From Bacteroidaceae bacterium (lineage in GTDB: Bacteria > Bacteroidota > Bacteroidia > Bacteroidales > Bacteroidaceae), in contig JAFXTO010000010.1 of the NCBI GenBank assembly GCA_017535725.1, positions 1 to 64,000 of the forward strand: a stretch of 64,000 nt of DNA, in the 5' to 3' direction. The notes under the pieces were generated by a model, which saw nothing but the letters and a program-made list of their open reading frames with translations, did not search any database and was not told where the DNA came from. Shown here one piece after another: positions 1-64,000 of this stretch. The first letter of the stretch is position 1, and every line of letters begins with the position of its first letter. Made by a program: the position numbers and the translations under genes.

Positions 1-1
1 G

Positions 2-103
2 GCTGAGTCATTCAATTCGAAAATAAAGGGACTGAGAGCACAAGTGCATGGAGTCAATGACCTTGCCTTCTTCATGTTCCGTTGTGGGAAGATATTTGGT
101 TAG
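2..103 (+). CDS. ISAon1-type transposase, C-terminal end (5' part lies outside the window)
   Basis: Frame 2 is open from the window edge to a TAG stop, leaving 33 visible residues. They include AESFNSKIKGLRAQ and LAFFMFRCGKIF, which match my recollection of the C-terminus of Bacteroidetes ISAon1-type (ISL3-related) DDE transposases. This is recognition from memory, not a search. Whether the rest of the gene is intact cannot be seen. Its last 22 bases overlap the first possible start of the DnaB-like gene, which suggests the insertion sequence landed in or beside that gene. Confidence 0.6.
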   Translation, partial: AESFNSKIKGLRAQVHGVNDLAFFMFRCGKIFG

Positions 104-1068
104 GCTATGGGGCTATCCACGGAAAATCACACCTGCGCCAACATATCGGAGATTTAATTGAAGTGGCGGTTACTGCAAAACCAGAACCGATAAAACCAGG
201 ATTCCGGTTCTTGGATGAAACAATCGGCGGTTATTATCCAGGAGAGTTGACTACGTTATGTGGGTTTGAAGATAACGGAAAAACGGCATTCGTCATAACA
301 CAAATTAACCGCATTGCCGTGGATCATCATATTCCTACATTACTGGTGTTGGATAATATGAAGCTAGAGACTTTCATAGCATTGATGGCATCATATTATT
401 GCGGGATAACAACCAAAGACATTCATTCCGTTCTGACCTCTCCACTATATAAGGATAGCGTAAGTGAATATTTGGATAAACTGAAGGCTGCACCTTTATA
501 TATTTGGGAGGAAAATTTTCTCTCTACAGAGAATATCGATATCAGTGCTATTGAGTATATTATCAAAGAACAGGATATTCGTATTGTCTTTTATGACGAG
601 GTAATGAACTATTATGATTATAACAATGCTAAAGCTGGTAATATCCTTAAAAGATTGGCACTGAATACAAATGTACCTGTCGTTGCTACATGTAGCATTG
701 TTAGAGATCAAGACTCCGAGTACTCAGCAGAAATAACATTGTCAAGTTTCTGTAGATTCGGCGGCTTCCATGGGTCTGACGTAATAATAAGCATCACGGA
801 TTTTGAGAAGATGGAGATATACACGGATGAACGTGGGCGTAGATTAAGGGGAATCATACAGCTGAAAGTATTAAAGTATAAAGGAACAATAGAAAGGAAA
901 CGTGGTCTTTTCGATAGGAAAGCTTTATTAATGCGTAAGGCTGCAATAGAAATGAAAAAACTAAAACTTATGAAACAAAATGCAGGTGATAATATTCTAT
1001 TGAATAAATTGATAGAAGATATGGGAGGGGACATCATTGAAGATTCTTATAAAGATGAGTTTGATTGA
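82..1068 (+). CDS. DnaB-like helicase C-terminal (RecA-fold) ATPase, N-terminally truncated
   Basis: The protein is 328 residues. Similarity to the DnaB C-terminal ATPase begins around residue 37 (IKPGFRFLDE) and includes a Walker A at about 61-68 (GFEDNGKT). A Walker B-like hydrophobic strand ends in YDE near residue 175. Replicative DnaB is about 450-500 residues with an N-terminal primase-binding domain, which is absent here. The only usable start is a TTG 21 bases after an in-frame stop, overlapping the transposase end. The gene was probably cut by the insertion sequence or is a phage/element-type DnaB-C protein. A lysine-rich helical tail follows residue 270. Function today is uncertain. 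Confidence 0.6.
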   Translation: MWEDIWLGYGAIHGKSHLRQHIGDLIEVAVTAKPEPIKPGFRFLDETIGGYYPGELTTLCGFEDNGKTAFVITQINRIAVDHHIPTLLVLDNMKLETFIALMASYYCGITTKDIHSVLTSPLYKDSVSEYLDKLKAAPLYIWEENFLSTENIDISAIEYIIKEQDIRIVFYDEVMNYYDYNNAKAGNILKRLALNTNVPVVATCSIVRDQDSEYSAEITLSSFCRFGGFHGSDVIISITDFEKMEIYTDERGRRLRGIIQLKVLKYKGTIERKRGLFDRKALLMRKAAIEMKKLKLMKQNAGDNILLNKLIEDMGGDIIEDSYKDEFD

Positions 1069-1507
1069 TAACTAAATATAATTCATTGAACTATAATTGA
1101 AAATGTAAAATTACTGATATGAAAGATTTTGATTTACAATGGGACATATACTTTAATGTTTTCTGCTCTCACTTGCTGATGAGAGTCGTTCTACAGAAGA
1201 GTAACATGGCGTAAACGCCAATATCATCATGTTCCAGCTGCCTGTCACTGACTAGTGTGACGTGTTGAGGGGGAATACAACTGCCGCAGATGTGATACTG
1301 GACCGTTTTGGGCATATATTTGTCCGCTTTGAGCTAAAAATAACAGCAAAAGACGAAAAAACAGCAAAAAAGTATCTATCCGTAGAAAAATGACTAAATT
1401 TGCAGTGCCATTAAGCAAGCAAGACAGAAAAAATGAACAGATATCACCAGAATTGGTGAACGGGCATCAACCGGGATAAGCAAACAAGCAACCTTTAAGC
1501 AAAATTT
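1069..1507. other. Intergenic region with one copy of a dispersed ~57-bp repeat and a promoter-like site
   Basis: No convincing gene. A 31-codon ORF (1119-1214) starts MKDFDLQWDIYF but has no recognisable family. Bases 1197-1254 resemble 2212-2268: both contain the block cagctgcctgtcactgact after an agagt(a/g)acat(g/a)gcgtaaa stretch. A TAAATTTG -7-like box lies at 1395-1402, about 100 bases before the 2H phosphoesterase start, and a near-palindrome (tcaccagaattggtga) sits in that leader at 1444-1459. Confidence 0.5.
1395..1402 (+). promoter_or_regulatory. Possible -7 box for the 2H phosphoesterase gene
   Basis: TAAATTTG fits the Bacteroidetes TAnnTTTG -7 element. No clear TTTG lies about 20 bases upstream, so this is only a candidate. 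It would give a leader of roughly 100 bases. Confidence 0.3.
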
Positions 1508-2038
1508 ATGAAGACATATCTGGAACTAAAGGTTCCTATTCAATATGATTCAACCTGGTTCGCTGAATTACGGAAGGCTCTAAATGACATCTCCGTAAAA
1601 TGGCAGAAAGGGTTCTTCCATATCACGATGGTGTTTATTGACGAAACACCTAAGGATGTGAATCTTATCAGTATAGTGGATAAGAACTTAAAGTTTTTTG
1701 CTGCGCCAAGTATAGTATTTGACATGTTAGATGTCTTCAGCACAAAGACTGGAATGCATATAGTAAACTTGACTTCATCCAAAGTACCAGATGCCTTCCT
1801 TTCGCTCATTCAAAATATTCGGAGAGAGTTGAAGGCAGCCGGTTGCTTAATCTTATCAGATTTCCGCTTGCACGTAACATTGGGTCGGGTAATCGATTCT
1901 AACGTCCCATTATCCAAACTTGATAATATAATTAAAACTATTGCAATACCAGCTGCTAAAATGACTTTGAATGATATTGATTATAGGGAATTCCGAGGAA
2001 AAGTATTATACTCAACAAAACTAAAAAACTATTCGTAA
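1508..2038 (+). CDS. 2H phosphoesterase (LigT / cyclic phosphodiesterase-like)
   Basis: The 176-residue protein carries two HxT motifs, HIT at 38-40 and HVT at 122-124, each after a hydrophobic strand. They are about 80 residues apart, as expected for the bilobal 2H fold. Family members hydrolyse or form 2',5' or cyclic phosphate bonds on RNA or nucleotides; the substrate here cannot be told. No signal peptide, so it should be cytoplasmic. It stands alone between decayed mobile DNA, so it may be cargo. Some 2H proteins take part in RNA repair or phage defence, but nothing adjacent shows that role here. Confidence 0.75.
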   Translation: MKTYLELKVPIQYDSTWFAELRKALNDISVKWQKGFFHITMVFIDETPKDVNLISIVDKNLKFFAAPSIVFDMLDVFSTKTGMHIVNLTSSKVPDAFLSLIQNIRRELKAAGCLILSDFRLHVTLGRVIDSNVPLSKLDNIIKTIAIPAAKMTLNDIDYREFRGKVLYSTKLKNYS

Positions 2039-2056
2039 TGAAGCCTAATTGCTGGC

Positions 2057-2206
2057 GAAAACGGAGCATACCCACCCACTCGGAGCGGTTCAATCCACCC
2101 ACTTTTGAGTCGAAAATTGGCATGTAAATGGCCAAAAAACGGAGCATATCCGTTCAATATCGCCAAAAGCGCCGAAAAACGCTCAAAAAAACGGAGCATT
2201 GCCGTT
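2057..2206. repeat. Three aaaacggagcat repeats resembling insertion-sequence end sites
   Basis: The string aaaacggagcat occurs three times (near 2057, 2136 and 2189). The last two are followed by an imperfect ccgttca inverted half. Directly repeated transposase-binding sites near one end are typical of IS21-type elements, and I suspect an IS21 end remnant. No istA/istB reading frame lies beside it, so the assignment rests on the repeat pattern only. Confidence 0.35.
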
Positions 2207-2290
2207 CAGTTGAAGAGTGACATAGCGTAAATGCCACTATCATCTCCCAGCTGCCTGTCACTGACTGGTCATCTCACCAGTGAGACATCC

Positions 2291-2374
2291 CCACACAACC
2301 TGCTGCATCCCTCCACACAACCTGCTGCATCCCTCCACACAGCCTGCTGCATCCCACTACACAGCTTGCTGCAT
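2291..2374 (+). repeat. 22-bp tandem repeat array, about 3.8 copies
   Basis: Units start at 2291, 2313, 2335 and 2357 and share ccacacaacctgctgcat with few differences. There is no spacer between units. The period equals that of two other arrays in this window (43633-43852 and 55852-55925). Confidence 0.85.
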
Positions 2375-2424
2375 GCCCGACCCCACCCTTCCCACCTGAC
2401 TGCCCCATTTTCTGAGCTAAAAAA

Positions 2425-2643
2425 TCACTTTGGTCGAAAAAGTTTGCCAAGTTTGGAGTTCAGGAGGTTGGGAAGGCTGGAGAAGCTGTGGCAGTCTAAG
2501 AGCAGCACGGGACCTTGTTTCCTGACAATCTCCTTTGACATCGTTGCGTGGTGGTCTGCATACAACTCGAAGGCTGACGATAAGGTGCTGAATGAACGGA
2601 GTGTTTGAGGGAGGTCGCCCGTGAATCGACGATAGGATATTCT
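2425..2643 (-). pseudogene. Fragment resembling N-formylglutamate amidohydrolase family
   Basis: On the minus strand a 72-codon open stretch, bounded upstream by TAA and lacking a proper start, reads YADHHATMSKEIVRK and then GPVLLLDCHSFSS. A [LI]DCHS[FM] motif following a HH-containing helix is characteristic of the PF05013 N-formylglutamate amidohydrolase family. Intact members are about 230-290 residues, so this is only an internal piece. It sits directly downstream of the broken PIN toxin in the same orientation. The assignment is from memory of the motif. Confidence 0.5.
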
Positions 2644-2671
2644 TTAAAAACAGTTAGTTTTCTTGGCCGAG

Positions 2672-2764
2672 CTAGACTATCTGGGCGGCGGGCTGGAAGA
2701 ACTGTCCGCGACGGGCGAGGTAGTCTATTAGGACGTTGGTGTCGAGGAATACTTTCTTCATCAT
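2672..2764 (-). pseudogene. PIN-domain (VapC-like) toxin, truncated after 30 codons
   Basis: The frame reads MMKKVFLDTNVLIDYLARRG and stops at TAG after 30 residues. FLDTNVLID is the PIN-domain first strand, with the first catalytic Asp at residue 8. Normal VapC toxins are about 125-140 residues, so the remaining acidic residues and the fold are missing. The start overlaps the antitoxin stop as ATGA, the classical antitoxin-toxin coupling. The toxin is therefore expected to be inactive. Confidence 0.75.
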
Positions 2765-3036
2765 CCGTGCTTCTTTAGAAGATACTCCAGCCGTGCCTTG
2801 TCGTAGTCGAAATCATCGGGCAGCGGCTCAATGTCTTCGACGAGTTTCATCACTTCGGGCGAAATGTGCATGTCCTCGCGGCGGATTTTCGGCCATCCGC
2901 TGGCAGTTGTGGCGGCTTCACGTTCGGCCTTCACTTCCTCGTACAGGTGGTCGGCGAGCCACTGCTTATTGCTCGTCGAGAGTGACATCGAGTGCAGGAA
3001 GTTCAGTATCGTGTTCATTGAGATTGCCAAGTTCAT
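2761..3036 (-). CDS. Antitoxin-like protein paired with the broken PIN toxin
   Basis: The 91-residue protein begins MNLAISMNTILNFLHSMSLS and contains ISPEVMKLVEDIEPLPDD near the C-terminus. This is the pattern of Bacteroidetes antitoxins encoded directly before PIN toxins. Another start is Met7 (MNTILNFLH). A TATCTTTG -7-like box lies just upstream on the minus strand. Because its toxin is truncated, it is probably an orphan relic that could still bind DNA or a related toxin elsewhere. The family is inferred from context and overall look. Confidence 0.6.
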   Translation of the reverse strand: MNLAISMNTILNFLHSMSLSTSNKQWLADHLYEEVKAEREAATTASGWPKIRREDMHISPEVMKLVEDIEPLPDDFDYDKARLEYLLKKHG

Positions 3037-3067
3037 AAGCGTCTTGTTTTATTTATAATTGCGTGTG

Positions 3068-3075
3068 CAAAGATA
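3068..3075 (-). promoter_or_regulatory. -7 box for the antitoxin gene
   Basis: TATCTTTG on the minus strand matches TAnnTTTG and lies about 30 bases before the antitoxin ATG. No clear -33 TTTG was seen. Confidence 0.45.
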
Positions 3076-3190
3076 ACCATTTATTTTGAATTACTGTTTG
3101 TTCTCCCCGAGAAAATATACAAAAAGCGGGCGAAGATGTATCATTTTGTCATCTTCGCCCGTCTAAATCGTCGACGTCGAGACTTGTAAA

Positions 3191-3465
3191 GGTTATTACT
3201 TCAATATCGTCGCCGGCTTCTTTCGTTTCGATTCGATGATTTCGACTTCTTACCTTATTATCTTTACAGTTGCATTTACAGTTGCATTTACAATTGCATT
3301 TATCGAAATTCTCCACAGTTTTCTCCCTAGTTTTCTCCCTAGTTTTCTCCACAGTTTCTGGCTCACTAGTTAAATCCAGTGTTTAGATGTTCACAAAAAA
3401 CCTCAAAAACCCTCTGCTACAGTCTGCGACCGACGGTCTTCATTGCCGCCTCGCTCGTTTGTGCC
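3191..3465 (+). repeat. Direct repeat flanking DUF2442, copy A
   Basis: This ~275-bp segment matches 4327-4578 with small changes. It starts ggttattacttc, contains two to four 12-mers of the type agttgcatttac, then cctctgctacagtctgcgac, and ends gctcgtttgtgcc. Copy A has extra 12-mer and tttctccctag units. On the minus strand it encodes a CNCK-rich run (KCNCKCNCKCNCKDNK), a product of the 12-mer repeat and perhaps the tail of a degraded phage/plasmid-type gene. Confidence 0.85.
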
Positions 3466-3843
3466 AGAGAGCCAGCTCTCGCACAACGACCAAGTCACCA
3501 ATGGGTTTGTTTCAAACCGCAGACTGCATCAGAGCAAAAACCTCGCGCTTCGCGCTAAAAAACAAATATTTGAACTTTTACACTTAGCACATGAACTCTG
3601 AAGGAGCTACAAACATCCAAAAGGGTTTTTCCAGTTTTTTTCTTTATGGTGGGTTCTATAAATTAGCTTTGATTTGATCTTAGACAATTTTTGCGTAGGT
3701 TTGCATTCAAGGTCGCAGGGGCATAGCGGGCTATGTCCCAAGAACTTGGAAGCAAAGATACCAAAAAGAGGCAAGAGCAAACAAAGATAATTCATAGAGA
3801 ATTTGATAATTAATAGAACACACCTTATAGCTTTTATGTTTTA

Positions 3844-4152
3844 TTAGGGAACATAGGGCTCGCCGTTGTAGGCTGGAGTGTCCTCTGCCACATAGAGTTG
3901 GTCAAAAACTTCTGTGCCGTATTCATAGATTGTATCACTGGGCAAGTCTATTTGATCATTCCAAAAGATACAAGTACGGCTTGTATCAAGTTGTGCATTT
4001 TTGAACAATCCGAATATCGTTGCCAAATCCTTGAATGCGGGAATCTCTCGGATGTCATCACTCACATCGTATTCCACGACACGCCCATCATCGAATGTTA
4101 CCAACAACCGATAATTATCTAAAGTTACAAATGTCTTAATGCGAGGAATCAT
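3844..4152 (-). CDS. DUF2442 domain protein
   Basis: The 102-residue protein opens MIPRIKTFVTLDNYRLLVTF with DGRVVEYDVS following, and has an IFWNDQIDLPSDTIYEYG block near residue 77. This layout is that of DUF2442: a small beta-rich N-terminal half and a conserved W...D(L/I)..D.(L/I)Y signature. The function of the family is unknown; members are often next to toxin-antitoxin or mobile genes, commonly beside a DUF4160 protein, which is absent here. It is isolated between two ~250-bp direct repeats, which may mark its acquisition. Confidence 0.8.
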   Translation of the reverse strand: MIPRIKTFVTLDNYRLLVTFDDGRVVEYDVSDDIREIPAFKDLATIFGLFKNAQLDTSRTCIFWNDQIDLPSDTIYEYGTEVFDQLYVAEDTPAYNGEPYVP

Positions 4153-4326
4153 ATTACAATGGTGGAAGTTTAACGATAGCTTGTTAACTGCATTTCCTGC
4201 GTGAGACGGGGCAAAGATAAGGAAAATTTGGATTCGTGCGAAAGGATTTGCGGTTTTTCTTTCGCTGAAGGGTGTTTTTTAGGAAGCATTCGGTCACTAT
4301 GGGGCAGTTCAGATAGAATTTCACTT

Positions 4327-4578
4327 GGTTATTACTTCTATATCGTCGCTGGCTTCTTTCGTTTCGATTCAATAATCAAGACTTCTTACCTTATTATCTT
4401 TACAGTTGCATTTACAATTGCATTTTCTGGATGCATTTTTCGAAATTCTCCACAGTTTTCTCCCCAGTTCCTGGCTCAACAGTTAAATCCAGTGTTTAGA
4501 TGTTCAAAAATAACCTCAAGAACCCTCTGCTACAGTCTGCGACCGACGGTCTTCATTGCCGCCTTGCTCGTTTGTGCC
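4327..4578 (+). repeat. Direct repeat flanking DUF2442, copy B
   Basis: Same order of blocks as copy A: ggttattacttc, the tatcgtcg(c)tggcttctttcg segment, two gttgcattta 12-mers, ctccacagttttctcc, ccagtgtttagatgttca and cctctgctacagtctgcgac. The sequences diverge right after gctcgtttgtgcc. Confidence 0.85.
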
Positions 4579-4922
4579 GATATTCTTCTATGTACTTTTC
4601 TGTGTACTTGGGGAAATGTGCATGTTGTCTTGTTGTGTGGTCTCGCGTAATAATTTCTTTATATATGCTACATAAATACATTAATATTTTATTAGTGTAT
4701 TGAATTACAGTGATATAACTTTGTCAAATTTATGTAGTTTTCTTTAAATTTATGTAGTTTTTATGATAGATTTATGCTTTTTTGATGTAATTTGATGTAG
4801 TTTTCGGCAACTTTTATGTAGTTTCGAGGGTTCTTATATGCTTTTTTTAAGTCGTTTGTTCTTGATTTCTTCGAAGCGCCGACCGCTTTCATTTCCTCTC
4901 ATATCACTCTCCTTTGCTTGTG

Positions 4923-5000
4923 GTGCCTTGGGACTACAAGCGGAAGATAAGGATGTGTTGCGAAAATCGACTGGATGTGTTGCTTGTAGTCCCAAGGCAC
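4923..5000. repeat. 19-bp perfect inverted repeat
   Basis: gtgccttgggactacaagc at 4923-4941 is matched by its reverse complement at 4982-5000, with a 40-base loop. It lies in the core of the mirror-symmetric element but is not centred on it, which suggests a separate nested insertion. Confidence 0.85.
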
Positions 5001-5042
5001 TACAAGCAGCGCTTCATGTAGTTTCCTCAAAAAAGCTCAGAG

Positions 5043-5268
5043 TCTCTGCGCCTCCGCGCCTTTGCGTTAAAGTAAAGACCAGCTTACATAGGTTAATTTC
5101 CACCAGTTATTCCTTTTTTTCAACGCAGATTCGCAAAGGCGCGGATATTTTTCGAGACATTTAAGGTTGTGTCCTGAGCATGTCCTTTGACCTATCGGTG
5201 AGGCCGCCGAAGCAGTGGGAACGCTACGCGGGTTCCCGCTGCGCAGAGGCCGCTGAGGCCTACGGAAT
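5043..5268. repeat. GxxExxY-type repeat without the gene
   Basis: tccgcgcctttgcg (5053-5066) and its reverse complement (5132-5145) form an inverted pair. The following block gaagcagtgggaacgctacg with gggttcccgctgc (about 5200-5265) is nearly identical to the left arm of the repeat around the GxxExxY gene at 42.6 kb. Here no GxxExxY reading frame lies beside it. Confidence 0.7.
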
Positions 5269-5536
5269 GAAATTTGAAACAGATTCAATATACGAGATAT
5301 AACCAGTAAAAATTACATAAAAGGATAGTGAAAACTACATTAAAATTAAGGATAATGGTGGATTATCGTATGGAAAACTACATAAATATTGATAAAACTA
5401 CATAAAACATTTAGTTTTAAACTGCATATTATCAATCAAATAAGTTTTTATTTATGTATTTATGTAGTAATATTAATTAATATATTATTTCTCGCCGTTA
5501 TGATTTGTGTCTCACAAAAGAAGGCATCTTCGCTCA

Positions 5537-5732
5537 AGACGCTTTAAGCGTCTCCGCTCAGTAACCGGGGGGGCGCAGTACCCCCGGAATGCAAGACGAC
5601 AGAGAAGATGCACCCTAGAAGGGTGCCCCAGCACGCTGTTCGGCGACCCCTTTGGGGTCGGTGTTACTATCGCCATAAAATCCGCAGGTCGTGCCGACCT
5701 ACGGTTACTGAGAGGTGACGCCTTTGGCGTCA
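5537..5732. repeat. Array of six short hairpins (REP-like or structured RNA)
   Basis: Successive perfect or near-perfect hairpins: agacgctttaagcgtct (5537), one with ccggggg/cccccgg arms (5565), gcaccctagaagggtgc (5610), cgacccctttggggtcg (5644), one with aggtcg/cgacct arms (5682), and tgacgcctttggcgtca (5716). An outer inverted pair, ctcagtaaccg (5557-5567) and cggttactgag (5702-5712), encloses the middle four. Loops are mostly 3 bases (ttt or tag-like). This fits REP/BIME-type arrays or a multibranched RNA. Neither a RAYT transposase nor a host gene is adjacent. Confidence 0.75.
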
Positions 5733-5822
5733 ATGTGTTGCATCCATTTATAAAAAGGGAAAGAATGGTCGCGCCAGAATCATTTTTTTCGCTTTTTTGT
5801 GTGGATTCTCATATAAAAGATG

Positions 5823-5830
5823 TACTTTTG
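5823..5830 (+). promoter_or_regulatory. -7 box for the cytidylyltransferase/kinase-fcl operon
   Basis: TACTTTTG matches TAnnTTTG, with a TTTG 23 bases upstream (5796-5799) that is slightly too far from consensus. It lies 40 bases before the ATG. Confidence 0.5.
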
Positions 5831-5869
5831 CAGAGAAAATCAAATAATGACTCCAATTATTGATGGACA

Positions 5870-7108
5870 ATGGCAAAGAAAGTATTTGTATCGGGCTGTT
5901 ATGACTTGCTGCACAGCGGTCACGTGGAGTTCTTCCGACAGGCGGCGGAGTACGGTGACCTGTATGTGGGCATCGGCAGTGACGCGACGATTCAGGACTA
6001 TAAACACCACAAGACAGTGTACAGCGAACAGGAACGGCTGTTCATGGTGAAGAGCATTCGCTATGTGAAGGACGCATTTATCAATCAGGGGAGTGGGGTG
6101 ATGGATTTCATCCCAACAGTGGAGGCACTGAAGCCGGATATCCTGGTGGTGAACGAGGATGGGGGTAATGAGGAAAAACGGAGGTTCTGTGAGGAGCACG
6201 GGATGCAATACGTCGTTCTGCAGAGAACACCGCAGGAGGGCTTGGAAGCACGGAGCTCAACGGAATTAAAAAAGGTGTCCTCACAGATACCGGCCAGACT
6301 GGATATCGCGGGGACGTGGATTGACCAGCCATACGTCTCGCAATATGCTCCTGGATGGGCCATCACCATCTCATTGGTACCGACCTTCGAGATTCGGGAA
6401 CGGTGTGGATTGAGCACGAGTACAAGGAACATGATCAAGAAGATATGGCCGTACCAGTTGCCGAATATGGATCCTGAGATGTTGGCTAAGCTGGTGTTCT
6501 GCTTCGAGAATGATCCGGAACGGAGCGACGGCATCATCAGCGGGGCACAGGACTCGATAGGGATTTGTGTTCCGGGGTTGTGCAGGCACTTCTATGATGG
6601 GCGGTTCTGGCCAGAGAAGATTGAAAGTTGTTCCTCGGAAGATATCCTGGCGTGGTTAGAGAGCAAGCTGGTGCTGGTTCCCATGGAGCCACGGACGCCG
6701 GGGTGCTCCGTGGTGGAAGGAAAGGATGTCACAGAACCCAAGGTCCGGGCTTTGGCCAAAGCTGCTGATGACTGCTGGGCTGCCATCATGAATAAAGACC
6801 TTGATGCCTTCGCAAAAGCATATCGCGATTCTTTCGAAGCTCAGGTAGCGATGTTCCCAGGGATGGTGAATCCTGTCCAACGTTCAACTTTTAGAGCGAA
6901 GGGAGCGGAACCTGCGGAAGTAGTCCAGAATAAAAAGAGCGTTCAAGATTACATTGATGAATATTCTGCCATGCCAGAAGTACTCGCATGGAAAATGCCG
7001 GGTGCTGGGGGAGGAGGTTATCTGGCGTGTGTGGTACAGGATGCATCGGCCTTTGTATCGGAACATCCCGAGGCAATAAGGCTCGTGATACGCAGGCCTG
7101 GAATGTAA
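5870..7108 (+). CDS. Fusion of a cytidylyltransferase-like domain and a GHMP-family sugar kinase
   Basis: The 412-residue protein has an N-terminal nucleotidyltransferase of the HxGH class (FVSGCYDLLHSGHVEFF, HSGH at 15-18) covering about 1-135. From about 139 comes a GHMP-kinase domain resembling HddA/FKP kinases: ARLDIAGTWIDQP, SDGIISGAQDSIGIC and MPGAGGGGYLACVV. It probably phosphorylates a sugar at C1 and activates it with a nucleotide; sugar and nucleotide are not determinable from sequence. This is not the Bacteroides FKP architecture, whose transferase domain belongs to another family. GDP-fucose synthase follows 19 bases downstream, so a role in surface-glycan sugar supply is likely. 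Confidence 0.75.
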   Translation: MAKKVFVSGCYDLLHSGHVEFFRQAAEYGDLYVGIGSDATIQDYKHHKTVYSEQERLFMVKSIRYVKDAFINQGSGVMDFIPTVEALKPDILVVNEDGGNEEKRRFCEEHGMQYVVLQRTPQEGLEARSSTELKKVSSQIPARLDIAGTWIDQPYVSQYAPGWAITISLVPTFEIRERCGLSTSTRNMIKKIWPYQLPNMDPEMLAKLVFCFENDPERSDGIISGAQDSIGICVPGLCRHFYDGRFWPEKIESCSSEDILAWLESKLVLVPMEPRTPGCSVVEGKDVTEPKVRALAKAADDCWAAIMNKDLDAFAKAYRDSFEAQVAMFPGMVNPVQRSTFRAKGAEPAEVVQNKKSVQDYIDEYSAMPEVLAWKMPGAGGGGYLACVVQDASAFVSEHPEAIRLVIRRPGM

Positions 7109-7127
7109 ATAAGTAGGTATTATATTT

Positions 7128-8069
7128 ATGGAAAAGAATTCAAAGATTTATGTGGCAGGCCACCGGGGCATGGTGGGCAGCGCTATAGTGAGGGAACTGC
7201 AGAGGCAGGGCTATCATCATTTGGTGTTACGGACTCATCGGGAGTTGGATCTCACGAGACAGGATCAGGTGGAGACCTTCTTTGAGCAGGAGAAGCCGGA
7301 GTATGTGTTTCTTGCTGCGGCGAAGGTTGGCGGCATTGTGGCCAACCAATCCGCGCTGGCGGACTTCATGTACGACAACATGATTCTGGAGATGAACGTG
7401 ATACATGCTGCATGGAAGAATGGCTGCAAGAAACTGGAGTTCCTGGGGTCGTCGTGTATCTATCCGAGGATGGCACCACAGCCGATGCCTGAGTCCTGTC
7501 TGCTCACGGGTGAGCTGGAGAAGACCAACGAAGCGTATGCACTGGCGAAAATCAGCGGCCTGAAGTATTGTGAGTTCCTGAACAGGCAATATGGAACGGA
7601 TTATATTAGCGTGATGCCGACGAACCTCTATGGCCCGAATGACAATTATCATCCAGAGCATAGCCACGTCTTGCCTGCGCTGATTCGAAGATTCCATGAG
7701 GCCAAAGAAGCTGGACTGAAGGAGGTTACTTGCTGGGGCGATGGCTCGCCGTTGCGGGAATTCCTCTATGTGGATGACCTGGCGAACCTGTGTGTGTTCC
7801 TGATGAACAACTATAGTGGGAACGAAACGGTGAATGCCGGCACGGGTAAGGAGCTAACCATCAAGGCGCTGACCGAACTGGTGGCAAAGGTTATCGGTTA
7901 TGAGGGCGAGATAAAGTGGGATACGACTCGGCCCAACGGAACTCCACGGAAGTTGCTGGATGTATCCAAGGCTGCTGCCTTGGGGTGGAAGTACAAAACG
8001 GAACTGGAGGAAGGTATCCGGCTGTCGTACCAGGACTTCCTGAACAATCCTATGCGGGCGGAGAGGTGA
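7128..8069 (+). CDS. fcl: GDP-L-fucose synthase
   Basis: The 313-residue product is an NADP-dependent short-chain dehydrogenase/epimerase that turns GDP-4-keto-6-deoxymannose into GDP-L-fucose. Visible features: Rossmann motif GHRGMVGS (11-18), catalytic SSC at 108-110, and YxxxK with Tyr137 and Lys141. LREFLYVDDLANLCVFL in the C-terminal half is typical of the family. Length equals that of E. coli Fcl (about 320). The usual partner GDP-mannose 4,6-dehydratase (gmd) is not in the window. Cotranscription with the upstream fusion gene is likely. Confidence 0.93.
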   Translation: MEKNSKIYVAGHRGMVGSAIVRELQRQGYHHLVLRTHRELDLTRQDQVETFFEQEKPEYVFLAAAKVGGIVANQSALADFMYDNMILEMNVIHAAWKNGCKKLEFLGSSCIYPRMAPQPMPESCLLTGELEKTNEAYALAKISGLKYCEFLNRQYGTDYISVMPTNLYGPNDNYHPEHSHVLPALIRRFHEAKEAGLKEVTCWGDGSPLREFLYVDDLANLCVFLMNNYSGNETVNAGTGKELTIKALTELVAKVIGYEGEIKWDTTRPNGTPRKLLDVSKAAALGWKYKTELEEGIRLSYQDFLNNPMRAER

Positions 8070-8170
8070 CGAGTTGATGGGTTTGTGAGGGGAAAAGTGA
8101 AAAACGAAAAGTTAAAAAGAAAGAAAATGGGTGGATTTGGTACACCTTAATAAATAAAAGTGGCGAAACA

Positions 8171-8202
8171 TTTGGGCTTCTAAAGGATTTGAAGTATATT
8201 TG
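8171..8202 (+). promoter_or_regulatory. Promoter of pgi
   Basis: TTTG at 8171-8174, 20 bases, then TATATTTG at 8195-8202. This is a full match to the Bacteroidetes primary-sigma consensus (TTTG-N19-20-TAnnTTTG), 43 bases before the pgi start. Confidence 0.8.
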
Positions 8203-8245
8203 CGCTCGAAATCATTAAATAAGTATCTCTTTCAATAACAACAAC

Positions 8246-9586
8246 ATGCTTAAACTCGACATTACCAAGACCGCTCCCTTCGTGAGCGCAGAGACTATCA
8301 ATGGTTATGCATCCCGCGTGGCCGCTGTACAGAAGACCCTGGAGTTAGGCACCTGCCCAGGCAATGATTTCCTCGGATGGCTACATCTGCCCACCAGCAT
8401 TACACCTGAGTTTTTGGCAGATATCAAGGCTACCGCTGCCACGCTCCGTAAGGAGTGCGATGCTGTGGTCGTAGCTGGCATCGGCGGCAGTTATCTGGGT
8501 GCCAAGGCCGTCATCGAAGCGCTCAGCAGCAGCTTTGAGTGGCTGGCACGTGATGGCAAGTCTCCCGCCATTCTCTTCGCAGGAAACAACATCGGAGAGG
8601 ACTACCTCTATGAACTCACCAGCTATCTCCGCAACAAGCGTTTCGGCGTTATCAATATTTCCAAGTCCGGCACCACGACAGAAACAGCTCTCGCTTTCCG
8701 TCTGCTGAAGAAGCAGTGTGAGGAGCAGTGCGGTAAGGAGGTGGCCAAGAAGGTTATTGTGGCCATCACGGATGCCAAGCGCGGTGCAGCTCGCACATGT
8801 GCCGACAAGGAAGGCTACAAGAGCTATATCATCCCCGACAATGTGGGTGGCCGTTTCTCGGTGCTGACACCTGTAGGTCTCCTGCCTATTGCCGTGGCTG
8901 GTTTCGATATTGAACAGTTGGTACGTGGTGCGCAGGACATGGAGCGTCAGACTGCAGAAGGCACTCCCTTCGAGAATAATCCAGCTGCCGTCTATGCTGC
9001 TACTCGCCACGCACTCTATACTTCCGGCAAGAAGATAGAAATACTGGCTAACTACCAGCCCAAGCTCCATTATATCGGAGAATGGTGGAAGCAGCTCTAC
9101 GGCGAGAGCGAGGGTAAGGATGGCAAGGGATTGTTCCCCGCCAGCGTGGATCTCACCACCGACCTCCATTCCATGGGACAGTGGATTCAAGCGGGCGAAC
9201 GTACCATCTTCGAGACGGTCATCAGCGTGGAGGCACCCAAGTACAGCCTGCTCTTCCCCTCGGACGAAGAGAATCTCGATGGTCTGAACTTCCTGGCTGG
9301 AAAGCGTGTGGATGAGGTGAACAAGATGGCTGAGCTCGGCACACAGCTGGCTCACGTGGATGGTGGAGTTCCCAATATCCGCATTGCCATTGATTGTTTG
9401 GACGAGTATCATCTGGGTCAGCTTATCTACTTCTTTGAACTGGGCTGTGGCATTCACTGCAATCTGCTTGGTGTCAATGCTTTCAACCAGCCTGGAGTGG
9501 AAGCATACAAGAAGAATATGTTCGCCCTGCTCGGCAAGCCAGGGTATGAGAAGGAGACTGAAGCAATTCAGGCTCGACTGAAATGA
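8246..9586 (+). CDS. pgi: Glucose-6-phosphate isomerase
   Basis: The 446-residue protein interconverts glucose-6-phosphate and fructose-6-phosphate in the cytoplasm. It shows the PGI signature [13 protein letters not shown], an N-terminal [13 protein letters not shown] phosphate-binding segment, [14 protein letters not shown], and [19 protein letters not shown]. The length is that of the short bacterial type (about 445), not the 550-residue E. coli type. A consensus promoter precedes it, and its stop overlaps the start of the next gene as ATGA, so the two are translationally coupled. Confidence 0.97.
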
Positions 9587-10326
9587 TGAGCGAATCAACA
9601 CACCAGCCGCTCTCTTCCAAGTTGGGAGAGAGCGGTGGTGCTGCTATCAAGGCTGTCTTGTTCGACATGGATGGTGTGCTGTTTGACAGCATGCCTGGTC
9701 ATGCCTACGCTTGGGCAAAGGTGATGACAGAATATGGATTGCCGATGACTCCGGAGGATGCCTTTGAGAATGAGGGGCGCACGGGCATCGGCACCATCAG
9801 TATCTTCACGCAACGCTATTGGGGACGACCTGCTACGGTAGAGGAAGCAAATGAGCTCTACCGCCTAAAGACCATTGTCTTCAACGAATATATGGCTGCG
9901 CGTGGAGGGGAGGCACCTGAGATTCCCCATGTGGCTGATGTATTAAATAAGGTTCGCGCGCGTGGACTGATGCGGGTGCTGGTGACGGGATCTGCACAGC
10001 AGTCGTTGCTGAGCCGACTGGAAAAACACTATCCAGGACAGTTCTCCGCATCGCTCATGGTCACTGGTGACGACGTACGCTACGGCAAGCCAAATCCCGA
10101 ACCTTACCTCATGGGATTGAAGAAGGCAGGGATTACTGCGGATGAGGCTCTTGTTGTGGAGAATGCTCCTCTTGGTGTGCGTGCGGCCGTGGCTGCAGGT
10201 ATTCGAACGATAGCAGTCAATACTGGTCCCTTGCCGGATCACCTGCTTACGGACGAGGGAGCAACCTGGCTTTTCTCATCCATGCAAGAATTGTCTGAAG
10301 CGATAGATGACATCATCGGGGGTTGA
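9583..10326 (+). CDS. HAD-superfamily phosphatase/phosphomutase (beta-phosphoglucomutase-like)
   Basis: The 247-residue protein has the HAD motif [11 protein letters not shown] (nucleophile Asp28, general acid Asp30), motif II VTGS, and motif III/IV region [10 protein letters not shown] with VVENAPLGV. The helical cap between motifs I and II makes it a subfamily I enzyme of the phosphoglycolate phosphatase / beta-phosphoglucomutase group. Substrate is unknown. Overlap with pgi suggests a sugar-phosphate role. The first 20 residues ([10 protein letters not shown]...) are not part of the fold, so a later start is possible. Confidence 0.85.
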
Positions 10327-10343
10327 TGACCAAGAGAGAAATA

Positions 10344-10430
10344 AATGAAAAATGAAAGAATGAAAAATGAAATATTTAAGTATCTCTTCGTATACCAAAC
10401 ATTTCATTTTTCATTCTTTCATTTTTCATT
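10344..10430. terminator. Bidirectional terminator with 30-bp perfect stem
   Basis: Bases 10344-10373 (aatgaaaaatgaaagaat and following) are the exact reverse complement of 10401-10430, with a 27-base loop. The arms are A- and T-rich on both strands and lie between the convergent HAD and GH43 genes. The right arm covers the GH43 stop codon. Confidence 0.6.
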
Positions 10431-11478
10431 TGTTACTAGGTTGAGGCCATCCATCTGCTGTCCAGCTGATAGGATATTGGATAAGTATGGCCGCACCGTT
10501 TTGTGTGGCACTATAACCATGACAGATGAAGATGTCCTCTCCGTTGAAGTTGTATGCAGCACAGTGGCCTGCGGCTTCCCATTCCTTCTTGTCACCTTCT
10601 AAGAATCGTGTGCCACCGCCCATGAGCATGTCCTTGCCCTCGCGGTCGAGGTACGGTCCGCTCACCTTCTTGCTGCGTCCTACGGCCACACGGTAGTTGC
10701 TCTTGGCTCCCCGGCAGCAGTAGTCCCATGATACAAAGAGATAGTAGTATTCGCCATGACGGAAGATGAATGGAGCCTCGATGGCATTGCGTCCGGCAAA
10801 GCGCGAGGTGGGGTTTTCAGAAGCATTGGGGTCGCCAGGACGATACCGGCGGGCGATGGTCACAGGTTGTGTGGCCAAGTGCATGGTGGAATCGAGGCGT
10901 GCCAGTTGTATGCCATCCCAGAAGGAGCCCCATACAAGCCAGGGGGTGTCTGTGTCGTCGATGACAAAGTTCGGGTCGATGGCGTTCCAGTTATCGCCTG
11001 AGGTGGTGCCGTCGGCATTGACTTTCCAGTCGTGCGAGGCTACGATGCATCCCTCATCCTTCCAGATATTGGCGGCTAACGAGCGACTGCTGAGCAGACC
11101 GATGGCAGAGCTGTTCTTGCCGAAGGTGGAGCAACTATAGGCCAGCCACCATCGGTCGTGCCATCGGATTACATCCGGTGCCCAAACATGAGCGCCGAAG
11201 CCGGGCACGGAGTCGGTAGTCCAACCAGGGATGACGGTCATCACTGGTTGTGGCAGCACGGTCCACGTCTTGCAATCCTTGGAAGTCATTTGTTGAATGC
11301 CCATTCCCGTAGCGTAGAGATAATAGGTATCTCCCTCTTTGGCCATCACCGGGTCATGAACCATTGGACGGTCTGTCTGGAATGCTTCGCGGTGGTGCCG
11401 TGGTCGGCGAGCTTCCTGTGCTGAGGTGGTGGAGATGAGGGCCATGAGTGCCCAGGTCAGAATCGTTCGTTTCTTCAT
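10426..11478 (-). CDS. Glycoside hydrolase family 43, probable arabinan endo-1,5-alpha-L-arabinosidase
   Basis: The 350-residue secreted enzyme has a signal peptide (MKKRTILTWALMALISTTSAQ) and a five-bladed propeller. Likely catalytic residues are the Asp in VHDPVMAKEG, the Asp in NAIDPNFVIDD, and the Glu in NAIEAPFIFRHGEYYYL. VWAPDVIRWHDRWWLAYSCS is typical of GH43 endo-arabinanases (subfamily 4/5 type). It would cut arabinan backbones in the periplasm or outside the cell. No SusCD pair is adjacent, so it is a stand-alone enzyme. The final codons run into the inverted-repeat terminator. Confidence 0.88.
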   Translation of the reverse strand: MKKRTILTWALMALISTTSAQEARRPRHHREAFQTDRPMVHDPVMAKEGDTYYLYATGMGIQQMTSKDCKTWTVLPQPVMTVIPGWTTDSVPGFGAHVWAPDVIRWHDRWWLAYSCSTFGKNSSAIGLLSSRSLAANIWKDEGCIVASHDWKVNADGTTSGDNWNAIDPNFVIDDTDTPWLVWGSFWDGIQLARLDSTMHLATQPVTIARRYRPGDPNASENPTSRFAGRNAIEAPFIFRHGEYYYLFVSWDYCCRGAKSNYRVAVGRSKKVSGPYLDREGKDMLMGGGTRFLEGDKKEWEAAGHCAAYNFNGEDIFICHGYSATQNGAAILIQYPISWTADGWPQPSNK

Positions 11479-11589
11479 TTTGGTTTGCGTTTAAAGTTTC
11501 TATTTATTGCTAAAAGTACATAGGTATCCGTCTCATTGCTTTATTGTTCTGCCTTACCCGGCTTACACCGAAAAGGCCAGATCATCTCC

Positions 11590-13839
11590 TTAGTCATAGA
11601 AATTCCAGGAGATGCCGAAGTGAATGCTGAGGGGATCGATGGGGTAGTGGGGACCCCAGAAATAGTTTCCTGTACCTTGGTTGAAGTGGGTGACGTTGAC
11701 GTAGCCTCGAACACGCTTGATGGCGAAGTTCGCATAGCCGTTGAGGATGGGATAATGACCAACCTTTGTGCGGGGTTGGGAGGCATCCTGAATGGCGAAC
11801 TGCTGGATGAAGGGAGCGTAGTCGGGGGCATAGTACTTGGTGAAATAGCGCATATCGACACCCAGTTCTACGCGCAGTACTTTGGCGATGTGGAAGACGA
11901 TATAGGGATTGGTGTAGAGGCTGATGGTGGGGAGGGGGAGGACATCCTGGTTGGTGGATGTTTGCCAGGTGACCTCGTTGTCCCAATGGAAAATGCCGAG
12001 CTTCAGTTCCTGCTTCAACGTGGCGCTGAGTACCTGGATGCTTCCACTCTGCTGACGCACCTCGACGTCGTGGGAGTAGGAACTGATGGTGGTACCGTCG
12101 GTGGCGTAGATGGGTGTGAGGAGGGTGGCGAAGTGGGTGTAGTTCGAGATATTCTCCATGCCGAAGCGGAGGCTGGTGTGCGTACGGTCGAAGGTGAGCT
12201 TGCCTTCGAGACGGGTGCGTGTCTCCTTGCTGAGGTCGTTGTCCCACCAGTGCGTCTGGCTGTGGAATTGGGAGAGGTAGAACGTGGGCGTGATGTTCTT
12301 GAAGAAAGCGTTGGCTTCCAGACGCACGGTGTCTCTTCCGAGGCGGAAGTTGAGGTCGGCATTGCCGTAGATATCCACGTCGCCTGCATCGGGACCTATC
12401 AGCCAGAATTCTGCCCCCGCATTGTAGTGGAGGGTGTGTCCCATTCTCTTGGCAATCTCACCACCCACTGAGATGTGGTTCTCGTTGAAGGTGTCGAAGA
12501 CGTCTGTCGTGTCGGTGGTGGCCAGGGATGGCTGCCTGAAATGCTTGAATTCATGGGTTCCAAAGAGGGTGATACCCGCCTTGGCCCACTTGTTGAATCC
12601 TTCGCGCAGTTGTACGCCGACGGTGTTCTTTATGCTCAGGGCCTTGGTCTCGTCGGTGAAGTCGGAATAGGATGAACGATAGTATGGGTCGTGGGAGAAA
12701 TACGTTGAAGAGACGCCACCGGAATTGACCGAATTCTCATGGAGCAGCCGCCTGACATGAAAGGTGTGGAGAAAGCTGGTGACGGGAATGAACTCTTGTG
12801 GAGTCACTTGCTCGCTCTGCCATTGTTGGCGCAGGGAGTCGAGGGTGAGGGACAGGCGGAGTGTGTCTGCCTTGATGACATCACGCAGGCTGTCTGATTT
12901 GATTCGCTGGAGGAGTTCTTTGTCCTCGGGCATGACTGGTTTCAGGCTGTCGGGTACTTCGAGGTCGCGGTAGATACCTACGTTGTAGCGGTGGGTGAGG
13001 AAGTAGGTGTGCGGGTCATTACGGTTGAAGACGCCATTAAGCAGGGTGGGGATATCACGACTGCCGTAGCGCTGTGGAAAGCTCTGAGGGTTCGTGATGT
13101 ACTCATCTTTCTCGATACCACCGTTCTCACTCATCTTCAGATGTTCCCACGAAGCCATCGCGTGCATTTCGTATTGCTCTCCTCGGTAGTAACCGAACAA
13201 CGTTCCTCCGAACTGGGAGTTATGCTGGTTCATGTAGTAACCGCGGCCGTAGAGATAATCAATCTTGAAGCCGAGGGCTGCACGTTTGTTGATGTTCGTG
13301 GCGAAGTACGCTCTGAAACGGTCCTGGCCATTTTCGCGGGTACCGCAGGTGTGGTACTGCAGGTTGGTAAGGGGTGATTTCGTGTTGGTGAAGAGCAGAC
13401 TGCCAGGTTCGGTGTGGAAATAGTCAAAGGGCTGCACGAACAAGAACTCACTAATAATATCTCGGTCCAGGAAGTTGAACGCCAGGCGCGGAGAACCGAA
13501 GTTGCCGAGAATGCTGTACTCTCCATGTAACCCCTCGGTGGCGTTAAAGTTCTGAAAGAGATGGGGTAGGGTGTCGTTGTATTCCTCTGGGATGACGGTT
13601 CCTAACCGTTCGTCGATGCGCCATTGGAAGAATTCGGTGGGCACCCACTTGTCGACCTTGGAGGTGTCACGTCCCCAGGTGCTTCGTTGCAGTCCGTCCT
13701 CGCCGGAGGTTCCATCATCCATGCCGTTTCCGAAGCCACCGCCGAAAGAGTTGCCCATATTACCGAGAACATCTTGTGCCCGCAAGGAATTTTGCAGGCA
13801 CAGGAATAGCAATATGAATATGGGCTTTAGGCGGGACAC
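11590..13839 (-). CDS. Putative porin (Porin_10-type outer-membrane beta-barrel)
   Basis: The protein has WGRDTSKVDKWVPTEFFQW, FNATEGLHGEYSILGNFGSP and many alternating aromatic strands ending in HFGISWNFYD, as in the Bacteroidetes putative porin family (PF14121). The longest frame (to 14082, 830 residues) reads through an octamer minisatellite that encodes a meaningless FNLSTFQP repeat. I therefore place the start at the GTG at 13839, giving a signal peptide SRLKPIFILLFLCLQNSLRAQ and 749 residues. A TTG six to nine codons later is possible. It would form a general or substrate-specific pore. The start is the uncertain part. Confidence 0.82.
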   Translation of the reverse strand: MSRLKPIFILLFLCLQNSLRAQDVLGNMGNSFGGGFGNGMDDGTSGEDGLQRSTWGRDTSKVDKWVPTEFFQWRIDERLGTVIPEEYNDTLPHLFQNFNATEGLHGEYSILGNFGSPRLAFNFLDRDIISEFLFVQPFDYFHTEPGSLLFTNTKSPLTNLQYHTCGTRENGQDRFRAYFATNINKRAALGFKIDYLYGRGYYMNQHNSQFGGTLFGYYRGEQYEMHAMASWEHLKMSENGGIEKDEYITNPQSFPQRYGSRDIPTLLNGVFNRNDPHTYFLTHRYNVGIYRDLEVPDSLKPVMPEDKELLQRIKSDSLRDVIKADTLRLSLTLDSLRQQWQSEQVTPQEFIPVTSFLHTFHVRRLLHENSVNSGGVSSTYFSHDPYYRSSYSDFTDETKALSIKNTVGVQLREGFNKWAKAGITLFGTHEFKHFRQPSLATTDTTDVFDTFNENHISVGGEIAKRMGHTLHYNAGAEFWLIGPDAGDVDIYGNADLNFRLGRDTVRLEANAFFKNITPTFYLSQFHSQTHWWDNDLSKETRTRLEGKLTFDRTHTSLRFGMENISNYTHFATLLTPIYATDGTTISSYSHDVEVRQQSGSIQVLSATLKQELKLGIFHWDNEVTWQTSTNQDVLPLPTISLYTNPYIVFHIAKVLRVELGVDMRYFTKYYAPDYAPFIQQFAIQDASQPRTKVGHYPILNGYANFAIKRVRGYVNVTHFNQGTGNYFWGPHYPIDPLSIHFGISWNFYD

Positions 13840-13843
13840 GGGG

Positions 13844-14007
13844 AACGTTGAAAGGTTGAAAGGTTGAAAGGTTGAAAGGTTGAAAGGTTGAAAGGTTGAA
13901 AGGTTGAAACGTTGAAAGGTTGAAAGGTTGAAAGGTTGAAAGGTTGAAACGTTGAAAGGTTGAAAGGTTGAAAGGTTGAAAGGTTGAAACGTTGAAAGGT
14001 TGAAACG
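13844..14007 (+). repeat. 8-bp minisatellite ttgaaa(g/c)g, about 20 copies, upstream of the porin
   Basis: Tandem ttgaaagg and ttgaaacg octamers run without interruption up to the porin start. Because 8 is not a multiple of 3, copy-number change shifts any frame reading through it; three units give an 8-residue repeat. Related gttgaaa(n) stretches occur at 14085-14115, 16840-16905, 19641-19720, 20148-20210 and 48672-48830. Confidence 0.9.
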
Positions 14008-14069
14008 TGGCGGTCGATTATTTTTTCGTAATAACGTAATAACGAGACAACGGAATAACGTGATAACGA
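14001..14069 (+). repeat. Composite dispersed repeat (gtggcgg(t/c)cgattattt plus ataacg units), copy 1
   Basis: tgaaacgtggcggtcgatta is followed by a run of (n)ataacg units such as cgtaataacgtaataacg and gtgataacga. A second copy with the same order lies at 48812-48881. They share most bases over about 70 positions. Confidence 0.8.
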
Positions 14070-14122
14070 GGGCTCTCCTCAATTTTCAACGTTTCAACGT
14101 TTCAACATTTCAACTTTATCGG

Positions 14123-14665
14123 TTACTGGGCGGCGGTGAGTTCCATTCCTTTTCTCAATGCTTCCTCGTTGGCAGGGATGAGGTCGTGGTGGCGAGCGGG
14201 CAAGGTCTTACGCAACGCCTTCAGCACATTCTCCACCTGAACGATGGGATGCAGTCCGAGCAGCGAGCCAAGGACTATCATGTTGAAACCTTTGGGGTTT
14301 CCCATTTCGGCAGCAACGTCCATCGCATTGATCTCATGGATGTTAATGTCCGTGCGTTGGGGTGGAATGCTGATGCCGTAGCCATCGTAGATGAGAGTTC
14401 CTCCGGGCTTGATTTTCGACTCGAACTTCTCGAGGGAAGGTTGGTTGAGGATGATGGCGGTATCAAACGTGCTGACGATGGGCGAACTGATGCGCTGGTC
14501 AGAGACGATGACGGTGACATTGGCTGTGCCACCTCGCTGTTCAGGACCGTAGGCTGGCATCCACGATACTTCCTTACCTTCCATGAGTGCGCTGTAGGCG
14601 AGAATCTTACCCATGGAGAGGACTCCTTGTCCGCCAAAGCCTGCTATGATGATTTCTTGAGTCAT
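14123..14665 (-). CDS. korC: 2-oxoglutarate/2-oxoacid:ferredoxin oxidoreductase, gamma subunit
   Basis: The 180-residue protein starts with the glycine-rich motif EIIIAGFGGQGVLSMGKIL and contains MPAYGPEQRGGTANVTV, both diagnostic of the gamma domain of ferredoxin-dependent 2-oxoacid oxidoreductases. It is the last gene of a minus-strand cluster with the B, A and ferredoxin-like subunits. The complex oxidatively decarboxylates a 2-oxoacid (2-oxoglutarate by analogy with Bacteroidales Kor), forming acyl-CoA and reduced ferredoxin, or runs in reverse. Substrate specificity is inferred, not seen. Confidence 0.9.
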   Translation of the reverse strand: MTQEIIIAGFGGQGVLSMGKILAYSALMEGKEVSWMPAYGPEQRGGTANVTVIVSDQRISSPIVSTFDTAIILNQPSLEKFESKIKPGGTLIYDGYGISIPPQRTDINIHEINAMDVAAEMGNPKGFNMIVLGSLLGLHPIVQVENVLKALRKTLPARHHDLIPANEEALRKGMELTAAQ

Positions 14666-14745
14666 GTTCTGGATTTAATGATTTAATAATTTTATATTTA
14701 AGGATTGAGGGCAGACAATCTTTAAATCCTCAAATCCTGAAATTT

Positions 14746-15507
14746 TTAAATACTCTTGAGGTCTCCGAGGTGGTAGTATTCGAACATGTGTTCTTCCATC
14801 CATTGGTTTGCCTCGATGGGTGTCTTCTTCCAGCCGGAGGAACAGGTGCTGACGATTTCCACAAGCGAGCTACCACGGCGATTGACGGAGTTCTCGAATG
14901 CCTGACGGATAGCGCGCTTGGCTTTTCGGATGGCGGCTACGGAGTGGACGCTTTGGCGCGAGACGAAGCATGTTCCTTCAAGGGTGGCGGCAATCTCTGT
15001 GATTTTCAGGGGGTAACCGTGGAGGTCAGCCTGACGGCCATAGGGGCAGGTTGCCGTTTTCATGCCCATCAGGGTGGTGGGAGCCATCTGTCCGCCCGTC
15101 ATGCCATAGATGGCATTGTTGATGAAGATGATAGCAATGTTCTCACCGCGGTTAAGGGCATGGATTGTCTCGGCTGTTCCTATGCAGGCGAGGTCTCCGT
15201 CGCCTTGGTAGGTGAAGACGAGGCGGTCGGGCCACAGACGCTTGATGGCTGTTGCGATGGCGGGGGCACGTCCGTGGGCGGCTTCCTGCCAGTCGATGTC
15301 AATGTACTTGTAGGCGAAGACGGCACAGCCGACGGGCGAAACGCCGACGGCTTTCTCCTCAATGCCCATTTCCTCGATGACCTCGGCGATGAGCTTGTGA
15401 ACCACACCGTGGCTACAGCCAGGGCAATAGTGCATATCGGTGTCATTGAGGAGGGTTGGCTTCTTGTAGACCAGATTCTCTGGAGCTATGATATCATTTC
15501 TTTCCAT
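14746..15507 (-). CDS. korB: 2-oxoglutarate/2-oxoacid:ferredoxin oxidoreductase, beta (TPP-binding) subunit
   Basis: The start is set at MERNDIIAPENLVYKKP; the open frame runs 25 codons further up but that stretch overlaps the small membrane-protein gene and lacks family similarity. Motifs: HYCPGCSHGVVHKL, then the thiamine-diphosphate motif GDGDLACIG...NNAIYGMTGGQMAPTT. Length of 253 residues suits the family. Acts with the alpha subunit at the active site. Gap to korC is 80 bases, which contain a short A/T repeat. Confidence 0.92.
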   Translation of the reverse strand: MERNDIIAPENLVYKKPTLLNDTDMHYCPGCSHGVVHKLIAEVIEEMGIEEKAVGVSPVGCAVFAYKYIDIDWQEAAHGRAPAIATAIKRLWPDRLVFTYQGDGDLACIGTAETIHALNRGENIAIIFINNAIYGMTGGQMAPTTLMGMKTATCPYGRQADLHGYPLKITEIAATLEGTCFVSRQSVHSVAAIRKAKRAIRQAFENSVNRRGSSLVEIVSTCSSGWKKTPIEANQWMEEHMFEYYHLGDLKSI

Positions 15508-15550
15508 GATGCGGAATGTGGGTGCTTGGTTTATGTCTATGGGGGACAAT

Positions 15551-15724
15551 TCAGAACATGAAGCGAATGAAGAACTCGACAATTTTCACCACCATGGCGA
15601 TGGCAATAACAATCCAGCCAATCAGGTGATGCGCGGGAAAGGCAAAATAGAGAACCACACCGATTAATGCCAGAAGCAAGAAGACGGTGTTGAGGTTATT
15701 GCGGAGTTGTTCGCGGTTCTGCAT
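15551..15724 (-). CDS. Small membrane protein inside the kor operon
   Basis: A 57-codon frame (ATG to TGA) lies between korA and korB on the same strand, 13 bases after korA and 43 before korB. It begins MQNREQLRNNLNTVFLLLAL and has two hydrophobic helices, about 13-28 (VFLLLALIGVVLYFAF) and 35-50 (IGWIVIAIAMVVKIV), joined by a short PAHH loop. The tight spacing and clean amphipathic start argue that it is real. It could be an accessory subunit that brings the soluble oxidoreductase to the membrane; that is a guess. No named family recognised. Confidence 0.75.
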   Translation of the reverse strand: MQNREQLRNNLNTVFLLLALIGVVLYFAFPAHHLIGWIVIAIAMVVKIVEFFIRFMF

Positions 15725-15737
15725 TGTTAATATGAAG

Positions 15738-16826
15738 TTATTGGGTGATATGGAAATGATCCTTCAGGGTGGCGATGACTTCTTCTGGTGTGGGGACGAT
15801 ACCACCCATCTTGCCGTAGTGGGTGACGGGAGTACGTCCTTCAACAGCCAGTCGAACGTCTTCGACCATCTGTCCGGCATTGATTTCGAAGGTGAGAATG
15901 CCCTTGACCTTGGTGGAGAGCTCGCAGATGCGGTCGTAGGGGAACGGCCAGAGGGTGATGGGGCGCAGGAGACCTACGCGGATGCCTTCCTTGCGAAGGT
16001 CGTCGATAGCTTTCTGGGCGATACGGGCAGCGGAGCCGAAGGCCACAATGAGATAGTCGGCATCGTCGGTCATCGTTTCCTCGATACGCACTTCGTTCTT
16101 ACGGATTTCGTCGTATTTGGCCTGAAGGTGGTGGTTGTGCTTTTCCATCGCTTCGGGTTGCAGTTCGAGGGAGGTGATGACATTGATGGGGCGTCCTGCC
16201 TTCCGACCCGTGCTTGCCCAGGGACAGGAAGCAATGATTTCCTCCTCTGTGCGACGGGGCTTGAAGGGAGGGAGAACCACTTTCTCCATGACCTGGCCGA
16301 TGACACCATCGGAGAGCATCATGACGGGGATGCGGTACTTGAAGGCGAGCTCGAAGCTCAGGTCTACGAAATCAGCCATCTCCTGAACGCTGGACGGAGC
16401 GAGCACGATGAGGTAGTAGTCACCATTGCCGCCGCCACGGGTGGCCTGGAAGTAGTCGCCCTGTGAGGGCTGGATGGTGCCGAGGCCGGGGCCGCCGCGC
16501 TGTACGTTGACGATGAGACCTGGAATCTCTGCGCCTGCCATGTAGGCAAGACCTTCCTGCATGAGGGCTACGCCAGGGCTGGAGCTGGAGGTCATGACAC
16601 GCTTGCCAGCACCGCCTCCGCCATAGAGCATGTTGATACTTGCGACCTCGCTTTCGGCTTGCAGGACGACCATGCCTGTGGTCTCCCAAGGCTTCTCGGC
16701 AGCCAATGTCTCGAGGATTTCGCTTTGTGGGGTGATGGGATATCCGAAGTATCCGTCACAACCGCAGCGGATGGCGGCATGTGCAACGGCTTCGTTTCCT
16801 TTCATCAGTAGTATTTCTTCTGCCAT
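15738..16826 (-). CDS. korA: 2-oxoglutarate/2-oxoacid:ferredoxin oxidoreductase, alpha subunit
   Basis: The 362-residue protein has EILLMKGNEAVAHAAIRCGC, FGYPITPQSEILE, VLQAESEVASINMLYGGGGAG and SSSSPGVALMQEGLAYMAG, all hallmarks of the alpha subunit of KorA/VorB type. FEINAGQMVEDVRLAVEGRTPV near the C-terminus is also typical. It binds the 2-oxoacid and, with KorB, completes the TPP site. It follows korD after a 150-base gap filled by a gttgaaa minisatellite and a gtcaact(c/t)gtcaactt repeat, an odd interruption for an operon. Confidence 0.93.
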   Translation of the reverse strand: MAEEILLMKGNEAVAHAAIRCGCDGYFGYPITPQSEILETLAAEKPWETTGMVVLQAESEVASINMLYGGGGAGKRVMTSSSSPGVALMQEGLAYMAGAEIPGLIVNVQRGGPGLGTIQPSQGDYFQATRGGGNGDYYLIVLAPSSVQEMADFVDLSFELAFKYRIPVMMLSDGVIGQVMEKVVLPPFKPRRTEEEIIASCPWASTGRKAGRPINVITSLELQPEAMEKHNHHLQAKYDEIRKNEVRIEETMTDDADYLIVAFGSAARIAQKAIDDLRKEGIRVGLLRPITLWPFPYDRICELSTKVKGILTFEINAGQMVEDVRLAVEGRTPVTHYGKMGGIVPTPEEVIATLKDHFHITQ

Positions 16827-16839
16827 AACTTTTTTATTT

Positions 16840-16985
16840 AATGTTGAAACGTTGAAATGTTGAAACGTTGAAATGTTGAAACGTTGAAATGTTGAAACGT
16901 TGAAAAATACATTGTCAACTCGTCAACTTGTCAACTCGTCAACTTGTCAACTCGTCAACTTTTCAACTCGTCAACTTTTCAACTT
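16840..16985 (+). repeat. Two adjoining short tandem repeats between korD and korA
   Basis: gttgaaacgttgaaatgttg units (8 bp period) run from about 16840 to 16905, followed by gtcaactcgtcaacttgtc units (8-9 bp period) to about 16985. They occupy the whole korD-korA gap. Confidence 0.85.
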
Positions 16986-17212
16986 TCAACTTTCTTTCTA
17001 TAAACGGTGATACATCCGTCGGGGCATACGATGGCGCAGGACGTACAACCGGTGCATGCATCCTGGTTGACCTGTTCTACATAGCGGTAGCCACGGCGGT
17101 TAACCATCTTGTCTGCCAGTTCGATGATGTTCAGGGGACATGCGGCGACACAGAGGCTGCATCCTTTGCAGCGTTCGGTGTTGATGGTGATGGCGCCTTT
17201 CATTTTTGCCAT
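16979..17212 (-). CDS. korD: Ferredoxin-like delta subunit with two [4Fe-4S] clusters
   Basis: The start is taken at MAKMKGAITINTERCKGC (77 residues); the frame extends 16 codons upstream without family support, and MKGAIT is an alternative start. Two cluster motifs are seen: CKGCSLCVAACP and CTGCTSCAIVCP. It would pass electrons from the KorAB active site to soluble ferredoxin. It lies 64 bases after the TPR gene and upstream of korA in the same direction. Confidence 0.9.
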   Translation of the reverse strand: MAKMKGAITINTERCKGCSLCVAACPLNIIELADKMVNRRGYRYVEQVNQDACTGCTSCAIVCPDGCITVYRKKVES

Positions 17213-17276
17213 AGTGCTTGGTCTTTTGTCTGTTGTATGGTTGTCGTGGTACGGCACCATACTTGTTGTTTGTTAT

Positions 17277-17477
17277 TTAGGGATTGTAGTAATCCTTGCA
17301 GTAGAAGTCCATGATTTCCATAAGCATCGTGCGTGCAGTTCGGGCAGGTGATTCTGGGTCAAGTGCGGTGGCTTGCTCGTAAGCATTCAGAGCTTCTGCC
17401 CATCGTTGTTGCTTTCGGTGTGCATTGCCTTGCTCGTAGAGTAAGGCTGCTTGTTGCTTATTGGAATCTGATGTCAC
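17277..17477 (-). CDS. Small tetratricopeptide-repeat protein heading the kor operon
   Basis: The 66-residue protein contains one clear TPR: AALLYEQGNAHRKQQRWAEA followed by LNAYEQATALDPESPA, and a C-terminal helix with MEIMDFYCKDYYNP. It has no signal peptide. It is the first gene after a TACCTTTG promoter box and lies 64 bases before korD. Its job is unknown; a protein-protein adaptor or assembly helper for the oxidoreductase is a reasonable inference from position only. Confidence 0.75.
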   Translation of the reverse strand: MTSDSNKQQAALLYEQGNAHRKQQRWAEALNAYEQATALDPESPARTARTMLMEIMDFYCKDYYNP

Positions 17478-17496
17478 TCTATTTTAATTTTGGTTG

Positions 17497-17504
17497 CAAA
17501 GGTA
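17497..17504 (-). promoter_or_regulatory. -7 box for the TPR-kor operon
   Basis: TACCTTTG on the minus strand, 19 bases before the TPR gene start. A clear TTTG -33 is not present (TTCG at the right distance). Confidence 0.5.
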
Positions 17505-17683
17505 CTGCTAAATTGTCATATTCGCGAATAAATGAAAAGATATTTCAGATATTAACGTCTTTTTGCTTAGGTTCTTGACATAGGCGAAAGAAAAAGCCCA
17601 CTTCGGGGGTGCGGAAGTGGGCGAGGGGGATATTATTTGACGGAAAATCGTTTGCCGATGGTACTCCCAGACGGGGAGTGGGC

Positions 17684-18304
17684 TTATTCCACAACGGTAG
17701 CCTTGGGGGCGGGAGCGGCGGTCTGCTCGGGTTCCTCGAAGGCATTGCGGGCGCCTGTGAAAATCTCATCGACACGGTCTATCGTCTTCCGACGGAATTT
17801 GCCACAGCGGGGATAGAGCTTGGTGCCTGCCTTGTTGACGGCAGCGGCATCGCTAATCCATTCCTCGGCCTTGTAGTTTTCGCCGCCTTTGCCTTCGTTG
17901 TCAAACATGTATTGATAGGAAATTTTGGTAATGGTGAGGTTGACCTTGGCGTCTGCAGTACACTCAGCGGAGATGTAATAGCGGAAGTAGCAGTGGTCCC
18001 AGCTGAGGAACCTCTTCTTGAAGGTCATAATCTCTTCGACGTTGGCAACGATGGTGTTGTTCTCGTCAGAGACAATGCGTGTTCGGAGGTCCTGTCTGCC
18101 ATCGGCAACAAGCTGTCGGATGTATGCTTGCATGACGGAGTAAATGTCTGATTGTGTTTTGCCTGGTACGCTGAAGGTCTGTGAGAACGTGACGATGCCA
18201 TTGCGTTCGGGTACAGCTCCACGGAGGTAGCGCGGGTCTTCGTTGCCTGCGATGATAGTGAGGACGGGCAGGCAGAAGAGGAGGGTGAGAAGGATTTTCT
18301 TCAT
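17684..18304 (-). CDS. DUF4468 (TBP-like fold) secreted protein
   Basis: The 206-residue protein has a signal peptide (MKKILLTLLFCLPVLTIIAG) and the DUF4468 pattern: GIVTFSQTFSVPGKTQSDIY, an RxRIVSDENNTIVANVEE strand pair, and FLSWDHCYFRYYISAECTADAKV with ITKISYQY. The C-terminal tail (EEPEQTAAPAPKATVVE) is low complexity. The function of the family is unknown. It follows the MacB-type permease in the same direction after 118 bases that contain a cctcgcttaaaagcgagg hairpin, so it may be a separate unit. Confidence 0.82.
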   Translation of the reverse strand: MKKILLTLLFCLPVLTIIAGNEDPRYLRGAVPERNGIVTFSQTFSVPGKTQSDIYSVMQAYIRQLVADGRQDLRTRIVSDENNTIVANVEEIMTFKKRFLSWDHCYFRYYISAECTADAKVNLTITKISYQYMFDNEGKGGENYKAEEWISDAAAVNKAGTKLYPRCGKFRRKTIDRVDEIFTGARNAFEEPEQTAAPAPKATVVE

Positions 18305-18380
18305 TGCTTTATTAGGAATTGGTTGATAGTGATGGCTGTTGTTGAGGGGGCGTTATAAGGTGAGGGCCTTCCGGTGGGGT

Positions 18381-18399
18381 ACCTCGCTTAAAAGCGAGG
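18381..18399. terminator. Hairpin after the MacB-type permease
   Basis: acctcgcttaaaagcgagg forms an 8-bp GC-rich stem with an AA loop immediately downstream of the permease stop on the minus strand. There is no strong U-run, so termination is uncertain. Confidence 0.35.
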
Positions 18400-18422
18400 C
18401 CACGGTGGCTTAAAGTTTGTGG

Positions 18423-19640
18423 TTATTCGTAGCGGATGGCTTCGATGGGATCGAGGCGGGCGGCTTTCTGTGCAGGGAAGTAGCCGAAGCCCACGCCTAT
18501 TGCCACGCAAACGGCAAAGCTGACGATCACACTCCAGGCGGGGATGACGGCAGGATAGCCAATGATGGCGTTGCAACCCCAGGTGAGCAGCGCTCCGAAG
18601 AGGACTCCCAGAATACCTCCGGTGAGGCTGATGAGGATGCTCTCGATGAGGAACTGGTTGCTGATATCCAGTCCTCGCGCGCCCACGCTCATGCGCAAAC
18701 CTATTTCTTTTGTACGCTCGGTGACGCTGACGAGCATGATGTTCATGATGCCAATACCAGCTACGAGAAGCGAGAAGGCGGCTGCCACGACGAGGATGAT
18801 GGTGATGGTGTCCATCGTGGAGGACATAGTCTCCATCCACTCCTGCTGCGAGCGGATGGTGAAATTGTCTTCTTCGCCATCCTTGAGCTTGTGGGTGCGT
18901 CGCAATATTTCAGTGAGATCTTCAATTGCATGGTCGCTGAGTTCCTCGGTCACGGCAGAGCAAAGGATGCTGTTGAAGTGGGTCTGTGCAGCCAGACGTT
19001 TCATAACAGTGGTGTAGGGCGAGACAATCACATTGTCCTGGTCCATACCCCAATTGTTATAGCCCTTTCCTTTGAAAACACCGATGACACGCAGAGGTAT
19101 GTTCTTGAAACGGATGGTCTTGCCGATAGGATCCACATTGGGAAAGAGTTCCTTGACGACAGTCTGTCCGATGATACAGACCTTGGCACTCTTGTTGACA
19201 TCTTCCTCTGTGAAGAAGATACCCTCTTCCACCTCCCAGAGGCGGATGCCAAGGTAATCGGGCGATTCACCGTAGCAAGTACTTGTGGTGTTGTTGGAGC
19301 CGAAGACTGCTTGTCCGCTGGTGCTCACTTCTGGAGATACTTTGTTGACGAACTTGGCTTCTGCGAGGATTGTCTCATAGTCGATTTGCTTTAGCGTCTG
19401 CATGGCCGATGGGTCGAGACGCACGCCGCCACGCATGTCAGCACCAGGGCGGATGGTAAGCATGTTGGTGCCGTTCTTCTGAATTTCCTCGCGTATGCTC
19501 TGCTTGGAGCCTTGTCCGATAGCCATCATGACAATGACGGCTCCCACGCCGATGATGATGCCGAGCATGGAGAGGAATGAACGGCCCTTGTTGCTGAGGA
19601 TGGCCTTGAGGGCGATTTTGAGTAGGTTTGTGAAACTCAT
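18423..19640 (-). CDS. MacB-type ABC transporter permease (FtsX-like)
   Basis: The 405-residue protein opens with LLKIALKAILSNKGRSFLSM, then a first membrane helix (LGIIIGVGAVIVMMAIGQGS), a periplasmic MacB_PCD domain (about 45-260), and three C-terminal helices with ERTKEIGLRMSVGARGLDI and the ending ARLDPIEAIRYE. All are typical for the MacB/LolC-FtsX permease class. It pairs with the ATPase gene upstream, but the four-helix-bundle gene and repeats separate the two. The transporter would power export of peptides or small molecules with the MacA and TolC homologues; substrate unknown. Confidence 0.92.
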   Translation of the reverse strand: MSFTNLLKIALKAILSNKGRSFLSMLGIIIGVGAVIVMMAIGQGSKQSIREEIQKNGTNMLTIRPGADMRGGVRLDPSAMQTLKQIDYETILAEAKFVNKVSPEVSTSGQAVFGSNNTTSTCYGESPDYLGIRLWEVEEGIFFTEEDVNKSAKVCIIGQTVVKELFPNVDPIGKTIRFKNIPLRVIGVFKGKGYNNWGMDQDNVIVSPYTTVMKRLAAQTHFNSILCSAVTEELSDHAIEDLTEILRRTHKLKDGEEDNFTIRSQQEWMETMSSTMDTITIILVVAAAFSLLVAGIGIMNIMLVSVTERTKEIGLRMSVGARGLDISNQFLIESILISLTGGILGVLFGALLTWGCNAIIGYPAVIPAWSVIVSFAVCVAIGVGFGYFPAQKAARLDPIEAIRYE

Positions 19641-19767
19641 TTAAAGTTGAAATGTTGAAAAATTGAAACGTTGAAAGTCACATTGAAAGTTGAATGGTTG
19701 AAAAGTTGAAATTTTGTTCTGTTGAAACATCAACAATCTCCTTTTCATTGTTCCTATTTTAACTATC
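19641..19767 (+). repeat. gttgaaa(n) minisatellite between permease and four-helix-bundle gene
   Basis: Irregular gttgaaa-containing octamers (aaagttgaaatgttgaaaaa and further copies) fill the gap. Same family as upstream of the porin. Confidence 0.75.
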
Positions 19768-20130
19768 TTAGTTTTCGTTATCTTTGGCGGATTTTATTAT
19801 TTTTGTTAAGATTGCAATAATGAACTTGTTATCATTATAGATGGATTCAAATTCATCTTTTGTAAGATAATCGGTTGCGAACAAAAGTTCCAGCCAAAAG
19901 CCTGTTTCATCAGCTTCTTTCAGAGCTATGTTTAGTTTGCTGATAAAATCAGCCCTACTTTGAGCATTTTTACTTTCTCTAACATTAGAGCCAATACTTG
20001 TTCCACTTCTAAGTATCTGTTGAGAAAGCACATGTTCATGAAACTTTTCCTTGAGGAACTGAGAAAGTCGAACAATTCGTACCGCATAGTCGAAGGTTTT
20101 TTTATGTATGAGGCTATTATCTTGTTCCAT
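19768..20130 (-). CDS. Four-helix-bundle protein (S23 / 23S-rRNA intervening-sequence family)
   Basis: The 120-residue protein shows the family pattern: KTFDYAVRIVRLSQFLKEK, VLSQQILRSGTSIGSNVRES, KNAQSRADFISKLNIALKEA and ETGFWLELLFATDYL. Related proteins form small homo-oligomeric helical bundles and were first noted in insertions within bacterial 23S rRNA genes; many copies, like this one, lie between protein genes and have no proven role. It is inserted between the ATPase and permease genes of an efflux operon, bordered on both sides by gttgaaa repeats, so it looks like a late insertion. Confidence 0.9.
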   Translation of the reverse strand: MEQDNSLIHKKTFDYAVRIVRLSQFLKEKFHEHVLSQQILRSGTSIGSNVRESKNAQSRADFISKLNIALKEADETGFWLELLFATDYLTKDEFESIYNDNKFIIAILTKIIKSAKDNEN

Positions 20131-20145
20131 ATTTGAAAAAGGTAT

Positions 20146-20210
20146 CTTTCAACTTTTCAACCTTTCCGCTCGGCGCCTTGCGACGCTTGACACTTCAAGA
20201 ACTTTTCAAC
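20146..20210 (-). repeat. 65-bp dispersed repeat, copy 1 (second copy at the 3' end of kdsA)
   Basis: Read on the minus strand it is gttgaaaagttcttgaagtg then tcaagcgtcgcaaggcgccg then agcggaaaggttg. The plus strand at 48672-48735 carries the same sequence with two substitutions. In both places it begins at the last codons or just past the stop of a gene (the ABC ATPase here). Confidence 0.88.
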
Positions 20211-20211
20211 C

Positions 20212-20967
20212 TTACTCGTCCTGTGGCGCGGGCAGGGCAGCGAGGGCCTCTGCGGCGTTGAGGATGTTGGGGTTATAAGTGTCTTCGCGGATTTTGCCAT
20301 CGCGCAGGACGATGTTTCGGGAGGAGTACTGTGCGATTTCGGGATTGTGGGTGACGAAGATGATGGTGCGGCCTTCTGCGTGTAACTTCTGGAAAAGGAC
20401 AAGAACCTCGTAGGAGGTGCGGGTGTCGAGGTTACCGGTGGCCTCGTCGGCAAGGATGACGGCAGGGTTGTTAACCAGGGCGCGGGCAATGGCCACGCGT
20501 TGCATCTGACCACCTGACATCTGGTTGCTCTTGTGTTCCAGTCGATCGCCAAGTCCCACGGCCTGTAGAGCTTCGATGGCTGCCTGACGACGTTGCTTGG
20601 CGGTGTAATCCTTATTATACATAAGAGGGAGTTCCACGTTTTCAACGGCCGTGGTCTTAGCCAGAAGGTTATAATTCTGGAAGACAAAGCCTATCTTTCG
20701 GTTGCGCAGGCGAGCTCGTTGGCTACGACGCATGGTGCGCACGCTGATACCATCCAGGTAGTATTCACCGCTGGTGGGGGTGTCAAGGCATCCGAGTTGG
20801 TTTAGCAACGTGGATTTGCCGGAGCCTGAGGTGCCCATAATGGTGACAAACTCACCCTCGTGGATTTCAAAGGAGACGCCTCGCAATGCCTTTACCGTCT
20901 CATTTCCTACTTGGAAATTTCGGCGGACATTCTCGAGCTTTATGACAACTTTCTTTTCTTGTGGCAT
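20212..20967 (-). CDS. MacB-type ABC transporter ATP-binding protein
   Basis: I start it at [14 protein letters not shown] (251 residues); the frame reaches 67 codons further up but that part overlaps the MacA-like gene's end and has no similarity. Motifs: Walker [14 protein letters not shown]-loop VFQNYNLL, signature [15 protein letters not shown] (written MSGGQ here), Walker [14 protein letters not shown], and H-switch FVTHNP. This is the LolD/MacB ATPase subfamily. It drives the FtsX-type permease encoded two genes downstream. Confidence 0.93.
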
Positions 20968-21007
20968 GATTCTTGCTTTCTTTTCGGAGGGTAATCTACC
21001 GAATACG

Positions 21008-22237
21008 CTATTTCTTTGCAGCGCCTTGGCCGGACTTCTGGTTCCTATTGTTATTGGGTCTGCCCGGCATAAACGGATTCTTGTTCTGATTGGTGTTGTC
21101 CTCTTCCATGGGTGTTCCAAATACCATTTCGGAAAGTACTTCTGTACCGGCCTGTATGCCGCTGACAATTTCCGTGACTGTACCGTTGGATACTCCTGTC
21201 TTTACGGGAATGGCTTTGAAAGTCTTGCCTTGCAGCACCCACAGTTTCTGTCCAGGCTTGTCGGTGTCTTCTATCGTTTCGTCTTCTGCAATGAGCTCCT
21301 GCTTGGGCGAGAAGCGGAGGGCCTTGGAGGACACGGTGAGGACGTTGTTCTTCTCCAGTGTGTAAATGGTGACATTGGCGGTGAGGCCGGGCTTCAGCTT
21401 CAGGTCGGCGTTGGGGGCACTGATGACGACTTCGTATGTGACGACGTTGCTTTCCGTGGTTGCCTGCTGGCGTACCTGAGTGACGAGTCCGTTGAAGATG
21501 TCAGCGGGGAAGGCATCGACGGTGAAGCTGACGCGTTGTCCTTCCTTGACCTCGCCGATGTCGGCTTCGTCAATGTCGGCGATGACGCGCATGTCGGTCA
21601 GGTCCTGGGCGATGGTGAAGAGGGTAGGGGTGCTGAAGCTGGCAGCCACGGTCTGCCCTTCTTCCACGTCCTTGCTGAGGACTACGCCATTGATGGGCGA
21701 GGTGATGGTAGCATAGCCGAGGTCGGTTTCAGCCCGCTTTACGCTCTGGCGAGCGGTGGTCACCTGCTGTTGAGCCTGAACGAATGAGAGACGAGCTTGC
21801 TCGAAATCGTTGGCACTTATCAAACCTTTGTCGTACAGGATCTTATAGCGGTTGTAATTTGCCTTTTGGAATTCTAATGCACTCTCTTGACTGGTGAGAT
21901 TGGCTCGTTGGCTTTCAAGGGTGCTTAAGAGGTTGGTGCGGTCGAGCTCGGCGATAACTTGTCCTGCCTTCACTTCGGAGTTGTAGTCAACGTAGATCTT
22001 GGACACGATACCGCTGACCTGCGTACCGACTTCCACTTTGGTAACAGGTTCGATAGTACCAGTAGCGGTTACGGTGGTTGCGATGTCGCCTTTCTCAACT
22101 GTCGTGGTTTCATACTCGGCTTTGGGCTTGGAGTTGCAACTCACGAAAAGGAGCAAAGGCAAAAGCAGGGACGACCCACCCCTCACCCTCCCTGTGAGGG
22201 AGAGAGTAGCATGTTTTGAAAAATGGAGAATATTCAT
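21008..22237 (-). CDS. MacA-type periplasmic adaptor lipoprotein (HlyD/RND-MFP family)
   Basis: The 409-residue protein has a lipobox LLFVSC (Cys34), a barrel-sandwich segment VTATGTIEPVTKVEVGTQVSG, a helical hairpin (about 100-170), YATITSPINGVVLSKDVEEGQTV returning to the lipoyl half, and a C-terminal beta-barrel. It bridges the permease and TolC. The N-terminal part before the hydrophobic core (SLTGRVRGGSS) is encoded by a ctccctgtgagggag-type intergenic repeat, so a GTG start after it is possible. The C-terminus is Asn/Gly/Gln-rich. Confidence 0.9.
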   Translation of the reverse strand: MNILHFSKHATLSLTGRVRGGSSLLLPLLLFVSCNSKPKAEYETTTVEKGDIATTVTATGTIEPVTKVEVGTQVSGIVSKIYVDYNSEVKAGQVIAELDRTNLLSTLESQRANLTSQESALEFQKANYNRYKILYDKGLISANDFEQARLSFVQAQQQVTTARQSVKRAETDLGYATITSPINGVVLSKDVEEGQTVAASFSTPTLFTIAQDLTDMRVIADIDEADIGEVKEGQRVSFTVDAFPADIFNGLVTQVRQQATTESNVVTYEVVISAPNADLKLKPGLTANVTIYTLEKNNVLTVSSKALRFSPKQELIAEDETIEDTDKPGQKLWVLQGKTFKAIPVKTGVSNGTVTEIVSGIQAGTEVLSEMVFGTPMEEDNTNQNKNPFMPGRPNNNRNQKSGQGAAKK

Positions 22238-22299
22238 AAGTTTATTAGTATTGTTTTATGGATGCCTGATTTAATTCTATGTTTTTTGCTAACAACCAC

Positions 22300-22322
22300 T
22301 CCCTCCCTTTAAGGAGGGCAGG
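22300..22322. repeat. Palindromic repeat between TolC and MacA genes
   Basis: ccctccctttaaggaggg forms a perfect 9-bp-arm hairpin. A related ctccctgtgagggag lies inside the first codons of the MacA-like gene (about 22187-22203). Both look like one REP-like family. Confidence 0.6.
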
Positions 22323-22331
22323 GGAGGGCTA

Positions 22332-23678
22332 CTAAATGGTCAGCTGTCCTCCCTCGTAGAACCTCAGCAGCTGTGTGTTGAGGATGGTCGTGTATTTGCT
22401 CTGGAGTCTGTTCTGCTGGGCTTGGAGTAGGTTGTCGCGAGCCTGCAGCAGGTCAACGATGTTCTTCAGTCCGGCTTTGAACTGTTCGTTGGTCAGTTCG
22501 TATGTGGTCTCTTGGCTCTGCACGGCTGCCTGAGCACTGCGGAATCGTTGCTGGGAACTGGTGGCCTGCAGCCAGAGGTTCTCGATGTTGCTGCCTAAAG
22601 TGGTCTGCTTGTCCAAGAGGTCGAGCTCTGCGGAAGTCTTGCTGAGACGGGCACGGCTGACGGAAGTCTTGTTGCGGCGGTTGTCGAAAATAGGCACGCT
22701 GAGGGAAAGTCCAATACTTCCGTTGAGGTTGCGTTTCATCTGCTCGCCTATACCACGGTCGTCTGCGCTGTAGTGACTGGCTCCCACACCAGCGTTGACT
22801 CCGATGGTAGGAAGGTAGCCACGTTTGGCGATGTTTAACTGCACGTCGGCAGCCTCACTTTGGAGCTGTGCTGCGCGGATTTCAGGACGGAGGTTGAGTG
22901 CTGCAGCGTAGACATCCTCTTTGGCGGGTACTGGCTCCAGGGCCCGACTGTCGTCCATCTCATCCGCTACGACATCGAAGTTCTCACCGATTCCTAACTG
23001 CAAGAGCTCCTTCAGCTGGCGTTTGTAACTGGCAATTTGTGTCTCGGAATTGACCACGTCGTACTCCGCGTTGGCCAGCTGAGCCTCTAATTGTGCCACG
23101 TCGGCTTTTGCGAGGTCACCTATTTTAAAGCGTTCGCGTCCGCGGTCGAGCTGTTGCTGAGCGGTCTCGAAGATTTTTTCGTTGACCTTCTTGGCTTCGG
23201 TGGTGTATAGGATTTGCACGTAGAGCTGGGCAATCTGTTCCTGAATGGTATTCAGGCTCTGTGCCGTCTGCACCTCTGCGATTTCTCCAGCAATCTCTTG
23301 TGCCTTGATGTTCTTCTGGTTGATACCTCCGTTCCAGACGGTCCAGTTGGCATTCAGTCCGTAGCTACCGTTCTCCGTCACCTTATTATTAGTTGTGGTG
23401 ACCATGCCGTTCTGTACGATGTTTGTTGCTTCCTGGAAGGGTCGATAGCCGACGCTCTGGCTCATGGAGAAAGAGAGGCTGGGGAAGAGAGCCGCCTTTG
23501 CTTGCAGTAACTGTTCTTTGCTGTCTTCCTGACTGATTCGGCTCTTTTGGAGCTGAATGTTGTGTTCTGCTGCGTAGTTCAGGCATTGCTGCAGAGTCCA
23601 ACCTGATTGGGCATAGAGTGTGCCAGTCTTCAACAGCGTAGCCGCAATAATGGCGGCAATGAGTGTCCATTTATTCAT
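22332..23678 (-). CDS. TolC-family outer-membrane efflux protein
   Basis: The 448-residue protein has a signal peptide (ending GTLYAQ) and the two long helical repeats of outer-membrane efflux proteins: WTLQQCLNYAAEHNIQLQKS in repeat one, and LRPEIRAAQLQSEAADVQLN with YLPTIGVNAGVG in repeat two. The final segment TYELTNEQFKAGLKNIVDLL is also typical. It is the first gene of the efflux operon, with TATCTTTG 47 bases upstream on the minus strand. It would form the exit duct for the MacAB-like pump. Confidence 0.93.
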   Translation of the reverse strand: MNKWTLIAAIIAATLLKTGTLYAQSGWTLQQCLNYAAEHNIQLQKSRISQEDSKEQLLQAKAALFPSLSFSMSQSVGYRPFQEATNIVQNGMVTTTNNKVTENGSYGLNANWTVWNGGINQKNIKAQEIAGEIAEVQTAQSLNTIQEQIAQLYVQILYTTEAKKVNEKIFETAQQQLDRGRERFKIGDLAKADVAQLEAQLANAEYDVVNSETQIASYKRQLKELLQLGIGENFDVVADEMDDSRALEPVPAKEDVYAAALNLRPEIRAAQLQSEAADVQLNIAKRGYLPTIGVNAGVGASHYSADDRGIGEQMKRNLNGSIGLSLSVPIFDNRRNKTSVSRARLSKTSAELDLLDKQTTLGSNIENLWLQATSSQQRFRSAQAAVQSQETTYELTNEQFKAGLKNIVDLLQARDNLLQAQQNRLQSKYTTILNTQLLRFYEGGQLTI

Positions 23679-23725
23679 TTTCTTTTCGAGTGATGATTTC
23701 GATGTATGTTGTTTCTTTTGCGTTG

Positions 23726-23757
23726 CAAAGATACATGGATTTTTTCACATTGACCAA
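23726..23757 (-). promoter_or_regulatory. Promoter of the tolC-macAB operon
   Basis: On the minus strand, TTGG (23754-23757), 20 bases, then TATCTTTG (23726-23733). One base off the -33 consensus. Confidence 0.6.
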
Positions 23758-23989
23758 TTTTCTGGCTTTTCGTTTAAAGACTTTAAGAGGGTTTAACACT
23801 TGCAGATGACTTTCGTATGCTTTTTGAACTTTGGTTATCCTACATTTTTATAATAAAAAGGTATTTTTTACACTTATACACTCTTATACGTCGTGAAAAA
23901 GCAGATGAAAGTATGTCCATAAAGTATGTTATTAAACATAAGTTGAAGACTTTTTAGCTTTTTTCTGCAGTTGTTAGTAAAAAAACCTA

Positions 23990-23997
23990 TAATTTTG
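23990..23997 (+). promoter_or_regulatory. -7 box for the fasciclin-SusCD operon
   Basis: TAATTTTG, 156 bases before the first ATG. A TTG at 23971-23973 is 16 bases upstream, shorter than usual. The long leader carries two direct copies of aaaaacgtctc (24011-24021 and 24070-24080). Confidence 0.5.
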
Positions 23998-24153
23998 GCA
24001 CGGTTTAGAGAAAAACGTCTCCAATCCCTCACTAATTAAGATGCCCTTAAGATTCATTTTCTGTTAGATAAAAACGTCTCAAAATCAAGAGAAAACATAC
24101 TAATGGTAACTCATCCAAAAGGAAATAGAAACAATTACATATTTATTAACTAA

Positions 24154-27024
24154 ATGGAAAACAGTATTCTCAAGCGAAGGCTCGCAAGCAGAGTGAGCCG
24201 ACTGTTTGCTGCAACGCTACTCGTTGGTGGTCCGCTGGGATGGTCGTCGTGTACCGACGATTTGCTCACTGGCACCCCGACGTGGTTGGGTAGCAGCATT
24301 TATGAAGAGCTGGAGAGCCGCGGCGACTTTCAGACGACGTTGGATCTCATCAATGACCCGGATCTTTCGGAAACGAACTATCCCGACATGCTTCGTCGCA
24401 CGGGTAGCCTTACGCTATTCGTTGCCGATGATGCTGCATGGTCGCGATTCTTGCAGAAACGCGGCGTCTCTTCGGTCAATGCACTGTCGAAGGCTGAAAA
24501 GAAGAACCTCCTGAAGGGTGCAATGATTAACAACGCGTACCTCATCGAATTGCTCAGCAACCGTCCTGGTGACCCACCAGCCGAGGGAACTTTCATGCGC
24601 CGCGAATCGCGTTTGGACATTTCCGACTCCATTCCAGTAATCATGTCCTCGGAGATTCCGGCACTCAACCCTGCTCGTGTGTCATACGATGCTGCTGGCA
24701 ACGCAATAACTACCGATTACTGGGCTGCTGTACGTGGTCGTAAGAATCTATACCTTTATAAAGACAATACCACGCCGACGATGGTTCATTTCACTCCTGA
24801 CTTTATGATTACGAATGACATCTTGACGGAGGATATTCAGAAGTTGACCAACGGAGAGTGTGAGGATGTGGATAGAAGCTACATCAACGGACAGCCTATC
24901 GCCAAGAACGAAGGCCGTTGGCCAGAAAAGGATGTGAATCCCGACGGCTCGCAGAAGAAGTTCCTTCAGGATATCACTTGTCAGAACGGTTATATCCATG
25001 TCTTGGAACGTGTGCCGGAACCCTTACCCAATATGGCAGAGATTATCCGCACGAAGCCCCAGTTCAGCATTTTTAGTTCCCTCTTGGAGCGCTACAGCTA
25101 CCCGCAGTTCATAGGTACCCGTGAAATGGACGGAAAGGTGGACTCCATCTTTGTGAAGCGTTATTTCAACGAAGGTAATGAGGAACGCGCGCTGAACACT
25201 GTGACGGAGACCAATACCAAGCTTAGTGAAGTTTTGGCCCTTGATCCCGGATGGAACAACTACTGTATCAACACGAACTCCAATACAATCACATCGGGCA
25301 GCGACGGAGCTGCTATCTTCGTGCCCACCGACGAGTGGATGCAGTACTACCTTACTACGGGAGAAGGACGCGCCATCGGAGCCAAGTATGGCAATAGCTG
25401 GGATAACGTACCCGACGAAATCGTTATTCCTTTCCTGAACAACTGCATCAAGAGCAGCCTCATCTCCACGACTCCCAGTAAGTTCGAGAACGTGAAGAAT
25501 ACCCAGTCAGAATCAATGGGCCTCACCATTGACAAGGTGGACAGCTGCTTCATGGCTTGTAACGGTGTCGTCTATCAGATGGATGCCGTTTATGTGGCTC
25601 CTGACCACCAGAGCGTCTTCTTCCCCGTTCGCCTGCGTCAGGATCAGGACCAGAGCATTATGTACCGTTTTATCTCCGATACGCGGCACAAGCCCTCTGG
25701 AGATAAGAAATGGACCATGAACTGGACGGGTTATGAGAATATGGCATACGTCAACTCTATGGCTTCTACCTACAGCTATCTCCTGCCCAAGGATGATGCT
25801 TTCAGCGCCTTCATAGATCCTTATTCTATTTATGAGCGCAAGCCTGCAGGATACAAGTTCTATGTAGAGCCCTCCGACCAGAACTTCCCCGTTTCGGCAA
25901 CGATTTATGAGGCCGAGTTGGATTCAGCAACGATGAAATATGTCGTCTCTGAGACTCCCACTACTTTCCAGCCTCGTACGTACGATACGACCTCTGGTAA
26001 GGCAGACGGTGGTCTGGGTCTTATCAACAACCGTCTTTCTGATTTCTTCGAGAACCTGATTATCGTCCATGGTCAGAAGGGCGCCGAGACCTTCCATGTA
26101 GGCCAGAGCATCTACCTCACCAAGGGTGGCAATCCTATCCAGGTTCGTTTTGATGGTGGTAAGGTGACGGGCATTGCCGGTAGTGCACAGATGGAAGAAG
26201 GAACCTTCCTTACTGTTTCCGATGTCTATGATCTCACGGAGAACGGAAACGGTGTCTCCTACCTCCTTGACGAACTTCCCACGACAACCCTGAGAACTCC
26301 TTACGAGGTCATCAACGATTCCGTGAAATATCCAGAGTTCACCCCCTTCGCAGACCTGCTCGCCAGTTCTTCCATCCTCAGTACAGAAGGCAGCTTTGAC
26401 GGCACTCATGTCTGTATCGGCCGTGCGCTGAACATCCTCGGTAACTTCCACTATACCATCTTTGTCCCGAAGGCTGAGAAAATCAATGCGCTCGTGGCTT
26501 CTCACAAGCTCCCCTCCTTAGAAGAATATGACGGTTGGGCTGCTGTGCTGGATTCTGCCATTGCCTTTAATCGTGATGGTCTGTTGACCGATGCCGAATT
26601 GGATTCCGTCCGTGTCCTGAAGGATTCCTGCCAGAACATTATCCAGACGACCATCAATAATTTCATCCGTTATCATGTGCAAGACGGTTCTATTTATATA
26701 GGTGGTGAACAAGGCCAGGGTGTCTACGAGACCGCATCCTTCGATGAGGACGCAAGCCGTTTCCGCCGTCTCAATGTGAACAACACGAGTGCCGGTATCA
26801 CCGTGACCGATGCCAGTAACAAGACTGTCAACGTGGTAAGCTCCGGCAGCAATATCGTATCCCGTCAGTATGTCTTCGATAAGACCACGCGCTGGTACTA
26901 CATCACGTCGCCTGTTGTCATCCACCTTATCGACGACGTCCTCCTTTATTCCAACGACCAGCTGCTTCCCGACGGTTTCCCCTATCCCGTGCCGCTCACA
27001 CGCGCTGAAGTAAAACGCAAATAA
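24154..27024 (+). CDS. Large fasciclin (FAS1)-repeat lipoprotein, first gene of the SusCD locus
   Basis: The 956-residue protein has a lipobox GWSSC (Cys33) and is probably surface-exposed. FAS1-like segments are seen at about 38-150 (LTLFVADDAAWSRFL), 305-460 (AAIFVPTDEWMQYYL), 515-580 (YSYLLPKDDAFSAFI) and 725-850 (YTIFVPKAEKINALV, then a NFIRYHVQDGSIYIGG block). FAS1 domains mediate adhesion or protein binding. It is followed after 12 bases by a SusC gene, so it probably partners the transporter. No catalytic signature noted. The ligand is unknown. Confidence 0.82.
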   Translation: MENSILKRRLASRVSRLFAATLLVGGPLGWSSCTDDLLTGTPTWLGSSIYEELESRGDFQTTLDLINDPDLSETNYPDMLRRTGSLTLFVADDAAWSRFLQKRGVSSVNALSKAEKKNLLKGAMINNAYLIELLSNRPGDPPAEGTFMRRESRLDISDSIPVIMSSEIPALNPARVSYDAAGNAITTDYWAAVRGRKNLYLYKDNTTPTMVHFTPDFMITNDILTEDIQKLTNGECEDVDRSYINGQPIAKNEGRWPEKDVNPDGSQKKFLQDITCQNGYIHVLERVPEPLPNMAEIIRTKPQFSIFSSLLERYSYPQFIGTREMDGKVDSIFVKRYFNEGNEERALNTVTETNTKLSEVLALDPGWNNYCINTNSNTITSGSDGAAIFVPTDEWMQYYLTTGEGRAIGAKYGNSWDNVPDEIVIPFLNNCIKSSLISTTPSKFENVKNTQSESMGLTIDKVDSCFMACNGVVYQMDAVYVAPDHQSVFFPVRLRQDQDQSIMYRFISDTRHKPSGDKKWTMNWTGYENMAYVNSMASTYSYLLPKDDAFSAFIDPYSIYERKPAGYKFYVEPSDQNFPVSATIYEAELDSATMKYVVSETPTTFQPRTYDTTSGKADGGLGLINNRLSDFFENLIIVHGQKGAETFHVGQSIYLTKGGNPIQVRFDGGKVTGIAGSAQMEEGTFLTVSDVYDLTENGNGVSYLLDELPTTTLRTPYEVINDSVKYPEFTPFADLLASSSILSTEGSFDGTHVCIGRALNILGNFHYTIFVPKAEKINALVASHKLPSLEEYDGWAAVLDSAIAFNRDGLLTDAELDSVRVLKDSCQNIIQTTINNFIRYHVQDGSIYIGGEQGQGVYETASFDEDASRFRRLNVNNTSAGITVTDASNKTVNVVSSGSNIVSRQYVFDKTTRWYYITSPVVIHLIDDVLLYSNDQLLPDGFPYPVPLTRAEVKRK

Positions 27025-27036
27025 ACAGGTCCGAAG

Positions 27037-30000
27037 ATGAAAACACTAAGATATTACATAACGCTTAGCCTCATGCTGGTCAGTTCACTGGCAATGGCTC
27101 AGATTTCGCGCATCAGCGGTACTGTCAGTGATGACATTGATGTACTTCCTGGTGCCAGCGTGGCGGAAGTTGACGCATCCAATCGTGTCATCAACGCTAC
27201 CGTGACCGATATGAATGGTAACTTCGTCCTTCCTATCAAGAGTGCGAAGAACCAACTGCGCATCAGCTTCATGGGCTACAAGACCCAGCAGCTGCCTATT
27301 AATAAGAATGTATTCAAGGTTACGATGCAGGATGCCACCAAGACGATGAAGGAAGTCGTCAAGACTGCCAAAAAGAAGATGAAGACTTCCGGTCTGGCCA
27401 TCCCAGAGCGTGAGGTCAGCTTCTCTGCACAGGGCATCTCCGCCAAGGAGTTCGAAGGCCTCGGCATCACTTCCGTCGACGAAGCCCTGCAGGGACGTAT
27501 CGCCGGTCTGGATATCGTGATGAACTCCGGTGACCTCGGTTCCGGTACCAGCATGCGTCTGCGTGGTGCCACCACCGTTTCAACCCTGACTTCCAACGAA
27601 CCGCTGATTGTTGTCAACGGCAATGTATGGAGCGTAGACCTTTCTGACTTCGATGTTGCTACTGCTAACGATGAGAAGTTTGCACAACTCCTGAATGTCA
27701 ACACGGAGGATATCGAGGATATCAAGGTGCTGAAGGATGCTGCCGCAACAGCTATCTGGGGTTCACAGGGTGCTAATGGTGTCATCGAAATCACCACCAA
27801 GCGTGGTCGCAAGGGCCCGCCCCGTGTGAATTACTCCGTGAAGATGACCATGACCCACCAGCCCGAAGGTATCAAGTTGCTCGACGGTGACCACTACACC
27901 ATGCTTCTGAAGGAATCCTACTTCAACCCCCAGCAGCAGACCTACGTCGGTCAAGTGCGTGAGCTCAACTACGACGAGACCTATTCCGAGTTCCTGATGT
28001 TCAACAAGAACACCGATTGGGTGGATCTCGTCAAAAAGAATGGTCTGCGCCAGAACCACTACATCACCATTGATGGTGGTGACGAGAAGACACAGTTCCG
28101 TATATCAGGTGGTTACGACCATGAGACGGGTACCATCATCGAGCAGAAGCTCAACCGTTTCACCACTCGTATGGCTCTTGACTATTCCGTCAACGACCGC
28201 ATCACCATCAACTCTAACTTCTCGTTGACATACACGAAGAACAACCGCAATTACGACGGACTTCTTGGTATCGCCTATAAGAAGATGCCTAACCTCTCAC
28301 CCTATCGTTATGAATATGATGCCGAAGGTACAGCATACAATACCGGAGAGTATTACGTTGTTCCTCGCTATGCCTTCACGGATTATGGCCGATTGACCAC
28401 CGCGCAGAGCAATAACTTCAACGACCAGCGTGACCTCCATAACCCGTTGGCAAGTGCGAAGTACGCCAAGAATGACCAGACGACCTACGACATCCAGCCG
28501 GAACTTATCCTGAACTACAAACTCCTCGGCTTGGACGACCAAAGCCATCAGTTGAACTACCAGGGTAAGGTGCTCGTTCAGGTTTATAACGAATACACCG
28601 ACCAGAGTTTCCCCGGTTCGCTTGTCACGGATAACTACTGGGATACAGGTACAGCTTACAGTTTCTCGCGCAAGAACCTTGCATTCACCACCACGCACAC
28701 CCTGAATTTCCAGCCCCACTTCAAAAACGAGGACCACTACCTCCTTGCCATGGGACGCTTCCAGCTTGTCAGTGGTAGTTCCAGTAACCAGAGTACGAAT
28801 GTCAACCGTCTGCCTGCCGACCTTGAGTCCGTCACTTCCGGTGCTCACGTCACAGGCATGGGCAGTGGTTTCAACGAGTGGCGTTCGCTTTACTACACCT
28901 TCTCCACGCACTACAGCTACAAGAGCCGCTATATGTTTGACTTCTCCATGCGTCTCGATGCTACTACCAAGTTCGGCCCGAACAACCGATGGGGTTACTT
29001 CCCCGCCATCTCAGGTCGTTGGAATATCATCGACGAGCCTTGGATGGAATGGGCACGCGACAAGATAAAGATGAGTATGTTCAGCGTACGTCCCGGTTGG
29101 GGTCTTGTTGGTAACCCTCCAGGACAGGACTACCTCTACATGAACAGCTTCAGTCAGGGATCACGCTACCTGAATCAGGTGTCCATGAATCCCAGCGGAC
29201 TGAAACTGACAGAACTCAAGTGGGAGAATATCTACACCTGGAACCTTGGTATCAACCTCAACTTTTTCGACGACCGTCTCAAGTTCGTTTTGGATCTCTA
29301 CCGCCGCACCACGAAGGACATGCTTATGGGCAATGCCGGTATTCCTTCCAGCAACGGTTGGTCTTCGCTCGCTTACAAGAATGTCGGTGACATGAAGAAC
29401 GAAGGTTGGGAGTTCCAGATCGACGGCGAGCGCTTGCTCAAGAAAGGTAAGTTCTATGTCGATGCATACGTCAACTTCGCCAACAACCGCAACGTCATCA
29501 CTGCTATGGATCCTCAGGTCCTTGCAGGGTTGAACATCGACTGGACAGAGAACAACCGCAGCGTGCTCCAGCGCGTGCAGCTGAACAACCCCTTCGGTTC
29601 TATCTATGGCTTCAAGTACAAAGGTGTTTACATGTACAACTATGATACTGCCCGCAGGCTTGTGCGCGAGGATAACCGCAACAACAAGGCCAATGGCACC
29701 ACGGTAGACCGTCTTCAGGAGAACATCAACAAGGGTTGGACTTATCCTATCGTTCTCAACTCCGACGGAACGTACGTCAAGGATGCACAGGGCGACCCCA
29801 TCCAGATGCGCTTTGCCTATAAGACATCGTCTGGCACGGGCTTCAAGTTCAAGGGTGGTGACGCCATCTATGAGGATGTGAACAACGATGGTAACATCAA
29901 CCAGCTCGACATCATGTACCTCGGCAACTCCCTGCCTCGTCTGACGGGTGGTTTCGGTTTCACGTTGCACTACGACCGTTGGGCCCTGCGTGCGAACTTC

Positions 30001-30429
30001 AACTACCGTATCGACTACGACATCCTGAACATGGCTCGTCTTGATATGGAGTCCATGATTTCCAACAACAACCAGAGCGAAGCCGTCAACTACCGCTGGC
30101 GCAAGGAAGGTGACATCACCACCATTCCCCGTGCAATGTTCGGTAACGGCACAAACTACAACACCCTCATCAGCGATCGCTTCGTAGAGGACGGAACCTT
30201 CCTGCGTCTGAACTTCCTGCAGATAAGCTATGGCTTCGACCCGAAGAAGCTGAAGAAGTGGCACATGAGCACCTTGAACTTCTATGCCAGTGCCAACAAC
30301 CTCTTCTGCCTGACGAAGTATTCCGGCGTGGATCCTGAAATCGGTTATGGCGGCTACGGTGTGACCACCGACGGCTCCCAGACTCCGCGTTCCAAGTCCT
30401 ACACCGTAGGTCTCACCATTGGTTTCTAA
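27037..30429 (+). CDS. SusC/RagA-type TonB-dependent outer-membrane transporter
   Basis: The 1130-residue protein has a signal peptide (cleavage after AMA, residue 21), a carboxypeptidase-regulatory-like domain (about 25-90: ISGTVSDDIDVLPGASVAEV), a plug domain (about 130-260: GIAGLDIVMNSGDLGSG-type region, EPLIVVNGNV, IKVLKDAAATAIWGSQGANG), then a 22-strand barrel ending YTVGLTIGF. The typical SusC motif DAAATAIWGSQGANGVIEI is intact. It would import a ligand captured by the SusD homologue 20 bases downstream. Substrate unknown, since the operon has no degrading enzymes. Confidence 0.95.
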   Translation: MKTLRYYITLSLMLVSSLAMAQISRISGTVSDDIDVLPGASVAEVDASNRVINATVTDMNGNFVLPIKSAKNQLRISFMGYKTQQLPINKNVFKVTMQDATKTMKEVVKTAKKKMKTSGLAIPEREVSFSAQGISAKEFEGLGITSVDEALQGRIAGLDIVMNSGDLGSGTSMRLRGATTVSTLTSNEPLIVVNGNVWSVDLSDFDVATANDEKFAQLLNVNTEDIEDIKVLKDAAATAIWGSQGANGVIEITTKRGRKGPPRVNYSVKMTMTHQPEGIKLLDGDHYTMLLKESYFNPQQQTYVGQVRELNYDETYSEFLMFNKNTDWVDLVKKNGLRQNHYITIDGGDEKTQFRISGGYDHETGTIIEQKLNRFTTRMALDYSVNDRITINSNFSLTYTKNNRNYDGLLGIAYKKMPNLSPYRYEYDAEGTAYNTGEYYVVPRYAFTDYGRLTTAQSNNFNDQRDLHNPLASAKYAKNDQTTYDIQPELILNYKLLGLDDQSHQLNYQGKVLVQVYNEYTDQSFPGSLVTDNYWDTGTAYSFSRKNLAFTTTHTLNFQPHFKNEDHYLLAMGRFQLVSGSSSNQSTNVNRLPADLESVTSGAHVTGMGSGFNEWRSLYYTFSTHYSYKSRYMFDFSMRLDATTKFGPNNRWGYFPAISGRWNIIDEPWMEWARDKIKMSMFSVRPGWGLVGNPPGQDYLYMNSFSQGSRYLNQVSMNPSGLKLTELKWENIYTWNLGINLNFFDDRLKFVLDLYRRTTKDMLMGNAGIPSSNGWSSLAYKNVGDMKNEGWEFQIDGERLLKKGKFYVDAYVNFANNRNVITAMDPQVLAGLNIDWTENNRSVLQRVQLNNPFGSIYGFKYKGVYMYNYDTARRLVREDNRNNKANGTTVDRLQENINKGWTYPIVLNSDGTYVKDAQGDPIQMRFAYKTSSGTGFKFKGGDAIYEDVNNDGNINQLDIMYLGNSLPRLTGGFGFTLHYDRWALRANFNYRIDYDILNMARLDMESMISNNNQSEAVNYRWRKEGDITTIPRAMFGNGTNYNTLISDRFVEDGTFLRLNFLQISYGFDPKKLKKWHMSTLNFYASANNLFCLTKYSGVDPEIGYGGYGVTTDGSQTPRSKSYTVGLTIGF

Positions 30430-30449
30430 CATCAAGCAAGATTGAAGAT

Positions 30450-32255
30450 ATGAAACACCTATATAATATTATAAAGAACGCTGCACTGGCCGTATGTGTC
30501 GGCCTGCTTGCAGCCAGTTGTGCCGACTTCCTCGAGATTGAGCCTCGCGACATCGTTACGGAGGACAACTTCTGGAACGAGAAATCTGACATTGATCAGA
30601 TGGTGGCAGGTTGCTATGCATCCATGCAGACCGAGGATTTCATCAACCGCTGCATCGTCTGGGGTGAACTCCGCAGCGACAACATCTTCCCAGGCAACAA
30701 TGTGCAGAACGACCACTATGACCTCTACCAGACCCTGCGTGAGAACCTGCTGTCCACCAATCAGTTCACGAACTGGAGCAGTTTCTATGCAGTCATTAAC
30801 AAGTGCAATACCATCATTCGTATGGCTCCCGTCGTCAGCGAGAAGGATCCCTCTTATCGCGAGAGCGACGTCCGTGCTACCATCGCAGAAGTGACGGCAT
30901 TGCGTTCTCTCTGCTACTTCTACCTGATTCGTGCATTTGAGGATGTGCCCTTCTACCGCGAGAGCGTACAGCAGGAGGACGAGGTTCACTACCTCGCACC
31001 CAGCTCCTTTGACTACATCCTGAAGGAAATCATCAAGGACCTCGAAGAGGTCAAGGGCGATGCTATTTCACGCTATCCTGTCACTGGTACAGATGCCATT
31101 GGCGGCACTTACAACAGCAATTGCAACCGCATCACCCGCTACGGTATCGATGCTATCCTCTGCGATATGTATCTTTGGACGGGCGAATGGGACAAGTGTA
31201 TTGCTTGCGCCGAGGAAATCATGGACCGCAAGGCTGCTGACTACAAGGAGTTCTACGGCAACCAGACCAGCAGCAGCTCTTCGTCGGCAACGCCAAAGGA
31301 GATGAATCCTGCGCCTTACGGTAGGGTGGCTTACCTCTATGATAATCCACGTCAGAATCCGTCAATGGCCTTCAATGCTATCTTTGGAACGGGTAACAGC
31401 TTTGAGAGTATCTTTGAGCTGAGTTTCAACTGGAACAGCAATGCCACCAGTTTTGTGAAGAGCATGTCTCTTGCACGCTTCTACGGCTCTGGAAACACGA
31501 ACACCTCTCTTGGTCCCAACAACTCTGGAGCAGGTTATCTCACCGTCAGCCCCAGTATCGTCAGTGATGTGAAGTCCAAGGCTTGGACCTACTTCCAGCA
31601 TCAGTACGACCTCCGTTTCTACAACATGATAGGTCCGGAGAGTAATGACTACAGCACCGGCTTCATCCGCAAGTTGGTGGCCGAGCGCTTTAACATTACT
31701 GCTGGTGGAACCAGTGCAGACATTCCTTTCAGCAGTGCGTTCACCTTGGATAGGGAGTTCAATCGCAACTGGATTTTCTATCGCCTGACCGACGTGATGC
31801 TCATGGAAGCTGAGGCCCTCTTGCAGAAAGCTTCTGACGAAAGCGCTGCCGATTACACGGACCTCCTTCATCAGGCCTTCGACCTCATCTATCTGGTCAA
31901 CCTCCGTTCGCTCTCCGACGAGTCCCGCAAGCTGGCTACCAACGCGCCTGCTCTGGCCACTCGCAACCTGATGATTACCTTCCTCATGAAAGAGCGTAAT
32001 CGTGAGCTGATGTTCGAAGGCAAACGCTGGTTCGACCTCGTGCGCTATGCCTATCGCGAGGGTAAACCCGATATCCTGCGTGCCAACGTTCCTTCTTCCA
32101 AGACGACGGGTGGCAGCAGCTCCAACCGCGGCTTCCCCAGCATGTCTCATCTCTTCTGGCCCTACAACAAGGAAGAATTGAAGGTCAACACGAACCTCAC
32201 GCAGAAGGCTATCTATAAGAACGAAGCCAGTGAGGGCATTGAAATGAATAAATAA
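30450..32255 (+). CDS. SusD/RagB-type surface lipoprotein
   Basis: The 601-residue protein has a lipobox LLAASC (Cys24) followed by ADFLEIEPRDIVTEDNFWNE, the characteristic SusD N-terminus. TPR-like helices include ATIAEVTALRSLCYFYLIRA, and the C-terminal part has MITFLMKERNRELMFEGKRW with FDLVRY, the conserved end of SusD/RagB. It caps the upstream SusC and binds ligand. A poly-Ser stretch (SSSSSAT) lies near 276. Confidence 0.95.
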   Translation: MKHLYNIIKNAALAVCVGLLAASCADFLEIEPRDIVTEDNFWNEKSDIDQMVAGCYASMQTEDFINRCIVWGELRSDNIFPGNNVQNDHYDLYQTLRENLLSTNQFTNWSSFYAVINKCNTIIRMAPVVSEKDPSYRESDVRATIAEVTALRSLCYFYLIRAFEDVPFYRESVQQEDEVHYLAPSSFDYILKEIIKDLEEVKGDAISRYPVTGTDAIGGTYNSNCNRITRYGIDAILCDMYLWTGEWDKCIACAEEIMDRKAADYKEFYGNQTSSSSSSATPKEMNPAPYGRVAYLYDNPRQNPSMAFNAIFGTGNSFESIFELSFNWNSNATSFVKSMSLARFYGSGNTNTSLGPNNSGAGYLTVSPSIVSDVKSKAWTYFQHQYDLRFYNMIGPESNDYSTGFIRKLVAERFNITAGGTSADIPFSSAFTLDREFNRNWIFYRLTDVMLMEAEALLQKASDESAADYTDLLHQAFDLIYLVNLRSLSDESRKLATNAPALATRNLMITFLMKERNRELMFEGKRWFDLVRYAYREGKPDILRANVPSSKTTGGSSSNRGFPSMSHLFWPYNKEELKVNTNLTQKAIYKNEASEGIEMNK

Positions 32256-32275
32256 AAACTGCATATTAGAAGACT

Positions 32276-34516
32276 ATGAAAAGGATAAATCACTATTTCA
32301 CACAGGTGGCAGCCGTCGTGGCTGTGGCCGTGAGTGCCCTCTCACTGACTTCGTGCAACGACGACATCGCCGTTGATGACCTGTACACCTACAAGGCCGA
32401 GATGCTTAGTGACTGGCTCCGAAACAACGAGGACTTCTCCGAGTTCGCTGCCATTGTGGAACGTGCTGGCAAGATGGACCTCTTCTCCACCTACGGCACT
32501 TATACTTGCTTTGCTCCTACGAACGCAGCCGTCAGGGAGTACCTGCAGTCCCGTGGTCTTTCGTCCGTGAGCCAGCTCTCCGTAGAGGACTGCGACACCC
32601 TCGCTTGCACGGCCGTTCTTGACCGCATGTACTTCACCACAGAACTGGGCGAGGAACTTGCTCAGGCAGCTGACGACGCTTCCTCCAATGTCGAGAAGAC
32701 CGCCTGGATGGCTTCCACCAACCTGCTCGGACGCTATCTCAGTATCGAGGCTATTCCCATCACTGTGGAACAGGAACAGTGGGATGGAACCATTCAGGAA
32801 GTGGAAGCTACCACTTATCGCATCAACAAGACCGGCACCATCATCTATGCCCTGCAGAACGACTCCGTGGAGAATGGTGTGGTGCATCCCGTGGATGGCC
32901 TCGTGGCATCTTCCTCAGAGACCCTGCCCGTGCTCCTGAAGAACGACCCCAATATCAGCATCTTTAATCTCTGTCTTGAGATGACGGGCCTGACCCAGAC
33001 CATGTATCGCACCAAGGATGCCAGCTATGATCCTTATTACTGGCGCGACGAGAAGAAACTCGAGCGTGAGGAGGGGTACTTCTCAGGTGCCCAGCGTGAC
33101 TACTGCCACGTGCCTCAGGAACGTCGCTTCGGCTTCACCGCTTTCTTCGTGCCCGACAGCATTCTGGCACACTACAGCCAGTATGCTGAGGAAACCAAGT
33201 GGGTGGATGGCGTTGGCTGGAACCGCGACATTACCTCCTGGGAAGACCTCTACGACTACGCTTGCTTCGTCTATCCCGAAGGAGCCGGCTCCAGCTACTA
33301 TGGCAAGGATGCAGAGGCCCTCAAGGATCCTCGCAACCCCCTGTATAAGCTCATTGCCTACCACCTCCTCAACCGCAAGGGCATGTACAACAAGCTTTAT
33401 ACCAACTGCTCCATTTACCACTCCCTGGTGAACTCCACCGAATGGTACAGTACGATGAATCCTCTTTCCACGCTGAAGGTGGAGCACATTTCTGCATTGG
33501 TCAACCGCTATCGTGGTGACTCACGTCCCAATACCCTCTACCTCAACCGTATGTATGATCCTGCTCGTCCTGCCTTGACCCATCGTGGTGCTATCGTCAG
33601 TCCCTCTGTTGCCAGTGGACTCACGCAGGAAGCCATCAATGGTGTGTATTACTACATCGACCGCATCATTGACTACGGCAAGGAGACCCACAGAACGGTG
33701 TTCAACGCACGTATGCGCATGGACCTTTATACACTCTTCCCCGAGTTTATGAACAACGACCTTCGTACGACGATTACTCACGGTGCAGGTATTCCGACGG
33801 AAGACCCCAATGCTCCCGCCAAGAACTACATCTTCCCTCCCGGCTACTTGGATAACGTGGAACTCTCGGAGGACGGTGACTTCTTCCTCCAGAACTGCCG
33901 CAACTACTTCTGGAGCTACGAGGGCGATGAGCTCAACCTGCGTTCGGACAACGACTCCTACGACATCACCTTCAACCTTCCCAGTGTACCCTCCGGTCAG
34001 TACCAGATTCGTCTCGGCTTCTGTGCTATGGCCAACCGCGGTATTGCTCAGTTCTATGTGGACAACATACCTCAGGGCATTCCTCTTGATATGCGTAACA
34101 CGGACGATGCCATCTTTGCCCAGCGCATTGGCGGTTGGGTCTCCATCCCCGGTACCGGTACTCCTACGGGAACTCAGAAAGCTCGTATCGACCAGTCCAA
34201 GAAGGATATGCACAACCTCGGCTGGTACCATGCTCCGCGCTCCACGCGTTACTCCTGGACCAGTGGTAACCACCAGAGCCAAGTCTTGGATGACCTTCAG
34301 CTCAGAACCGACAACTCTGGTGCTGCTTCCGAGGCGGCGCGTAATGTCCGCAAGGTGCTCTTCGAAGGATATCTCGATGGAGCCAAGCAGCACACCATGC
34401 GCATCCGTTCCGTTATGGCCATCGGTGGAGCTGAGCTGATGCTTGACTACATCGAGATTGTTCCCAAGAGCGTCTACGGCGTCGATAGCGAAGATGCCGC
34501 TGAGGACGATAACTAA
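32276..34516 (+). CDS. Fasciclin-domain lipoprotein with C-terminal beta-sandwich-like region
   Basis: The 746-residue protein has a lipobox SLTSC (Cys27). A FAS1-like domain spans about 40-215 (FAAIVERAGKMDLFSTYGTY, TCFAPTNAAVREYLQ), with a second segment at about 220-400 (FGFTAFFVPDSILAHY). The final 240 residues (WSYEGDELNLRSDNDSYDITF, PSGQYQIRLGFCAMANRG) look like a beta-sandwich of the kind found in carbohydrate- or ligand-binding modules; this is a reading of strand pattern only. It sits 20 bases after SusD, in the same operon. Confidence 0.8.
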   Translation: MKRINHYFTQVAAVVAVAVSALSLTSCNDDIAVDDLYTYKAEMLSDWLRNNEDFSEFAAIVERAGKMDLFSTYGTYTCFAPTNAAVREYLQSRGLSSVSQLSVEDCDTLACTAVLDRMYFTTELGEELAQAADDASSNVEKTAWMASTNLLGRYLSIEAIPITVEQEQWDGTIQEVEATTYRINKTGTIIYALQNDSVENGVVHPVDGLVASSSETLPVLLKNDPNISIFNLCLEMTGLTQTMYRTKDASYDPYYWRDEKKLEREEGYFSGAQRDYCHVPQERRFGFTAFFVPDSILAHYSQYAEETKWVDGVGWNRDITSWEDLYDYACFVYPEGAGSSYYGKDAEALKDPRNPLYKLIAYHLLNRKGMYNKLYTNCSIYHSLVNSTEWYSTMNPLSTLKVEHISALVNRYRGDSRPNTLYLNRMYDPARPALTHRGAIVSPSVASGLTQEAINGVYYYIDRIIDYGKETHRTVFNARMRMDLYTLFPEFMNNDLRTTITHGAGIPTEDPNAPAKNYIFPPGYLDNVELSEDGDFFLQNCRNYFWSYEGDELNLRSDNDSYDITFNLPSVPSGQYQIRLGFCAMANRGIAQFYVDNIPQGIPLDMRNTDDAIFAQRIGGWVSIPGTGTPTGTQKARIDQSKKDMHNLGWYHAPRSTRYSWTSGNHQSQVLDDLQLRTDNSGAASEAARNVRKVLFEGYLDGAKQHTMRIRSVMAIGGAELMLDYIEIVPKSVYGVDSEDAAEDDN

Positions 34517-34557
34517 GGCTCTTTTAAACGTATCTTTAACCCGAATAACAATCAGCA

Positions 34558-36519
34558 ATGAAAACATTCAGATATATAAACCTCCTGGCCATAGCCTTCC
34601 TGACAGCCGGTGCACTCGGATTCAGTTCCTGCGCCGACGAGTGGAACAGCCACTATGAAGGCGACGGCAGTGTGACGGCTGCCGATCAGCCCTCACTCTA
34701 CGAGCTCATCAAGGCCGACGGCACGTTGAAAGAGTTTGTCCGTGTACTTGACAACACGGGCTATGACAAGGTCCTCAATGGTTCTCAGGCCCTCACCGTA
34801 TGGGCTCCTGCTCTTACGACCGCACAGGCCGACAGCATTATAGCGCTCTACAATTCCCAGAAGCAGTCCATTATCACCATGCCGGATGGCTCCCAGCGCT
34901 ACATTCAGGACAAGGACAACAAGGCCATCACCCAGTTCCTTCAGAACCACATGGCACTTTATGGCCGCACCGTCTACGAGGGCTATTCAGATTCCCTGCG
35001 CCTGATGAATGGCAAATACGTCATGCTCCATGAGAACGACGTCAATGGCATTCCTTTCGCCCGCAAGAATATTGTTGCCAGCAATGGCGTGCTCTATGTG
35101 CTCCAGAGTGTGCAGCTCTTCTCACCCAGCGTGCGCGAGAGCTTGGCACTTGATGCAGACCTTGATAGTGTCGCCTCATTCTACGAACTCCTTGACCAGT
35201 ATAATCTGGACGAGGCTTCCAGTGTGCAGCGCGGTATTGTTGACGGTCGTATTGTCTATGCCGACTCCGTCCTTACGTTGTCCAATCAGCTGTATTCCAC
35301 CCTCGGATGGATCAACCGTGAGGATAGTTCTTACCTCTTCCTCGCTCCTACGAATGAGGTGTGGGCAAGCGAGCTGGAGCGTTTCAAGCCCATGTTCCAC
35401 TACGTTGCCGATATTCAGAACCGCGACAGCGTGGCTCTGTTGAATGCCAAGATGGCAATCATCGGCGGTCGCATCTTTAATATGAACGACCAGCGCGGCA
35501 AGACCGTGGAAGAAGCCGACACGCTCATCAATACGCTCTATGTACGCCATAAGGACTACTACGGTCTCAATGTCTTCGACAAGACCGCCTTGTTGGGTAG
35601 TCTGACTCCCTGGTATTGCTCCAACGGACGTGTCTACAAGGATGCAGAGGGACGTATCGATCCACAACGCACCATCCTCGAGGCTCGTTACCTCAGTGCC
35701 ACCTCGCCCCGCGACTTCCAGGTAGCCAAGTTGGCCTATAACGGTGAGATTTTCCCCTCAACATCCGCTTCCAACCAGACCTTTATAGATACCGTGACGT
35801 TTGAAGGCGTTCGCTACGAGACCGAGCAACTGAAGAAGGAGAACCTGCTCCGTGGTGAAAACTTCCTCGAACTCGCTCCCCTGACTTATCAGGGCCTGTC
35901 GCCTGCCAACATCACCAGTCGCGTCTATTTCTATCTTCCCAACACGTTCGCGAACCTCTATTATAATGTCTATGCCGTGATGGTGCCGTCCTTCCTTGCG
36001 CTCGACGGCTATAACCCCACAGAGGTGAAGCCCGTACCCTTCCGGGTGTATTTCCACGAACGTCTGGAGACCGCCCGTGAGTCGTACGGCAACGACCAGA
36101 GCATGACGGACAGCGCCTTCCTCCAGCGGTATCCCAACGAGGACCTGCTCTACGAGACTCAGAACAAGGATGCCCAGCGCTATGATGCCGCCAAGGGTAC
36201 TGGCCACATGCTTTCTGTCCCGGCCGACGAGACCCACAAGTACTCCGACACGGAATTCCTTGCTTCCGGTCGCGACATTGAGGTCATCTGTCTGCAGAAA
36301 GCCATGCATCCGCAGTTCTCCTCCTACAACTTCCTGAGCTATAACAACGATCCTGTTATCCGCTACAGCATTGAATCCAGCGCTACCACTGTGGGTATGA
36401 AACTACGCGGCCAGACGAATGTCTTGCGCATCAACCGCCTCATCTACATTCCGTTCGAGACTGAACAGGACGCCCTGAACTACCAGCTCGATTTGTCTAA
36501 TCTGAAAGAATACAACTAA
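34558..36519 (+). CDS. Fasciclin-domain lipoprotein
   Basis: The 653-residue protein has a lipobox GFSSC (Cys25). A FAS1-like domain occupies about 45-200 (SLYELIKADGTLKEFVRVLD, LTVWAPALTTAQADSII), and a second starts near 205 (ASFYELLDQYNLDEASS, YLFLAPTNEVWASELERF). The C-terminal 200 residues are beta-rich and not recognised. It ends two bases before the second SusC start, so cotranslation is likely. Third fasciclin protein of the locus. Confidence 0.8.
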   Translation: MKTFRYINLLAIAFLTAGALGFSSCADEWNSHYEGDGSVTAADQPSLYELIKADGTLKEFVRVLDNTGYDKVLNGSQALTVWAPALTTAQADSIIALYNSQKQSIITMPDGSQRYIQDKDNKAITQFLQNHMALYGRTVYEGYSDSLRLMNGKYVMLHENDVNGIPFARKNIVASNGVLYVLQSVQLFSPSVRESLALDADLDSVASFYELLDQYNLDEASSVQRGIVDGRIVYADSVLTLSNQLYSTLGWINREDSSYLFLAPTNEVWASELERFKPMFHYVADIQNRDSVALLNAKMAIIGGRIFNMNDQRGKTVEEADTLINTLYVRHKDYYGLNVFDKTALLGSLTPWYCSNGRVYKDAEGRIDPQRTILEARYLSATSPRDFQVAKLAYNGEIFPSTSASNQTFIDTVTFEGVRYETEQLKKENLLRGENFLELAPLTYQGLSPANITSRVYFYLPNTFANLYYNVYAVMVPSFLALDGYNPTEVKPVPFRVYFHERLETARESYGNDQSMTDSAFLQRYPNEDLLYETQNKDAQRYDAAKGTGHMLSVPADETHKYSDTEFLASGRDIEVICLQKAMHPQFSSYNFLSYNNDPVIRYSIESSATTVGMKLRGQTNVLRINRLIYIPFETEQDALNYQLDLSNLKEYN

Positions 36520-36521
36520 CA

Positions 36522-39500
36522 ATGAAAACAGTAGGATATATTTGTCTCTCCCTGTTTCTGGTAGCGGCTCCTCTTGCGGGCTTTGCGCAGGACGACTTCG
36601 AGGAAGAAGAGATCGACACCACCGCCATCCAGCGTGTGCGCAAGAATATCAAGAAACAGGAACCCACCCGCGAAATCACGGGTAGGGTAGTGAGCCAGCA
36701 AGGCCATACCCCTCTGGCAGGTGTGCTCGTTCAGTCTATTGCCGGCAAGGGCTATTCTGCCCTGACCGAGGAGGACGGCTCCTTCCGCCTTCAAGTTCCG
36801 CTCTACAGTTCTGCTGTGGATGTCACCCTACCTGGATATAATAAGGTACGCGTGGGACTCAATGATAGTGGCAAGCTCCGCGACATCGTCCTCCAGAGCG
36901 AAGCCGCCCGTGCTCTTTATGACGACGATGACAACATTCTCGGCCATGCCCGTGCCCGCAATTTCGACTTCTCCGGGGCTGCCAATATCTCCACCGAGAT
37001 AGAGAACCAGCTCGGAGCCGAGGTGCGCACCACCGAGCGCAGCGGCATCAACGGCCTGGGAGCCTACATGCAGGTAAGCGGCGTCAGCAGCTATCTGCTC
37101 AATGCCCAGCCACTGGTTGTGGTCGATGGCGTCATCACTGAGATGCAGTACGGTCGTGAGATGATTCACTCCGGCTTCTACAACGATGTCCTCTCCAACT
37201 TCAACGTGGGTGACATCGAGAGTGTGGAGGTCATGCGCAACGGAACGTCCCTCTATGGTACCAAAGGTGCCAATGGCGTCATCTTCATCCGCACGAAGCG
37301 CAACACCTCTCTGGCTACGCGCATCGCTGCCAGTGCCTGTGTGGGCGTGGAATTCATCCCCCGGCATTACAGCATGATGGACGGTACTCAGTTCAAGACT
37401 TACGCCAGTTCGCTCATGCAGTCCACCGGCACCAAGATGCAGACCTTCAAGTTCCTCGACGAGCGTCCCTACAACGCTGCCGACCCATATAACTACAACT
37501 ACTACTACAACAAGTACGCCAACAATACCGACTGGACGAAGGAAGTGTACAATGCAGCCGTTGCCCAGCGCTATGGACTCAGCGTGCAAGGTGGTGGTGA
37601 CGTTGCTAACTACATGCTCTCCATTGGCTACCTCCATGCCAACGAGGTTATCCAGGAGATGAACTACAACCGTTTGAACATCCGCTTCAATACCGACATC
37701 AAGATTACCGATTGGATTGATGTCCGCTTCGACGCCAGCTTCAGCAACAGCACCCGCAAGCTCTATGACCTGGGTGCTCCTGAGGAGTACGACCAGAGTA
37801 CGGTTACCTCACTGAACTTCCTGTCCTACGCCAAGTCGCCGATGCTTTCGCCTTACAGCTTCGTGTCCTCCAACACAGGTCCCGGTATCATCTCTAATGT
37901 CCACTTGGATATCGATGATGAAGACTATCTGTCGGAAATCTCGCAGCTGCGTAATGCCAACTATCAGTTGTCGAACCCCACGGCCATCCTTGAATACGGC
38001 ACGGCTCAGAACAAGAACTACTTCGACAACTCGTACGTCAACCTCTCTATCACTCCTGCATGGCATCCCAACCAGCACCTGAAGTTCTCCTCCCTCTTCA
38101 GCTATTCGTTGGTGAACACCAATGAGAAGCGCTATATCCCCATGAACGGCGTTCCGTCCTTCTGGGTCGAAGCCTTCCACCAGAAGATGCAGAACATGAT
38201 AGGTTCGCTCTATTCCCGTCAGAACAGCGTCCTCAGCGACACCAAGGTGGAGTGGAAGAACCGCTATGGTGCCCACAGCATTGACCTCCTTGGAGGCTTC
38301 CGCTACATGAACGAGGGCTACTACCTCACTCAGCAGAGCGGTTACAACACGGGTAACGACAAGACTCCTCAGATTTCCGGCACCGAGCAGAAGCAAATCG
38401 ATGGTTGCCGTGAGAACTGGGCCGACCTCTCGTGGTACGCCCAGGCCAAGTACAACTTTGCCAACCGCTACTATCTGCAAGGTGACATCGCCATGCAGAC
38501 TAACTCTCAGTTTGGCCACGACGCTTCCGGGCTGAAGCTCGCCGGCGTGGTATGGGGCGTATTCCCCAGCTTGCAGGCTGGTTGGGTGATGACCAACGAG
38601 AAATGGTTCGACGTGGCAGGCGTGGACTACCTCAAGCTGCAGGCCGGCTATGGTCTCAGCGGTAACGACGGACTGCCCTACGATGCCTCCAAGAGCTATT
38701 TCAAGAGCACCCTCTTCCTAAGCGCCACTCCCGGTCTCAGCTTCGAGAATATCGGTAATACCGAACTCAAGTGGGAGACCACACGTCGCTTCAATGCCGG
38801 TATCGAGGGTCGCTTCCTCAACAACCGTCTTTCCGCTGGCTTCAACTATTTCTACTCTTGGACCAGCGACTTGCTCACCCTGCGCAGTTCCAACTTCCTG
38901 ACAGGTATTGCACAGTATTGGAGCAACGGCGGCAAGCTCGAGAACCAGGGCTTCGATGTCAACGTGGGCGCTCATCTCATCTCCGGCAACAAGTGGAACT
39001 GGAGCATTGGAGCCAGTATGGGTCACTACGTCAACAAGCTCACAGAACTGCCTGATGAACTGGACTATCAAGACCACACCGTCCTTGGAGCTACCATTCG
39101 CAGCCAGGTCGGCAGCAGCATCAACCGCTTCTATGGCCTCGAGACAGCCCAGACAGCCTCTGGTGGAATCGTCTATGCCACGACCGCCGAGGCTAATGCC
39201 GACGGACTCTACCGCCTGGCTTCCGACGGAATCACCAAGACCTACTTCCAGGCTGGTGACGTGAAGTACGTGGATCGCAACCACGATGGCAAGATTGATG
39301 ACAACGACCGTACCATCATCGGCGATGCCAATCCCGATATCTATGGTAACATTTGGACGTCCCTGAGCTACAAGCGCCTCACGCTGGATATCGGCTTCAA
39401 CTACAGCCTTGGCAACGACGTTTACAACTACATGCGCCAGCAACTCGAGTCCGGCTCCCGCTTCATGAACCAGACGACAGCCCTGCTGCAGCGCTGGAGC

Positions 39501-39821
39501 TTCGAAGGACAGGTCACCGACATCCCACGTGCCACCTATGGCGATCCCCTTGGCAACAGCGCATTCTCTGACCGCTGGATTGAGGACGGCAGTTACCTGC
39601 GTCTGAAGAACATCACGCTCAGCTACAAGCTGCCCATCAACAACACCTACATCCAGGGTATCACCGTCTGGGGCAATGCCACCAATGTCTTCACCCTCAC
39701 TCGCTACCTCGGCTCTGACCCCGAATTCTCCATGGGCAACAGCGTCATCTCTCAGGGCATTGATGCAGGTTGGGTGTCTCAGGGTCGAACCGTCAACGTC
39801 GGTGTAAAGATTAACCTCTAA
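36522..39821 (+). CDS. Second SusC/RagA-type TonB-dependent transporter
   Basis: The 1099-residue protein has a signal peptide (ending AGFAQ), an acidic stretch DDFEEEEIDT, a carboxypeptidase-regulatory-like domain (about 54-115: ITGRVVSQQGHTPLAGVLVQ), a plug (PLVVVDGVITEMQYGREM, VEVMRNGTSLYGTKGANGVI) and a barrel ending VNVGVKINL. The NGTSLYGTKGANG segment is the degenerate form of the canonical D(A)ASA.YG.rGANG. It is diverged from the first SusC, so it may serve a different ligand or a heteromeric complex. Confidence 0.94.
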   Translation: MKTVGYICLSLFLVAAPLAGFAQDDFEEEEIDTTAIQRVRKNIKKQEPTREITGRVVSQQGHTPLAGVLVQSIAGKGYSALTEEDGSFRLQVPLYSSAVDVTLPGYNKVRVGLNDSGKLRDIVLQSEAARALYDDDDNILGHARARNFDFSGAANISTEIENQLGAEVRTTERSGINGLGAYMQVSGVSSYLLNAQPLVVVDGVITEMQYGREMIHSGFYNDVLSNFNVGDIESVEVMRNGTSLYGTKGANGVIFIRTKRNTSLATRIAASACVGVEFIPRHYSMMDGTQFKTYASSLMQSTGTKMQTFKFLDERPYNAADPYNYNYYYNKYANNTDWTKEVYNAAVAQRYGLSVQGGGDVANYMLSIGYLHANEVIQEMNYNRLNIRFNTDIKITDWIDVRFDASFSNSTRKLYDLGAPEEYDQSTVTSLNFLSYAKSPMLSPYSFVSSNTGPGIISNVHLDIDDEDYLSEISQLRNANYQLSNPTAILEYGTAQNKNYFDNSYVNLSITPAWHPNQHLKFSSLFSYSLVNTNEKRYIPMNGVPSFWVEAFHQKMQNMIGSLYSRQNSVLSDTKVEWKNRYGAHSIDLLGGFRYMNEGYYLTQQSGYNTGNDKTPQISGTEQKQIDGCRENWADLSWYAQAKYNFANRYYLQGDIAMQTNSQFGHDASGLKLAGVVWGVFPSLQAGWVMTNEKWFDVAGVDYLKLQAGYGLSGNDGLPYDASKSYFKSTLFLSATPGLSFENIGNTELKWETTRRFNAGIEGRFLNNRLSAGFNYFYSWTSDLLTLRSSNFLTGIAQYWSNGGKLENQGFDVNVGAHLISGNKWNWSIGASMGHYVNKLTELPDELDYQDHTVLGATIRSQVGSSINRFYGLETAQTASGGIVYATTAEANADGLYRLASDGITKTYFQAGDVKYVDRNHDGKIDDNDRTIIGDANPDIYGNIWTSLSYKRLTLDIGFNYSLGNDVYNYMRQQLESGSRFMNQTTALLQRWSFEGQVTDIPRATYGDPLGNSAFSDRWIEDGSYLRLKNITLSYKLPINNTYIQGITVWGNATNVFTLTRYLGSDPEFSMGNSVISQGIDAGWVSQGRTVNVGVKINL

Positions 39822-39830
39822 TGTTTAATA

Positions 39831-39895
39831 GATATTTCGTTATATCGACATTTCGTTATATCGACATTTCGTTATTCCGATAATTTCGTAAATCC
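39831..39895 (+). repeat. 16-bp tandem repeat between the second SusC and SusD
   Basis: Four units of the type gacatttcgttatatc start at 39831, 39847, 39863 and 39879. They fill the 80-base gap between the two genes. The ttcgttat core is related to the ataacg units found at 14.0 and 48.8 kb. Confidence 0.85.
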
Positions 39896-39901
39896 GAATC
39901 A

Positions 39902-42115
39902 ATGAATATGAAACACTTCAAATATATCCTGCCCCTTGCGCTGCTGGCGATGATTGGAGCTTCCATCACCTCGTGCGACGATATGCTTGATATGGGCAAT
40001 GATGATGTCCTCTATGCCGACGAAAACCATCTCACTCAAGGCACCGACACCGTCAACTCCTTCGTGGGTATCCTCGCCCAGCTGCAGAAGATTGCCGTTC
40101 GCACCAATCTCTATGGTGAACTTCGCGGTGACTTGGTTGTCGTCAACGATAACGCCGATGCCGACCTGAAGGCTATTTCCAACTTCGAGGTCTCGGATTC
40201 CAATGCCTACAACAATCCGCGTGACTACTACGCTGTTATCAACAACTGTAACTACTATCTGGCCAATGCCGATACCACGCTCATGGAGCGTCGTTACGAT
40301 GCCACCACGCTCTCTGCCTACGACTTCCGCGTCTTCCAGGCCGAGTACTGTGCTGTGCGTGCCATCCGTGCCTGGGTCTATCTCCAGCTCGGTCAGGTCT
40401 ATGGTGATAACATCCCCCTCGTCACGGAGCCTATCCTCTCGTTGGATGATGCCAACAACATCCTCGCCAACACCCAGAAGAAGTCCTTCCTTCAGATCTG
40501 TAACTATTTCATCGATGACCTCAAGCCCTACGTGTCCTGGTTCGCCTATCCCTACCATCACGAGACCTACGGCTACTCCATGCCCAGCCGCATGGCTGTT
40601 ATGCCCATTCAGCTCGTTCTGGGTGACCTCTATCTGTGGAGTGCCAGCCTGAATGGTGGCGACCAGACCCTTGCACGCGAAGCTGCCAAGTGCTACTACG
40701 ACTACATCAGCTGGCTGCCTACGGAACTGGGTGTGGACAACAACACGGGCTACAAGCAGAAGACCGTAACTTCCACTCACCGTTCCTATTGGGCCACCAA
40801 CTGTTTCATCACCAGCAATTTCAATAGCTACACAGTAAGCAACGCCTACTGGAGTACCACTTCCTTCGGCACCTCCTCCGATGAGGTTATTTCGGCCATT
40901 GCTATGGACTCCTTGGCTTCCGAGGACAACTACAACGCCCTCCGTGTGCTGTACAACTACGACCGCGAGAATGAGAAGGTCGAGGCAAGCATTTCACCCT
41001 CCAAGATCTGCTACGACTATTCCGACAGTCAGGTCTATTCCCAGATGTACAACGATGGTACACAGAACGTGTCAGGCTTTGTTCCTCAGAATGCCCTTGA
41101 GGAAACCATGGTACAGCGCCACTATGTCGGCGACCTGCGTCTGGCTGCCAACCTCAACCTCAACCGTCGTATAGATAATGACTACGAATCCCAGACCATC
41201 TGGAAGACCTATATGGCACAGGATGTCATCGTCTATCGTGTCGGTCAGGTGTACCTCAATTTGGCGGAGGCCCTGAATATGGCAGGCTTCCCCAAGTTCG
41301 CCCTTGCTATCCTCACCGTAGGTCTGGACAATAACGTCATCGAGAACGAGGTCCTGCGCAACTGTCAGACCACTTCCGACAGTACTTTTGTGCAGTACTT
41401 CGACTTCCCATCGCGCTTCTTCCAGACCCGTGTGCTGAACTACACCATCACTGGAACCACCACCCGTGTGACCTACAACCTCGCTGAGAATGATGCCAAC
41501 GTCAATCAGCTTGGTCTCCACGCTCGTGGCAGTGGTTTCAACCCGCTGAATCCCAACTACTATGCACCCAGCAACGACCAGCCCAGCGACCTCACCCTGG
41601 GTGGTGGCTATCCAGCCCAGCCCCCCGTCTATGTCGCTGCCGTCTCGTCGTTCAGTGCTTCTGAAAAGGACCTGAAGACCATCGTTGATGCCAATACGGA
41701 GTTCTTAGCTTGGGCAGGCGAGCATGATGGTATCGAGGTTATTGACCTTACGCAATATGCCACCACCGACCGTCTGGACGAGGTCAAGAAGTTCGATTCC
41801 CGGATGAAGGCTTACTCCGACAGCATCCAGGCCGACTGGGAGGAGGCTGCCAACGAGTGGTTCCATGTGTATGGATACCCCCAGGTCTATGCCCGTCAGC
41901 TCGTGGTTGTAGACAGCCTGCTCGATGTTGAGTCGGCTCTGGAGACTCCCTTCGAGGGCTTCCGCTTCGGCCGGCTCATGCGTGCTGCCTATCGCAGCAG
42001 CAATCCGGGAGCCTACATGTCTGCAAAGCTCTCCAAGCGTGATGCTTCTCTCGCTTCCGTGGTCTCTGACCCCAAGCGCTGGTTCATCAACTGGAAGGGT
42101 CTTATCGGACAATAG
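39902..42115 (+). CDS. Second SusD/RagB-type lipoprotein
   Basis: The 737-residue protein has a lipobox SITSC (Cys25) followed by DDMLDMGNDDVLYADENHLT, and early segments resemble the SusD-like N-terminus (VNSFVGILAQLQKIAVRTNL, YGELRGDLV). The helical part includes YYAVINNCNYYLANADTTLM and FRVFQAEYCAVRAIRAWVYL. The C-terminus has WEEAANEWFHVYGYPQV and GFRFGRLMRAAYRS, a diverged form of the ELxFEGxRWxDLxR end. It is longer than typical SusD (500-600). Met3 is an alternative start. Last gene of the operon. Confidence 0.88.
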   Translation: MNMKHFKYILPLALLAMIGASITSCDDMLDMGNDDVLYADENHLTQGTDTVNSFVGILAQLQKIAVRTNLYGELRGDLVVVNDNADADLKAISNFEVSDSNAYNNPRDYYAVINNCNYYLANADTTLMERRYDATTLSAYDFRVFQAEYCAVRAIRAWVYLQLGQVYGDNIPLVTEPILSLDDANNILANTQKKSFLQICNYFIDDLKPYVSWFAYPYHHETYGYSMPSRMAVMPIQLVLGDLYLWSASLNGGDQTLAREAAKCYYDYISWLPTELGVDNNTGYKQKTVTSTHRSYWATNCFITSNFNSYTVSNAYWSTTSFGTSSDEVISAIAMDSLASEDNYNALRVLYNYDRENEKVEASISPSKICYDYSDSQVYSQMYNDGTQNVSGFVPQNALEETMVQRHYVGDLRLAANLNLNRRIDNDYESQTIWKTYMAQDVIVYRVGQVYLNLAEALNMAGFPKFALAILTVGLDNNVIENEVLRNCQTTSDSTFVQYFDFPSRFFQTRVLNYTITGTTTRVTYNLAENDANVNQLGLHARGSGFNPLNPNYYAPSNDQPSDLTLGGGYPAQPPVYVAAVSSFSASEKDLKTIVDANTEFLAWAGEHDGIEVIDLTQYATTDRLDEVKKFDSRMKAYSDSIQADWEEAANEWFHVYGYPQVYARQLVVVDSLLDVESALETPFEGFRFGRLMRAAYRSSNPGAYMSAKLSKRDASLASVVSDPKRWFINWKGLIGQ

Positions 42116-42152
42116 AACCCCGAGAAATAGTTCCTTGAGAACATAAATACTT

Positions 42153-42192
42153 GCAGAGGCACAGAGTCCCATCCGGACTTCCGTGCCTCTGC
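42153..42192 (+). terminator. Possible terminator after the SusCD operon
   Basis: gcagaggcac at 42153-42162 pairs with gtgcctctgc at 42183-42192, 38 bases after the last stop. The loop is 20 bases and only a weak T-run follows, so this is a tentative call. Confidence 0.4.
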
Positions 42193-42741
42193 CTTTGTCA
42201 ACCCCTCCTTACCGTGCCTCTTCCTTTTGTCAACTCGTTCTTACCATGCCTCTGCCTTTTGAGAATCTCCGTTCCTTTTCCTTATCGCCAACACCTCCTT
42301 TCCTCTTTACTTCTGTCCTCGCGCGCGGGCACGAGTGAACCGAAAATCTCGTCACTTCGTCACATCTCGTCATAATCTATTGTACTCCAATAAAATACAC
42401 CGTGACGACGACCGTGACGGAGCGTGACGAAGTGACGAAAACGCCGTTCGTAATGGAAAGGCCAATTTGCATAGTTTTATTATCAACGCAGTTATTATCA
42501 TTTTTATCTTCAACGCAGAGGCGCAGAGCCGCAGATTTTTTTGAGACATCCCAGGCTGTACTCAGAGCATTGCAGCTGACCTTCGGTGAGGTCGCCGAAG
42601 CAGTGGGAACGCTACGCGGGTTCCCGCTGCAAAGAGGTCGCAGAGGCCTTCGGACATGGGGCATTGAAAGAAAATTCGGGAAAAAGACATCTGTTTAAAG
42701 ATTTATCGGATAAAATGTATTGCTTATTATGTAAAAAGAAC

Positions 42742-42749
42742 TGTCTTTG
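42742..42749 (+). promoter_or_regulatory. -7-like box before GxxExxY
   Basis: TGTCTTTG differs by one base from TAnnTTTG and lies 23 bases before the start. Confidence 0.3.
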
Positions 42750-42771
42750 CACCCATGAAACCACATACATA

Positions 42772-43173
42772 ATGATAATGGAACTAAAGACAATAGAAGA
42801 ATACAACGAATTGACGCATGCCATTATTGGTGCAGCCTTGGAAGTTCACAAAGCTTTGGGGCCGGGTTTAATGGAGGCGATTTACGAAGAGTGTCTTATA
42901 GCTGAGCTACAGATGCGGGGGATTAAGGTGGCTCACCAAGTTCATGTTCCAATCTTATACAAAGGGCAGCAAGTGGGCAATCCGCTTATTATTGACTTGT
43001 TGGTGGAGGACAGTGTTATTGTGGAACTGAAGACTGTTCAGGAATTGCAGGACATCCACTCGGCGCAGCTACTTTCTTATTTACGTCTGACGGGGAATAA
43101 GCTCGGTTTGCTCATCAATTTCAATACGGCGCATTTGCGCGATGGGTTGAAGCGCGTCGTCAACGGGCTTTAG
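42772..43173 (+). CDS. GxxExxY family protein
   Basis: From the first of two close starts (MIMELKTIEEYN) the protein is 133 residues; the frame is open further upstream but that part comes from repeat DNA. The family signature is GPGLMEAIYEECLIAELQMR (GxxExxY as G-L-M-E-A-I-Y). IIDLLVEDSVIVELKTVQEL and AQLLSYLRLTGNKLGLLINF follow. The fold resembles restriction-endonuclease-like (PD-D/ExK) proteins: D in the IIDLLV strand and ELK. Function unproven. It sits at the centre of nested inverted repeats. Confidence 0.92.
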   Translation: MIMELKTIEEYNELTHAIIGAALEVHKALGPGLMEAIYEECLIAELQMRGIKVAHQVHVPILYKGQQVGNPLIIDLLVEDSVIVELKTVQELQDIHSAQLLSYLRLTGNKLGLLINFNTAHLRDGLKRVVNGL

Positions 43174-44235
43174 TTGTTTGCGCCAGCCCTCAGCGAAATC
43201 TGCAGCGCACGAACCTTGGCGCTCGCGCCGTTCGTGCACCTCCTGCGTCCTCACCGAAGGTCAGCTGCAATGCCTCTGTTTCCTCGAAAATTCAGAGCCT
43301 CTGCGGCTCTGCGCCTCTGCGTTAAAGAGAAATCCTGCTGACTTGTTTGAAAGATGATCCAGCGTCAGTGGGTTAGAGCTTTACACAAATTTATCATGAA
43401 TTCATCCATGAATTTATCAGGAATTTCGGTGCTTTCGTCACTTCATCACGGATTTATCACCTTCGTCACACTTCTCGTCACACTTGTAAATGTCTATAAA
43501 TCAAGAAGTAGATACGTTTATTTCTCCATTTGTGACGAAGTGACGGCTTTTTTCTGTCTTTCGTGCCCGCGCGCGTACGTGCGCGTGTATGAGTGCGCGT
43601 GTTATATTATGGATAAGGACGTGAAGTCAAACACATCAGGTAGTGATGACCAATACATCAGGTAGTGATGACCAATACATCAGGTAGTGATGACCAATGT
43701 ATTAGGTAGTGAAAGCCAATGCATTAGGAAGCATGAACCGTTTGACATCCGTCAAACGTTCAATTCGTCCATACGTGTTAGCCAACTCGTATATACGTGT
43801 TTCCCTTTTCGTATATACGAGTTTTCCATTTTGTATATACACAAAAAAAAGACTGCACCGATGATGTGATGAGAACTCCGAGTATGAATGATTTGAGTGC
43901 CTGCACCCTTTGTAATCTGCCGGCCTCCCAGTTAGAGAGGTTACCCCCGTAGGGGCGCAGCCCGCCATTGGAATGCAGAACGTTCTCGGTTTTCTGATGT
44001 TATTGATGAGTCTCCCGATCGAACCGATGCAGCCTAAAAGCTATGATTAAAGTGTCATTGAACGCGATTTGGTACTGCAAAGGTAGCGGGAAAGAATATT
44101 TCCAGCAAGCTTTTTCTGAAATAATTTACAAAGAATGTCTTTCTTTGAAACTTTATGCCTAAAAATTTGCACAGTCAGTAGATTTTTATTTACTTTGGGG
44201 CGATTTTGTGATTTTTTGATACTCCTTTTGTATAT
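43174..44235. other. 1.06-kb gene-free interval with the right inverted-repeat arm and a 22-bp array
   Basis: Contains the right arm of the GxxExxY element (to 43575), the ten-unit 22-bp array (43633-43852), and 43853-44235, where I see no gene. Confidence 0.6.
43633..43852 (+). repeat. 22-bp-period array, ten units, ending in palindromic cgtatatacg sites
   Basis: Units 1-3 (from 43633, 43655, 43677) are identical (acatcaggtagtgatgacca, then at). Units 4-5 are degenerate. Unit 6 carries tttgacatccgtcaaa (overlapping its start). Units 7-10 carry cgtccatacg, cgtatatacg, cgtatatacg and tgtatataca at 43766, 43788, 43810 and 43832, exactly 22 apart. The period stays in register through two different sequences. 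This resembles an iteron or operator array; no replication gene is adjacent. Confidence 0.85.
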
Positions 44236-44955
44236 ATGGAAGTCTCGCCCCTCATCCTGCTCTTTGCGGCACTCCTCCCCGCCGTTGTCCTTTTGTTGTT
44301 CATCCTCCGTCGCGACCGCGTGCATCCAGAACCCATTTCGCAGCTTGTCCGTGCGTTCTTCTATGGGGTGGGCAGTGTCTTTCTTTCTCTGGTCTTCTCC
44401 ACCCCTTTGGTTGTTTCCGGCCTTCTTCCTCAGTACCACGATGCTTTCACGGCCACCATCTTCAGCTTTGGTGCCGCCGCCTTCCCGGAGGAGATAGCTA
44501 AGTTCATCATGCTCTGGCTCTTCCTGCGCAAGAACAAGGAGTACGACGAGCACATCGACGGCGTGGTCTATGCTGTGTGCATCGGACTCGGTTTTGCGGC
44601 TTTGGAGAATATCATGTACCTCTTTGATGCAGGTGAGGACTGGTTCGGTACGGCCGTCGGTCGTGGCCTGCTTTCTGTGCCGGGACATTTCTTCTTCGCT
44701 GTCCTCATGGGCTACTACTACTCCCTCGTCCATTTCGGCCACGACAACTGGCGCAACCGCCTCTTCGTCCTTGGCGCTCCCATCCTGGCCCATGGCATCT
44801 ACGACGCCATCTGCATGACCACCGAGGTGACACCCGCGTTCCAAGGACTGTTGACTATCGCCCTGCTGCTCTTCTGCAACGAGTTGCGCAAGCTCGGCAC
44901 ACGCCACATCCGTGAGCTCGTGGAGGCAGATAGGGTATATAATCACTACACCTGA
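44236..44955 (+). CDS. prsW: PrsW-family intramembrane metalloprotease
   Basis: The 239-residue multi-spanning protein has about seven hydrophobic helices and the PrsW motifs: EE in AAFPEEIAKFIMLW, ENIMYLFDAG after GFAALE, the first His in LLSVPGHFFFAVLMGYYYSL, and the second His in APILAHGIYDAI. In Bacillus subtilis PrsW makes the first cut in an anti-sigma factor. An ECF sigma gene and a single-pass membrane protein gene follow immediately, so a similar role here is plausible. The symbol is used by homology. Confidence 0.88.
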   Translation: MEVSPLILLFAALLPAVVLLLFILRRDRVHPEPISQLVRAFFYGVGSVFLSLVFSTPLVVSGLLPQYHDAFTATIFSFGAAAFPEEIAKFIMLWLFLRKNKEYDEHIDGVVYAVCIGLGFAALENIMYLFDAGEDWFGTAVGRGLLSVPGHFFFAVLMGYYYSLVHFGHDNWRNRLFVLGAPILAHGIYDAICMTTEVTPAFQGLLTIALLLFCNELRKLGTRHIRELVEADRVYNHYT

Positions 44956-45053
44956 TACTCCTTTCCTACATTTTTTTGCTTCCGCGTGGGTTACTTATTC
45001 CACGTTGTTGCATCAAAGGACAAATAAAAACGCTCAGCATTCCACCCAGGACG

Positions 45054-45689
45054 ATGAAGAAATGGACCGATGAACAGATGGTCGCGGCTGTGGCTTCGCA
45101 TAATGAGGCCATGATGGAACGTTTCTACCGCGACTGCAAGGCCTACTTCCGCAGCCACGCAGGAGCCCTCTTCGTCGCCGACGAACAAGTGGATGACCTC
45201 TTCCAGGAGGCGATGGTACATCTCTGGCGTGAGATTGAGACCCACCGCATCGAAGTCAGGGAGGGCGTCCTCTGCCGATGGAGTGAGGGACAGGCGGTGC
45301 CCATGACCAGCTCCCTCTTCACCTTCCTCCTCGCCATCGCCAAGCGCAAGCACTGGGAACTCCTCCGCAAGGATTCACGCCTGCAGTTGACCGACGAAGC
45401 AAACGTGCTGGATGTCTTGGACCGGAGCCGTTATGCCGACGACGACGAGGTGACGGATGAAACCGAGGCACGGGAACATGTGGTGGCCGATGCCGTACTG
45501 GGGATGAGTGACCGCTGTCGCCAGATACTGACACTCTTCTACTACGAACAACGTTCGCTCGACGAGATTCTGGCCATACGCCCGGAGAACACCTCCAAGG
45601 TGGGACTGAAGACCAGCAAGTACAAATGTATGCAACGCCTGCGGGACGTCGTCAAACAACGCTTCAGCCGTCTGCACATGAGCATCTGA
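45054..45689 (+). CDS. ECF-type RNA polymerase sigma factor
   Basis: I start it at MKKWTDEQMVAAVASHNEAM (211 residues); the longer frame (26 more codons) starts in the intergenic region and lacks similarity. Region 2 is seen around FYRDCKAYFRSH and VDDLFQEAMVHLWREIE, with FLLAIAKRKHWELLRK at its end. Region 4 is around SDRCRQILTLFYYEQRSLDE and KVGLKTSKYKCMQRLRD. It directs RNA polymerase to an unknown regulon. It lies 98 bases after the PrsW gene and 43 before the membrane-protein gene. Confidence 0.87.
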   Translation: MKKWTDEQMVAAVASHNEAMMERFYRDCKAYFRSHAGALFVADEQVDDLFQEAMVHLWREIETHRIEVREGVLCRWSEGQAVPMTSSLFTFLLAIAKRKHWELLRKDSRLQLTDEANVLDVLDRSRYADDDEVTDETEAREHVVADAVLGMSDRCRQILTLFYYEQRSLDEILAIRPENTSKVGLKTSKYKCMQRLRDVVKQRFSRLHMSI

Positions 45690-45732
45690 AAGTAAACAAT
45701 AACCAACAGACCTAAAGAAAGGAGTATTAAAT

Positions 45733-46101
45733 ATGGAGAACAAATACAACATCGAAGATCCCGAGCGGCTGGATGCCCTCGATGAACTGATAGTCAACGA
45801 ATTGGCTGCCGAGCAGCGTCTGCGTCAGCAGATGCGTTCGTGGGACGAAGCGCAGCGTAGGCAGGAGCAACGTCGGCGTACACAACGCCGCGTGCGTCTG
45901 GTGCCCATCATTTCCAACATCCTCTCCGTGGCAGCCCTGATGACGGTGGGGTTCATCCTTCAGGCCCTGATGCCCAAGTTGGTCGCCAGCACGAATACCC
46001 TGCCTGCGGTCATCAATGCACCTGTCGGAACGCCCGCTTCCACGGCCGATGATGCCATCGCCCCCATCTTGCCTGCCGATTCCTCCATGCTGCAAGACTG
46101 A
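45733..46101 (+). CDS. One-pass membrane protein, possible anti-sigma factor
   Basis: The 122-residue protein has a charged N-terminal part with a long Arg/Gln run (RRQEQRRRTQRRVRLVP), one membrane helix at about 55-78 (IIPISNILSVAALMTVGFIL-like) and a 45-residue tail. The positive cluster before the helix predicts a cytoplasmic N-terminus. It sits right after the ECF sigma gene, as anti-sigma factors usually do, and beside PrsW, but no zinc-binding or ASD motif is visible. The frame continues after its TGA for another 37 codons (see the next feature). Confidence 0.65.
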   Translation: MENKYNIEDPERLDALDELIVNELAAEQRLRQQMRSWDEAQRRQEQRRRTQRRVRLVPIISNILSVAALMTVGFILQALMPKLVASTNTLPAVINAPVGTPASTADDAIAPILPADSSMLQD

Positions 46102-46215
46102 TGTCCCGATAGCCCTGCGCTGGTGGCCCCCTCGCAGCAGGTGTTGAACGGCACGTGGCGACGACACCTTACTCCAGGCATTTACATCCTGAACGGAAAG
46201 AAAATACGACTATAG
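46102..46215 (+). pseudogene. In-frame extension past a TGA, ending in a sorting-signal-like tail
   Basis: Directly after the TGA the same frame runs 37 codons to TAG and ends in HLTPGIYILNGKKIRL. A (K/T).GIYI(V/I)(N/D)GKK pattern is the usual end of Bacteroidetes C-terminal sorting/T9SS type-A-like domains. Either a nonsense mutation split one longer protein, or this is chance. The sense codons look clean. Confidence 0.4.
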
Positions 46216-46259
46216 AAAAATCCCCGCCATCTGCTCGGTCTGAGATGGCGGGGATTTTA
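46216..46259. terminator. Bidirectional terminator between the membrane-protein gene and dapA
   Basis: aaaaatccccgccatct and its reverse complement agatggcggggatttt form a stem of about 16 bp, with A/T-rich ends giving a U-run on both strands. It separates two convergent units. Confidence 0.85.
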
Positions 46260-46298
46260 TAGGATGCTTACCAGTTGCTTATTCAGTTGTTGCAGTCT

Positions 46299-47192
46299 TT
46301 AGTACTTGATGTCCAGCTCGCGCAGGATGGCAGAAATCTGTTCCATCGTGGTCAGACGAGTGGGCACCAGCGGCAGTCTCAGTTGATTCTCTATCATTCC
46401 CATGGCGTGGAGCATGGCTTTGACACCTGCGGGATTGCCGTCGACGAAAAGGAGCTTGAAGAGTTCGGCGAACTTGTGGTGGATGTGCAGGGCCGAGGCA
46501 TAGTCGCCGCGGAGAGCCAGACGCACCATGCGCGAGAACTCACGGGGAAGGGCGTTGCCGATAACGCTGATGACGCCCACGGCGCCCAGGGTTATCAGAG
46601 GGAAGGTGATGCCGTCGTCACCCGAGATGACATCGAAGCCCTGCGGCTTGTTCTTGATGATGTCGTCCATCTGGGTGATGTTGCCGCTGGCTTCCTTGAT
46701 AGCCACGATATTCTCGAAGTCGCGAGCCAGACGCAGCGTCGTCTCGGCGGTCATGTTCACGCCCGTGCGCCCAGGTACATTATATAATACCACCGGTACG
46801 GGCGATGCCTGTGCGATGGCGCGGAAATGCTGGTACAGTCCTTCCTGCGAGGGCTTGTTGTACATGGGACAAACACTCAGTACTCCGTCTATACCGCTCC
46901 AGTCAGTCTGCTGCAGTTCGTTGACGACGGCCGTGGTGCAGTTGCCTCCGCAACCCATGAGCAACGGTACTCGTCCAGCCACCCGTTCCACGAGCAGTGC
47001 CTTCAGCCAACGTTTCTCATCAGAGGTCAGGGTGGGTGTCTCGGCTGTCGTTCCCATGATGCACAGGAAGTCGGCGCCGTTCTTTATCTGGTATTCTACG
47101 AGGCGGATGAGTGCATCGGTATCAATGCTCCCATCGGCCTTGAAGGGTGTGATGAGCGCTATGCCCAGACCCTTGAATTTATTTTGTGCCAT
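46299..47192 (-). CDS. dapA: 4-hydroxy-tetrahydrodipicolinate synthase
   Basis: The 297-residue protein condenses pyruvate and aspartate semialdehyde in lysine/diaminopimelate synthesis. Seen: GIALITPFKADGSID, MGTTAETPTLTSDEK, catalytic Tyr137 in PVVLYNVPGRTG with Arg142, and the Schiff-base Lys166 in NIVAIKEASGN. The fold is a TIM barrel of family length. It follows the MaoC-fold gene by 45 bases on the same strand, so it is probably expressed with it. Confidence 0.97.
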   Translation of the reverse strand: MAQNKFKGLGIALITPFKADGSIDTDALIRLVEYQIKNGADFLCIMGTTAETPTLTSDEKRWLKALLVERVAGRVPLLMGCGGNCTTAVVNELQQTDWSGIDGVLSVCPMYNKPSQEGLYQHFRAIAQASPVPVVLYNVPGRTGVNMTAETTLRLARDFENIVAIKEASGNITQMDDIIKNKPQGFDVISGDDGITFPLITLGAVGVISVIGNALPREFSRMVRLALRGDYASALHIHHKFAELFKLLFVDGNPAGVKAMLHAMGMIENQLRLPLVPTRLTTMEQISAILRELDIKY

Positions 47193-47237
47193 AGAGGGGG
47201 TTGTGTCGTGTGCGTTGTGAGATGATTGGTTGATAGG

Positions 47238-47711
47238 TCAGGCTTGTTTCTTGAAGTAATAGACGAATGTCGATATTCCTTCCAGCGCCGTCTTGCCGGT
47301 CTCCTTAATTTCAATTTTGAAGCGCATGCTCATGCGGATGGCTCCGCGCAGGTTGGCGATGGCTTCCATGGAGGTGACCAATCGTACACTCTGTCCGCTG
47401 AGTACGGGTTGTCCGAACTTCATCTTGTCCATGCCGTAGTTTACTAACCGTTCGAGGTTGTTGACCTGGATAATCTGGTCCCAGAGGTAGGGTAGGAGAG
47501 AAAGGGTGAGGTATCCGTGGACGATGGTCTGGTGGAAGGGGCTCTCCAGCTTGCAACGTTCCTCGTCGACGTGAATCCACTGATGGTCCAGCGTGGCGTC
47601 GGCAAACATGTTGATGCGCTGCTGATCTACCTGTAGGTAGTCCGAAGTACCGATTTCCTTTCCCAGTAATTGTTCGAAATCTTCGTAGCAATTGATGATG
47701 ACTCGATTCAT
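47238..47711 (-). CDS. MaoC-fold (hot-dog) dehydratase-like protein
   Basis: The 157-residue protein has the hydratase-2 motif region MFADATLDHQWIHVDEERCK (Asp-His pair), FHQTIVHGYLTLSLLP and YGMDKMKFGQPVLSGQSVRL. These define the MaoC / (R)-enoyl-CoA hydratase family, often linked to fatty-acid or hydroxyacyl-CoA metabolism. The exact substrate is unknown. A TACTTTTG -7 box lies 65 bases upstream on the minus strand. Confidence 0.9.
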   Translation of the reverse strand: MNRVIINCYEDFEQLLGKEIGTSDYLQVDQQRINMFADATLDHQWIHVDEERCKLESPFHQTIVHGYLTLSLLPYLWDQIIQVNNLERLVNYGMDKMKFGQPVLSGQSVRLVTSMEAIANLRGAIRMSMRFKIEIKETGKTALEGISTFVYYFKKQA

Positions 47712-47775
47712 ATTTCAGATGGTTATTGTGGCTTGAAAATCGTGTGTGAGCAGGGTCTCTCGCACTTTTCGGGTG

Positions 47776-47783
47776 CAAAAGTA
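47776..47783 (-). promoter_or_regulatory. -7 box for the MaoC-fold-dapA unit
   Basis: TACTTTTG on the minus strand. A TTTG is present only 12 bases further up, so the -33 element is unclear. Confidence 0.5.
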
Positions 47784-47834
47784 GTTCTTTTTGTCCAAAT
47801 AATCGGAAAGAACGGCGGTTTTTTGCTCGAAAAC

Positions 47835-47865
47835 TTGCTCACGCGCGCGTTTTCCTGTAATTTTG
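47835..47865 (+). promoter_or_regulatory. Promoter of the kdsA operon
   Basis: TTG at 47835-47837, 20 bases, then TAATTTTG at 47858-47865, about 63 bases before the TTG start of kdsA. Divergent from the MaoC-fold gene. Confidence 0.65.
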
Positions 47866-47928
47866 CACCCCGAAACGCAGAAATGGGAGTCAAACTCCCT
47901 ACTCTCAACTTAAAACACTGAACAGTCA

Positions 47929-48687
47929 TTGGAACCTCTATTCATTGCAGGACCCTGTGTCATCGAGAGCGCTGAAGTGCTCGATGTGGTGGCCTCTGAG
48001 CTGGTCCGCCTCCAAAAGAAATATCATCTCGACGTCTATTTCAAGGCATCGTTCGACAAGGCCAACCGCACCAGCCTCTCTTCCTTCCGCGGACCGGGTT
48101 TGGAGCGTGGTTTGCAGATGCTGGCTGATGTCCGTTCAAAACATGGCTTGCGTCTGCTCACCGACATTCACGAATCGTATCAGGCAGCTTCCGTTGCCGA
48201 AGTCGTGGATGTGCTGCAGATACCGGCTTTCCTCTGTCGGCAGACGGACTTATTGGTAGCGGCCTCGCGCACAGGCAAGGTGGTCAATATCAAGAAAGCC
48301 CAGTTCCTCTCCGGCCAGGATATGCGATACCCCGTGGAGAAGTGCCGCGAGAGTGGCGCCTATGAGGTGTGGCTGACGGAACGGGGCAACTCCTTCGGCT
48401 ACAACAACCTGGTCGTGGACTTCCGTAATATCCCGGATATGTTGCAGTGGACACCGCGTGTCATCATGGATTGTACCCACAGCGTCCAGCGTCCTGGTGC
48501 TGCCGGAGGAAAGACGGGTGGCAACCGCGAGTTCGTGCCATCGATGGCATTGGCAGCCAAGGCTTTCGGTGCTACCGGCTATTTCTTCGAGACGCACCCA
48601 GACCCTGACCACGCCCTCAGCGACGGACCCAATATGTTGCGGTTGGAGGACTTGGAGAAAGTCATAGTAAAGTTGAAAAGTTCTTGA
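47929..48687 (+). CDS. kdsA: 3-deoxy-8-phosphooctulonate (KDO-8-P) synthase, TTG start
   Basis: The 252-residue protein condenses arabinose-5-phosphate with phosphoenolpyruvate for lipid A-core KDO. Seen: PLFIAGPCVIESAEVLDVVA, YFKASFDKANRTSLSSFRGP, LLTDIHESYQA, IPAFLCRQTDLLVAASRTGK, MDCTHSVQRPG and FETHPDPDHALSDGPNMLRL. In-frame stop TAA at 47911 and absence of ATG make TTG (47929) the only start. The last codons (KLKSS) come from a dispersed 65-bp repeat. The arabinose-5-phosphate isomerase gene follows. Confidence 0.96.
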   Translation: MEPLFIAGPCVIESAEVLDVVASELVRLQKKYHLDVYFKASFDKANRTSLSSFRGPGLERGLQMLADVRSKHGLRLLTDIHESYQAASVAEVVDVLQIPAFLCRQTDLLVAASRTGKVVNIKKAQFLSGQDMRYPVEKCRESGAYEVWLTERGNSFGYNNLVVDFRNIPDMLQWTPRVIMDCTHSVQRPGAAGGKTGGNREFVPSMALAAKAFGATGYFFETHPDPDHALSDGPNMLRLEDLEKVIVKLKSS

Positions 48688-48735
48688 AGTGTCAAGCGTC
48701 GCAAGGTGCCGAGCGGAAAGATTGAAAAGTTGAAC
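48672..48735 (+). repeat. 65-bp dispersed repeat, copy 2
   Basis: Same sequence as the minus strand at 20146-20210, with two substitutions (ggtgcc for ggcgcc, aaagattg for aaaggttg). It overlaps the last five codons of kdsA. Confidence 0.88.
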
Positions 48736-48811
48736 TTTTGGAGCTGCGAGTGCCATGAAAGCTGGCTTTCAAATGGCCGAGTCGTGACAAAAGTCAACGA
48801 AGTTGAAAGAT

Positions 48812-48881
48812 TGAAAATGTGGCGGCCGATTATTTGTCGTAATAACGTAATAACGATATAACGTAATAACGTGATAACGAA
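48812..48881 (+). repeat. Composite dispersed repeat (gtggcgg(t/c)cgattattt plus ataacg units), copy 2
   Basis: Same order as 14001-14069: tgaaa, gtggcggccgattatttg, then cgtaataacgtaataacg and gtgataacga units. The copy ends in acggccgc. Lies in the kdsA-kdsD gap. Confidence 0.8.
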
Positions 48882-48921
48882 ATAACGACGGCCGCAAAAA
48901 AATAGAACAGACCTAAATGAA

Positions 48922-49884
48922 ATGGTAAATAGTATAAATGTACGTGACGTTGCCGTGCGTTGTCTGCGTGATGAGGCAGATGCCATCCTGAACATCATAC
49001 CTCAGTTGGACGATGAATTTGACCGCGTGGTGGAGCTGATAGCCCAGTGCCAGGGCAAGGTGATTGTCACCGGCGTAGGCAAGAGCGGCCACGTCGCCGC
49101 CAAGGTCGCCGCCACCCTTGCCAGCACGGGAACCCCCTCTTTCTACCTCAATCCTTTGGACGCCTTCCATGGTGATTTGGGTATGATATCCACTTCGGAT
49201 ATCGTCATCGCCCTGAGCAACAGCGGTAATACCGACGAATTGCTGCGTATCATCCCTTCGCTTAGTGAACGCAAGATAACGCTCATCGGTGTCTCCGGCA
49301 ATGCCGATTCCCTCTTGGCTCGCCATTCCGACCACCACGTCTTGCTTCATGTGCCCCACGAGGCTTGTCCCCTGAACTTGGCTCCCACCAGTTCCACCAC
49401 GGCACAGATGGCGCTTGGCGATGCGTTGGCCATCGCATTGATGGAAGTGCGCCACTTCAAGGCACGCGACTATGCCCAGTTTCATCCCGGCGGCTCGCTG
49501 GGACGTCGTCTGCTGACCACGGCACGCGACGTGATGCGCACGGAAGACCTTCCTGTCTGTTCCACGTCCACTCCGCTGTCCGAGGCCGTTATCCTCGTCA
49601 GCCGTTCCCGTCTGGGATTGGTCGTTCCTGTGACCGCCGACGGCCGTGTGGCAGGTATCATCACCGATGGCGACGTGCGTCGGGCCATGGAGCGTCTGCA
49701 AGACCGATTCTTCAGCGTAAACGTCTCGGACGTGATGACGACCTCCCCTAAGTGCGTCCGCGAGGATATGAAAATCAACGAGATACAGCAGCTGATGTTC
49801 CGCTGCAAGATTCATGCCGTGCTGGTAACCGACGAGGAGCATCACCTTATCGGAATTGTGGATTCCTTCAGTTGTGTGGTGTAG
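48922..49884 (+). CDS. kdsD: Arabinose-5-phosphate isomerase (KpsF/GutQ family)
   Basis: The 320-residue protein isomerises ribulose-5-phosphate to arabinose-5-phosphate, the KdsA substrate. An SIS domain (about 30-170) shows VTGVGKSGHVAAKVAATLAS, PSFYLNPLDAFHGDLGMIS and LAPTSSTTAQMALGDALAIA. Two CBS domains follow (about 200-320: DVMRTEDLPVCSTSTPLSEA, AGIITDGDVRRAM, DVMTTSPKCVREDMKINEI). Length is normal. The following gene starts at its very next base. Confidence 0.95.
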   Translation: MVNSINVRDVAVRCLRDEADAILNIIPQLDDEFDRVVELIAQCQGKVIVTGVGKSGHVAAKVAATLASTGTPSFYLNPLDAFHGDLGMISTSDIVIALSNSGNTDELLRIIPSLSERKITLIGVSGNADSLLARHSDHHVLLHVPHEACPLNLAPTSSTTAQMALGDALAIALMEVRHFKARDYAQFHPGGSLGRRLLTTARDVMRTEDLPVCSTSTPLSEAVILVSRSRLGLVVPVTADGRVAGIITDGDVRRAMERLQDRFFSVNVSDVMTTSPKCVREDMKINEIQQLMFRCKIHAVLVTDEEHHLIGIVDSFSCVV

Positions 49885-51222
49885 ATGAGACGAGTATTCT
49901 TGCTGATTGTTGCTTGCGTGTTGTTGTCGTTGGGCGGACGGGCTCAGGAACCGCTGGGCGAAGTGCTCTCCGCTGACAGCATTGTGCGTCGTGCTTTCGA
50001 ACAACAGTTGGGCGTAACGTTTACTTCCAACAACAGCATCTCCCTCATTCATACGGGGCGCGATAAGTTTGAGGCCATGTTCTCCGCCATCCGACAGGCC
50101 AAGCATTTCATTCATCTGGAATATTTCAATTTCCGCAACGACAGCATCGGTCTTGCCCTCTTCGACCTCCTTGGGCAGAAGGCCATGGAAGGTGTGGAGG
50201 TGCGCGCCATGTTCGATGGTTTTGGCAACAGCAGCAACGACAGCCCTTTGCGAAAACGTCATCTGAACAAGTTCCGCGAGAAGGGCATCAAGGTGGCAGA
50301 GTTCGACCCCATGCGCTTCCCTTGGTTCAACCATGCCTTCCACCGTGACCACCGTAAGATTGTAGTCATCGACGGAGCCGTGGCCTACGCTGGCGGGATG
50401 AATGTGGCGGACTACTACATCCACGGCCGTCCCGAATATGGCGAGTTCCGTGATATTCACATGGAACTGACGGGCGACGTCGTGGCTCACTACCAAGCTA
50501 TCTTTGCCCGCATGTGGTGGCAGCAGACGGGTGAGGTGCTGCTCAACGAGATTTATGCGCCGCAGGCCGTGGGTACCTCTTTCCTCCCAGAGACCGACCG
50601 GCTGTTTATACCACGAGTGCGTTCGGCAGAGGAGTTCCACCTCCTGCCCGACACGACCTCCACCGCAGGACAGAAACTCATAGGAGTCGTAGATCGCCGT
50701 CCCTACAAGGATTCCAAACGCATGCGCCAGGCCTATGTCGCCGCCATCGATGCCGCCCAGCATCACATACAGATTGTGAATCCCTATCCCACGAACGTGA
50801 AGAGCGTGCGCCGTGCCCTTCGCCGTGCGCTGAAGCGTGGTGTCAAGGTGGAAATCATGGTCTCGGCCAAGAGCGACGTGCCCATCACCCCGGATATAGT
50901 GGCCTTGGAGATGAAGAAGTTAGCCAAGCGCGGTGCGGACGTCCTATACAACCAGACGGGCTTCCATCATTCCAAGGTGATGATGATTGACGACCGTCTG
51001 TGTACCATTGGAAGTACGAACCTCGATGCCCGCAGTTTCCTCTATGACTATGAAGTTAACAGCTTCATCCTCGACCAGCCCACCACCCACGAGTTGCAGC
51101 GTATCTTCGAGATGGACAAGCAACAGTGCCTCCCCTTCACTGCCGACGACTATCGCCGCAACTATAACTTCGGTCACCGCTTCATCGGTCATTTCTTCAG
51201 CCTCTTCCGCGGGTTCTTCTGA
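49885..51222 (+). CDS. Secreted phospholipase D / cardiolipin-synthase-like protein
   Basis: The 445-residue protein has a signal peptide (MRRVFLLIVACVLLSLGGRAQ) and two HKD motifs: H156, K158 and D163 in HRDHRKIVVID, and HHSKVMMIDDRLCTIGSTN near residue 360. That pair defines phospholipase-D catalysis. Typical cardiolipin synthases have N-terminal membrane helices; here the enzyme appears exported to the periplasm. It lies directly against kdsD (no gap), so it may act in envelope lipid metabolism. The exact reaction is unknown. Confidence 0.9.
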   Translation: MRRVFLLIVACVLLSLGGRAQEPLGEVLSADSIVRRAFEQQLGVTFTSNNSISLIHTGRDKFEAMFSAIRQAKHFIHLEYFNFRNDSIGLALFDLLGQKAMEGVEVRAMFDGFGNSSNDSPLRKRHLNKFREKGIKVAEFDPMRFPWFNHAFHRDHRKIVVIDGAVAYAGGMNVADYYIHGRPEYGEFRDIHMELTGDVVAHYQAIFARMWWQQTGEVLLNEIYAPQAVGTSFLPETDRLFIPRVRSAEEFHLLPDTTSTAGQKLIGVVDRRPYKDSKRMRQAYVAAIDAAQHHIQIVNPYPTNVKSVRRALRRALKRGVKVEIMVSAKSDVPITPDIVALEMKKLAKRGADVLYNQTGFHHSKVMMIDDRLCTIGSTNLDARSFLYDYEVNSFILDQPTTHELQRIFEMDKQQCLPFTADDYRRNYNFGHRFIGHFFSLFRGFF

Positions 51223-51238
51223 TAAATTTTATGCTTTT

Positions 51239-51320
51239 GCCCTTTCAGGGCGAATAGACTGTTCTACATAATAACCCAGGGCGCCGCCTTGGGCTGGTAG
51301 CTTACAGTCCTTTCAGGACT
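51239..51320. repeat. Cluster of short hairpins after the phospholipase D gene
   Basis: gccctttcagggc (51239), cccaggg...ccttggg (51275-51293) and agtcctttcaggact (51306-51320) are three short stem-loops within 82 bases. They look like REP-type intergenic repeats and may also end the kdsA transcript. Confidence 0.65.
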
Positions 51321-51335
51321 TTTTCAAATGGACTG

Positions 51336-51581
51336 TTACAGCATGGCTTCTAATTGCTGTACGGCCGACATGATATCCTCTCCGAAACGCTTGTGGTCTC
51401 GCAGGAAATCTGTTCTGCCGGCGGATATGGCGTCGTAGAGTTCCGGGCTCATATCATCCACATACGAACTGATGGCATATTCGATGTCATCCTTCTGCCA
51501 GTCGAGGGTGGAATGGAGGTAGACATTCTGCTTCTGATGCAGAAAGCTATATGCGGTCTCTATGCTGTCTTTGGTTATCAT
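51336..51581 (-). CDS. Conserved-looking small protein of unknown function
   Basis: The 81-residue protein begins MITKDSIETAYSFLHQKQNV and has DWQKDDIEYAISSYVDDMSP and FLRDHKRFGEDIMSAVQQLE. It is soluble and helical. It resembles small Bacteroidales hypothetical proteins by my recollection, but I can name no family. It lies 27 bases downstream of the bile-acid-type transporter on the same strand, so the two may be coexpressed. Confidence 0.65.
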   Translation of the reverse strand: MITKDSIETAYSFLHQKQNVYLHSTLDWQKDDIEYAISSYVDDMSPELYDAISAGRTDFLRDHKRFGEDIMSAVQQLEAML

Positions 51582-51608
51582 TGTCGTAGCGTGGGAGGGA
51601 GTAGTGTT

Positions 51609-52586
51609 TTACCGCTGTCCGTCCTTCTTCGATTTGACTGCGAAGAAGCGGGCAAAGAGTGCGCCGCTGATATTATGCCATACGCTGAAGAGTGCGCCGG
51701 GGATGGTGGCGAGGGGATAGGCGGCAAAATGAATGGTGGCCAAGCTGCTGGCCAGGCCGGAATTCTGCATGCCTACCTCAATGGCTATCGCCCGCTGCTT
51801 TGCCTCGGGCAGCCGTAACAACCGTCCGATGAGATATCCGAAGCCCAGTCCGCAGAGGTTGTGAAGGATGACCACCACCGCAATCAACAGGCCTCCGACC
51901 AAGAGGCGGTCTGCATTGTGCGAAACAACGATGCCCACCACGAAGGCTATGGTGAGGGAAGAGAAGGCTGGAAGGTAGGGGACGATGTGCTGAGTCATCC
52001 TTGGCAGGTAGCGCTGGCATAGCAGGCCGACGACAATAGGTGCAATGACTACATAGACAATGCTCAGTAACATGCCTGCGGTGTTCACGTTGACCATCGT
52101 TCCCGCCAAGAGCCAGACGAGTAGGGGAGTGAGCAGGGGAGCAAGCAGGGTGGAGGCGGCTGTCATGCCCACGGAGAGTGCCAAATCCCCCTTTGCCAGA
52201 TAGGTGATGACATTGGAGGCCGTGCCACCCGGGCAGCAACCCACGAGGATGACACCCAATGCCAGCTCCTTCGGCAGGGAGAAGGCCCACGACAGTCCTA
52301 AGGCCAACAGGGGCATCACCGTGAACTGTGCCAGACAGCCTATGAGGATCTCCTTGGGGCGACTGATAACGATGTGCAGGTCGGAGGGCGACAGCGTCAG
52401 ACCCATGCCAAACATGATTACGCCGAGCATTGGATTGATGGTCCTGGTGTCCATCCATGTGAATGCGGCTGGTATTCCTAACGAAAGGGCGGCGACCAAC
52501 ACCACGAGCACGCCCATGTATTCTGAGATGTAGTTACAGATCTTTTTCAGGATTCCGTCTGCTGACATTTCTTTCTTCGTTTCCAT
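51609..52586 (-). CDS. Bile acid:sodium symporter (SBF/BASS) family transporter
   Basis: The 325-residue protein has nine to ten membrane helices. Seen: NPMLGVIMFGMGLTLSPSDL, LGVILVGCCPGGTASNVITY (the family's CPGG/SN motif) and AIAIEVGMQNSGLASSLATI. The C-terminus (AVKSKKDGQR) is basic and cytoplasmic. It would move an organic acid or bile-acid-like anion with sodium; the substrate is unknown. Confidence 0.92.
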   Translation of the reverse strand: METKKEMSADGILKKICNYISEYMGVLVVLVAALSLGIPAAFTWMDTRTINPMLGVIMFGMGLTLSPSDLHIVISRPKEILIGCLAQFTVMPLLALGLSWAFSLPKELALGVILVGCCPGGTASNVITYLAKGDLALSVGMTAASTLLAPLLTPLLVWLLAGTMVNVNTAGMLLSIVYVVIAPIVVGLLCQRYLPRMTQHIVPYLPAFSSLTIAFVVGIVVSHNADRLLVGGLLIAVVVILHNLCGLGFGYLIGRLLRLPEAKQRAIAIEVGMQNSGLASSLATIHFAAYPLATIPGALFSVWHNISGALFARFFAVKSKKDGQR

Positions 52587-52617
52587 TTAATGTACCGAAT
52601 TATTATTAAACGGTTAC

Positions 52618-54882
52618 TTAGCTCTGAACTATTGCGTCCTGCATGAGTGCCAGCTCGTCCTTCGTGAAATGGGCAGCGAGCAGGTTGGTGGCATCCTCGT
52701 GGAATGCCTCTGTCCAGTGCTTGAAATGATGACGCTGGTTTTCCTTTGTGCGGTTGAAGGCGGCCACAAACTGGCGGTATGCTTCCACGGCTTCCGTGGT
52801 GCGTCCTTGGAGCCAAAGTGCGTGTCCGAGGTTGATGTAGTCTTCCCATTGCTTGCGCCGGGCTTTGTCTATGAGCTGGCGGTAGTATTGTTCCGCACGC
52901 TCGTATTTCCCCTGATGCAGGGAGCACCATCCGATGCCTCGCTGACTGACGGTGAGGTTTTGTCCCATGAACTCCAGCTTGAAGAATCGCTGAACGGCCT
53001 CTTCCCAGGAGTTAAGCTGAATAAGGCAGCGCGCTATCTCTTCGATAATAGATGCGTCCTTGCCCTCCAGCCGCTCGTCTTCCGTGATAAGGAGTGGCAG
53101 GGCGCTTTCCCAGTCGTGCAACGCCTCGAAGCAGCGTGCCATGCACAGCTCGGAGAAGGGGTCTTCCTCCATGAGCACGCGCTGCTGGAAACAGCCGATC
53201 GCGCTGCGCCACTGGCGGAGTGACATCAATGCACGTCCTTTCTGTTCCAAGGCGCTGGCCGTGGTGCCGAAGTGCTCCATCATGTAGTTCAACAGGATGA
53301 TGGCATGTTCGTTGTCGCCCATTTGCAGGTAGGCTTCCACGCTGTCCTGGATGAGGCCGATTTCCATGAACACATCCTCGAAGATGGGGAGCGTGGGCAG
53401 GATGATGTCATCGGTGGGTGCAAAGGTGTAGTCGTATTGCTGGCCCACCTGCTGGCTGTGGAAGTATCGGTAACAGGTCTGGCAGAAGTTGGTGAATGGG
53501 TTCAGTTGGCTTTCCTCGCTCTCGAAGAGGCCGTAGAGGGCATCGTCGTCATCCTCCTTCATGCTTTCTATCTGGTCGCGCACGCTGTCGCTGATGGAGT
53601 GGCCTCCTTCGCGGCGCAGATATGCCATCATGGCGGCATAGGAGTAGCGGTCGCTGTCACAGAAACGGCTGTGGTTCATGATGTTGAGCGTCATCTTGTC
53701 CAGCTTGCCGTCGGGATGATGGAGGCCAATATGGATGATTGGTTCGTTCATGTTGAAGGGATAGAACCAGTGGGCGATGTGGTCGAAGAACTCGAACCGC
53801 TTCATGTGGATGAAGTTGCTATGGTTGACATCCATGTCGTTGCGGCGCATGATATCTACAGATGCGGCGTAGTTGGCCATTTTCTCGAACAGTTTCTTAC
53901 CGGCCTTGAGCTCTATTTTCGCCACTTGTATATTGAAGCCTGGTTCCTTCTCTTTCTTCTCTTCGTCTTCATTCTCTTCGTGGTTTGAGCCAAGGAATGT
54001 CTGCTGGTTCTTGAAGGCTTCCTCTACGATGGGAAGGATGTCGTCCACGCGCTTGCCCACACGGTCTGTGAGTGACTGGCAGACAAAGGCGTGCAGCAGT
54101 TCAGGGGCTTTGGCCAGAACGAATTCAGAGTGGAAGAACTCATACAGCTCGCTATACGTGGTGTGGTAGAAAGGAAGGTAGTGCTTGTAGCGTTGTGCGA
54201 TGAGTGTCAGTGCCACGAAGACCCGTACGAGGAGGTCGTTGCTTGCATTCTCGTCTTCGAGCATCTGGTCTTCGTTGGCGTCGATGTCGCTCCTTCCAAG
54301 TGTTTCGTCGACCATATTGACCATGCTTAGCAGCACATTGATTTTATCTATGGAGAAGCTGTCGAGCACGCCCAACAACAGTCCGCCTACGAGAACTCTG
54401 CGCGTGAAGTTGTCGGCAGCCTTGAGGCTCTCGAGGAGGGCGTCGGTGCAAGTTATCTGGCAGCACCATGCGATACCGAAGGCAGCATCGAGCGCCTCGC
54501 TGTAGGCTCTCAAACCCAGATAACTGCGTGTTGTCCGCTGGATTTGGTCTGTCAGTTCTGCTGTGGAGTAGTCGGACAGTTTAGAAGCTATTCTGCTGTA
54601 GGACGTGGGCTTGTGGCTTGTCAACCAGTTGAAGCGAGCTGTTTCCAGGGTGTCGATGAGGGAGCACAGGTACTCATCGTTCATAGCGTCTTTGCGTCCA
54701 GCCGTAAATTGCTGCAGTATCGTATGGTATTGTTCAGACAGGTTACTCTTTGGGGGCTGCTTGCTGTTCTCGGTGACATCGGCGTTGATAGCTTCGATGA
54801 GGGCGATGGTGTCTAACACGCGTCGTTCAGCGATGCCTTCGACGGCCTCGGAGTACAGCTTATTGAATGCTTTTAAGTCCAT
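52618..54882 (-). CDS. Large cytoplasmic tetratricopeptide-repeat protein
   Basis: The 754-residue protein has no signal peptide. The C-terminal part (about 530-720) contains TPR-like helix pairs: AYLQMGDNEHAIILLNYMME, ASALEQKGRALMSLRQWRSA, ISLNSWEEAVQRFFKLEF-like and YINLGHALWLQGRTTEAVEA. The N-terminal 500 residues are helical, with an acidic run (EENEDEEKKEKEP) near 305, and are not recognised. The start overlaps the preceding gene's end by 23 bases. Function unknown, perhaps a scaffold. Confidence 0.8.
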   Translation of the reverse strand: MDLKAFNKLYSEAVEGIAERRVLDTIALIEAINADVTENSKQPPKSNLSEQYHTILQQFTAGRKDAMNDEYLCSLIDTLETARFNWLTSHKPTSYSRIASKLSDYSTAELTDQIQRTTRSYLGLRAYSEALDAAFGIAWCCQITCTDALLESLKAADNFTRRVLVGGLLLGVLDSFSIDKINVLLSMVNMVDETLGRSDIDANEDQMLEDENASNDLLVRVFVALTLIAQRYKHYLPFYHTTYSELYEFFHSEFVLAKAPELLHAFVCQSLTDRVGKRVDDILPIVEEAFKNQQTFLGSNHEENEDEEKKEKEPGFNIQVAKIELKAGKKLFEKMANYAASVDIMRRNDMDVNHSNFIHMKRFEFFDHIAHWFYPFNMNEPIIHIGLHHPDGKLDKMTLNIMNHSRFCDSDRYSYAAMMAYLRREGGHSISDSVRDQIESMKEDDDDALYGLFESEESQLNPFTNFCQTCYRYFHSQQVGQQYDYTFAPTDDIILPTLPIFEDVFMEIGLIQDSVEAYLQMGDNEHAIILLNYMMEHFGTTASALEQKGRALMSLRQWRSAIGCFQQRVLMEEDPFSELCMARCFEALHDWESALPLLITEDERLEGKDASIIEEIARCLIQLNSWEEAVQRFFKLEFMGQNLTVSQRGIGWCSLHQGKYERAEQYYRQLIDKARRKQWEDYINLGHALWLQGRTTEAVEAYRQFVAAFNRTKENQRHHFKHWTEAFHEDATNLLAAHFTKDELALMQDAIVQS

Positions 54883-55825
54883 AGAAATCTACTATTAAGG
54901 TGTCTGTTGTATATTTTTGCCCGGCTTTTTCCCTGGTGCTCAGCCAACGGAGTGCGGCGTCGGCTTGTTCCTTGGATGGCCGTTCCAGTGGCTGGAAAGC
55001 AGGCAGGGCTCGGGCGATGGAGTCCACGATGGAGTCAGGTGTCAGGCACAGGTCTCGCAGGAGGGAGGGAATGCTGTCGCGCAGGGTCCGTGCCTCTTCG
55101 TAGCCCTGGAAGAGGAGGCGCAGCTGTCGCGTGCGGGTGCTGTCGCCCAGTACCCAGGTAGGAACGAGATAGGCGCCCAGCTGGGGCTGTAGACCACGGG
55201 TGGAGAAGTTCCTGGTGTTGCCTCGTAAGAGGGCTTCATGGGCAAATGGTTCGGGCAGGAAGGCGGCGTCCATCGTACCGTTACAAATCATGTCCGTACG
55301 GATGCGTACATCGTTGATTTGTGGCCGGAAGATATCAGTCTGTGTCATACGGGCGGAGTCCATCAGGCGGTCGCTCCAGTAGTCGGTGATGCTGTGGCGC
55401 GCCACGGCTACCATGCGTTCTTTCAGCTGGTTTAGCGAACGAACACGTCCACGACGGGCTGTGATGAGGTCCAACTCAGCTGGCGCGGACGCAATGGCAC
55501 GGAGGTCGAAGGTGTCGGTCTGCTGAATCATGATGGCGCGCACCAGATCGCTGTACACCAGCTCTGCGCGGCCGTGGAGTAGGGCGGTGTCGGTGTCGAG
55601 CTGTGCCTGCAAGGTGAGGATGCGCAGGTCGAGGCCGAGCCGCTCGTAAATGCCGGAACGCTGGGCGATGTAGAACGGGAAGCAGTCTGCCACTGGCAGG
55701 AGAGCCACATGCAAGGCTGCGGAGTCGCGACGCGCCACTTCCTCCGGCGAGAGGGTGGGAGAGGAGTGGCAAGCAGAAAGGAGACCTATAGCTAAGAGCC
55801 ACAAGATGATTCGTTTCATAGGCAT
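54860..55825 (-). CDS. NMT1/SsuA-like ABC-type solute-binding lipoprotein
   Basis: Read from MPMKRIILWLL the lipobox is LLSAC. A longer start six codons earlier (55843) is possible. VALLPVADCFPFYIAQRSGI and YERLGLDLRI, then HGRAELVYSDLVRAI, mark the NMT1/THI5-like periplasmic binding fold used for pyrimidine/thiamine precursors, sulfonates or nitrate. No ABC permease or ATPase gene is adjacent, so it is an orphan binding protein. The TPR gene overlaps its end, suggesting cotranslation. Confidence 0.8.
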   Translation of the reverse strand: MPMKRIILWLLAIGLLSACHSSPTLSPEEVARRDSAALHVALLPVADCFPFYIAQRSGIYERLGLDLRILTLQAQLDTDTALLHGRAELVYSDLVRAIMIQQTDTFDLRAIASAPAELDLITARRGRVRSLNQLKERMVAVARHSITDYWSDRLMDSARMTQTDIFRPQINDVRIRTDMICNGTMDAAFLPEPFAHEALLRGNTRNFSTRGLQPQLGAYLVPTWVLGDSTRTRQLRLLFQGYEEARTLRDSIPSLLRDLCLTPDSIVDSIARALPAFQPLERPSKEQADAALRWLSTREKAGQKYTTDTLIVDFYGLKSIQ

Positions 55826-55851
55826 GTTGAATGATTGCAGCATCGTATACC

Positions 55852-55925
55852 TGCAATTACACGGTCATGAACCTGCAATTGCACAATCGTGATGCTGCAA
55901 TTAAAGGTTCGTGATGCTGCAATCA
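55852..55925 (+). repeat. 22-bp tandem repeat array, about 3.4 copies
   Basis: Units begin tgcaatt at 55852, 55874, 55896 and (partial) 55918 and share tgcaatt......gtgatgc. Third array with a 22-bp period. The gtgatgctgcaat core resembles gtgatgaccaat of the 43.6-kb array. Confidence 0.8.
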
Positions 55926-55962
55926 TTTAAGATGGGTGGTTTGTGCATTTCCTAAAGACAGA

Positions 55963-56000
55963 CCCTTCCTTCCCACGGTGCAATGAGGGAGAAGGAAGGG
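55963..56000 (-). terminator. Terminator of pgk
   Basis: cccttccttc (55963-55972) and gaaggaaggg (55991-56000) form a 10-bp stem with an 18-base loop, 25 bases past the pgk stop on the minus strand, followed on that strand by tctgtcttt. Confidence 0.6.
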
Positions 56001-56024
56001 CCTGCTGTTGTCAGGTTTATTTAT

Positions 56025-57293
56025 TTAACCCTTGATTGCAGCTACTCCGGGGAGCACCTTGCCTTCGATGGCTTCGAGGAGTGCACCGCCGCCGGTGGAG
56101 ATGTAGCTGACCTTGTCTTCGAGACCGAACTTGTGGACGCAAGCGACGCTGTCGCCACCGCCGATGAGCGAGAAGGCACCTTCTGCGGTAGCCTTGGCTA
56201 CAGCCTCACCTACGGCGCGGCTGCCGGCACAGAAGTCGTCACACTCGAAGCAGCCAGCAGGACCGTTCCAGAGGATGGTCTTGGCACCTTCGATGGCCTT
56301 GGCGAACTTCGCCTGGCTGATGGGACCCACGTCGAGGCCGTCCCAGCCTTCTTCGATAGCGTTGGAGGGGAAGGTCTTGATTTCAGCACCGGGCTTCTGG
56401 CAGAAGTTAGCGAAGTCGTAGCCAGTGGAGCACACGCTGTCTTCAGCCAGCACCAGCTCTACGCCGTTCTTCTTGGCGAGTTCCTCAACGCCAAGGGCCA
56501 CGTCGAGCTTGTCCAGCTCCACGATGCTGCCGCCGATTTCGCCGCCATGAGCCTTCATGAAGGTGTAGGTCATGCCGCCACAGAGAATGAGGCGGTCAAC
56601 CTTGCCCAGCAGGTTCTCGATGATACCAATCTTGGTGCTCACCTTACTGCCGCCCATGATGGCGACGAAGGGACGCTTGATGTTGGTCAGGACGTTGTCC
56701 ACAGCCTGTACTTCCTTCTCCATCAGCAGGCCGAGCATCTTGTTGTCGGCATCGAAGTAGTCGGCGATGACAGCGGTGGAAGCGTGACGACGGTGAGCCG
56801 TACCGAAAGCGTCCATCACGTAGCAGTCTGCGTAGGAAGCGAGGGTCTTGGCGAACTCCTTCTGGCTTTCCTTCATGGCCTTCTTGGCTGCATCGTAAGC
56901 GGGATCTGCCTTGTCGATACCCACGGGCTTGCCTTCCTCTTCGGGATAGTAGCGGAGGTTCTCCAAGAGGAGGACTTCACCAGCCTTCAGGGCAGCGGCC
57001 TGCTCCTGTGCCTTAGCACAGTCGGGGGCGAACTGAACTTCCACGCCGAGGGCAGCGCTCACGGCGGGAACAATCTGCTGCAGGGAGAGCTTGGGGTTCA
57101 CCTTGCCCTTGGGCTTACCCATGTGGGACATGATGATGAGGGCACCGCCGTCGGCCAGAATCTTCTTCAGGGTGGGCAGGGCACCGCGGATGCGGGTGTC
57201 GTCTGTGATGTTGCCGTTGCCGTCGAGGGGCACGTTGAAGTCTACACGTACGATGGCTTTCTTGCCAGCGAATTTGTAATCGTGAATAGTCAT
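56025..57293 (-). CDS. pgk: Phosphoglycerate kinase
   Basis: The 422-residue glycolytic enzyme shows [20 protein letters not shown] near the N-terminus, [29 protein letters not shown], the nucleotide-binding [16 protein letters not shown], and [13 protein letters not shown] with [16 protein letters not shown] at the C-terminal end. Length is typical (about 400-420). A full-consensus promoter lies upstream and a hairpin terminator follows. Confidence 0.97.
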
Positions 57294-57299
57294 TGTTAA

Positions 57300-57400
57300 T
57301 TAAGTTTTTAAGATGGTGAGTTTATGAGTTGTTAAATTTGTAAGTTCTGAAGTTTATGAGTTGTTAAGTTGGTGAGTTTATGAGTTGGTGAGTTCTTTTC
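57300..57400. repeat. Irregular gagtttatgagttg repeats upstream of pgk
   Basis: Short imperfect units (gagtttatgagttg(t/g)taagtt) occur about four times between the pgk start and its promoter, so they would lie in the transcribed leader. Confidence 0.6.
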
Positions 57401-57412
57401 AGAATTCGGGCG

Positions 57413-57444
57413 CAAAAATACACTTTTCCGCTGATACGTCCAAA
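57413..57444 (-). promoter_or_regulatory. Promoter of pgk
   Basis: On the minus strand, TTTG (57441-57444), exactly 20 bases, then TATTTTTG (57413-57420). Full consensus. The leader to the pgk ATG is about 115 bases. Confidence 0.8.
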
Positions 57445-57448
57445 GAAT

Positions 57449-58090
57449 TTAAGACTTTTTATTAAAGTACGCACACGCATGCTGTAATCCACACTCCAAA
57501 CAGTGGGGTCGGAGGGCCGTGCAGACATATCTTCCGTGGAGAATCAGCCAGTGGTGTGCGCGTGGCACGACAGCTTCTGGAAAGTACTTGACCAATTCTG
57601 TTTCCACGGCTAATGGTGTCCGTTCTTTCTCCGTAACGAGTCCCAGCCTGTGGCTGACGCGGAAGACGTGGGTGTCCACAGCCATGCGTGCTTGTCCGAA
57701 GGCGACACTCATCACCACATTGGCCGTCTTGCGTCCCACGCCTGGCAGCGAAGTCAGTTCCTCCAGCGTCTCGGGCACCTTGCCACCGAAGCGTCCTACC
57801 AGTTGGCGGGCGGTGGCCACGAGGTGGCGTGCCTTGGAATTCGGATAACTGACACTGCGGATGTATTCCAGCACTTCTTCCTCTGAGGCGGCGGCCATGG
57901 CTTCCGGCGAGGGGTAAGCCTCGAAGAGGGCAGGGGTGACGAGATTCACACGTTTGTCGGTGCATTGTGCGCTGAGCATCACGGCCACCAATAGGTGGAA
58001 ATCTGTAGTGTAGTGCAACTCGGTTTCCGCTACAGGCATCGCTTCTTCAAAGTATGCGATGACGGCTTCATATCGCTGTTTTCTGGTCAT
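57449..58090 (-). CDS. nth: Endonuclease III (DNA glycosylase/AP lyase)
   Basis: The start is set at MTRKQRYEAVIAYF (213 residues), since the 26 codons before it run through promoter DNA. It excises oxidised pyrimidines. Seen: helix-hairpin-helix ELTSLPGVGRKTANVV with catalytic Lys121, MAVDTHVFRV with Asp139, and the [4Fe-4S] ligands C190-x6-C197-x2-C200-x5-C206. All key residues are intact. Confidence 0.96.
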   Translation of the reverse strand: MTRKQRYEAVIAYFEEAMPVAETELHYTTDFHLLVAVMLSAQCTDKRVNLVTPALFEAYPSPEAMAAASEEEVLEYIRSVSYPNSKARHLVATARQLVGRFGGKVPETLEELTSLPGVGRKTANVVMSVAFGQARMAVDTHVFRVSHRLGLVTEKERTPLAVETELVKYFPEAVVPRAHHWLILHGRYVCTALRPHCLECGLQHACAYFNKKS

Positions 58091-58110
58091 TCTTTCTTCC
58101 TTTTTGCGTG

Positions 58111-58142
58111 CAAAAGTATGTTTTTTTTCCGTCAGGAGCAAA
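58111..58142 (-). promoter_or_regulatory. Promoter of nth
   Basis: On the minus strand, TTTG (58139-58142), exactly 20 bases, then TACTTTTG (58111-58118). Full Bacteroidetes consensus, 21 bases before the ATG; this supports the shorter start of nth. Confidence 0.8.
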
Positions 58143-58182
58143 ATAAATGCATGTAAAGTGTAGTTCAATCGAAAACAATATG

Positions 58183-58190
58183 TAATTTTG
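58183..58190 (+). promoter_or_regulatory. -7 box for the outer-membrane barrel gene
   Basis: TAATTTTG, 20 bases before the start. No clear -33 TTTG. Confidence 0.5.
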
Positions 58191-58210
58191 CAAGCAAATT
58201 AACAATTTGC

Positions 58211-59431
58211 ATGTGTATGCGTACCTCTCTTTTCTCCCTTGCTCTGCTTGCGACGACTACCATCTCTGCGCAAGACCTGGCCTATCGGCTATCAGCCTCA
58301 GATACTCATCTGAGCTATGATGACACCCGTACCCTCTATTTCGAGTTGGACAATATCTCGTTCTTCAAGGACAATGAGTTCGAAGGCCAGCAGTCGAAAG
58401 GCTATTCGTTGCCCGGCTTATGGCTACAACCGAAGTTGACCTATCAGCCTTTGGATGCTGTGCGGTTAGAGGCGGGACTGCATGCGCTCATCTTCAACGG
58501 GGCCAACAAATATCCCTGCTATGCCTACCACGATATAGGAAGGTGGAAGGGTGACCAATACCAAAGTGGAGCTCATCTGTTGCCTTTTTTCCGTGCACAG
58601 GCTCGATTAGGAAAGGTGACTTTCGTCCTCGGCGACATCTACGGAGGAGCCAATCACCGAGTGATGGAACCCCTGATGAATCCTGAAATCAACCTGACAC
58701 AAGACCCTGAAATGGGATTCCAGCTGATAGTCGAACTGCCTCGTTGGCGGATGGATGCGTGGCTGAACTGGCAGAGCTATATCTTTGAGGAAGACACGCA
58801 TCAGGAAGCCTTCACGGTAGGCTTTAACCAACGCATACAACTGAATGGAAACCAGAACTGTATAAATTGGTATATCCCTATAGATATCCTTGTTCAGCAC
58901 CGTGGCGGTGAACAAGATACCACCTCTATGGGGGTACAGACCATCACGAACGGAGGGGTAGGACTGGGCATGCAATGGAATGCCAAGGGACGTGTGCTGC
59001 GACGCCTGACAGCCGAAGTAGCAGCCCTCGGCTGCTGGCAGCAGAGTGGTCACCTTTGGCCGTTCAACACAGGAGTTGGAGGCTCGCTGTCCGTGTCAGC
59101 CGAATTCGCATACAATTTCCGTGCTTTTGCAGGTTTCTTTGCCGCCCGCGATTTCGTCTCGCTCTATGGAGCTCCTTTCTACAGCACCCTCTCGCAGAAA
59201 GAAGAAGGTGACCGCTTTGCACATCTGTTGACGCCCCACGTTGGGCTCGAATGGCACCATACCTTTGCCCGTGAATATACGCTGGGGGCCAAGGTGGATG
59301 CCTATCCGCTGGCGGCAGGTCGGCTGACTCATGCTGATGGAAGCACAGAGCCCGCCACGTTCTCCAATAATTTTTCGTTCGGAATCTACCTCCGCTGCAA
59401 TCCCCGCTTCTTGCTGAAACGCTTCAAGTAA
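58211..59431 (+). CDS. Outer-membrane beta-barrel protein of unknown function
   Basis: The 406-residue protein has a signal peptide (MCMRTSLFSLALLATTTISAQ; Met3 also possible). Alternating strands continue throughout, e.g. LWLQPKLTYQPLDAVRLEAG, TFVLGDIYGGANHRV and MDAWLNWQSYIFEEDTHQEA. It ends in FGIYLRCNPRFLLKRFK, not the usual terminal aromatic, so the end is atypical for a barrel. I see no named family. Divergent from nth and convergent with murB. Confidence 0.75.
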   Translation: MCMRTSLFSLALLATTTISAQDLAYRLSASDTHLSYDDTRTLYFELDNISFFKDNEFEGQQSKGYSLPGLWLQPKLTYQPLDAVRLEAGLHALIFNGANKYPCYAYHDIGRWKGDQYQSGAHLLPFFRAQARLGKVTFVLGDIYGGANHRVMEPLMNPEINLTQDPEMGFQLIVELPRWRMDAWLNWQSYIFEEDTHQEAFTVGFNQRIQLNGNQNCINWYIPIDILVQHRGGEQDTTSMGVQTITNGGVGLGMQWNAKGRVLRRLTAEVAALGCWQQSGHLWPFNTGVGGSLSVSAEFAYNFRAFAGFFAARDFVSLYGAPFYSTLSQKEEGDRFAHLLTPHVGLEWHHTFAREYTLGAKVDAYPLAAGRLTHADGSTEPATFSNNFSFGIYLRCNPRFLLKRFK

Positions 59432-59448
59432 ATTTATGGAGATGGTTA

Positions 59449-60477
59449 TTATATGAAATTCACTTCGGGCGAAATCTCGATGCCGAAGCGTTGGCGTACA
59501 TCGTCCTGAATGGTGTGGCAGAGGACTTCGATGTCATGTCCTGTGGCGCCACCGAGGTTTACGAGCACCAGGGCTTGTCTCTCGTAGACTCCGGCACGGC
59601 CTAATGCCTTGCCCTTCCATCCACATTGTTCTATCAGCCACCCGGCAGGAACCTTCACCCGTTTGGCGTCCACGTCGTAGTGAGGGACATTGGGGTATTG
59701 TTCTGCAATGCGTTCGTAGACAGACCGCTGCACAATGGGATTCATGAAGAAGCTGCCCGCGTTGCCCAGTTGTTTGGGATCAGGTAGCTTGCTGTTGCGC
59801 AGGTCGATGATGGTTCTGCGAAGCAGGTTGGCATCCACCTGTCCTGCTTCCACTCCGTTCTTCGAGAGCGCTTGTAGCAGGGCTCCATAATCGAGATTTG
59901 GGCGGAAGTGGTGGTTGAGGAGGAAATGAACGTGCGTCACGGCATAACGGCCTCGCAGCTCAGCCTTGAAGATGCTGTGGCGATAGGCGTATTGGCATTC
60001 CTCCGTGGAGAACCGACGCTGTTCGCCCGTCTGCAGGTCCACGGCTTCCACCTTCAGAATGAAGTCCTTGGCTTCGGCGCCGTAGGCTCCGATATTCTGG
60101 ACGGCACTGGCTCCCACCTCGCCTGGGATGAGCGAGAGGTTCTCCAGTCCATACCATCCCTTGCCTACAGCCTGCTCCACCCATTCGTCCCAGACCCAGC
60201 CTGCGCCCACACGGACGCAGACCTCCTCGGACTCATCGCGAATGACCTCAAGGTCGAGAATGCGGCTGTGGAGTACGGTGCCTTCGAAGTCCTTGAGGAA
60301 CAGCAGGTTCGAACCGCCACCAATGTGGAGCTGCGGAGTACGGTCGCCCTCAAGGTTCCGTTGTCGGATAAAATCCTGTAGTTCCTCCACCGTGGAATAT
60401 TCCACCAGACGGCGGGCGGTGGCTGCAATGCCGAACGTGTTGTGCTCAAGCAGTGAGCAGTTCTCTATAATGTTCAT
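59449..60477 (-). CDS. murB: UDP-N-acetylmuramate dehydrogenase
   Basis: I start it at MNIIENCSLLEHNTFGIAAT (342 residues), the family beginning; eight upstream codons are not conserved. It reduces UDP-GlcNAc-enolpyruvate with FAD and NADPH for peptidoglycan. FAD-binding HIGGGSNLLFLKDFEGTVLH, SLIPGEVGASAVQNIGAYGA, Ser in LGNAGSFFMNP, and the C-terminal Glu in ISPEVNFI are seen. It begins 13 bases after the DUF4348 gene, so the two form an operon. Confidence 0.96.
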   Translation of the reverse strand: MNIIENCSLLEHNTFGIAATARRLVEYSTVEELQDFIRQRNLEGDRTPQLHIGGGSNLLFLKDFEGTVLHSRILDLEVIRDESEEVCVRVGAGWVWDEWVEQAVGKGWYGLENLSLIPGEVGASAVQNIGAYGAEAKDFILKVEAVDLQTGEQRRFSTEECQYAYRHSIFKAELRGRYAVTHVHFLLNHHFRPNLDYGALLQALSKNGVEAGQVDANLLRRTIIDLRNSKLPDPKQLGNAGSFFMNPIVQRSVYERIAEQYPNVPHYDVDAKRVKVPAGWLIEQCGWKGKALGRAGVYERQALVLVNLGGATGHDIEVLCHTIQDDVRQRFGIEISPEVNFI

Positions 60478-60490
60478 GGGAAAACGTATT

Positions 60491-61366
60491 TCAATTCTCA
60501 AACTCCGTCAGTCTCCATCGTCCGTTGGCATTTCTCTGGAAGACAAAGATGTTTTGCATACTATCGCTGAATCCTCGCATTTGCATCACCATGCGGTTGG
60601 GGTTGGAGAACTGCTGACCATATTGAATATTGACGAGTACGGCTTTGGGGAGCTCCGGTGCAAATTCGAACCATTGGTCAACGTCTATCGTCCCCTCAAT
60701 GGGTTCTTCTTCCGAGTCCTCTGCGGCCATGGTAAAACGCAGCGGGTCGTGGACGTGACGACGCTGGAAAGCGCTGTCGGTGGCGAAGTCGCGATAGAAG
60801 TCCAGGAAGTCGCTCTGGGGGTACTCGTCGAAAGGAATGCTGGATTGGCTGATGAGGTTCCACTCACCACTCAGGCTGTCGCGCTCAAAACCGAAGGATT
60901 CCACGATTCGGCTGTGAAGATAAATATGTTCCACGCGCGCCTGTTGCTGATTCTCGTCCATGGAGAGGTCTATCTGTCGGCGGTAGTTCCACAGGACGGT
61001 GCAGAATTCCTGTCCTAACGACATGGAATGGTGCGTCCATTGGTTGCGGTTCAGCTCCTGGCGATTGCCCTCGGCGTCGGTAATGGGCAGCGGGAAACGC
61101 ACACGATGGCGCTGGAAGCGGTTGCTATGTTCAAAGAGGAAAAGGAAATCGTCGAAGACCTCGTCAACGTTCGACGGAAGGGGCTCGTCGGAAAACTCCT
61201 CGTCCAGCAACAGCGTATCTGCATCTGTTGCCAGCGAGTCTTCCAATGCGTTGTCAGAAGACGAAGAAGAGATGGATACAGATTGGATAACACGCTTCTG
61301 TTGCTCGATGCAGGCGACGGCGAGTAAACAAACTGTCAGGGTACCAAAGACCCATTTTCCTTTCAT
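60491..61366 (-). CDS. DUF4348 lipoprotein
   Basis: The 291-residue protein has a lipobox LLAVAC (Cys19) and a Ser/Asp/Glu-rich linker (about 30-65). VDEVFDDFLFLFEHSNRFQR and HRVRFPLPI match the DUF4348 pattern, as do MSLGQEFCTVLWNY, VEHIYLHSRIVESFGF and SQSSIPFDEYPQSDFLDFY. The function is unknown. Upstream of murB on the same transcript; a link to cell-wall synthesis is only an inference from that. Confidence 0.85.
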   Translation of the reverse strand: MKGKWVFGTLTVCLLAVACIEQQKRVIQSVSISSSSSDNALEDSLATDADTLLLDEEFSDEPLPSNVDEVFDDFLFLFEHSNRFQRHRVRFPLPITDAEGNRQELNRNQWTHHSMSLGQEFCTVLWNYRRQIDLSMDENQQQARVEHIYLHSRIVESFGFERDSLSGEWNLISQSSIPFDEYPQSDFLDFYRDFATDSAFQRRHVHDPLRFTMAAEDSEEEPIEGTIDVDQWFEFAPELPKAVLVNIQYGQQFSNPNRMVMQMRGFSDSMQNIFVFQRNANGRWRLTEFEN

Positions 61367-61405
61367 TTTTTACGTGCTTTTTCTTTCCTTTTTGATAAAA
61401 TCATG

Positions 61406-61413
61406 CAAAATTA
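61406..61413 (-). promoter_or_regulatory. -7 box for the DUF4348-murB operon
   Basis: TAATTTTG on the minus strand, about 40 bases before the start. -33 not clear. Confidence 0.5.
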
Positions 61414-61457
61414 CGCATTTCTTTCCATTCCAAGTGCATTTTTCGGCAGAAAATAGC

Positions 61458-61465
61458 TACCTTTG
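61458..61465 (+). promoter_or_regulatory. -7 box for pheS
   Basis: TACCTTTG, 39 bases before the ATG; -33 not clear. Divergent from the DUF4348 promoter. Confidence 0.55.
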
Positions 61466-61504
61466 CGCAGTTTTTGAATATAAATCAATAGAAACACACA
61501 TATT

Positions 61505-62524
61505 ATGCTCGAAAGAATCCAGCAATTACTCGATGAAGTCAGCAAGCTGACAGCTGCTACTCCTGAAGAGGCAGAAGCGCTGAGAATACGTTATCTCAGC
61601 AAGAAAGGTGAAATCAGCCGACTGATGGAAGACTTCCGTTTGGTGCCTGCAGAGATGAAGAAAGAACTCGGCAGGAGAATCAATGAACTCAAAAGTAGTG
61701 CCACCGAGCGAATCAACGAACTGAAGGCACAAGCCTCGGCTCAGGAGACCCTCTCGGATGACCTCGACCTCACCCGCACCCCGTACCCCATCCCACTGGG
61801 CACTCGCCATCCTCTCACGATTGTGAAGAACGAAATCGTGGATATCTTCTCCCGTCTGGGCTTCACCCTTGCCGAGGGACCGGAAGTCGAGGATGACTGG
61901 CACGTCTATAGTTCCATGAACTTTGCCGATGATCATCCAGCTCGTGATATGCAGGACACCTTCTTTGTTGAGGCACACCCTGATATCATCCTGCGTTCCC
62001 ATACCTCCAGCGTTCAGGCCCGCGTCATGGAGCGTCAGCAGCCGCCCATCCGTGTCATCTGTCCAGGTCGTGTGTACCGCAACGAAGCAGTCAGCGCCCG
62101 TGCCCACTGCTTCTTTCATCAGGTAGAAGGCCTTTATATCGACAAGCACGTTAGCTTCAAGGATTTGAAGCAGGTGCTGCTGCTTTTTGCTCAGGAAATG
62201 TTTGGCCCAGAGACGAAGATTCGCTTGCGCCCCAGCTACTTCCCCTTTACCGAGCCTTCGGCTGAGATGGATGTCAGCTGCACCATCTGTGGCGGCAAGG
62301 GCTGTTCCATGTGTAAGGGTTCTGGCTGGCTTGAAATCCTTGGCTGTGGTATGGTAGATCCCGCTGTCCTTGATGCCAATGGCATCGATAGCACCCAGTA
62401 CACGGGTTATGCTTTCGGAATGGGTATCGAGCGCATCGCCAACCTGAAATATCAGGTGAAGGACTTGCGCTTGTTCTCGGAGAACGATGTGCGTTTCCTC
62501 GAAGAGTTCACCGCTGCCAACTGA
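61505..62524 (+). CDS. pheS: Phenylalanine-tRNA ligase, alpha subunit
   Basis: The 339-residue catalytic subunit has the N-terminal coiled coil (about 1-85), then FSRLGFTLAEGPEVEDDWHV, HPARDMQDTFFVEA, LRSHTSSVQARVM, FFHQVEGLYIDKHVSFKDLK and GMGIERIANLKYQVKDLRLF. A CTICGGKGCSMCKGSGW insert with four Cys (CxxCxxxxCxxC) sits near 260-275, as I recall from other Bacteroidetes PheS. pheT is not next to it. Confidence 0.97.
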   Translation: MLERIQQLLDEVSKLTAATPEEAEALRIRYLSKKGEISRLMEDFRLVPAEMKKELGRRINELKSSATERINELKAQASAQETLSDDLDLTRTPYPIPLGTRHPLTIVKNEIVDIFSRLGFTLAEGPEVEDDWHVYSSMNFADDHPARDMQDTFFVEAHPDIILRSHTSSVQARVMERQQPPIRVICPGRVYRNEAVSARAHCFFHQVEGLYIDKHVSFKDLKQVLLLFAQEMFGPETKIRLRPSYFPFTEPSAEMDVSCTICGGKGCSMCKGSGWLEILGCGMVDPAVLDANGIDSTQYTGYAFGMGIERIANLKYQVKDLRLFSENDVRFLEEFTAAN

Positions 62525-62531
62525 CCTGCTA

Positions 62532-63164
62532 ATGCTTCACCTACGTTCCGCAACCCTCTCCTTTGGAGAACGGACTCTCTTCAGCGACTTCGAACTGCAT
62601 GTGGCTGCAGGGCAGTTCGTAGGACTTTCGGGAGAGAGCGGTTGCGGCAAGACGTCGCTGTTGCGCGCTGTGCTGGGCTTTGTGCCTCTGACGGCGGGCA
62701 GTATTGAAGTGTGTGGCAAGCCACTCGATGTACACCACATCGAGGCTATCCGGCGCGAGACCTCCTACGTGCCTCAGGAACTACAGCCGCCTGCTGCTAC
62801 GGGAGCCGACCTCATACGCCTCACCCATCAGCTGGAGCACAATATACCGCTCCATGGCGAAAGAATGATTGCTTCGATTCAAAAAGCGTTGGGGCTTGAC
62901 CAAAGCCTTGGGGAACTGGATGCGGCTAAACTCTCTGGAGGACAACGCCAGCGAATGCTTATTGCAGCAGCACTCGCCCTGCACAAACCACTGATGCTGC
63001 TTGACGAACCCACCTCGGCACTCGATGAAGAAAGTACCCAGCGAGTGGCGCTGGCATTACTCAGGGCGTGTCATGAGGAGAACCAGGCTGCGCTCGTTGT
63101 CAGCCACGACCCTGTGCTTCTGGCGTTCTGCGACAAAGTAATTGATTTAACTAGGCAATCCTAG
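62532..63164 (+). CDS. ABC transporter ATP-binding protein
   Basis: I start it at MLHLRSATLSFGERTLFSDF (210 residues); the longer frame overlaps pheS. Walker A GESGCGKTSLL, Q-loop YVPQELQPP, signature LSGGQRQRMLIAAAL, Walker B LMLLDEPTSALDEES and H-loop VVSHDP are all present. The short single-domain form resembles FetA/YbbL-type ATPases, but no permease gene follows within the window. Seven bases after pheS. Its last codons are encoded by a 10-bp tandem repeat. Confidence 0.87.
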   Translation: MLHLRSATLSFGERTLFSDFELHVAAGQFVGLSGESGCGKTSLLRAVLGFVPLTAGSIEVCGKPLDVHHIEAIRRETSYVPQELQPPAATGADLIRLTHQLEHNIPLHGERMIASIQKALGLDQSLGELDAAKLSGGQRQRMLIAAALALHKPLMLLDEPTSALDEESTQRVALALLRACHEENQAALVVSHDPVLLAFCDKVIDLTRQS

Positions 63165-63200
63165 GCAGACCTAGGTAGTCCTAGGTAATCCTAAACAACT
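63151..63200 (+). repeat. 10-bp tandem repeat at the end of the ABC ATPase gene
   Basis: Units ctaggcaatc, ctaggcagac, ctaggtagtc, ctaggtaatc and ctaaacaact follow each other exactly every 10 bases. The first unit and part of the next supply the final codons and stop of the ATPase; the remainder fills the gap to the next gene. Confidence 0.85.
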
Positions 63201-63209
63201 TTCAACTCT

Positions 63210-64000
63210 ATGAAACTCGCCCTCATTCAGCAAGTCTGCACGGCTTCCCCCGATGACAACCGTAGCCGTCTCGCCGCTTCTATTGCCGAAGTGGCGGAGC
63301 GCGGCGCACAACTCGTCGTCCTGCAGGAACTGCACAACACGCCTTATTTCTGCCAGACGGAGTCGGTGGATAACTTCGACCTCGCAGAACCTGTTCCCGG
63401 TCCCTCGACCGAGTTCTTCGGTGCGCTGGCCCGTAAGCATGAGCTGGTGCTTGTTACTAGCCTCTTTGAACGTCGTGCTCCGGGACTGTACCACAACACG
63501 GCAGTCGTTTTCGAGCGTGATGGCAGCATCGCAGGCACTTACCGTAAGAACCATATCCCTGACGACCCCGCTTATTATGAGAAGTTCTACTTCACCCCTG
63601 GCGACCTCGGATTCCATCCGATTCAGACTAGTGTGGGACGGTTAGGCGTTCAGGTCTGCTGGGACCAGTGGTACCCCGAGGGTGCCCGCCTCATGGCGTT
63701 AGCCGGTGCTGACCTACTTATCTATCCCACGGCTATCGGTTATGAAAGCAGCGACACCCCAGAGGAACAAGCCCGTCAGCGCCAAGCCTGGCAACTGGTG
63801 CAGCGAGGTCATGCGGTGGCCAATGGACTTCCTGTCGTGGCGGTGAATAGGGTAGGTCATGAATCTGATCCCAGCGGACAGACTCGTGGTATACAGTTCT
63901 GGGGAAGTAGCTTTGTGGCTGGTCCACAGGGCGAACTCCTTGCCGAGGCATCGCCGACCGAACCTGAAAACCTCCTCGTGGATATCGACCTCCAGCGTTC
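63210..64000 (+). CDS. aguB: Carbon-nitrogen hydrolase, probable N-carbamoylputrescine amidase (runs off the window)
   Basis: 263 residues are visible from MKLALIQQVCTASPDDNRSR. The nitrilase-family triad is Glu40 (VVLQELHNTPYFC), Lys113 (GTYRKNHIPDDPAYYEKFYF) and Cys150 (GVQVCWDQWYPEGAR). YYEKFYFTPGD and CWDQWYPEGARLMALAGAD are specific to the AguB type, which converts N-carbamoylputrescine to putrescine. The 3' end is outside; family members are about 290-300 residues. An agmatine deiminase partner would be expected downstream. Confidence 0.92.
   Translation, partial: MKLALIQQVCTASPDDNRSRLAASIAEVAERGAQLVVLQELHNTPYFCQTESVDNFDLAEPVPGPSTEFFGALARKHELVLVTSLFERRAPGLYHNTAVVFERDGSIAGTYRKNHIPDDPAYYEKFYFTPGDLGFHPIQTSVGRLGVQVCWDQWYPEGARLMALAGADLLIYPTAIGYESSDTPEEQARQRQAWQLVQRGHAVANGLPVVAVNRVGHESDPSGQTRGIQFWGSSFVAGPQGELLAEASPTEPENLLVDIDLQR

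Follow-up and report, generated by a model that had tools for sequence, protein, structure and literature searches.

Seven consecutive genes in the DNA analysed here, a stretch of 64,000 nucleotides from a Bacteroidaceae bacterium (the window), encode three lipoproteins with fasciclin (FAS1) domains and two SusC-SusD pairs. The linkage of these genes is conserved beyond the order Bacteroidales, which, as far as sequence comparison reaches, supports the cassette being a real unit and the FAS1 lipoproteins belonging to its uptake system. Because the same fixed order is found in distant Bacteroidia, often beside enzymes that degrade plant fibre, the cassette is most likely a unit for the capture and import of plant cell-wall sugars. 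Specifically, we consider it probable, with room for doubt, that it is a double SusCD importer in which the FAS1 proteins act as surface glycan-binding proteins (SGBPs) for plant cell-wall glycans, and which in the window is separated from the enzymes.

The seven open reading frames (ORFs) described in an earlier note on this DNA are all present on the + strand, with the lengths, order and spacing given there:

24154-27024, + strand: F1, FAS1 lipoprotein of 956 aa (Pfam Fasciclin)
27037-30429, + strand: C1, SusC/RagA TonB-dependent transporter of 1130 aa (TIGR04056, TIGR04057)
30450-32255, + strand: D1, SusD lipoprotein of 601 aa (Pfam SusD_RagB, SusD-like_3)
32276-34516, + strand: F2, FAS1 lipoprotein of 746 aa (Pfam Fasciclin)
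34558-36519, + strand: F3, FAS1 lipoprotein of 653 aa (Pfam Fasciclin)
36522-39821, + strand: C2, second SusC/RagA transporter of 1099 aa (TIGR04056)
39902-42115, + strand: D2, divergent SusD lipoprotein of 737 aa (family profile against SusD structures)

The gaps between them, from F1 to D2, are 12, 20, 20, 41, 2 and 80 bases, and in homologous cassettes the gaps mostly range from -16 to 50 bases, with extremes of -194 and 110.

Conservation of the gene order and joint inheritance

The order F1-C1-D1-F2-F3-C2-D2 recurs within the genus, in eight Bacteroidales families (including that of the window) and in two further families that do not belong to Bacteroidales, and the FAS1-SusCD linkage on which the earlier note depended is thus a conserved one, over a wider range than had been expected. 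As the order is repeated in dozens of loci, its occurrence in the window is not a matter of chance. Counting as complete all stretches with the seven genes in order, including those whose D2 runs off the end of the retrieved sequence, the cassette was complete in 20 of 34 stretches from the same genus, in 12 of 20 from other Bacteroidales genera, where three more carry F2 ahead of F1 (L143, L147 and L148), and in all eight stretches from outside Bacteroidales around near full-length F1 ORFs (726-755 aa).

Departures from the order take several forms. Within the genus (L026-L059), L045 has two F2 genes and is cut in C2, L046 and L058 are without F2, L050 is without an intact F1 call, and ten stretches are cut by contig ends or by the ends of what was fetched. 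Elsewhere in the order (L130-L149), L142 has a split D1 and an extra F2, L130 has F2 after D2 (seen in L150), L146 has no F2 in place, and L139 and L145 are cut. The 14 stretches L195-L208 comprise eight complete cassettes, two six-gene variants (L203 and L205) and four weak FAS1 matches with no SusCD nearby; five weak matches within the order (L210-L214) gave two complete cassettes and three that are cut, and L209, additional flanking sequence from the L149 contig, contains no cassette gene. The relatives L024 and L025 are both cut in C2, and in L025 a longer antisense ORF displaced C1, which was therefore not called.

F2 lies 0.5-3.5 kb upstream of F3 at 53 of 68 F3 places, and an F1-like match lies 5.5-9.5 kb upstream of F2 at 44 of 88 F2 places; these fractions are descriptive, since the places were picked by hand among the matches listed, leaving out most rows with a single FAS1 domain, and the 56 F1 or F1-like positions were likewise hand-picked, partly for their closeness to F2 matches. 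As 17 of the 53 F2-F3 pairs have no listed F1 upstream, in searches that scored at most two or three candidates per genome, half cassettes without F1 may exist. One of these pairs belongs to the C29 cassette of the window's own genome, whose F1 lies at a greater distance, behind two F2 genes.

The genes are inherited jointly. Across 53 loci the tree-distance correlations among six cassette genes (D2 left out) range from 0.73 to 0.97, and each of three cassette types (A with 14 loci, B with 12 and C with two) is monophyletic with support of 1.0 in all six gene trees. Types A and B coexist in one genome yet stay separate in the trees. The eight loci from outside Bacteroidales do not form one clade in the six rooted trees, and thus transfer or a rooting error may lie behind their placement.

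The transporters and the FAS1 lipoproteins

Both C1 and C2 belong to the SusC/RagA family, with scores of 660 and 543 bits against TIGR04056 (cut-off 368 bits); for the TIGR04057 signature C1 is above the cut-off and C2 below it (33.5 against 46.2). A weak Pfam match to Dockerin in C1, below cut-off, was set aside. D1 is recognised by Pfam directly (SusD_RagB 68.9 bits, cut-off 23.1; SusD-like_3 44.7 bits). D2 alone scores 17.7 bits for SusD_RagB, below the cut-off, and is assigned to the SusD/RagB proteins through its family profile (A7, 19 rows), which matches solved SusD proteins with a best E of 2.6e-15 and NanU (4l7t) over profile positions 16-414. Both D1 and D2 stand beside a susC gene, and the simple lipobox pattern is present in 35 of 35 D1 and five of five D2 sequences.

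One possibility is that these are two independent SusCD-FAS1 systems with different substrates, kept as neighbours by their joint usefulness and not forming one machine. C1 and C2 are only 22.8% identical (BLAST), and F2 can lie upstream of F1 (L143, L147, L148) or be missing from its place (L046, L058, L146), as such a reading would allow. However, ten families have preserved both the order and the orientation and the six gene trees agree on the cassette types, and we regard two separate systems as unlikely.

The description of the three lipoproteins as FAS1 proteins holds for each of them, with F1, F2 and F3 scoring 41.2, 31.3 and 25.1 bits against Pfam Fasciclin (PF02469, cut-off 22 bits). 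F1 has approximately four FAS1 domains (residues 37-290, 290-532, 495-709 and 726-946), and F2 and F3 have two each (17-211 and 221-495; 34-207 and 207-361), followed by C-terminal regions without an assigned family (approximately 496-746 and 362-653, respectively). A weak Pfam match of F1 to GH131, below cut-off, was set aside. The comparison with solved structures that the earlier note had suggested required profiles, as F1 as a single sequence gave no match; with family profiles the best matches were periostin for F1 (E 7e-15), TGFBIp for F2 (E 1e-45) and periostin for F3 (E 1e-44). The likeness of F1 to these proteins lies in its tandem FAS1 domains. However, F1, F2 and F3 are bacterial lipoproteins in a transporter operon, and F2 and F3 have the additional C-terminal region.

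A candidate lipid-bearing cysteine is invariant in each family (Cys33 of F1 in 34 of 34 aligned rows, Cys27 of F2 and Cys25 of F3 each in 33 of 33), and the simple lipobox pattern is present in 32 of 32 F2, 23 of 33 F1 and 14 of 32 F3 sequences. As with SGBPs, these lipoprotein genes stand beside susCD, F1 preceding C1, and F2 and F3 following D1, in complete cassettes. A sequence search found none of the domains known from SGBPs (SusE/SusF type, Ig-like) in F1, F2 or F3, where Fasciclin was the only family above the Pfam cut-off, and we assume that the fold of SusE and SusF differs from that of FAS1 domains.

The cassette resembles the levan and dextran utilisomes of Bacteroides thetaiotaomicron in combining genes for a SusC barrel, its SusD lid and further lipoproteins of the surface; according to the part of the source available to us, those utilisomes have one kind of SusCD, one SGBP and one surface endo-glycanase, the levan SGBP consisting of Ig-like domains and a levan-binding domain (PMC7618045). 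However, the cassette has two SusCD pairs, three FAS1 lipoproteins and no enzyme inside. The starch system SusCDEFG, as described in the same part of that source, also has extra surface lipoproteins (two, SusE and SusF) beside SusCD (PMC7618045), whereas the cassette has FAS1 domains in place of starch-binding SusE/SusF, a second SusCD and no SusG-type enzyme. A FAS1 domain protein is labelled in a Sus-type locus, the cellulose/hemicellulose polysaccharide utilisation locus (PUL) of Gramella portivictoriae and other Flavobacteriaceae (PMC4891872, Fig. 6 legend), although in section 19, the portion of that paper drawn on here, it is a label only and no twin SusCD cassette appears. No description of the cassette was found in the full-text literature, in a search partly blunted by 'SusC' also matching 'susceptible', and FAS1 lipoproteins would be a class of SGBP not described for Sus systems in the literature searched.

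Neighbouring enzymes and a proposed function

Outside the genus, the flanks of homologous cassettes often hold GH43, GH51, GH95, GH115, PL11 or PL4 enzymes or hybrid two-component regulators; the cassette often lies inside PULs of the kind with such regulators, whereas the window locus has no adjoining enzyme or regulator. Among the first 25 families listed of each tally, the 121 flank proteins from outside the genus include at least seven GH43, at least five Glyco_hydro_cc, at least four Reg_prop (two-component propeller) and at least three PL11, at least two each of GH95, GH51, GH28 and GH2, and at least one each of GH115, GH10 and GH39. By Pfam, in the subset scanned, nine of 20 loci of the order encode a GH, a PL or a regulator of the hybrid two-component kind (L130, L132, L133, L137, L139, L141, L144, L147 and L148). 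Outside the order a carbohydrate-active neighbour was found by Pfam in only three of eight cassettes, with few genes per stretch and these partly scanned: in L198 a PL4 rhamnogalacturonate lyase adjoins D2 and a GH115 adjoins F1, L195 has a GH2 and an FGGY sugar kinase nearby, and L199 a carbohydrate esterase. L196 has a sub-cut-off beta-helix match, L197 a lactate-utilisation (LUD) protein, and L146 is surrounded by ATP synthase- and DnaG-like genes, as judged by eye.

Within the window's own genus, cassettes of the sister type B are preceded by a GH43 in six genomes, at one or two genes' distance from F1 (by Pfam for L091 and L095, by sequence similarity for the others). For type C, two loci were examined on their downstream side, and one of them, L079, encodes proteins there that are regulator-like and GH115-like by similarity. 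Type A cassettes are poorer in enzyme and regulator genes but not free of them: for 85 of their 99 flank proteins the 25 families listed first, out of 139, include no GH or PL, the 14 omitted proteins include an HTCS-like (L084) and a GH43-like one (L087), and by BLAST L064 has lyase-like and GH43-like neighbours; L060 has a regulator-like neighbour. L025 encodes a Glyco_hydro_cc-cluster protein on the opposite strand, approximately 5.6 kb upstream of F1. The enzymes beside the cassette vary from locus to locus. Richness in enzymes is a general tendency of SusCD loci, so these neighbours, counted in cassette loci only, are no proof of pectic specificity.

The earlier note had proposed as ligand a protein, glycoprotein or host-matrix component, with the FAS1 lipoproteins as adhesins coupled to uptake or attachment. 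This would be in keeping with the matches of the FAS1 profiles to the matrix proteins periostin and TGFBIp, with the lack of an adjoining enzyme in the window, and with FAS1 domains being better known for surface and matrix interactions, the former being stressed in the available part of a review. However, the protein-ligand reading is weakened by the plant cell-wall enzymes and hybrid two-component regulators so often found near the cassette outside the genus, and by its recurrence in other orders of the class, and we now give it little credence. The relatives L024 and L025, moreover, bear RUG isolate names, which we take to stand for rumen uncultured genomes. We also strongly doubt that the cassette is a RagAB-type peptide importer with accessory lipoproteins, for although SusCD systems are able to import peptides, according to the accessible part of one paper (PMC7661554), and the own genome encodes a DPP-IV-like peptidase four genes past its second cassette, no peptidase is among the flank families listed (first 25 of each tally), whereas GH and PL families are present outside the genus.

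We hypothesise that the seven genes form one operon-like cassette for a twin outer-membrane importer of the Sus type, in which each SusC barrel with its SusD lid would use the known pedal-bin mechanism to take up oligosaccharides. In the place of the SGBPs of other Sus systems, the FAS1 lipoproteins would bind glycans. F1, with four tandem FAS1 domains as in periostin, would serve C1-D1, and F2 and F3, with two FAS1 domains and a C-terminal region, would serve C2-D2, possibly as complexes. The substrate would most likely be a branched plant cell-wall glycan, for example pectic rhamnogalacturonan or arabinan, or substituted xylan. In many lineages the degrading enzymes and a hybrid two-component sensor are encoded next door, and the window cassette would import fragments set free by other microbes or by enzymes from other loci of the genome.

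More tentatively, the cassette could be a fixed 'twin utilisome' in which the FAS1 lipoproteins bridge the two SusCD pairs for two fragments of one plant polysaccharide (for example, backbone and side chains), and which predates the divergence of the sampled orders; we offer this as a possibility and do not lean towards it. A strictly ordered two-SusCD/three-FAS1 cassette in ten Bacteroidia families suggests a fixed machine, and none such was found described. Glycan binding by these FAS1 domains, should it occur, would give what is known as an 'adhesion' module a part in transport. The cassette would also serve as a marker of plant cell-wall breakdown loci, among them orphan copies like that of the window, which may escape enzyme-based PUL searches, and it offers a test case for why some systems need two transporters.

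Surroundings of the window cassette

That the locus has neither enzymes nor a regulator, as had been claimed, stands for the window's own cassette and is not supported as a rule, given the GH, PL and hybrid two-component regulator genes beside cassettes elsewhere. Inspection of the ORFs showed no enzyme inside or directly beside 24154-42115, such as a PUL would have, and no hybrid two-component, ECF/anti-sigma or SusR-type sensor or regulator within it or directly beside it. A scan of 10 larger ORFs of the window that lie outside the cassette gave, as the closest glycosidase found, a - strand GH43 (10426-11478) approximately 12.7 kb away, and the own genome contains 21 GH43 matching places, some sharing one ORF.

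Upstream of the cassette there is one further conserved feature:

23925..24001, + strand: conserved block 5' of F1, with three elements at 23925, 23943 and 23988

This block is probably the promoter region of F1, and its three elements occur in the same order 5' of F1 in L024 and L025. When no mismatch or one is allowed, the own genome contains no second copy of the elements 23925-23940 and 23943-23963; at two mismatches the first has four further matches, against three for a reversed control, and the second has none, and this two-motif search did not show a regulon shared between the window cassette and enzymes. The third element presumably resembles the Bacteroidales -7 box, and it did not stand out in a scan with the presumed consensus. 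In sigma-70 and terminator scans, sites were no more frequent than in shuffles. Immediately 5' of the cassette, a divergent operon encodes a TolC/MacA/MacB-like efflux system (MacB recognised by Pfam, the rest from translations), and approximately 2.9 kb downstream of the cassette lies an ORF, 44976-45689, that is sigma-factor-like by eye.

Gene content and distribution of the cassette

The real finding is the conservation of a cassette that encodes three fasciclin (FAS1) lipoproteins and two SusCD pairs. The seven co-directional ORFs described in an earlier note are borne out, with lengths and gaps exactly as claimed:

24154..42115, forward strand: the cassette, in the following order
F1, first gene: FAS1, 956 aa
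C1, second gene: SusC
D1, third gene: SusD
F2, fourth gene: FAS1, 746 aa
F3, fifth gene: FAS1, 653 aa
C2, sixth gene: SusC
D2, seventh gene: SusD

All three FAS1 proteins exceed the Pfam Fasciclin cut-off, both C1 and C2 exceed that of TIGR04056, and D1 is above the Pfam SusD cut-off; D2 as a single sequence falls under it (17.7 vs 23.1 bits), and the profile of its family matches solved SusD proteins.

F1 homologues were found in 23 of the 41 nearest genomes, namely the window's own (2.9 Mb, 76% complete) and 22/24 of the same genus, with 0/16 among the others. The gene order around the same-genus homologues is conserved in three subtypes: type A, the window's cassette; type B, to which a second cassette in the same genome belongs (contig C29, with F2 duplicated); and type C. 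The F1 profile matched 46 of 393 Bacteroidales genomes, with 22 near full-length places, two of them in the window's own genome, and 89 of 395 genomes of the phylum, mostly through single FAS1 domains; outside Bacteroidales, near full-length F1 ORFs occur at 8 places in 7 genomes of two families. Counting as complete all seven genes in order, including stretches whose end cuts D2, there were complete cassettes in 20/34 genus stretches, 12/20 order stretches, 8/14 stretches from outside the order and 2/5 further weak order matches. The co-occurrence in other Bacteroidales that the earlier note had proposed to look for was found, complete cassettes being present in eight families of Bacteroidales (the window's own among them) and also in two beyond that order, within the class.

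Separate searches with F2 and F3, their rows selected by hand, placed F2 just upstream of F3 in 53/68 F3 places, and an F1-like match 5.5-9.5 kb upstream of F2 in 44/88 F2 places, which is space for one SusC and one SusD; one or other arrangement occurs in 42/393 genomes. In L203 and L205 the cassette is a variant of six genes, with two FAS1 genes instead of three (FAS1-SusC-SusD-FAS1-SusC-SusD). Downstream of both are proteins of ~631-636 aa, for which Pfam finds BNR repeats in L203, and ~421-423 aa, and a sulfatase lies near in L205. Three loci from genomes outside the class (L204, L206 and L208) encode a large FAS1 protein (588-811 aa) and no SusCD; their neighbourhoods are alike, with an opposite-strand gene of ~355 aa, then genes of ~390, 310, 342 and 330 aa.

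Inheritance and FAS1 domains

In the 53 loci where six genes could be scored (all but D2), patristic distances taken from the six gene trees correlate at 0.73-0.97, values inflated by shared species history, and the maximum over 200 label permutations per pair was 0.25. The stronger test of inheritance is paralogy, since one and the same genome carries both type A and type B: in 6/6 trees every type forms a clade of its own with support 1.0 (14 loci for A, 12 for B, 2 for C). From the tree correlations and paralog types, the cassette is one unit of inheritance. Under the rooting used, the eight loci that lie beyond the order do not form one clade, which gives no support for vertical descent at depth.

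TGFBIp and periostin are strong matches for the profiles of the F2 and F3 families (E 1e-45 and 1e-44), and weaker ones for that of F1 (7e-15). An FAS1 model trained iteratively on the three families and applied to the 53 loci found four domains in F1 (40/53), two in F2 (51/53) and two in F3 (48/53), the weakest repeats depending solely on this model because it was trained on the same families. In a control on 964 other ORFs it gave 10 matches, all to FAS1 proteins in loci brought in by an FAS1 search beforehand (L185-L194). The C-terminal regions of F2 and F3 (~250-290 residues) are without an assigned family. Every aligned row of F1 (34/34), F2 (33/33) and F3 (33/33) has the candidate cysteine for lipid attachment, and a simple lipobox pattern is seen in only 23/33 F1 and 14/32 F3.

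Genomic surroundings

No enzyme or regulator was seen adjoining the window's cassette in the translations, which were read and partly Pfam-scanned. Upstream lies a TolC/MacA/MacB-like efflux operon (MacB by Pfam, the rest from reading translations) and downstream, from reading translations, GxxExxY-like, sigma-factor-like and DapA-like ORFs. The window's GH43 gene (10426-11478, reverse strand), between HAD hydrolase and putative porin genes and near sugar-nucleotide genes, is unlinked to the cassette; GH43 domains are numerous in the genome (21 matching places). The regions upstream in two named relatives (L024 and L025) share a block with the window, where it lies at 23925-24001, and two of its three elements have no other copy in the window's genome at zero or one mismatch, so that no regulon with enzymes was found.

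In other genomes, type A is flanked mainly by housekeeping genes, some copies having PUL-like neighbours. In six genomes a GH43 lies upstream of the type B F1, at a distance of one or two genes (by Pfam in two, by similarity in four), and in 4 of these a protein of 925-951 aa lies between GH43 and F1, above the Glyco_hydro_cc cut-off in L091, its relative in L095 being above no family cut-off. Downstream of type B, four genomes including the window's carry LacZ, DUF6057, PD40 and DPP-IV-like genes, named by Pfam for the own copy and by similarity for the others. On C29 (L001, L002) the second cassette, with F2 duplicated, is followed by a LacZ-type GH2, DUF6057, a PD40 protein with a CxxCH motif noted on visual inspection, and a peptidase resembling DPP-IV. 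The gene next after D2 in type C of the window's genus, and also in family f111, encodes a secreted protein of 1120-1280 aa (cluster k10: L079:915-4580, L080, L134/L153, L151). In L151 its relative is encoded at a greater distance; the two members scanned had no Pfam match.

Outside the genus, the 121 proteins that flank the cassette side at up to 9 kb in 35 stretches include at least seven GH43, five Glyco_hydro_cc, four two-component propellers and three PL11, at least two each of GH95, GH51, GH28 and GH2, and at least one each of GH115, GH10 and GH39. Among named proteins, a GH, PL or hybrid regulator was identified by Pfam at 9/20 order loci, and 3/8 cassettes outside the order have such a neighbour:

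L198, outside order: PL4 rhamnogalacturonate lyase and GH115
L195, outside order: GH2 and FGGY kinase
L199, outside order: carbohydrate esterase

These flank enzymes, several of them pectic, point to plant cell-wall glycans; the tally covers the flanks of this cassette, and we claim no pectin-specific enrichment over ordinary SusCD loci. One genome has two cassettes in tandem (L130, L150 and L167; G132:C7), with a hybrid two-component regulator between the two F1 genes. Seventeen stretches, overlapping ones included, have a protein of 900-1360 aa close to the cassette (cluster k1: L152:131-3808, L175:205-2934, L091:421-3255 and others), possibly a partner enzyme; these three members exceed the Glyco_hydro_cc cut-off and that of L175 also has H-lectin and sorting-tail domains.

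A possible glycan importer

The earlier note's observation of seven SusCD and FAS1 genes matches the ORFs and stands; its reading of a locus with no enzyme and a protein ligand is not supported as a general account. We consider it somewhat probable that the cassette is a glycan importer of a twin-SusCD and FAS1 kind, a pectic substrate being a weaker and tentative guess. The two SusCD importers would have the FAS1 surface proteins as their glycan-binding partners, and the window's cassette, apart from enzymes, would take in fragments produced elsewhere. This proposal would extend the utilisome, whose additional lipoproteins are seated on the lip of SusC (PMC7618045), by two SusCD pairs and FAS1 glycan-binding partners. 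No description of such a cassette was found among the matches listed from the full-text literature, a scope outside which most subscription papers and all preprints lie. Closest among the matches listed are an FAS1 protein named in a figure legend for a hemicellulose-type PUL (PMC4891872) and a highly transcribed FAS1 protein of a mussel symbiont in which SusCD pairs are present as well (PMC10199937).
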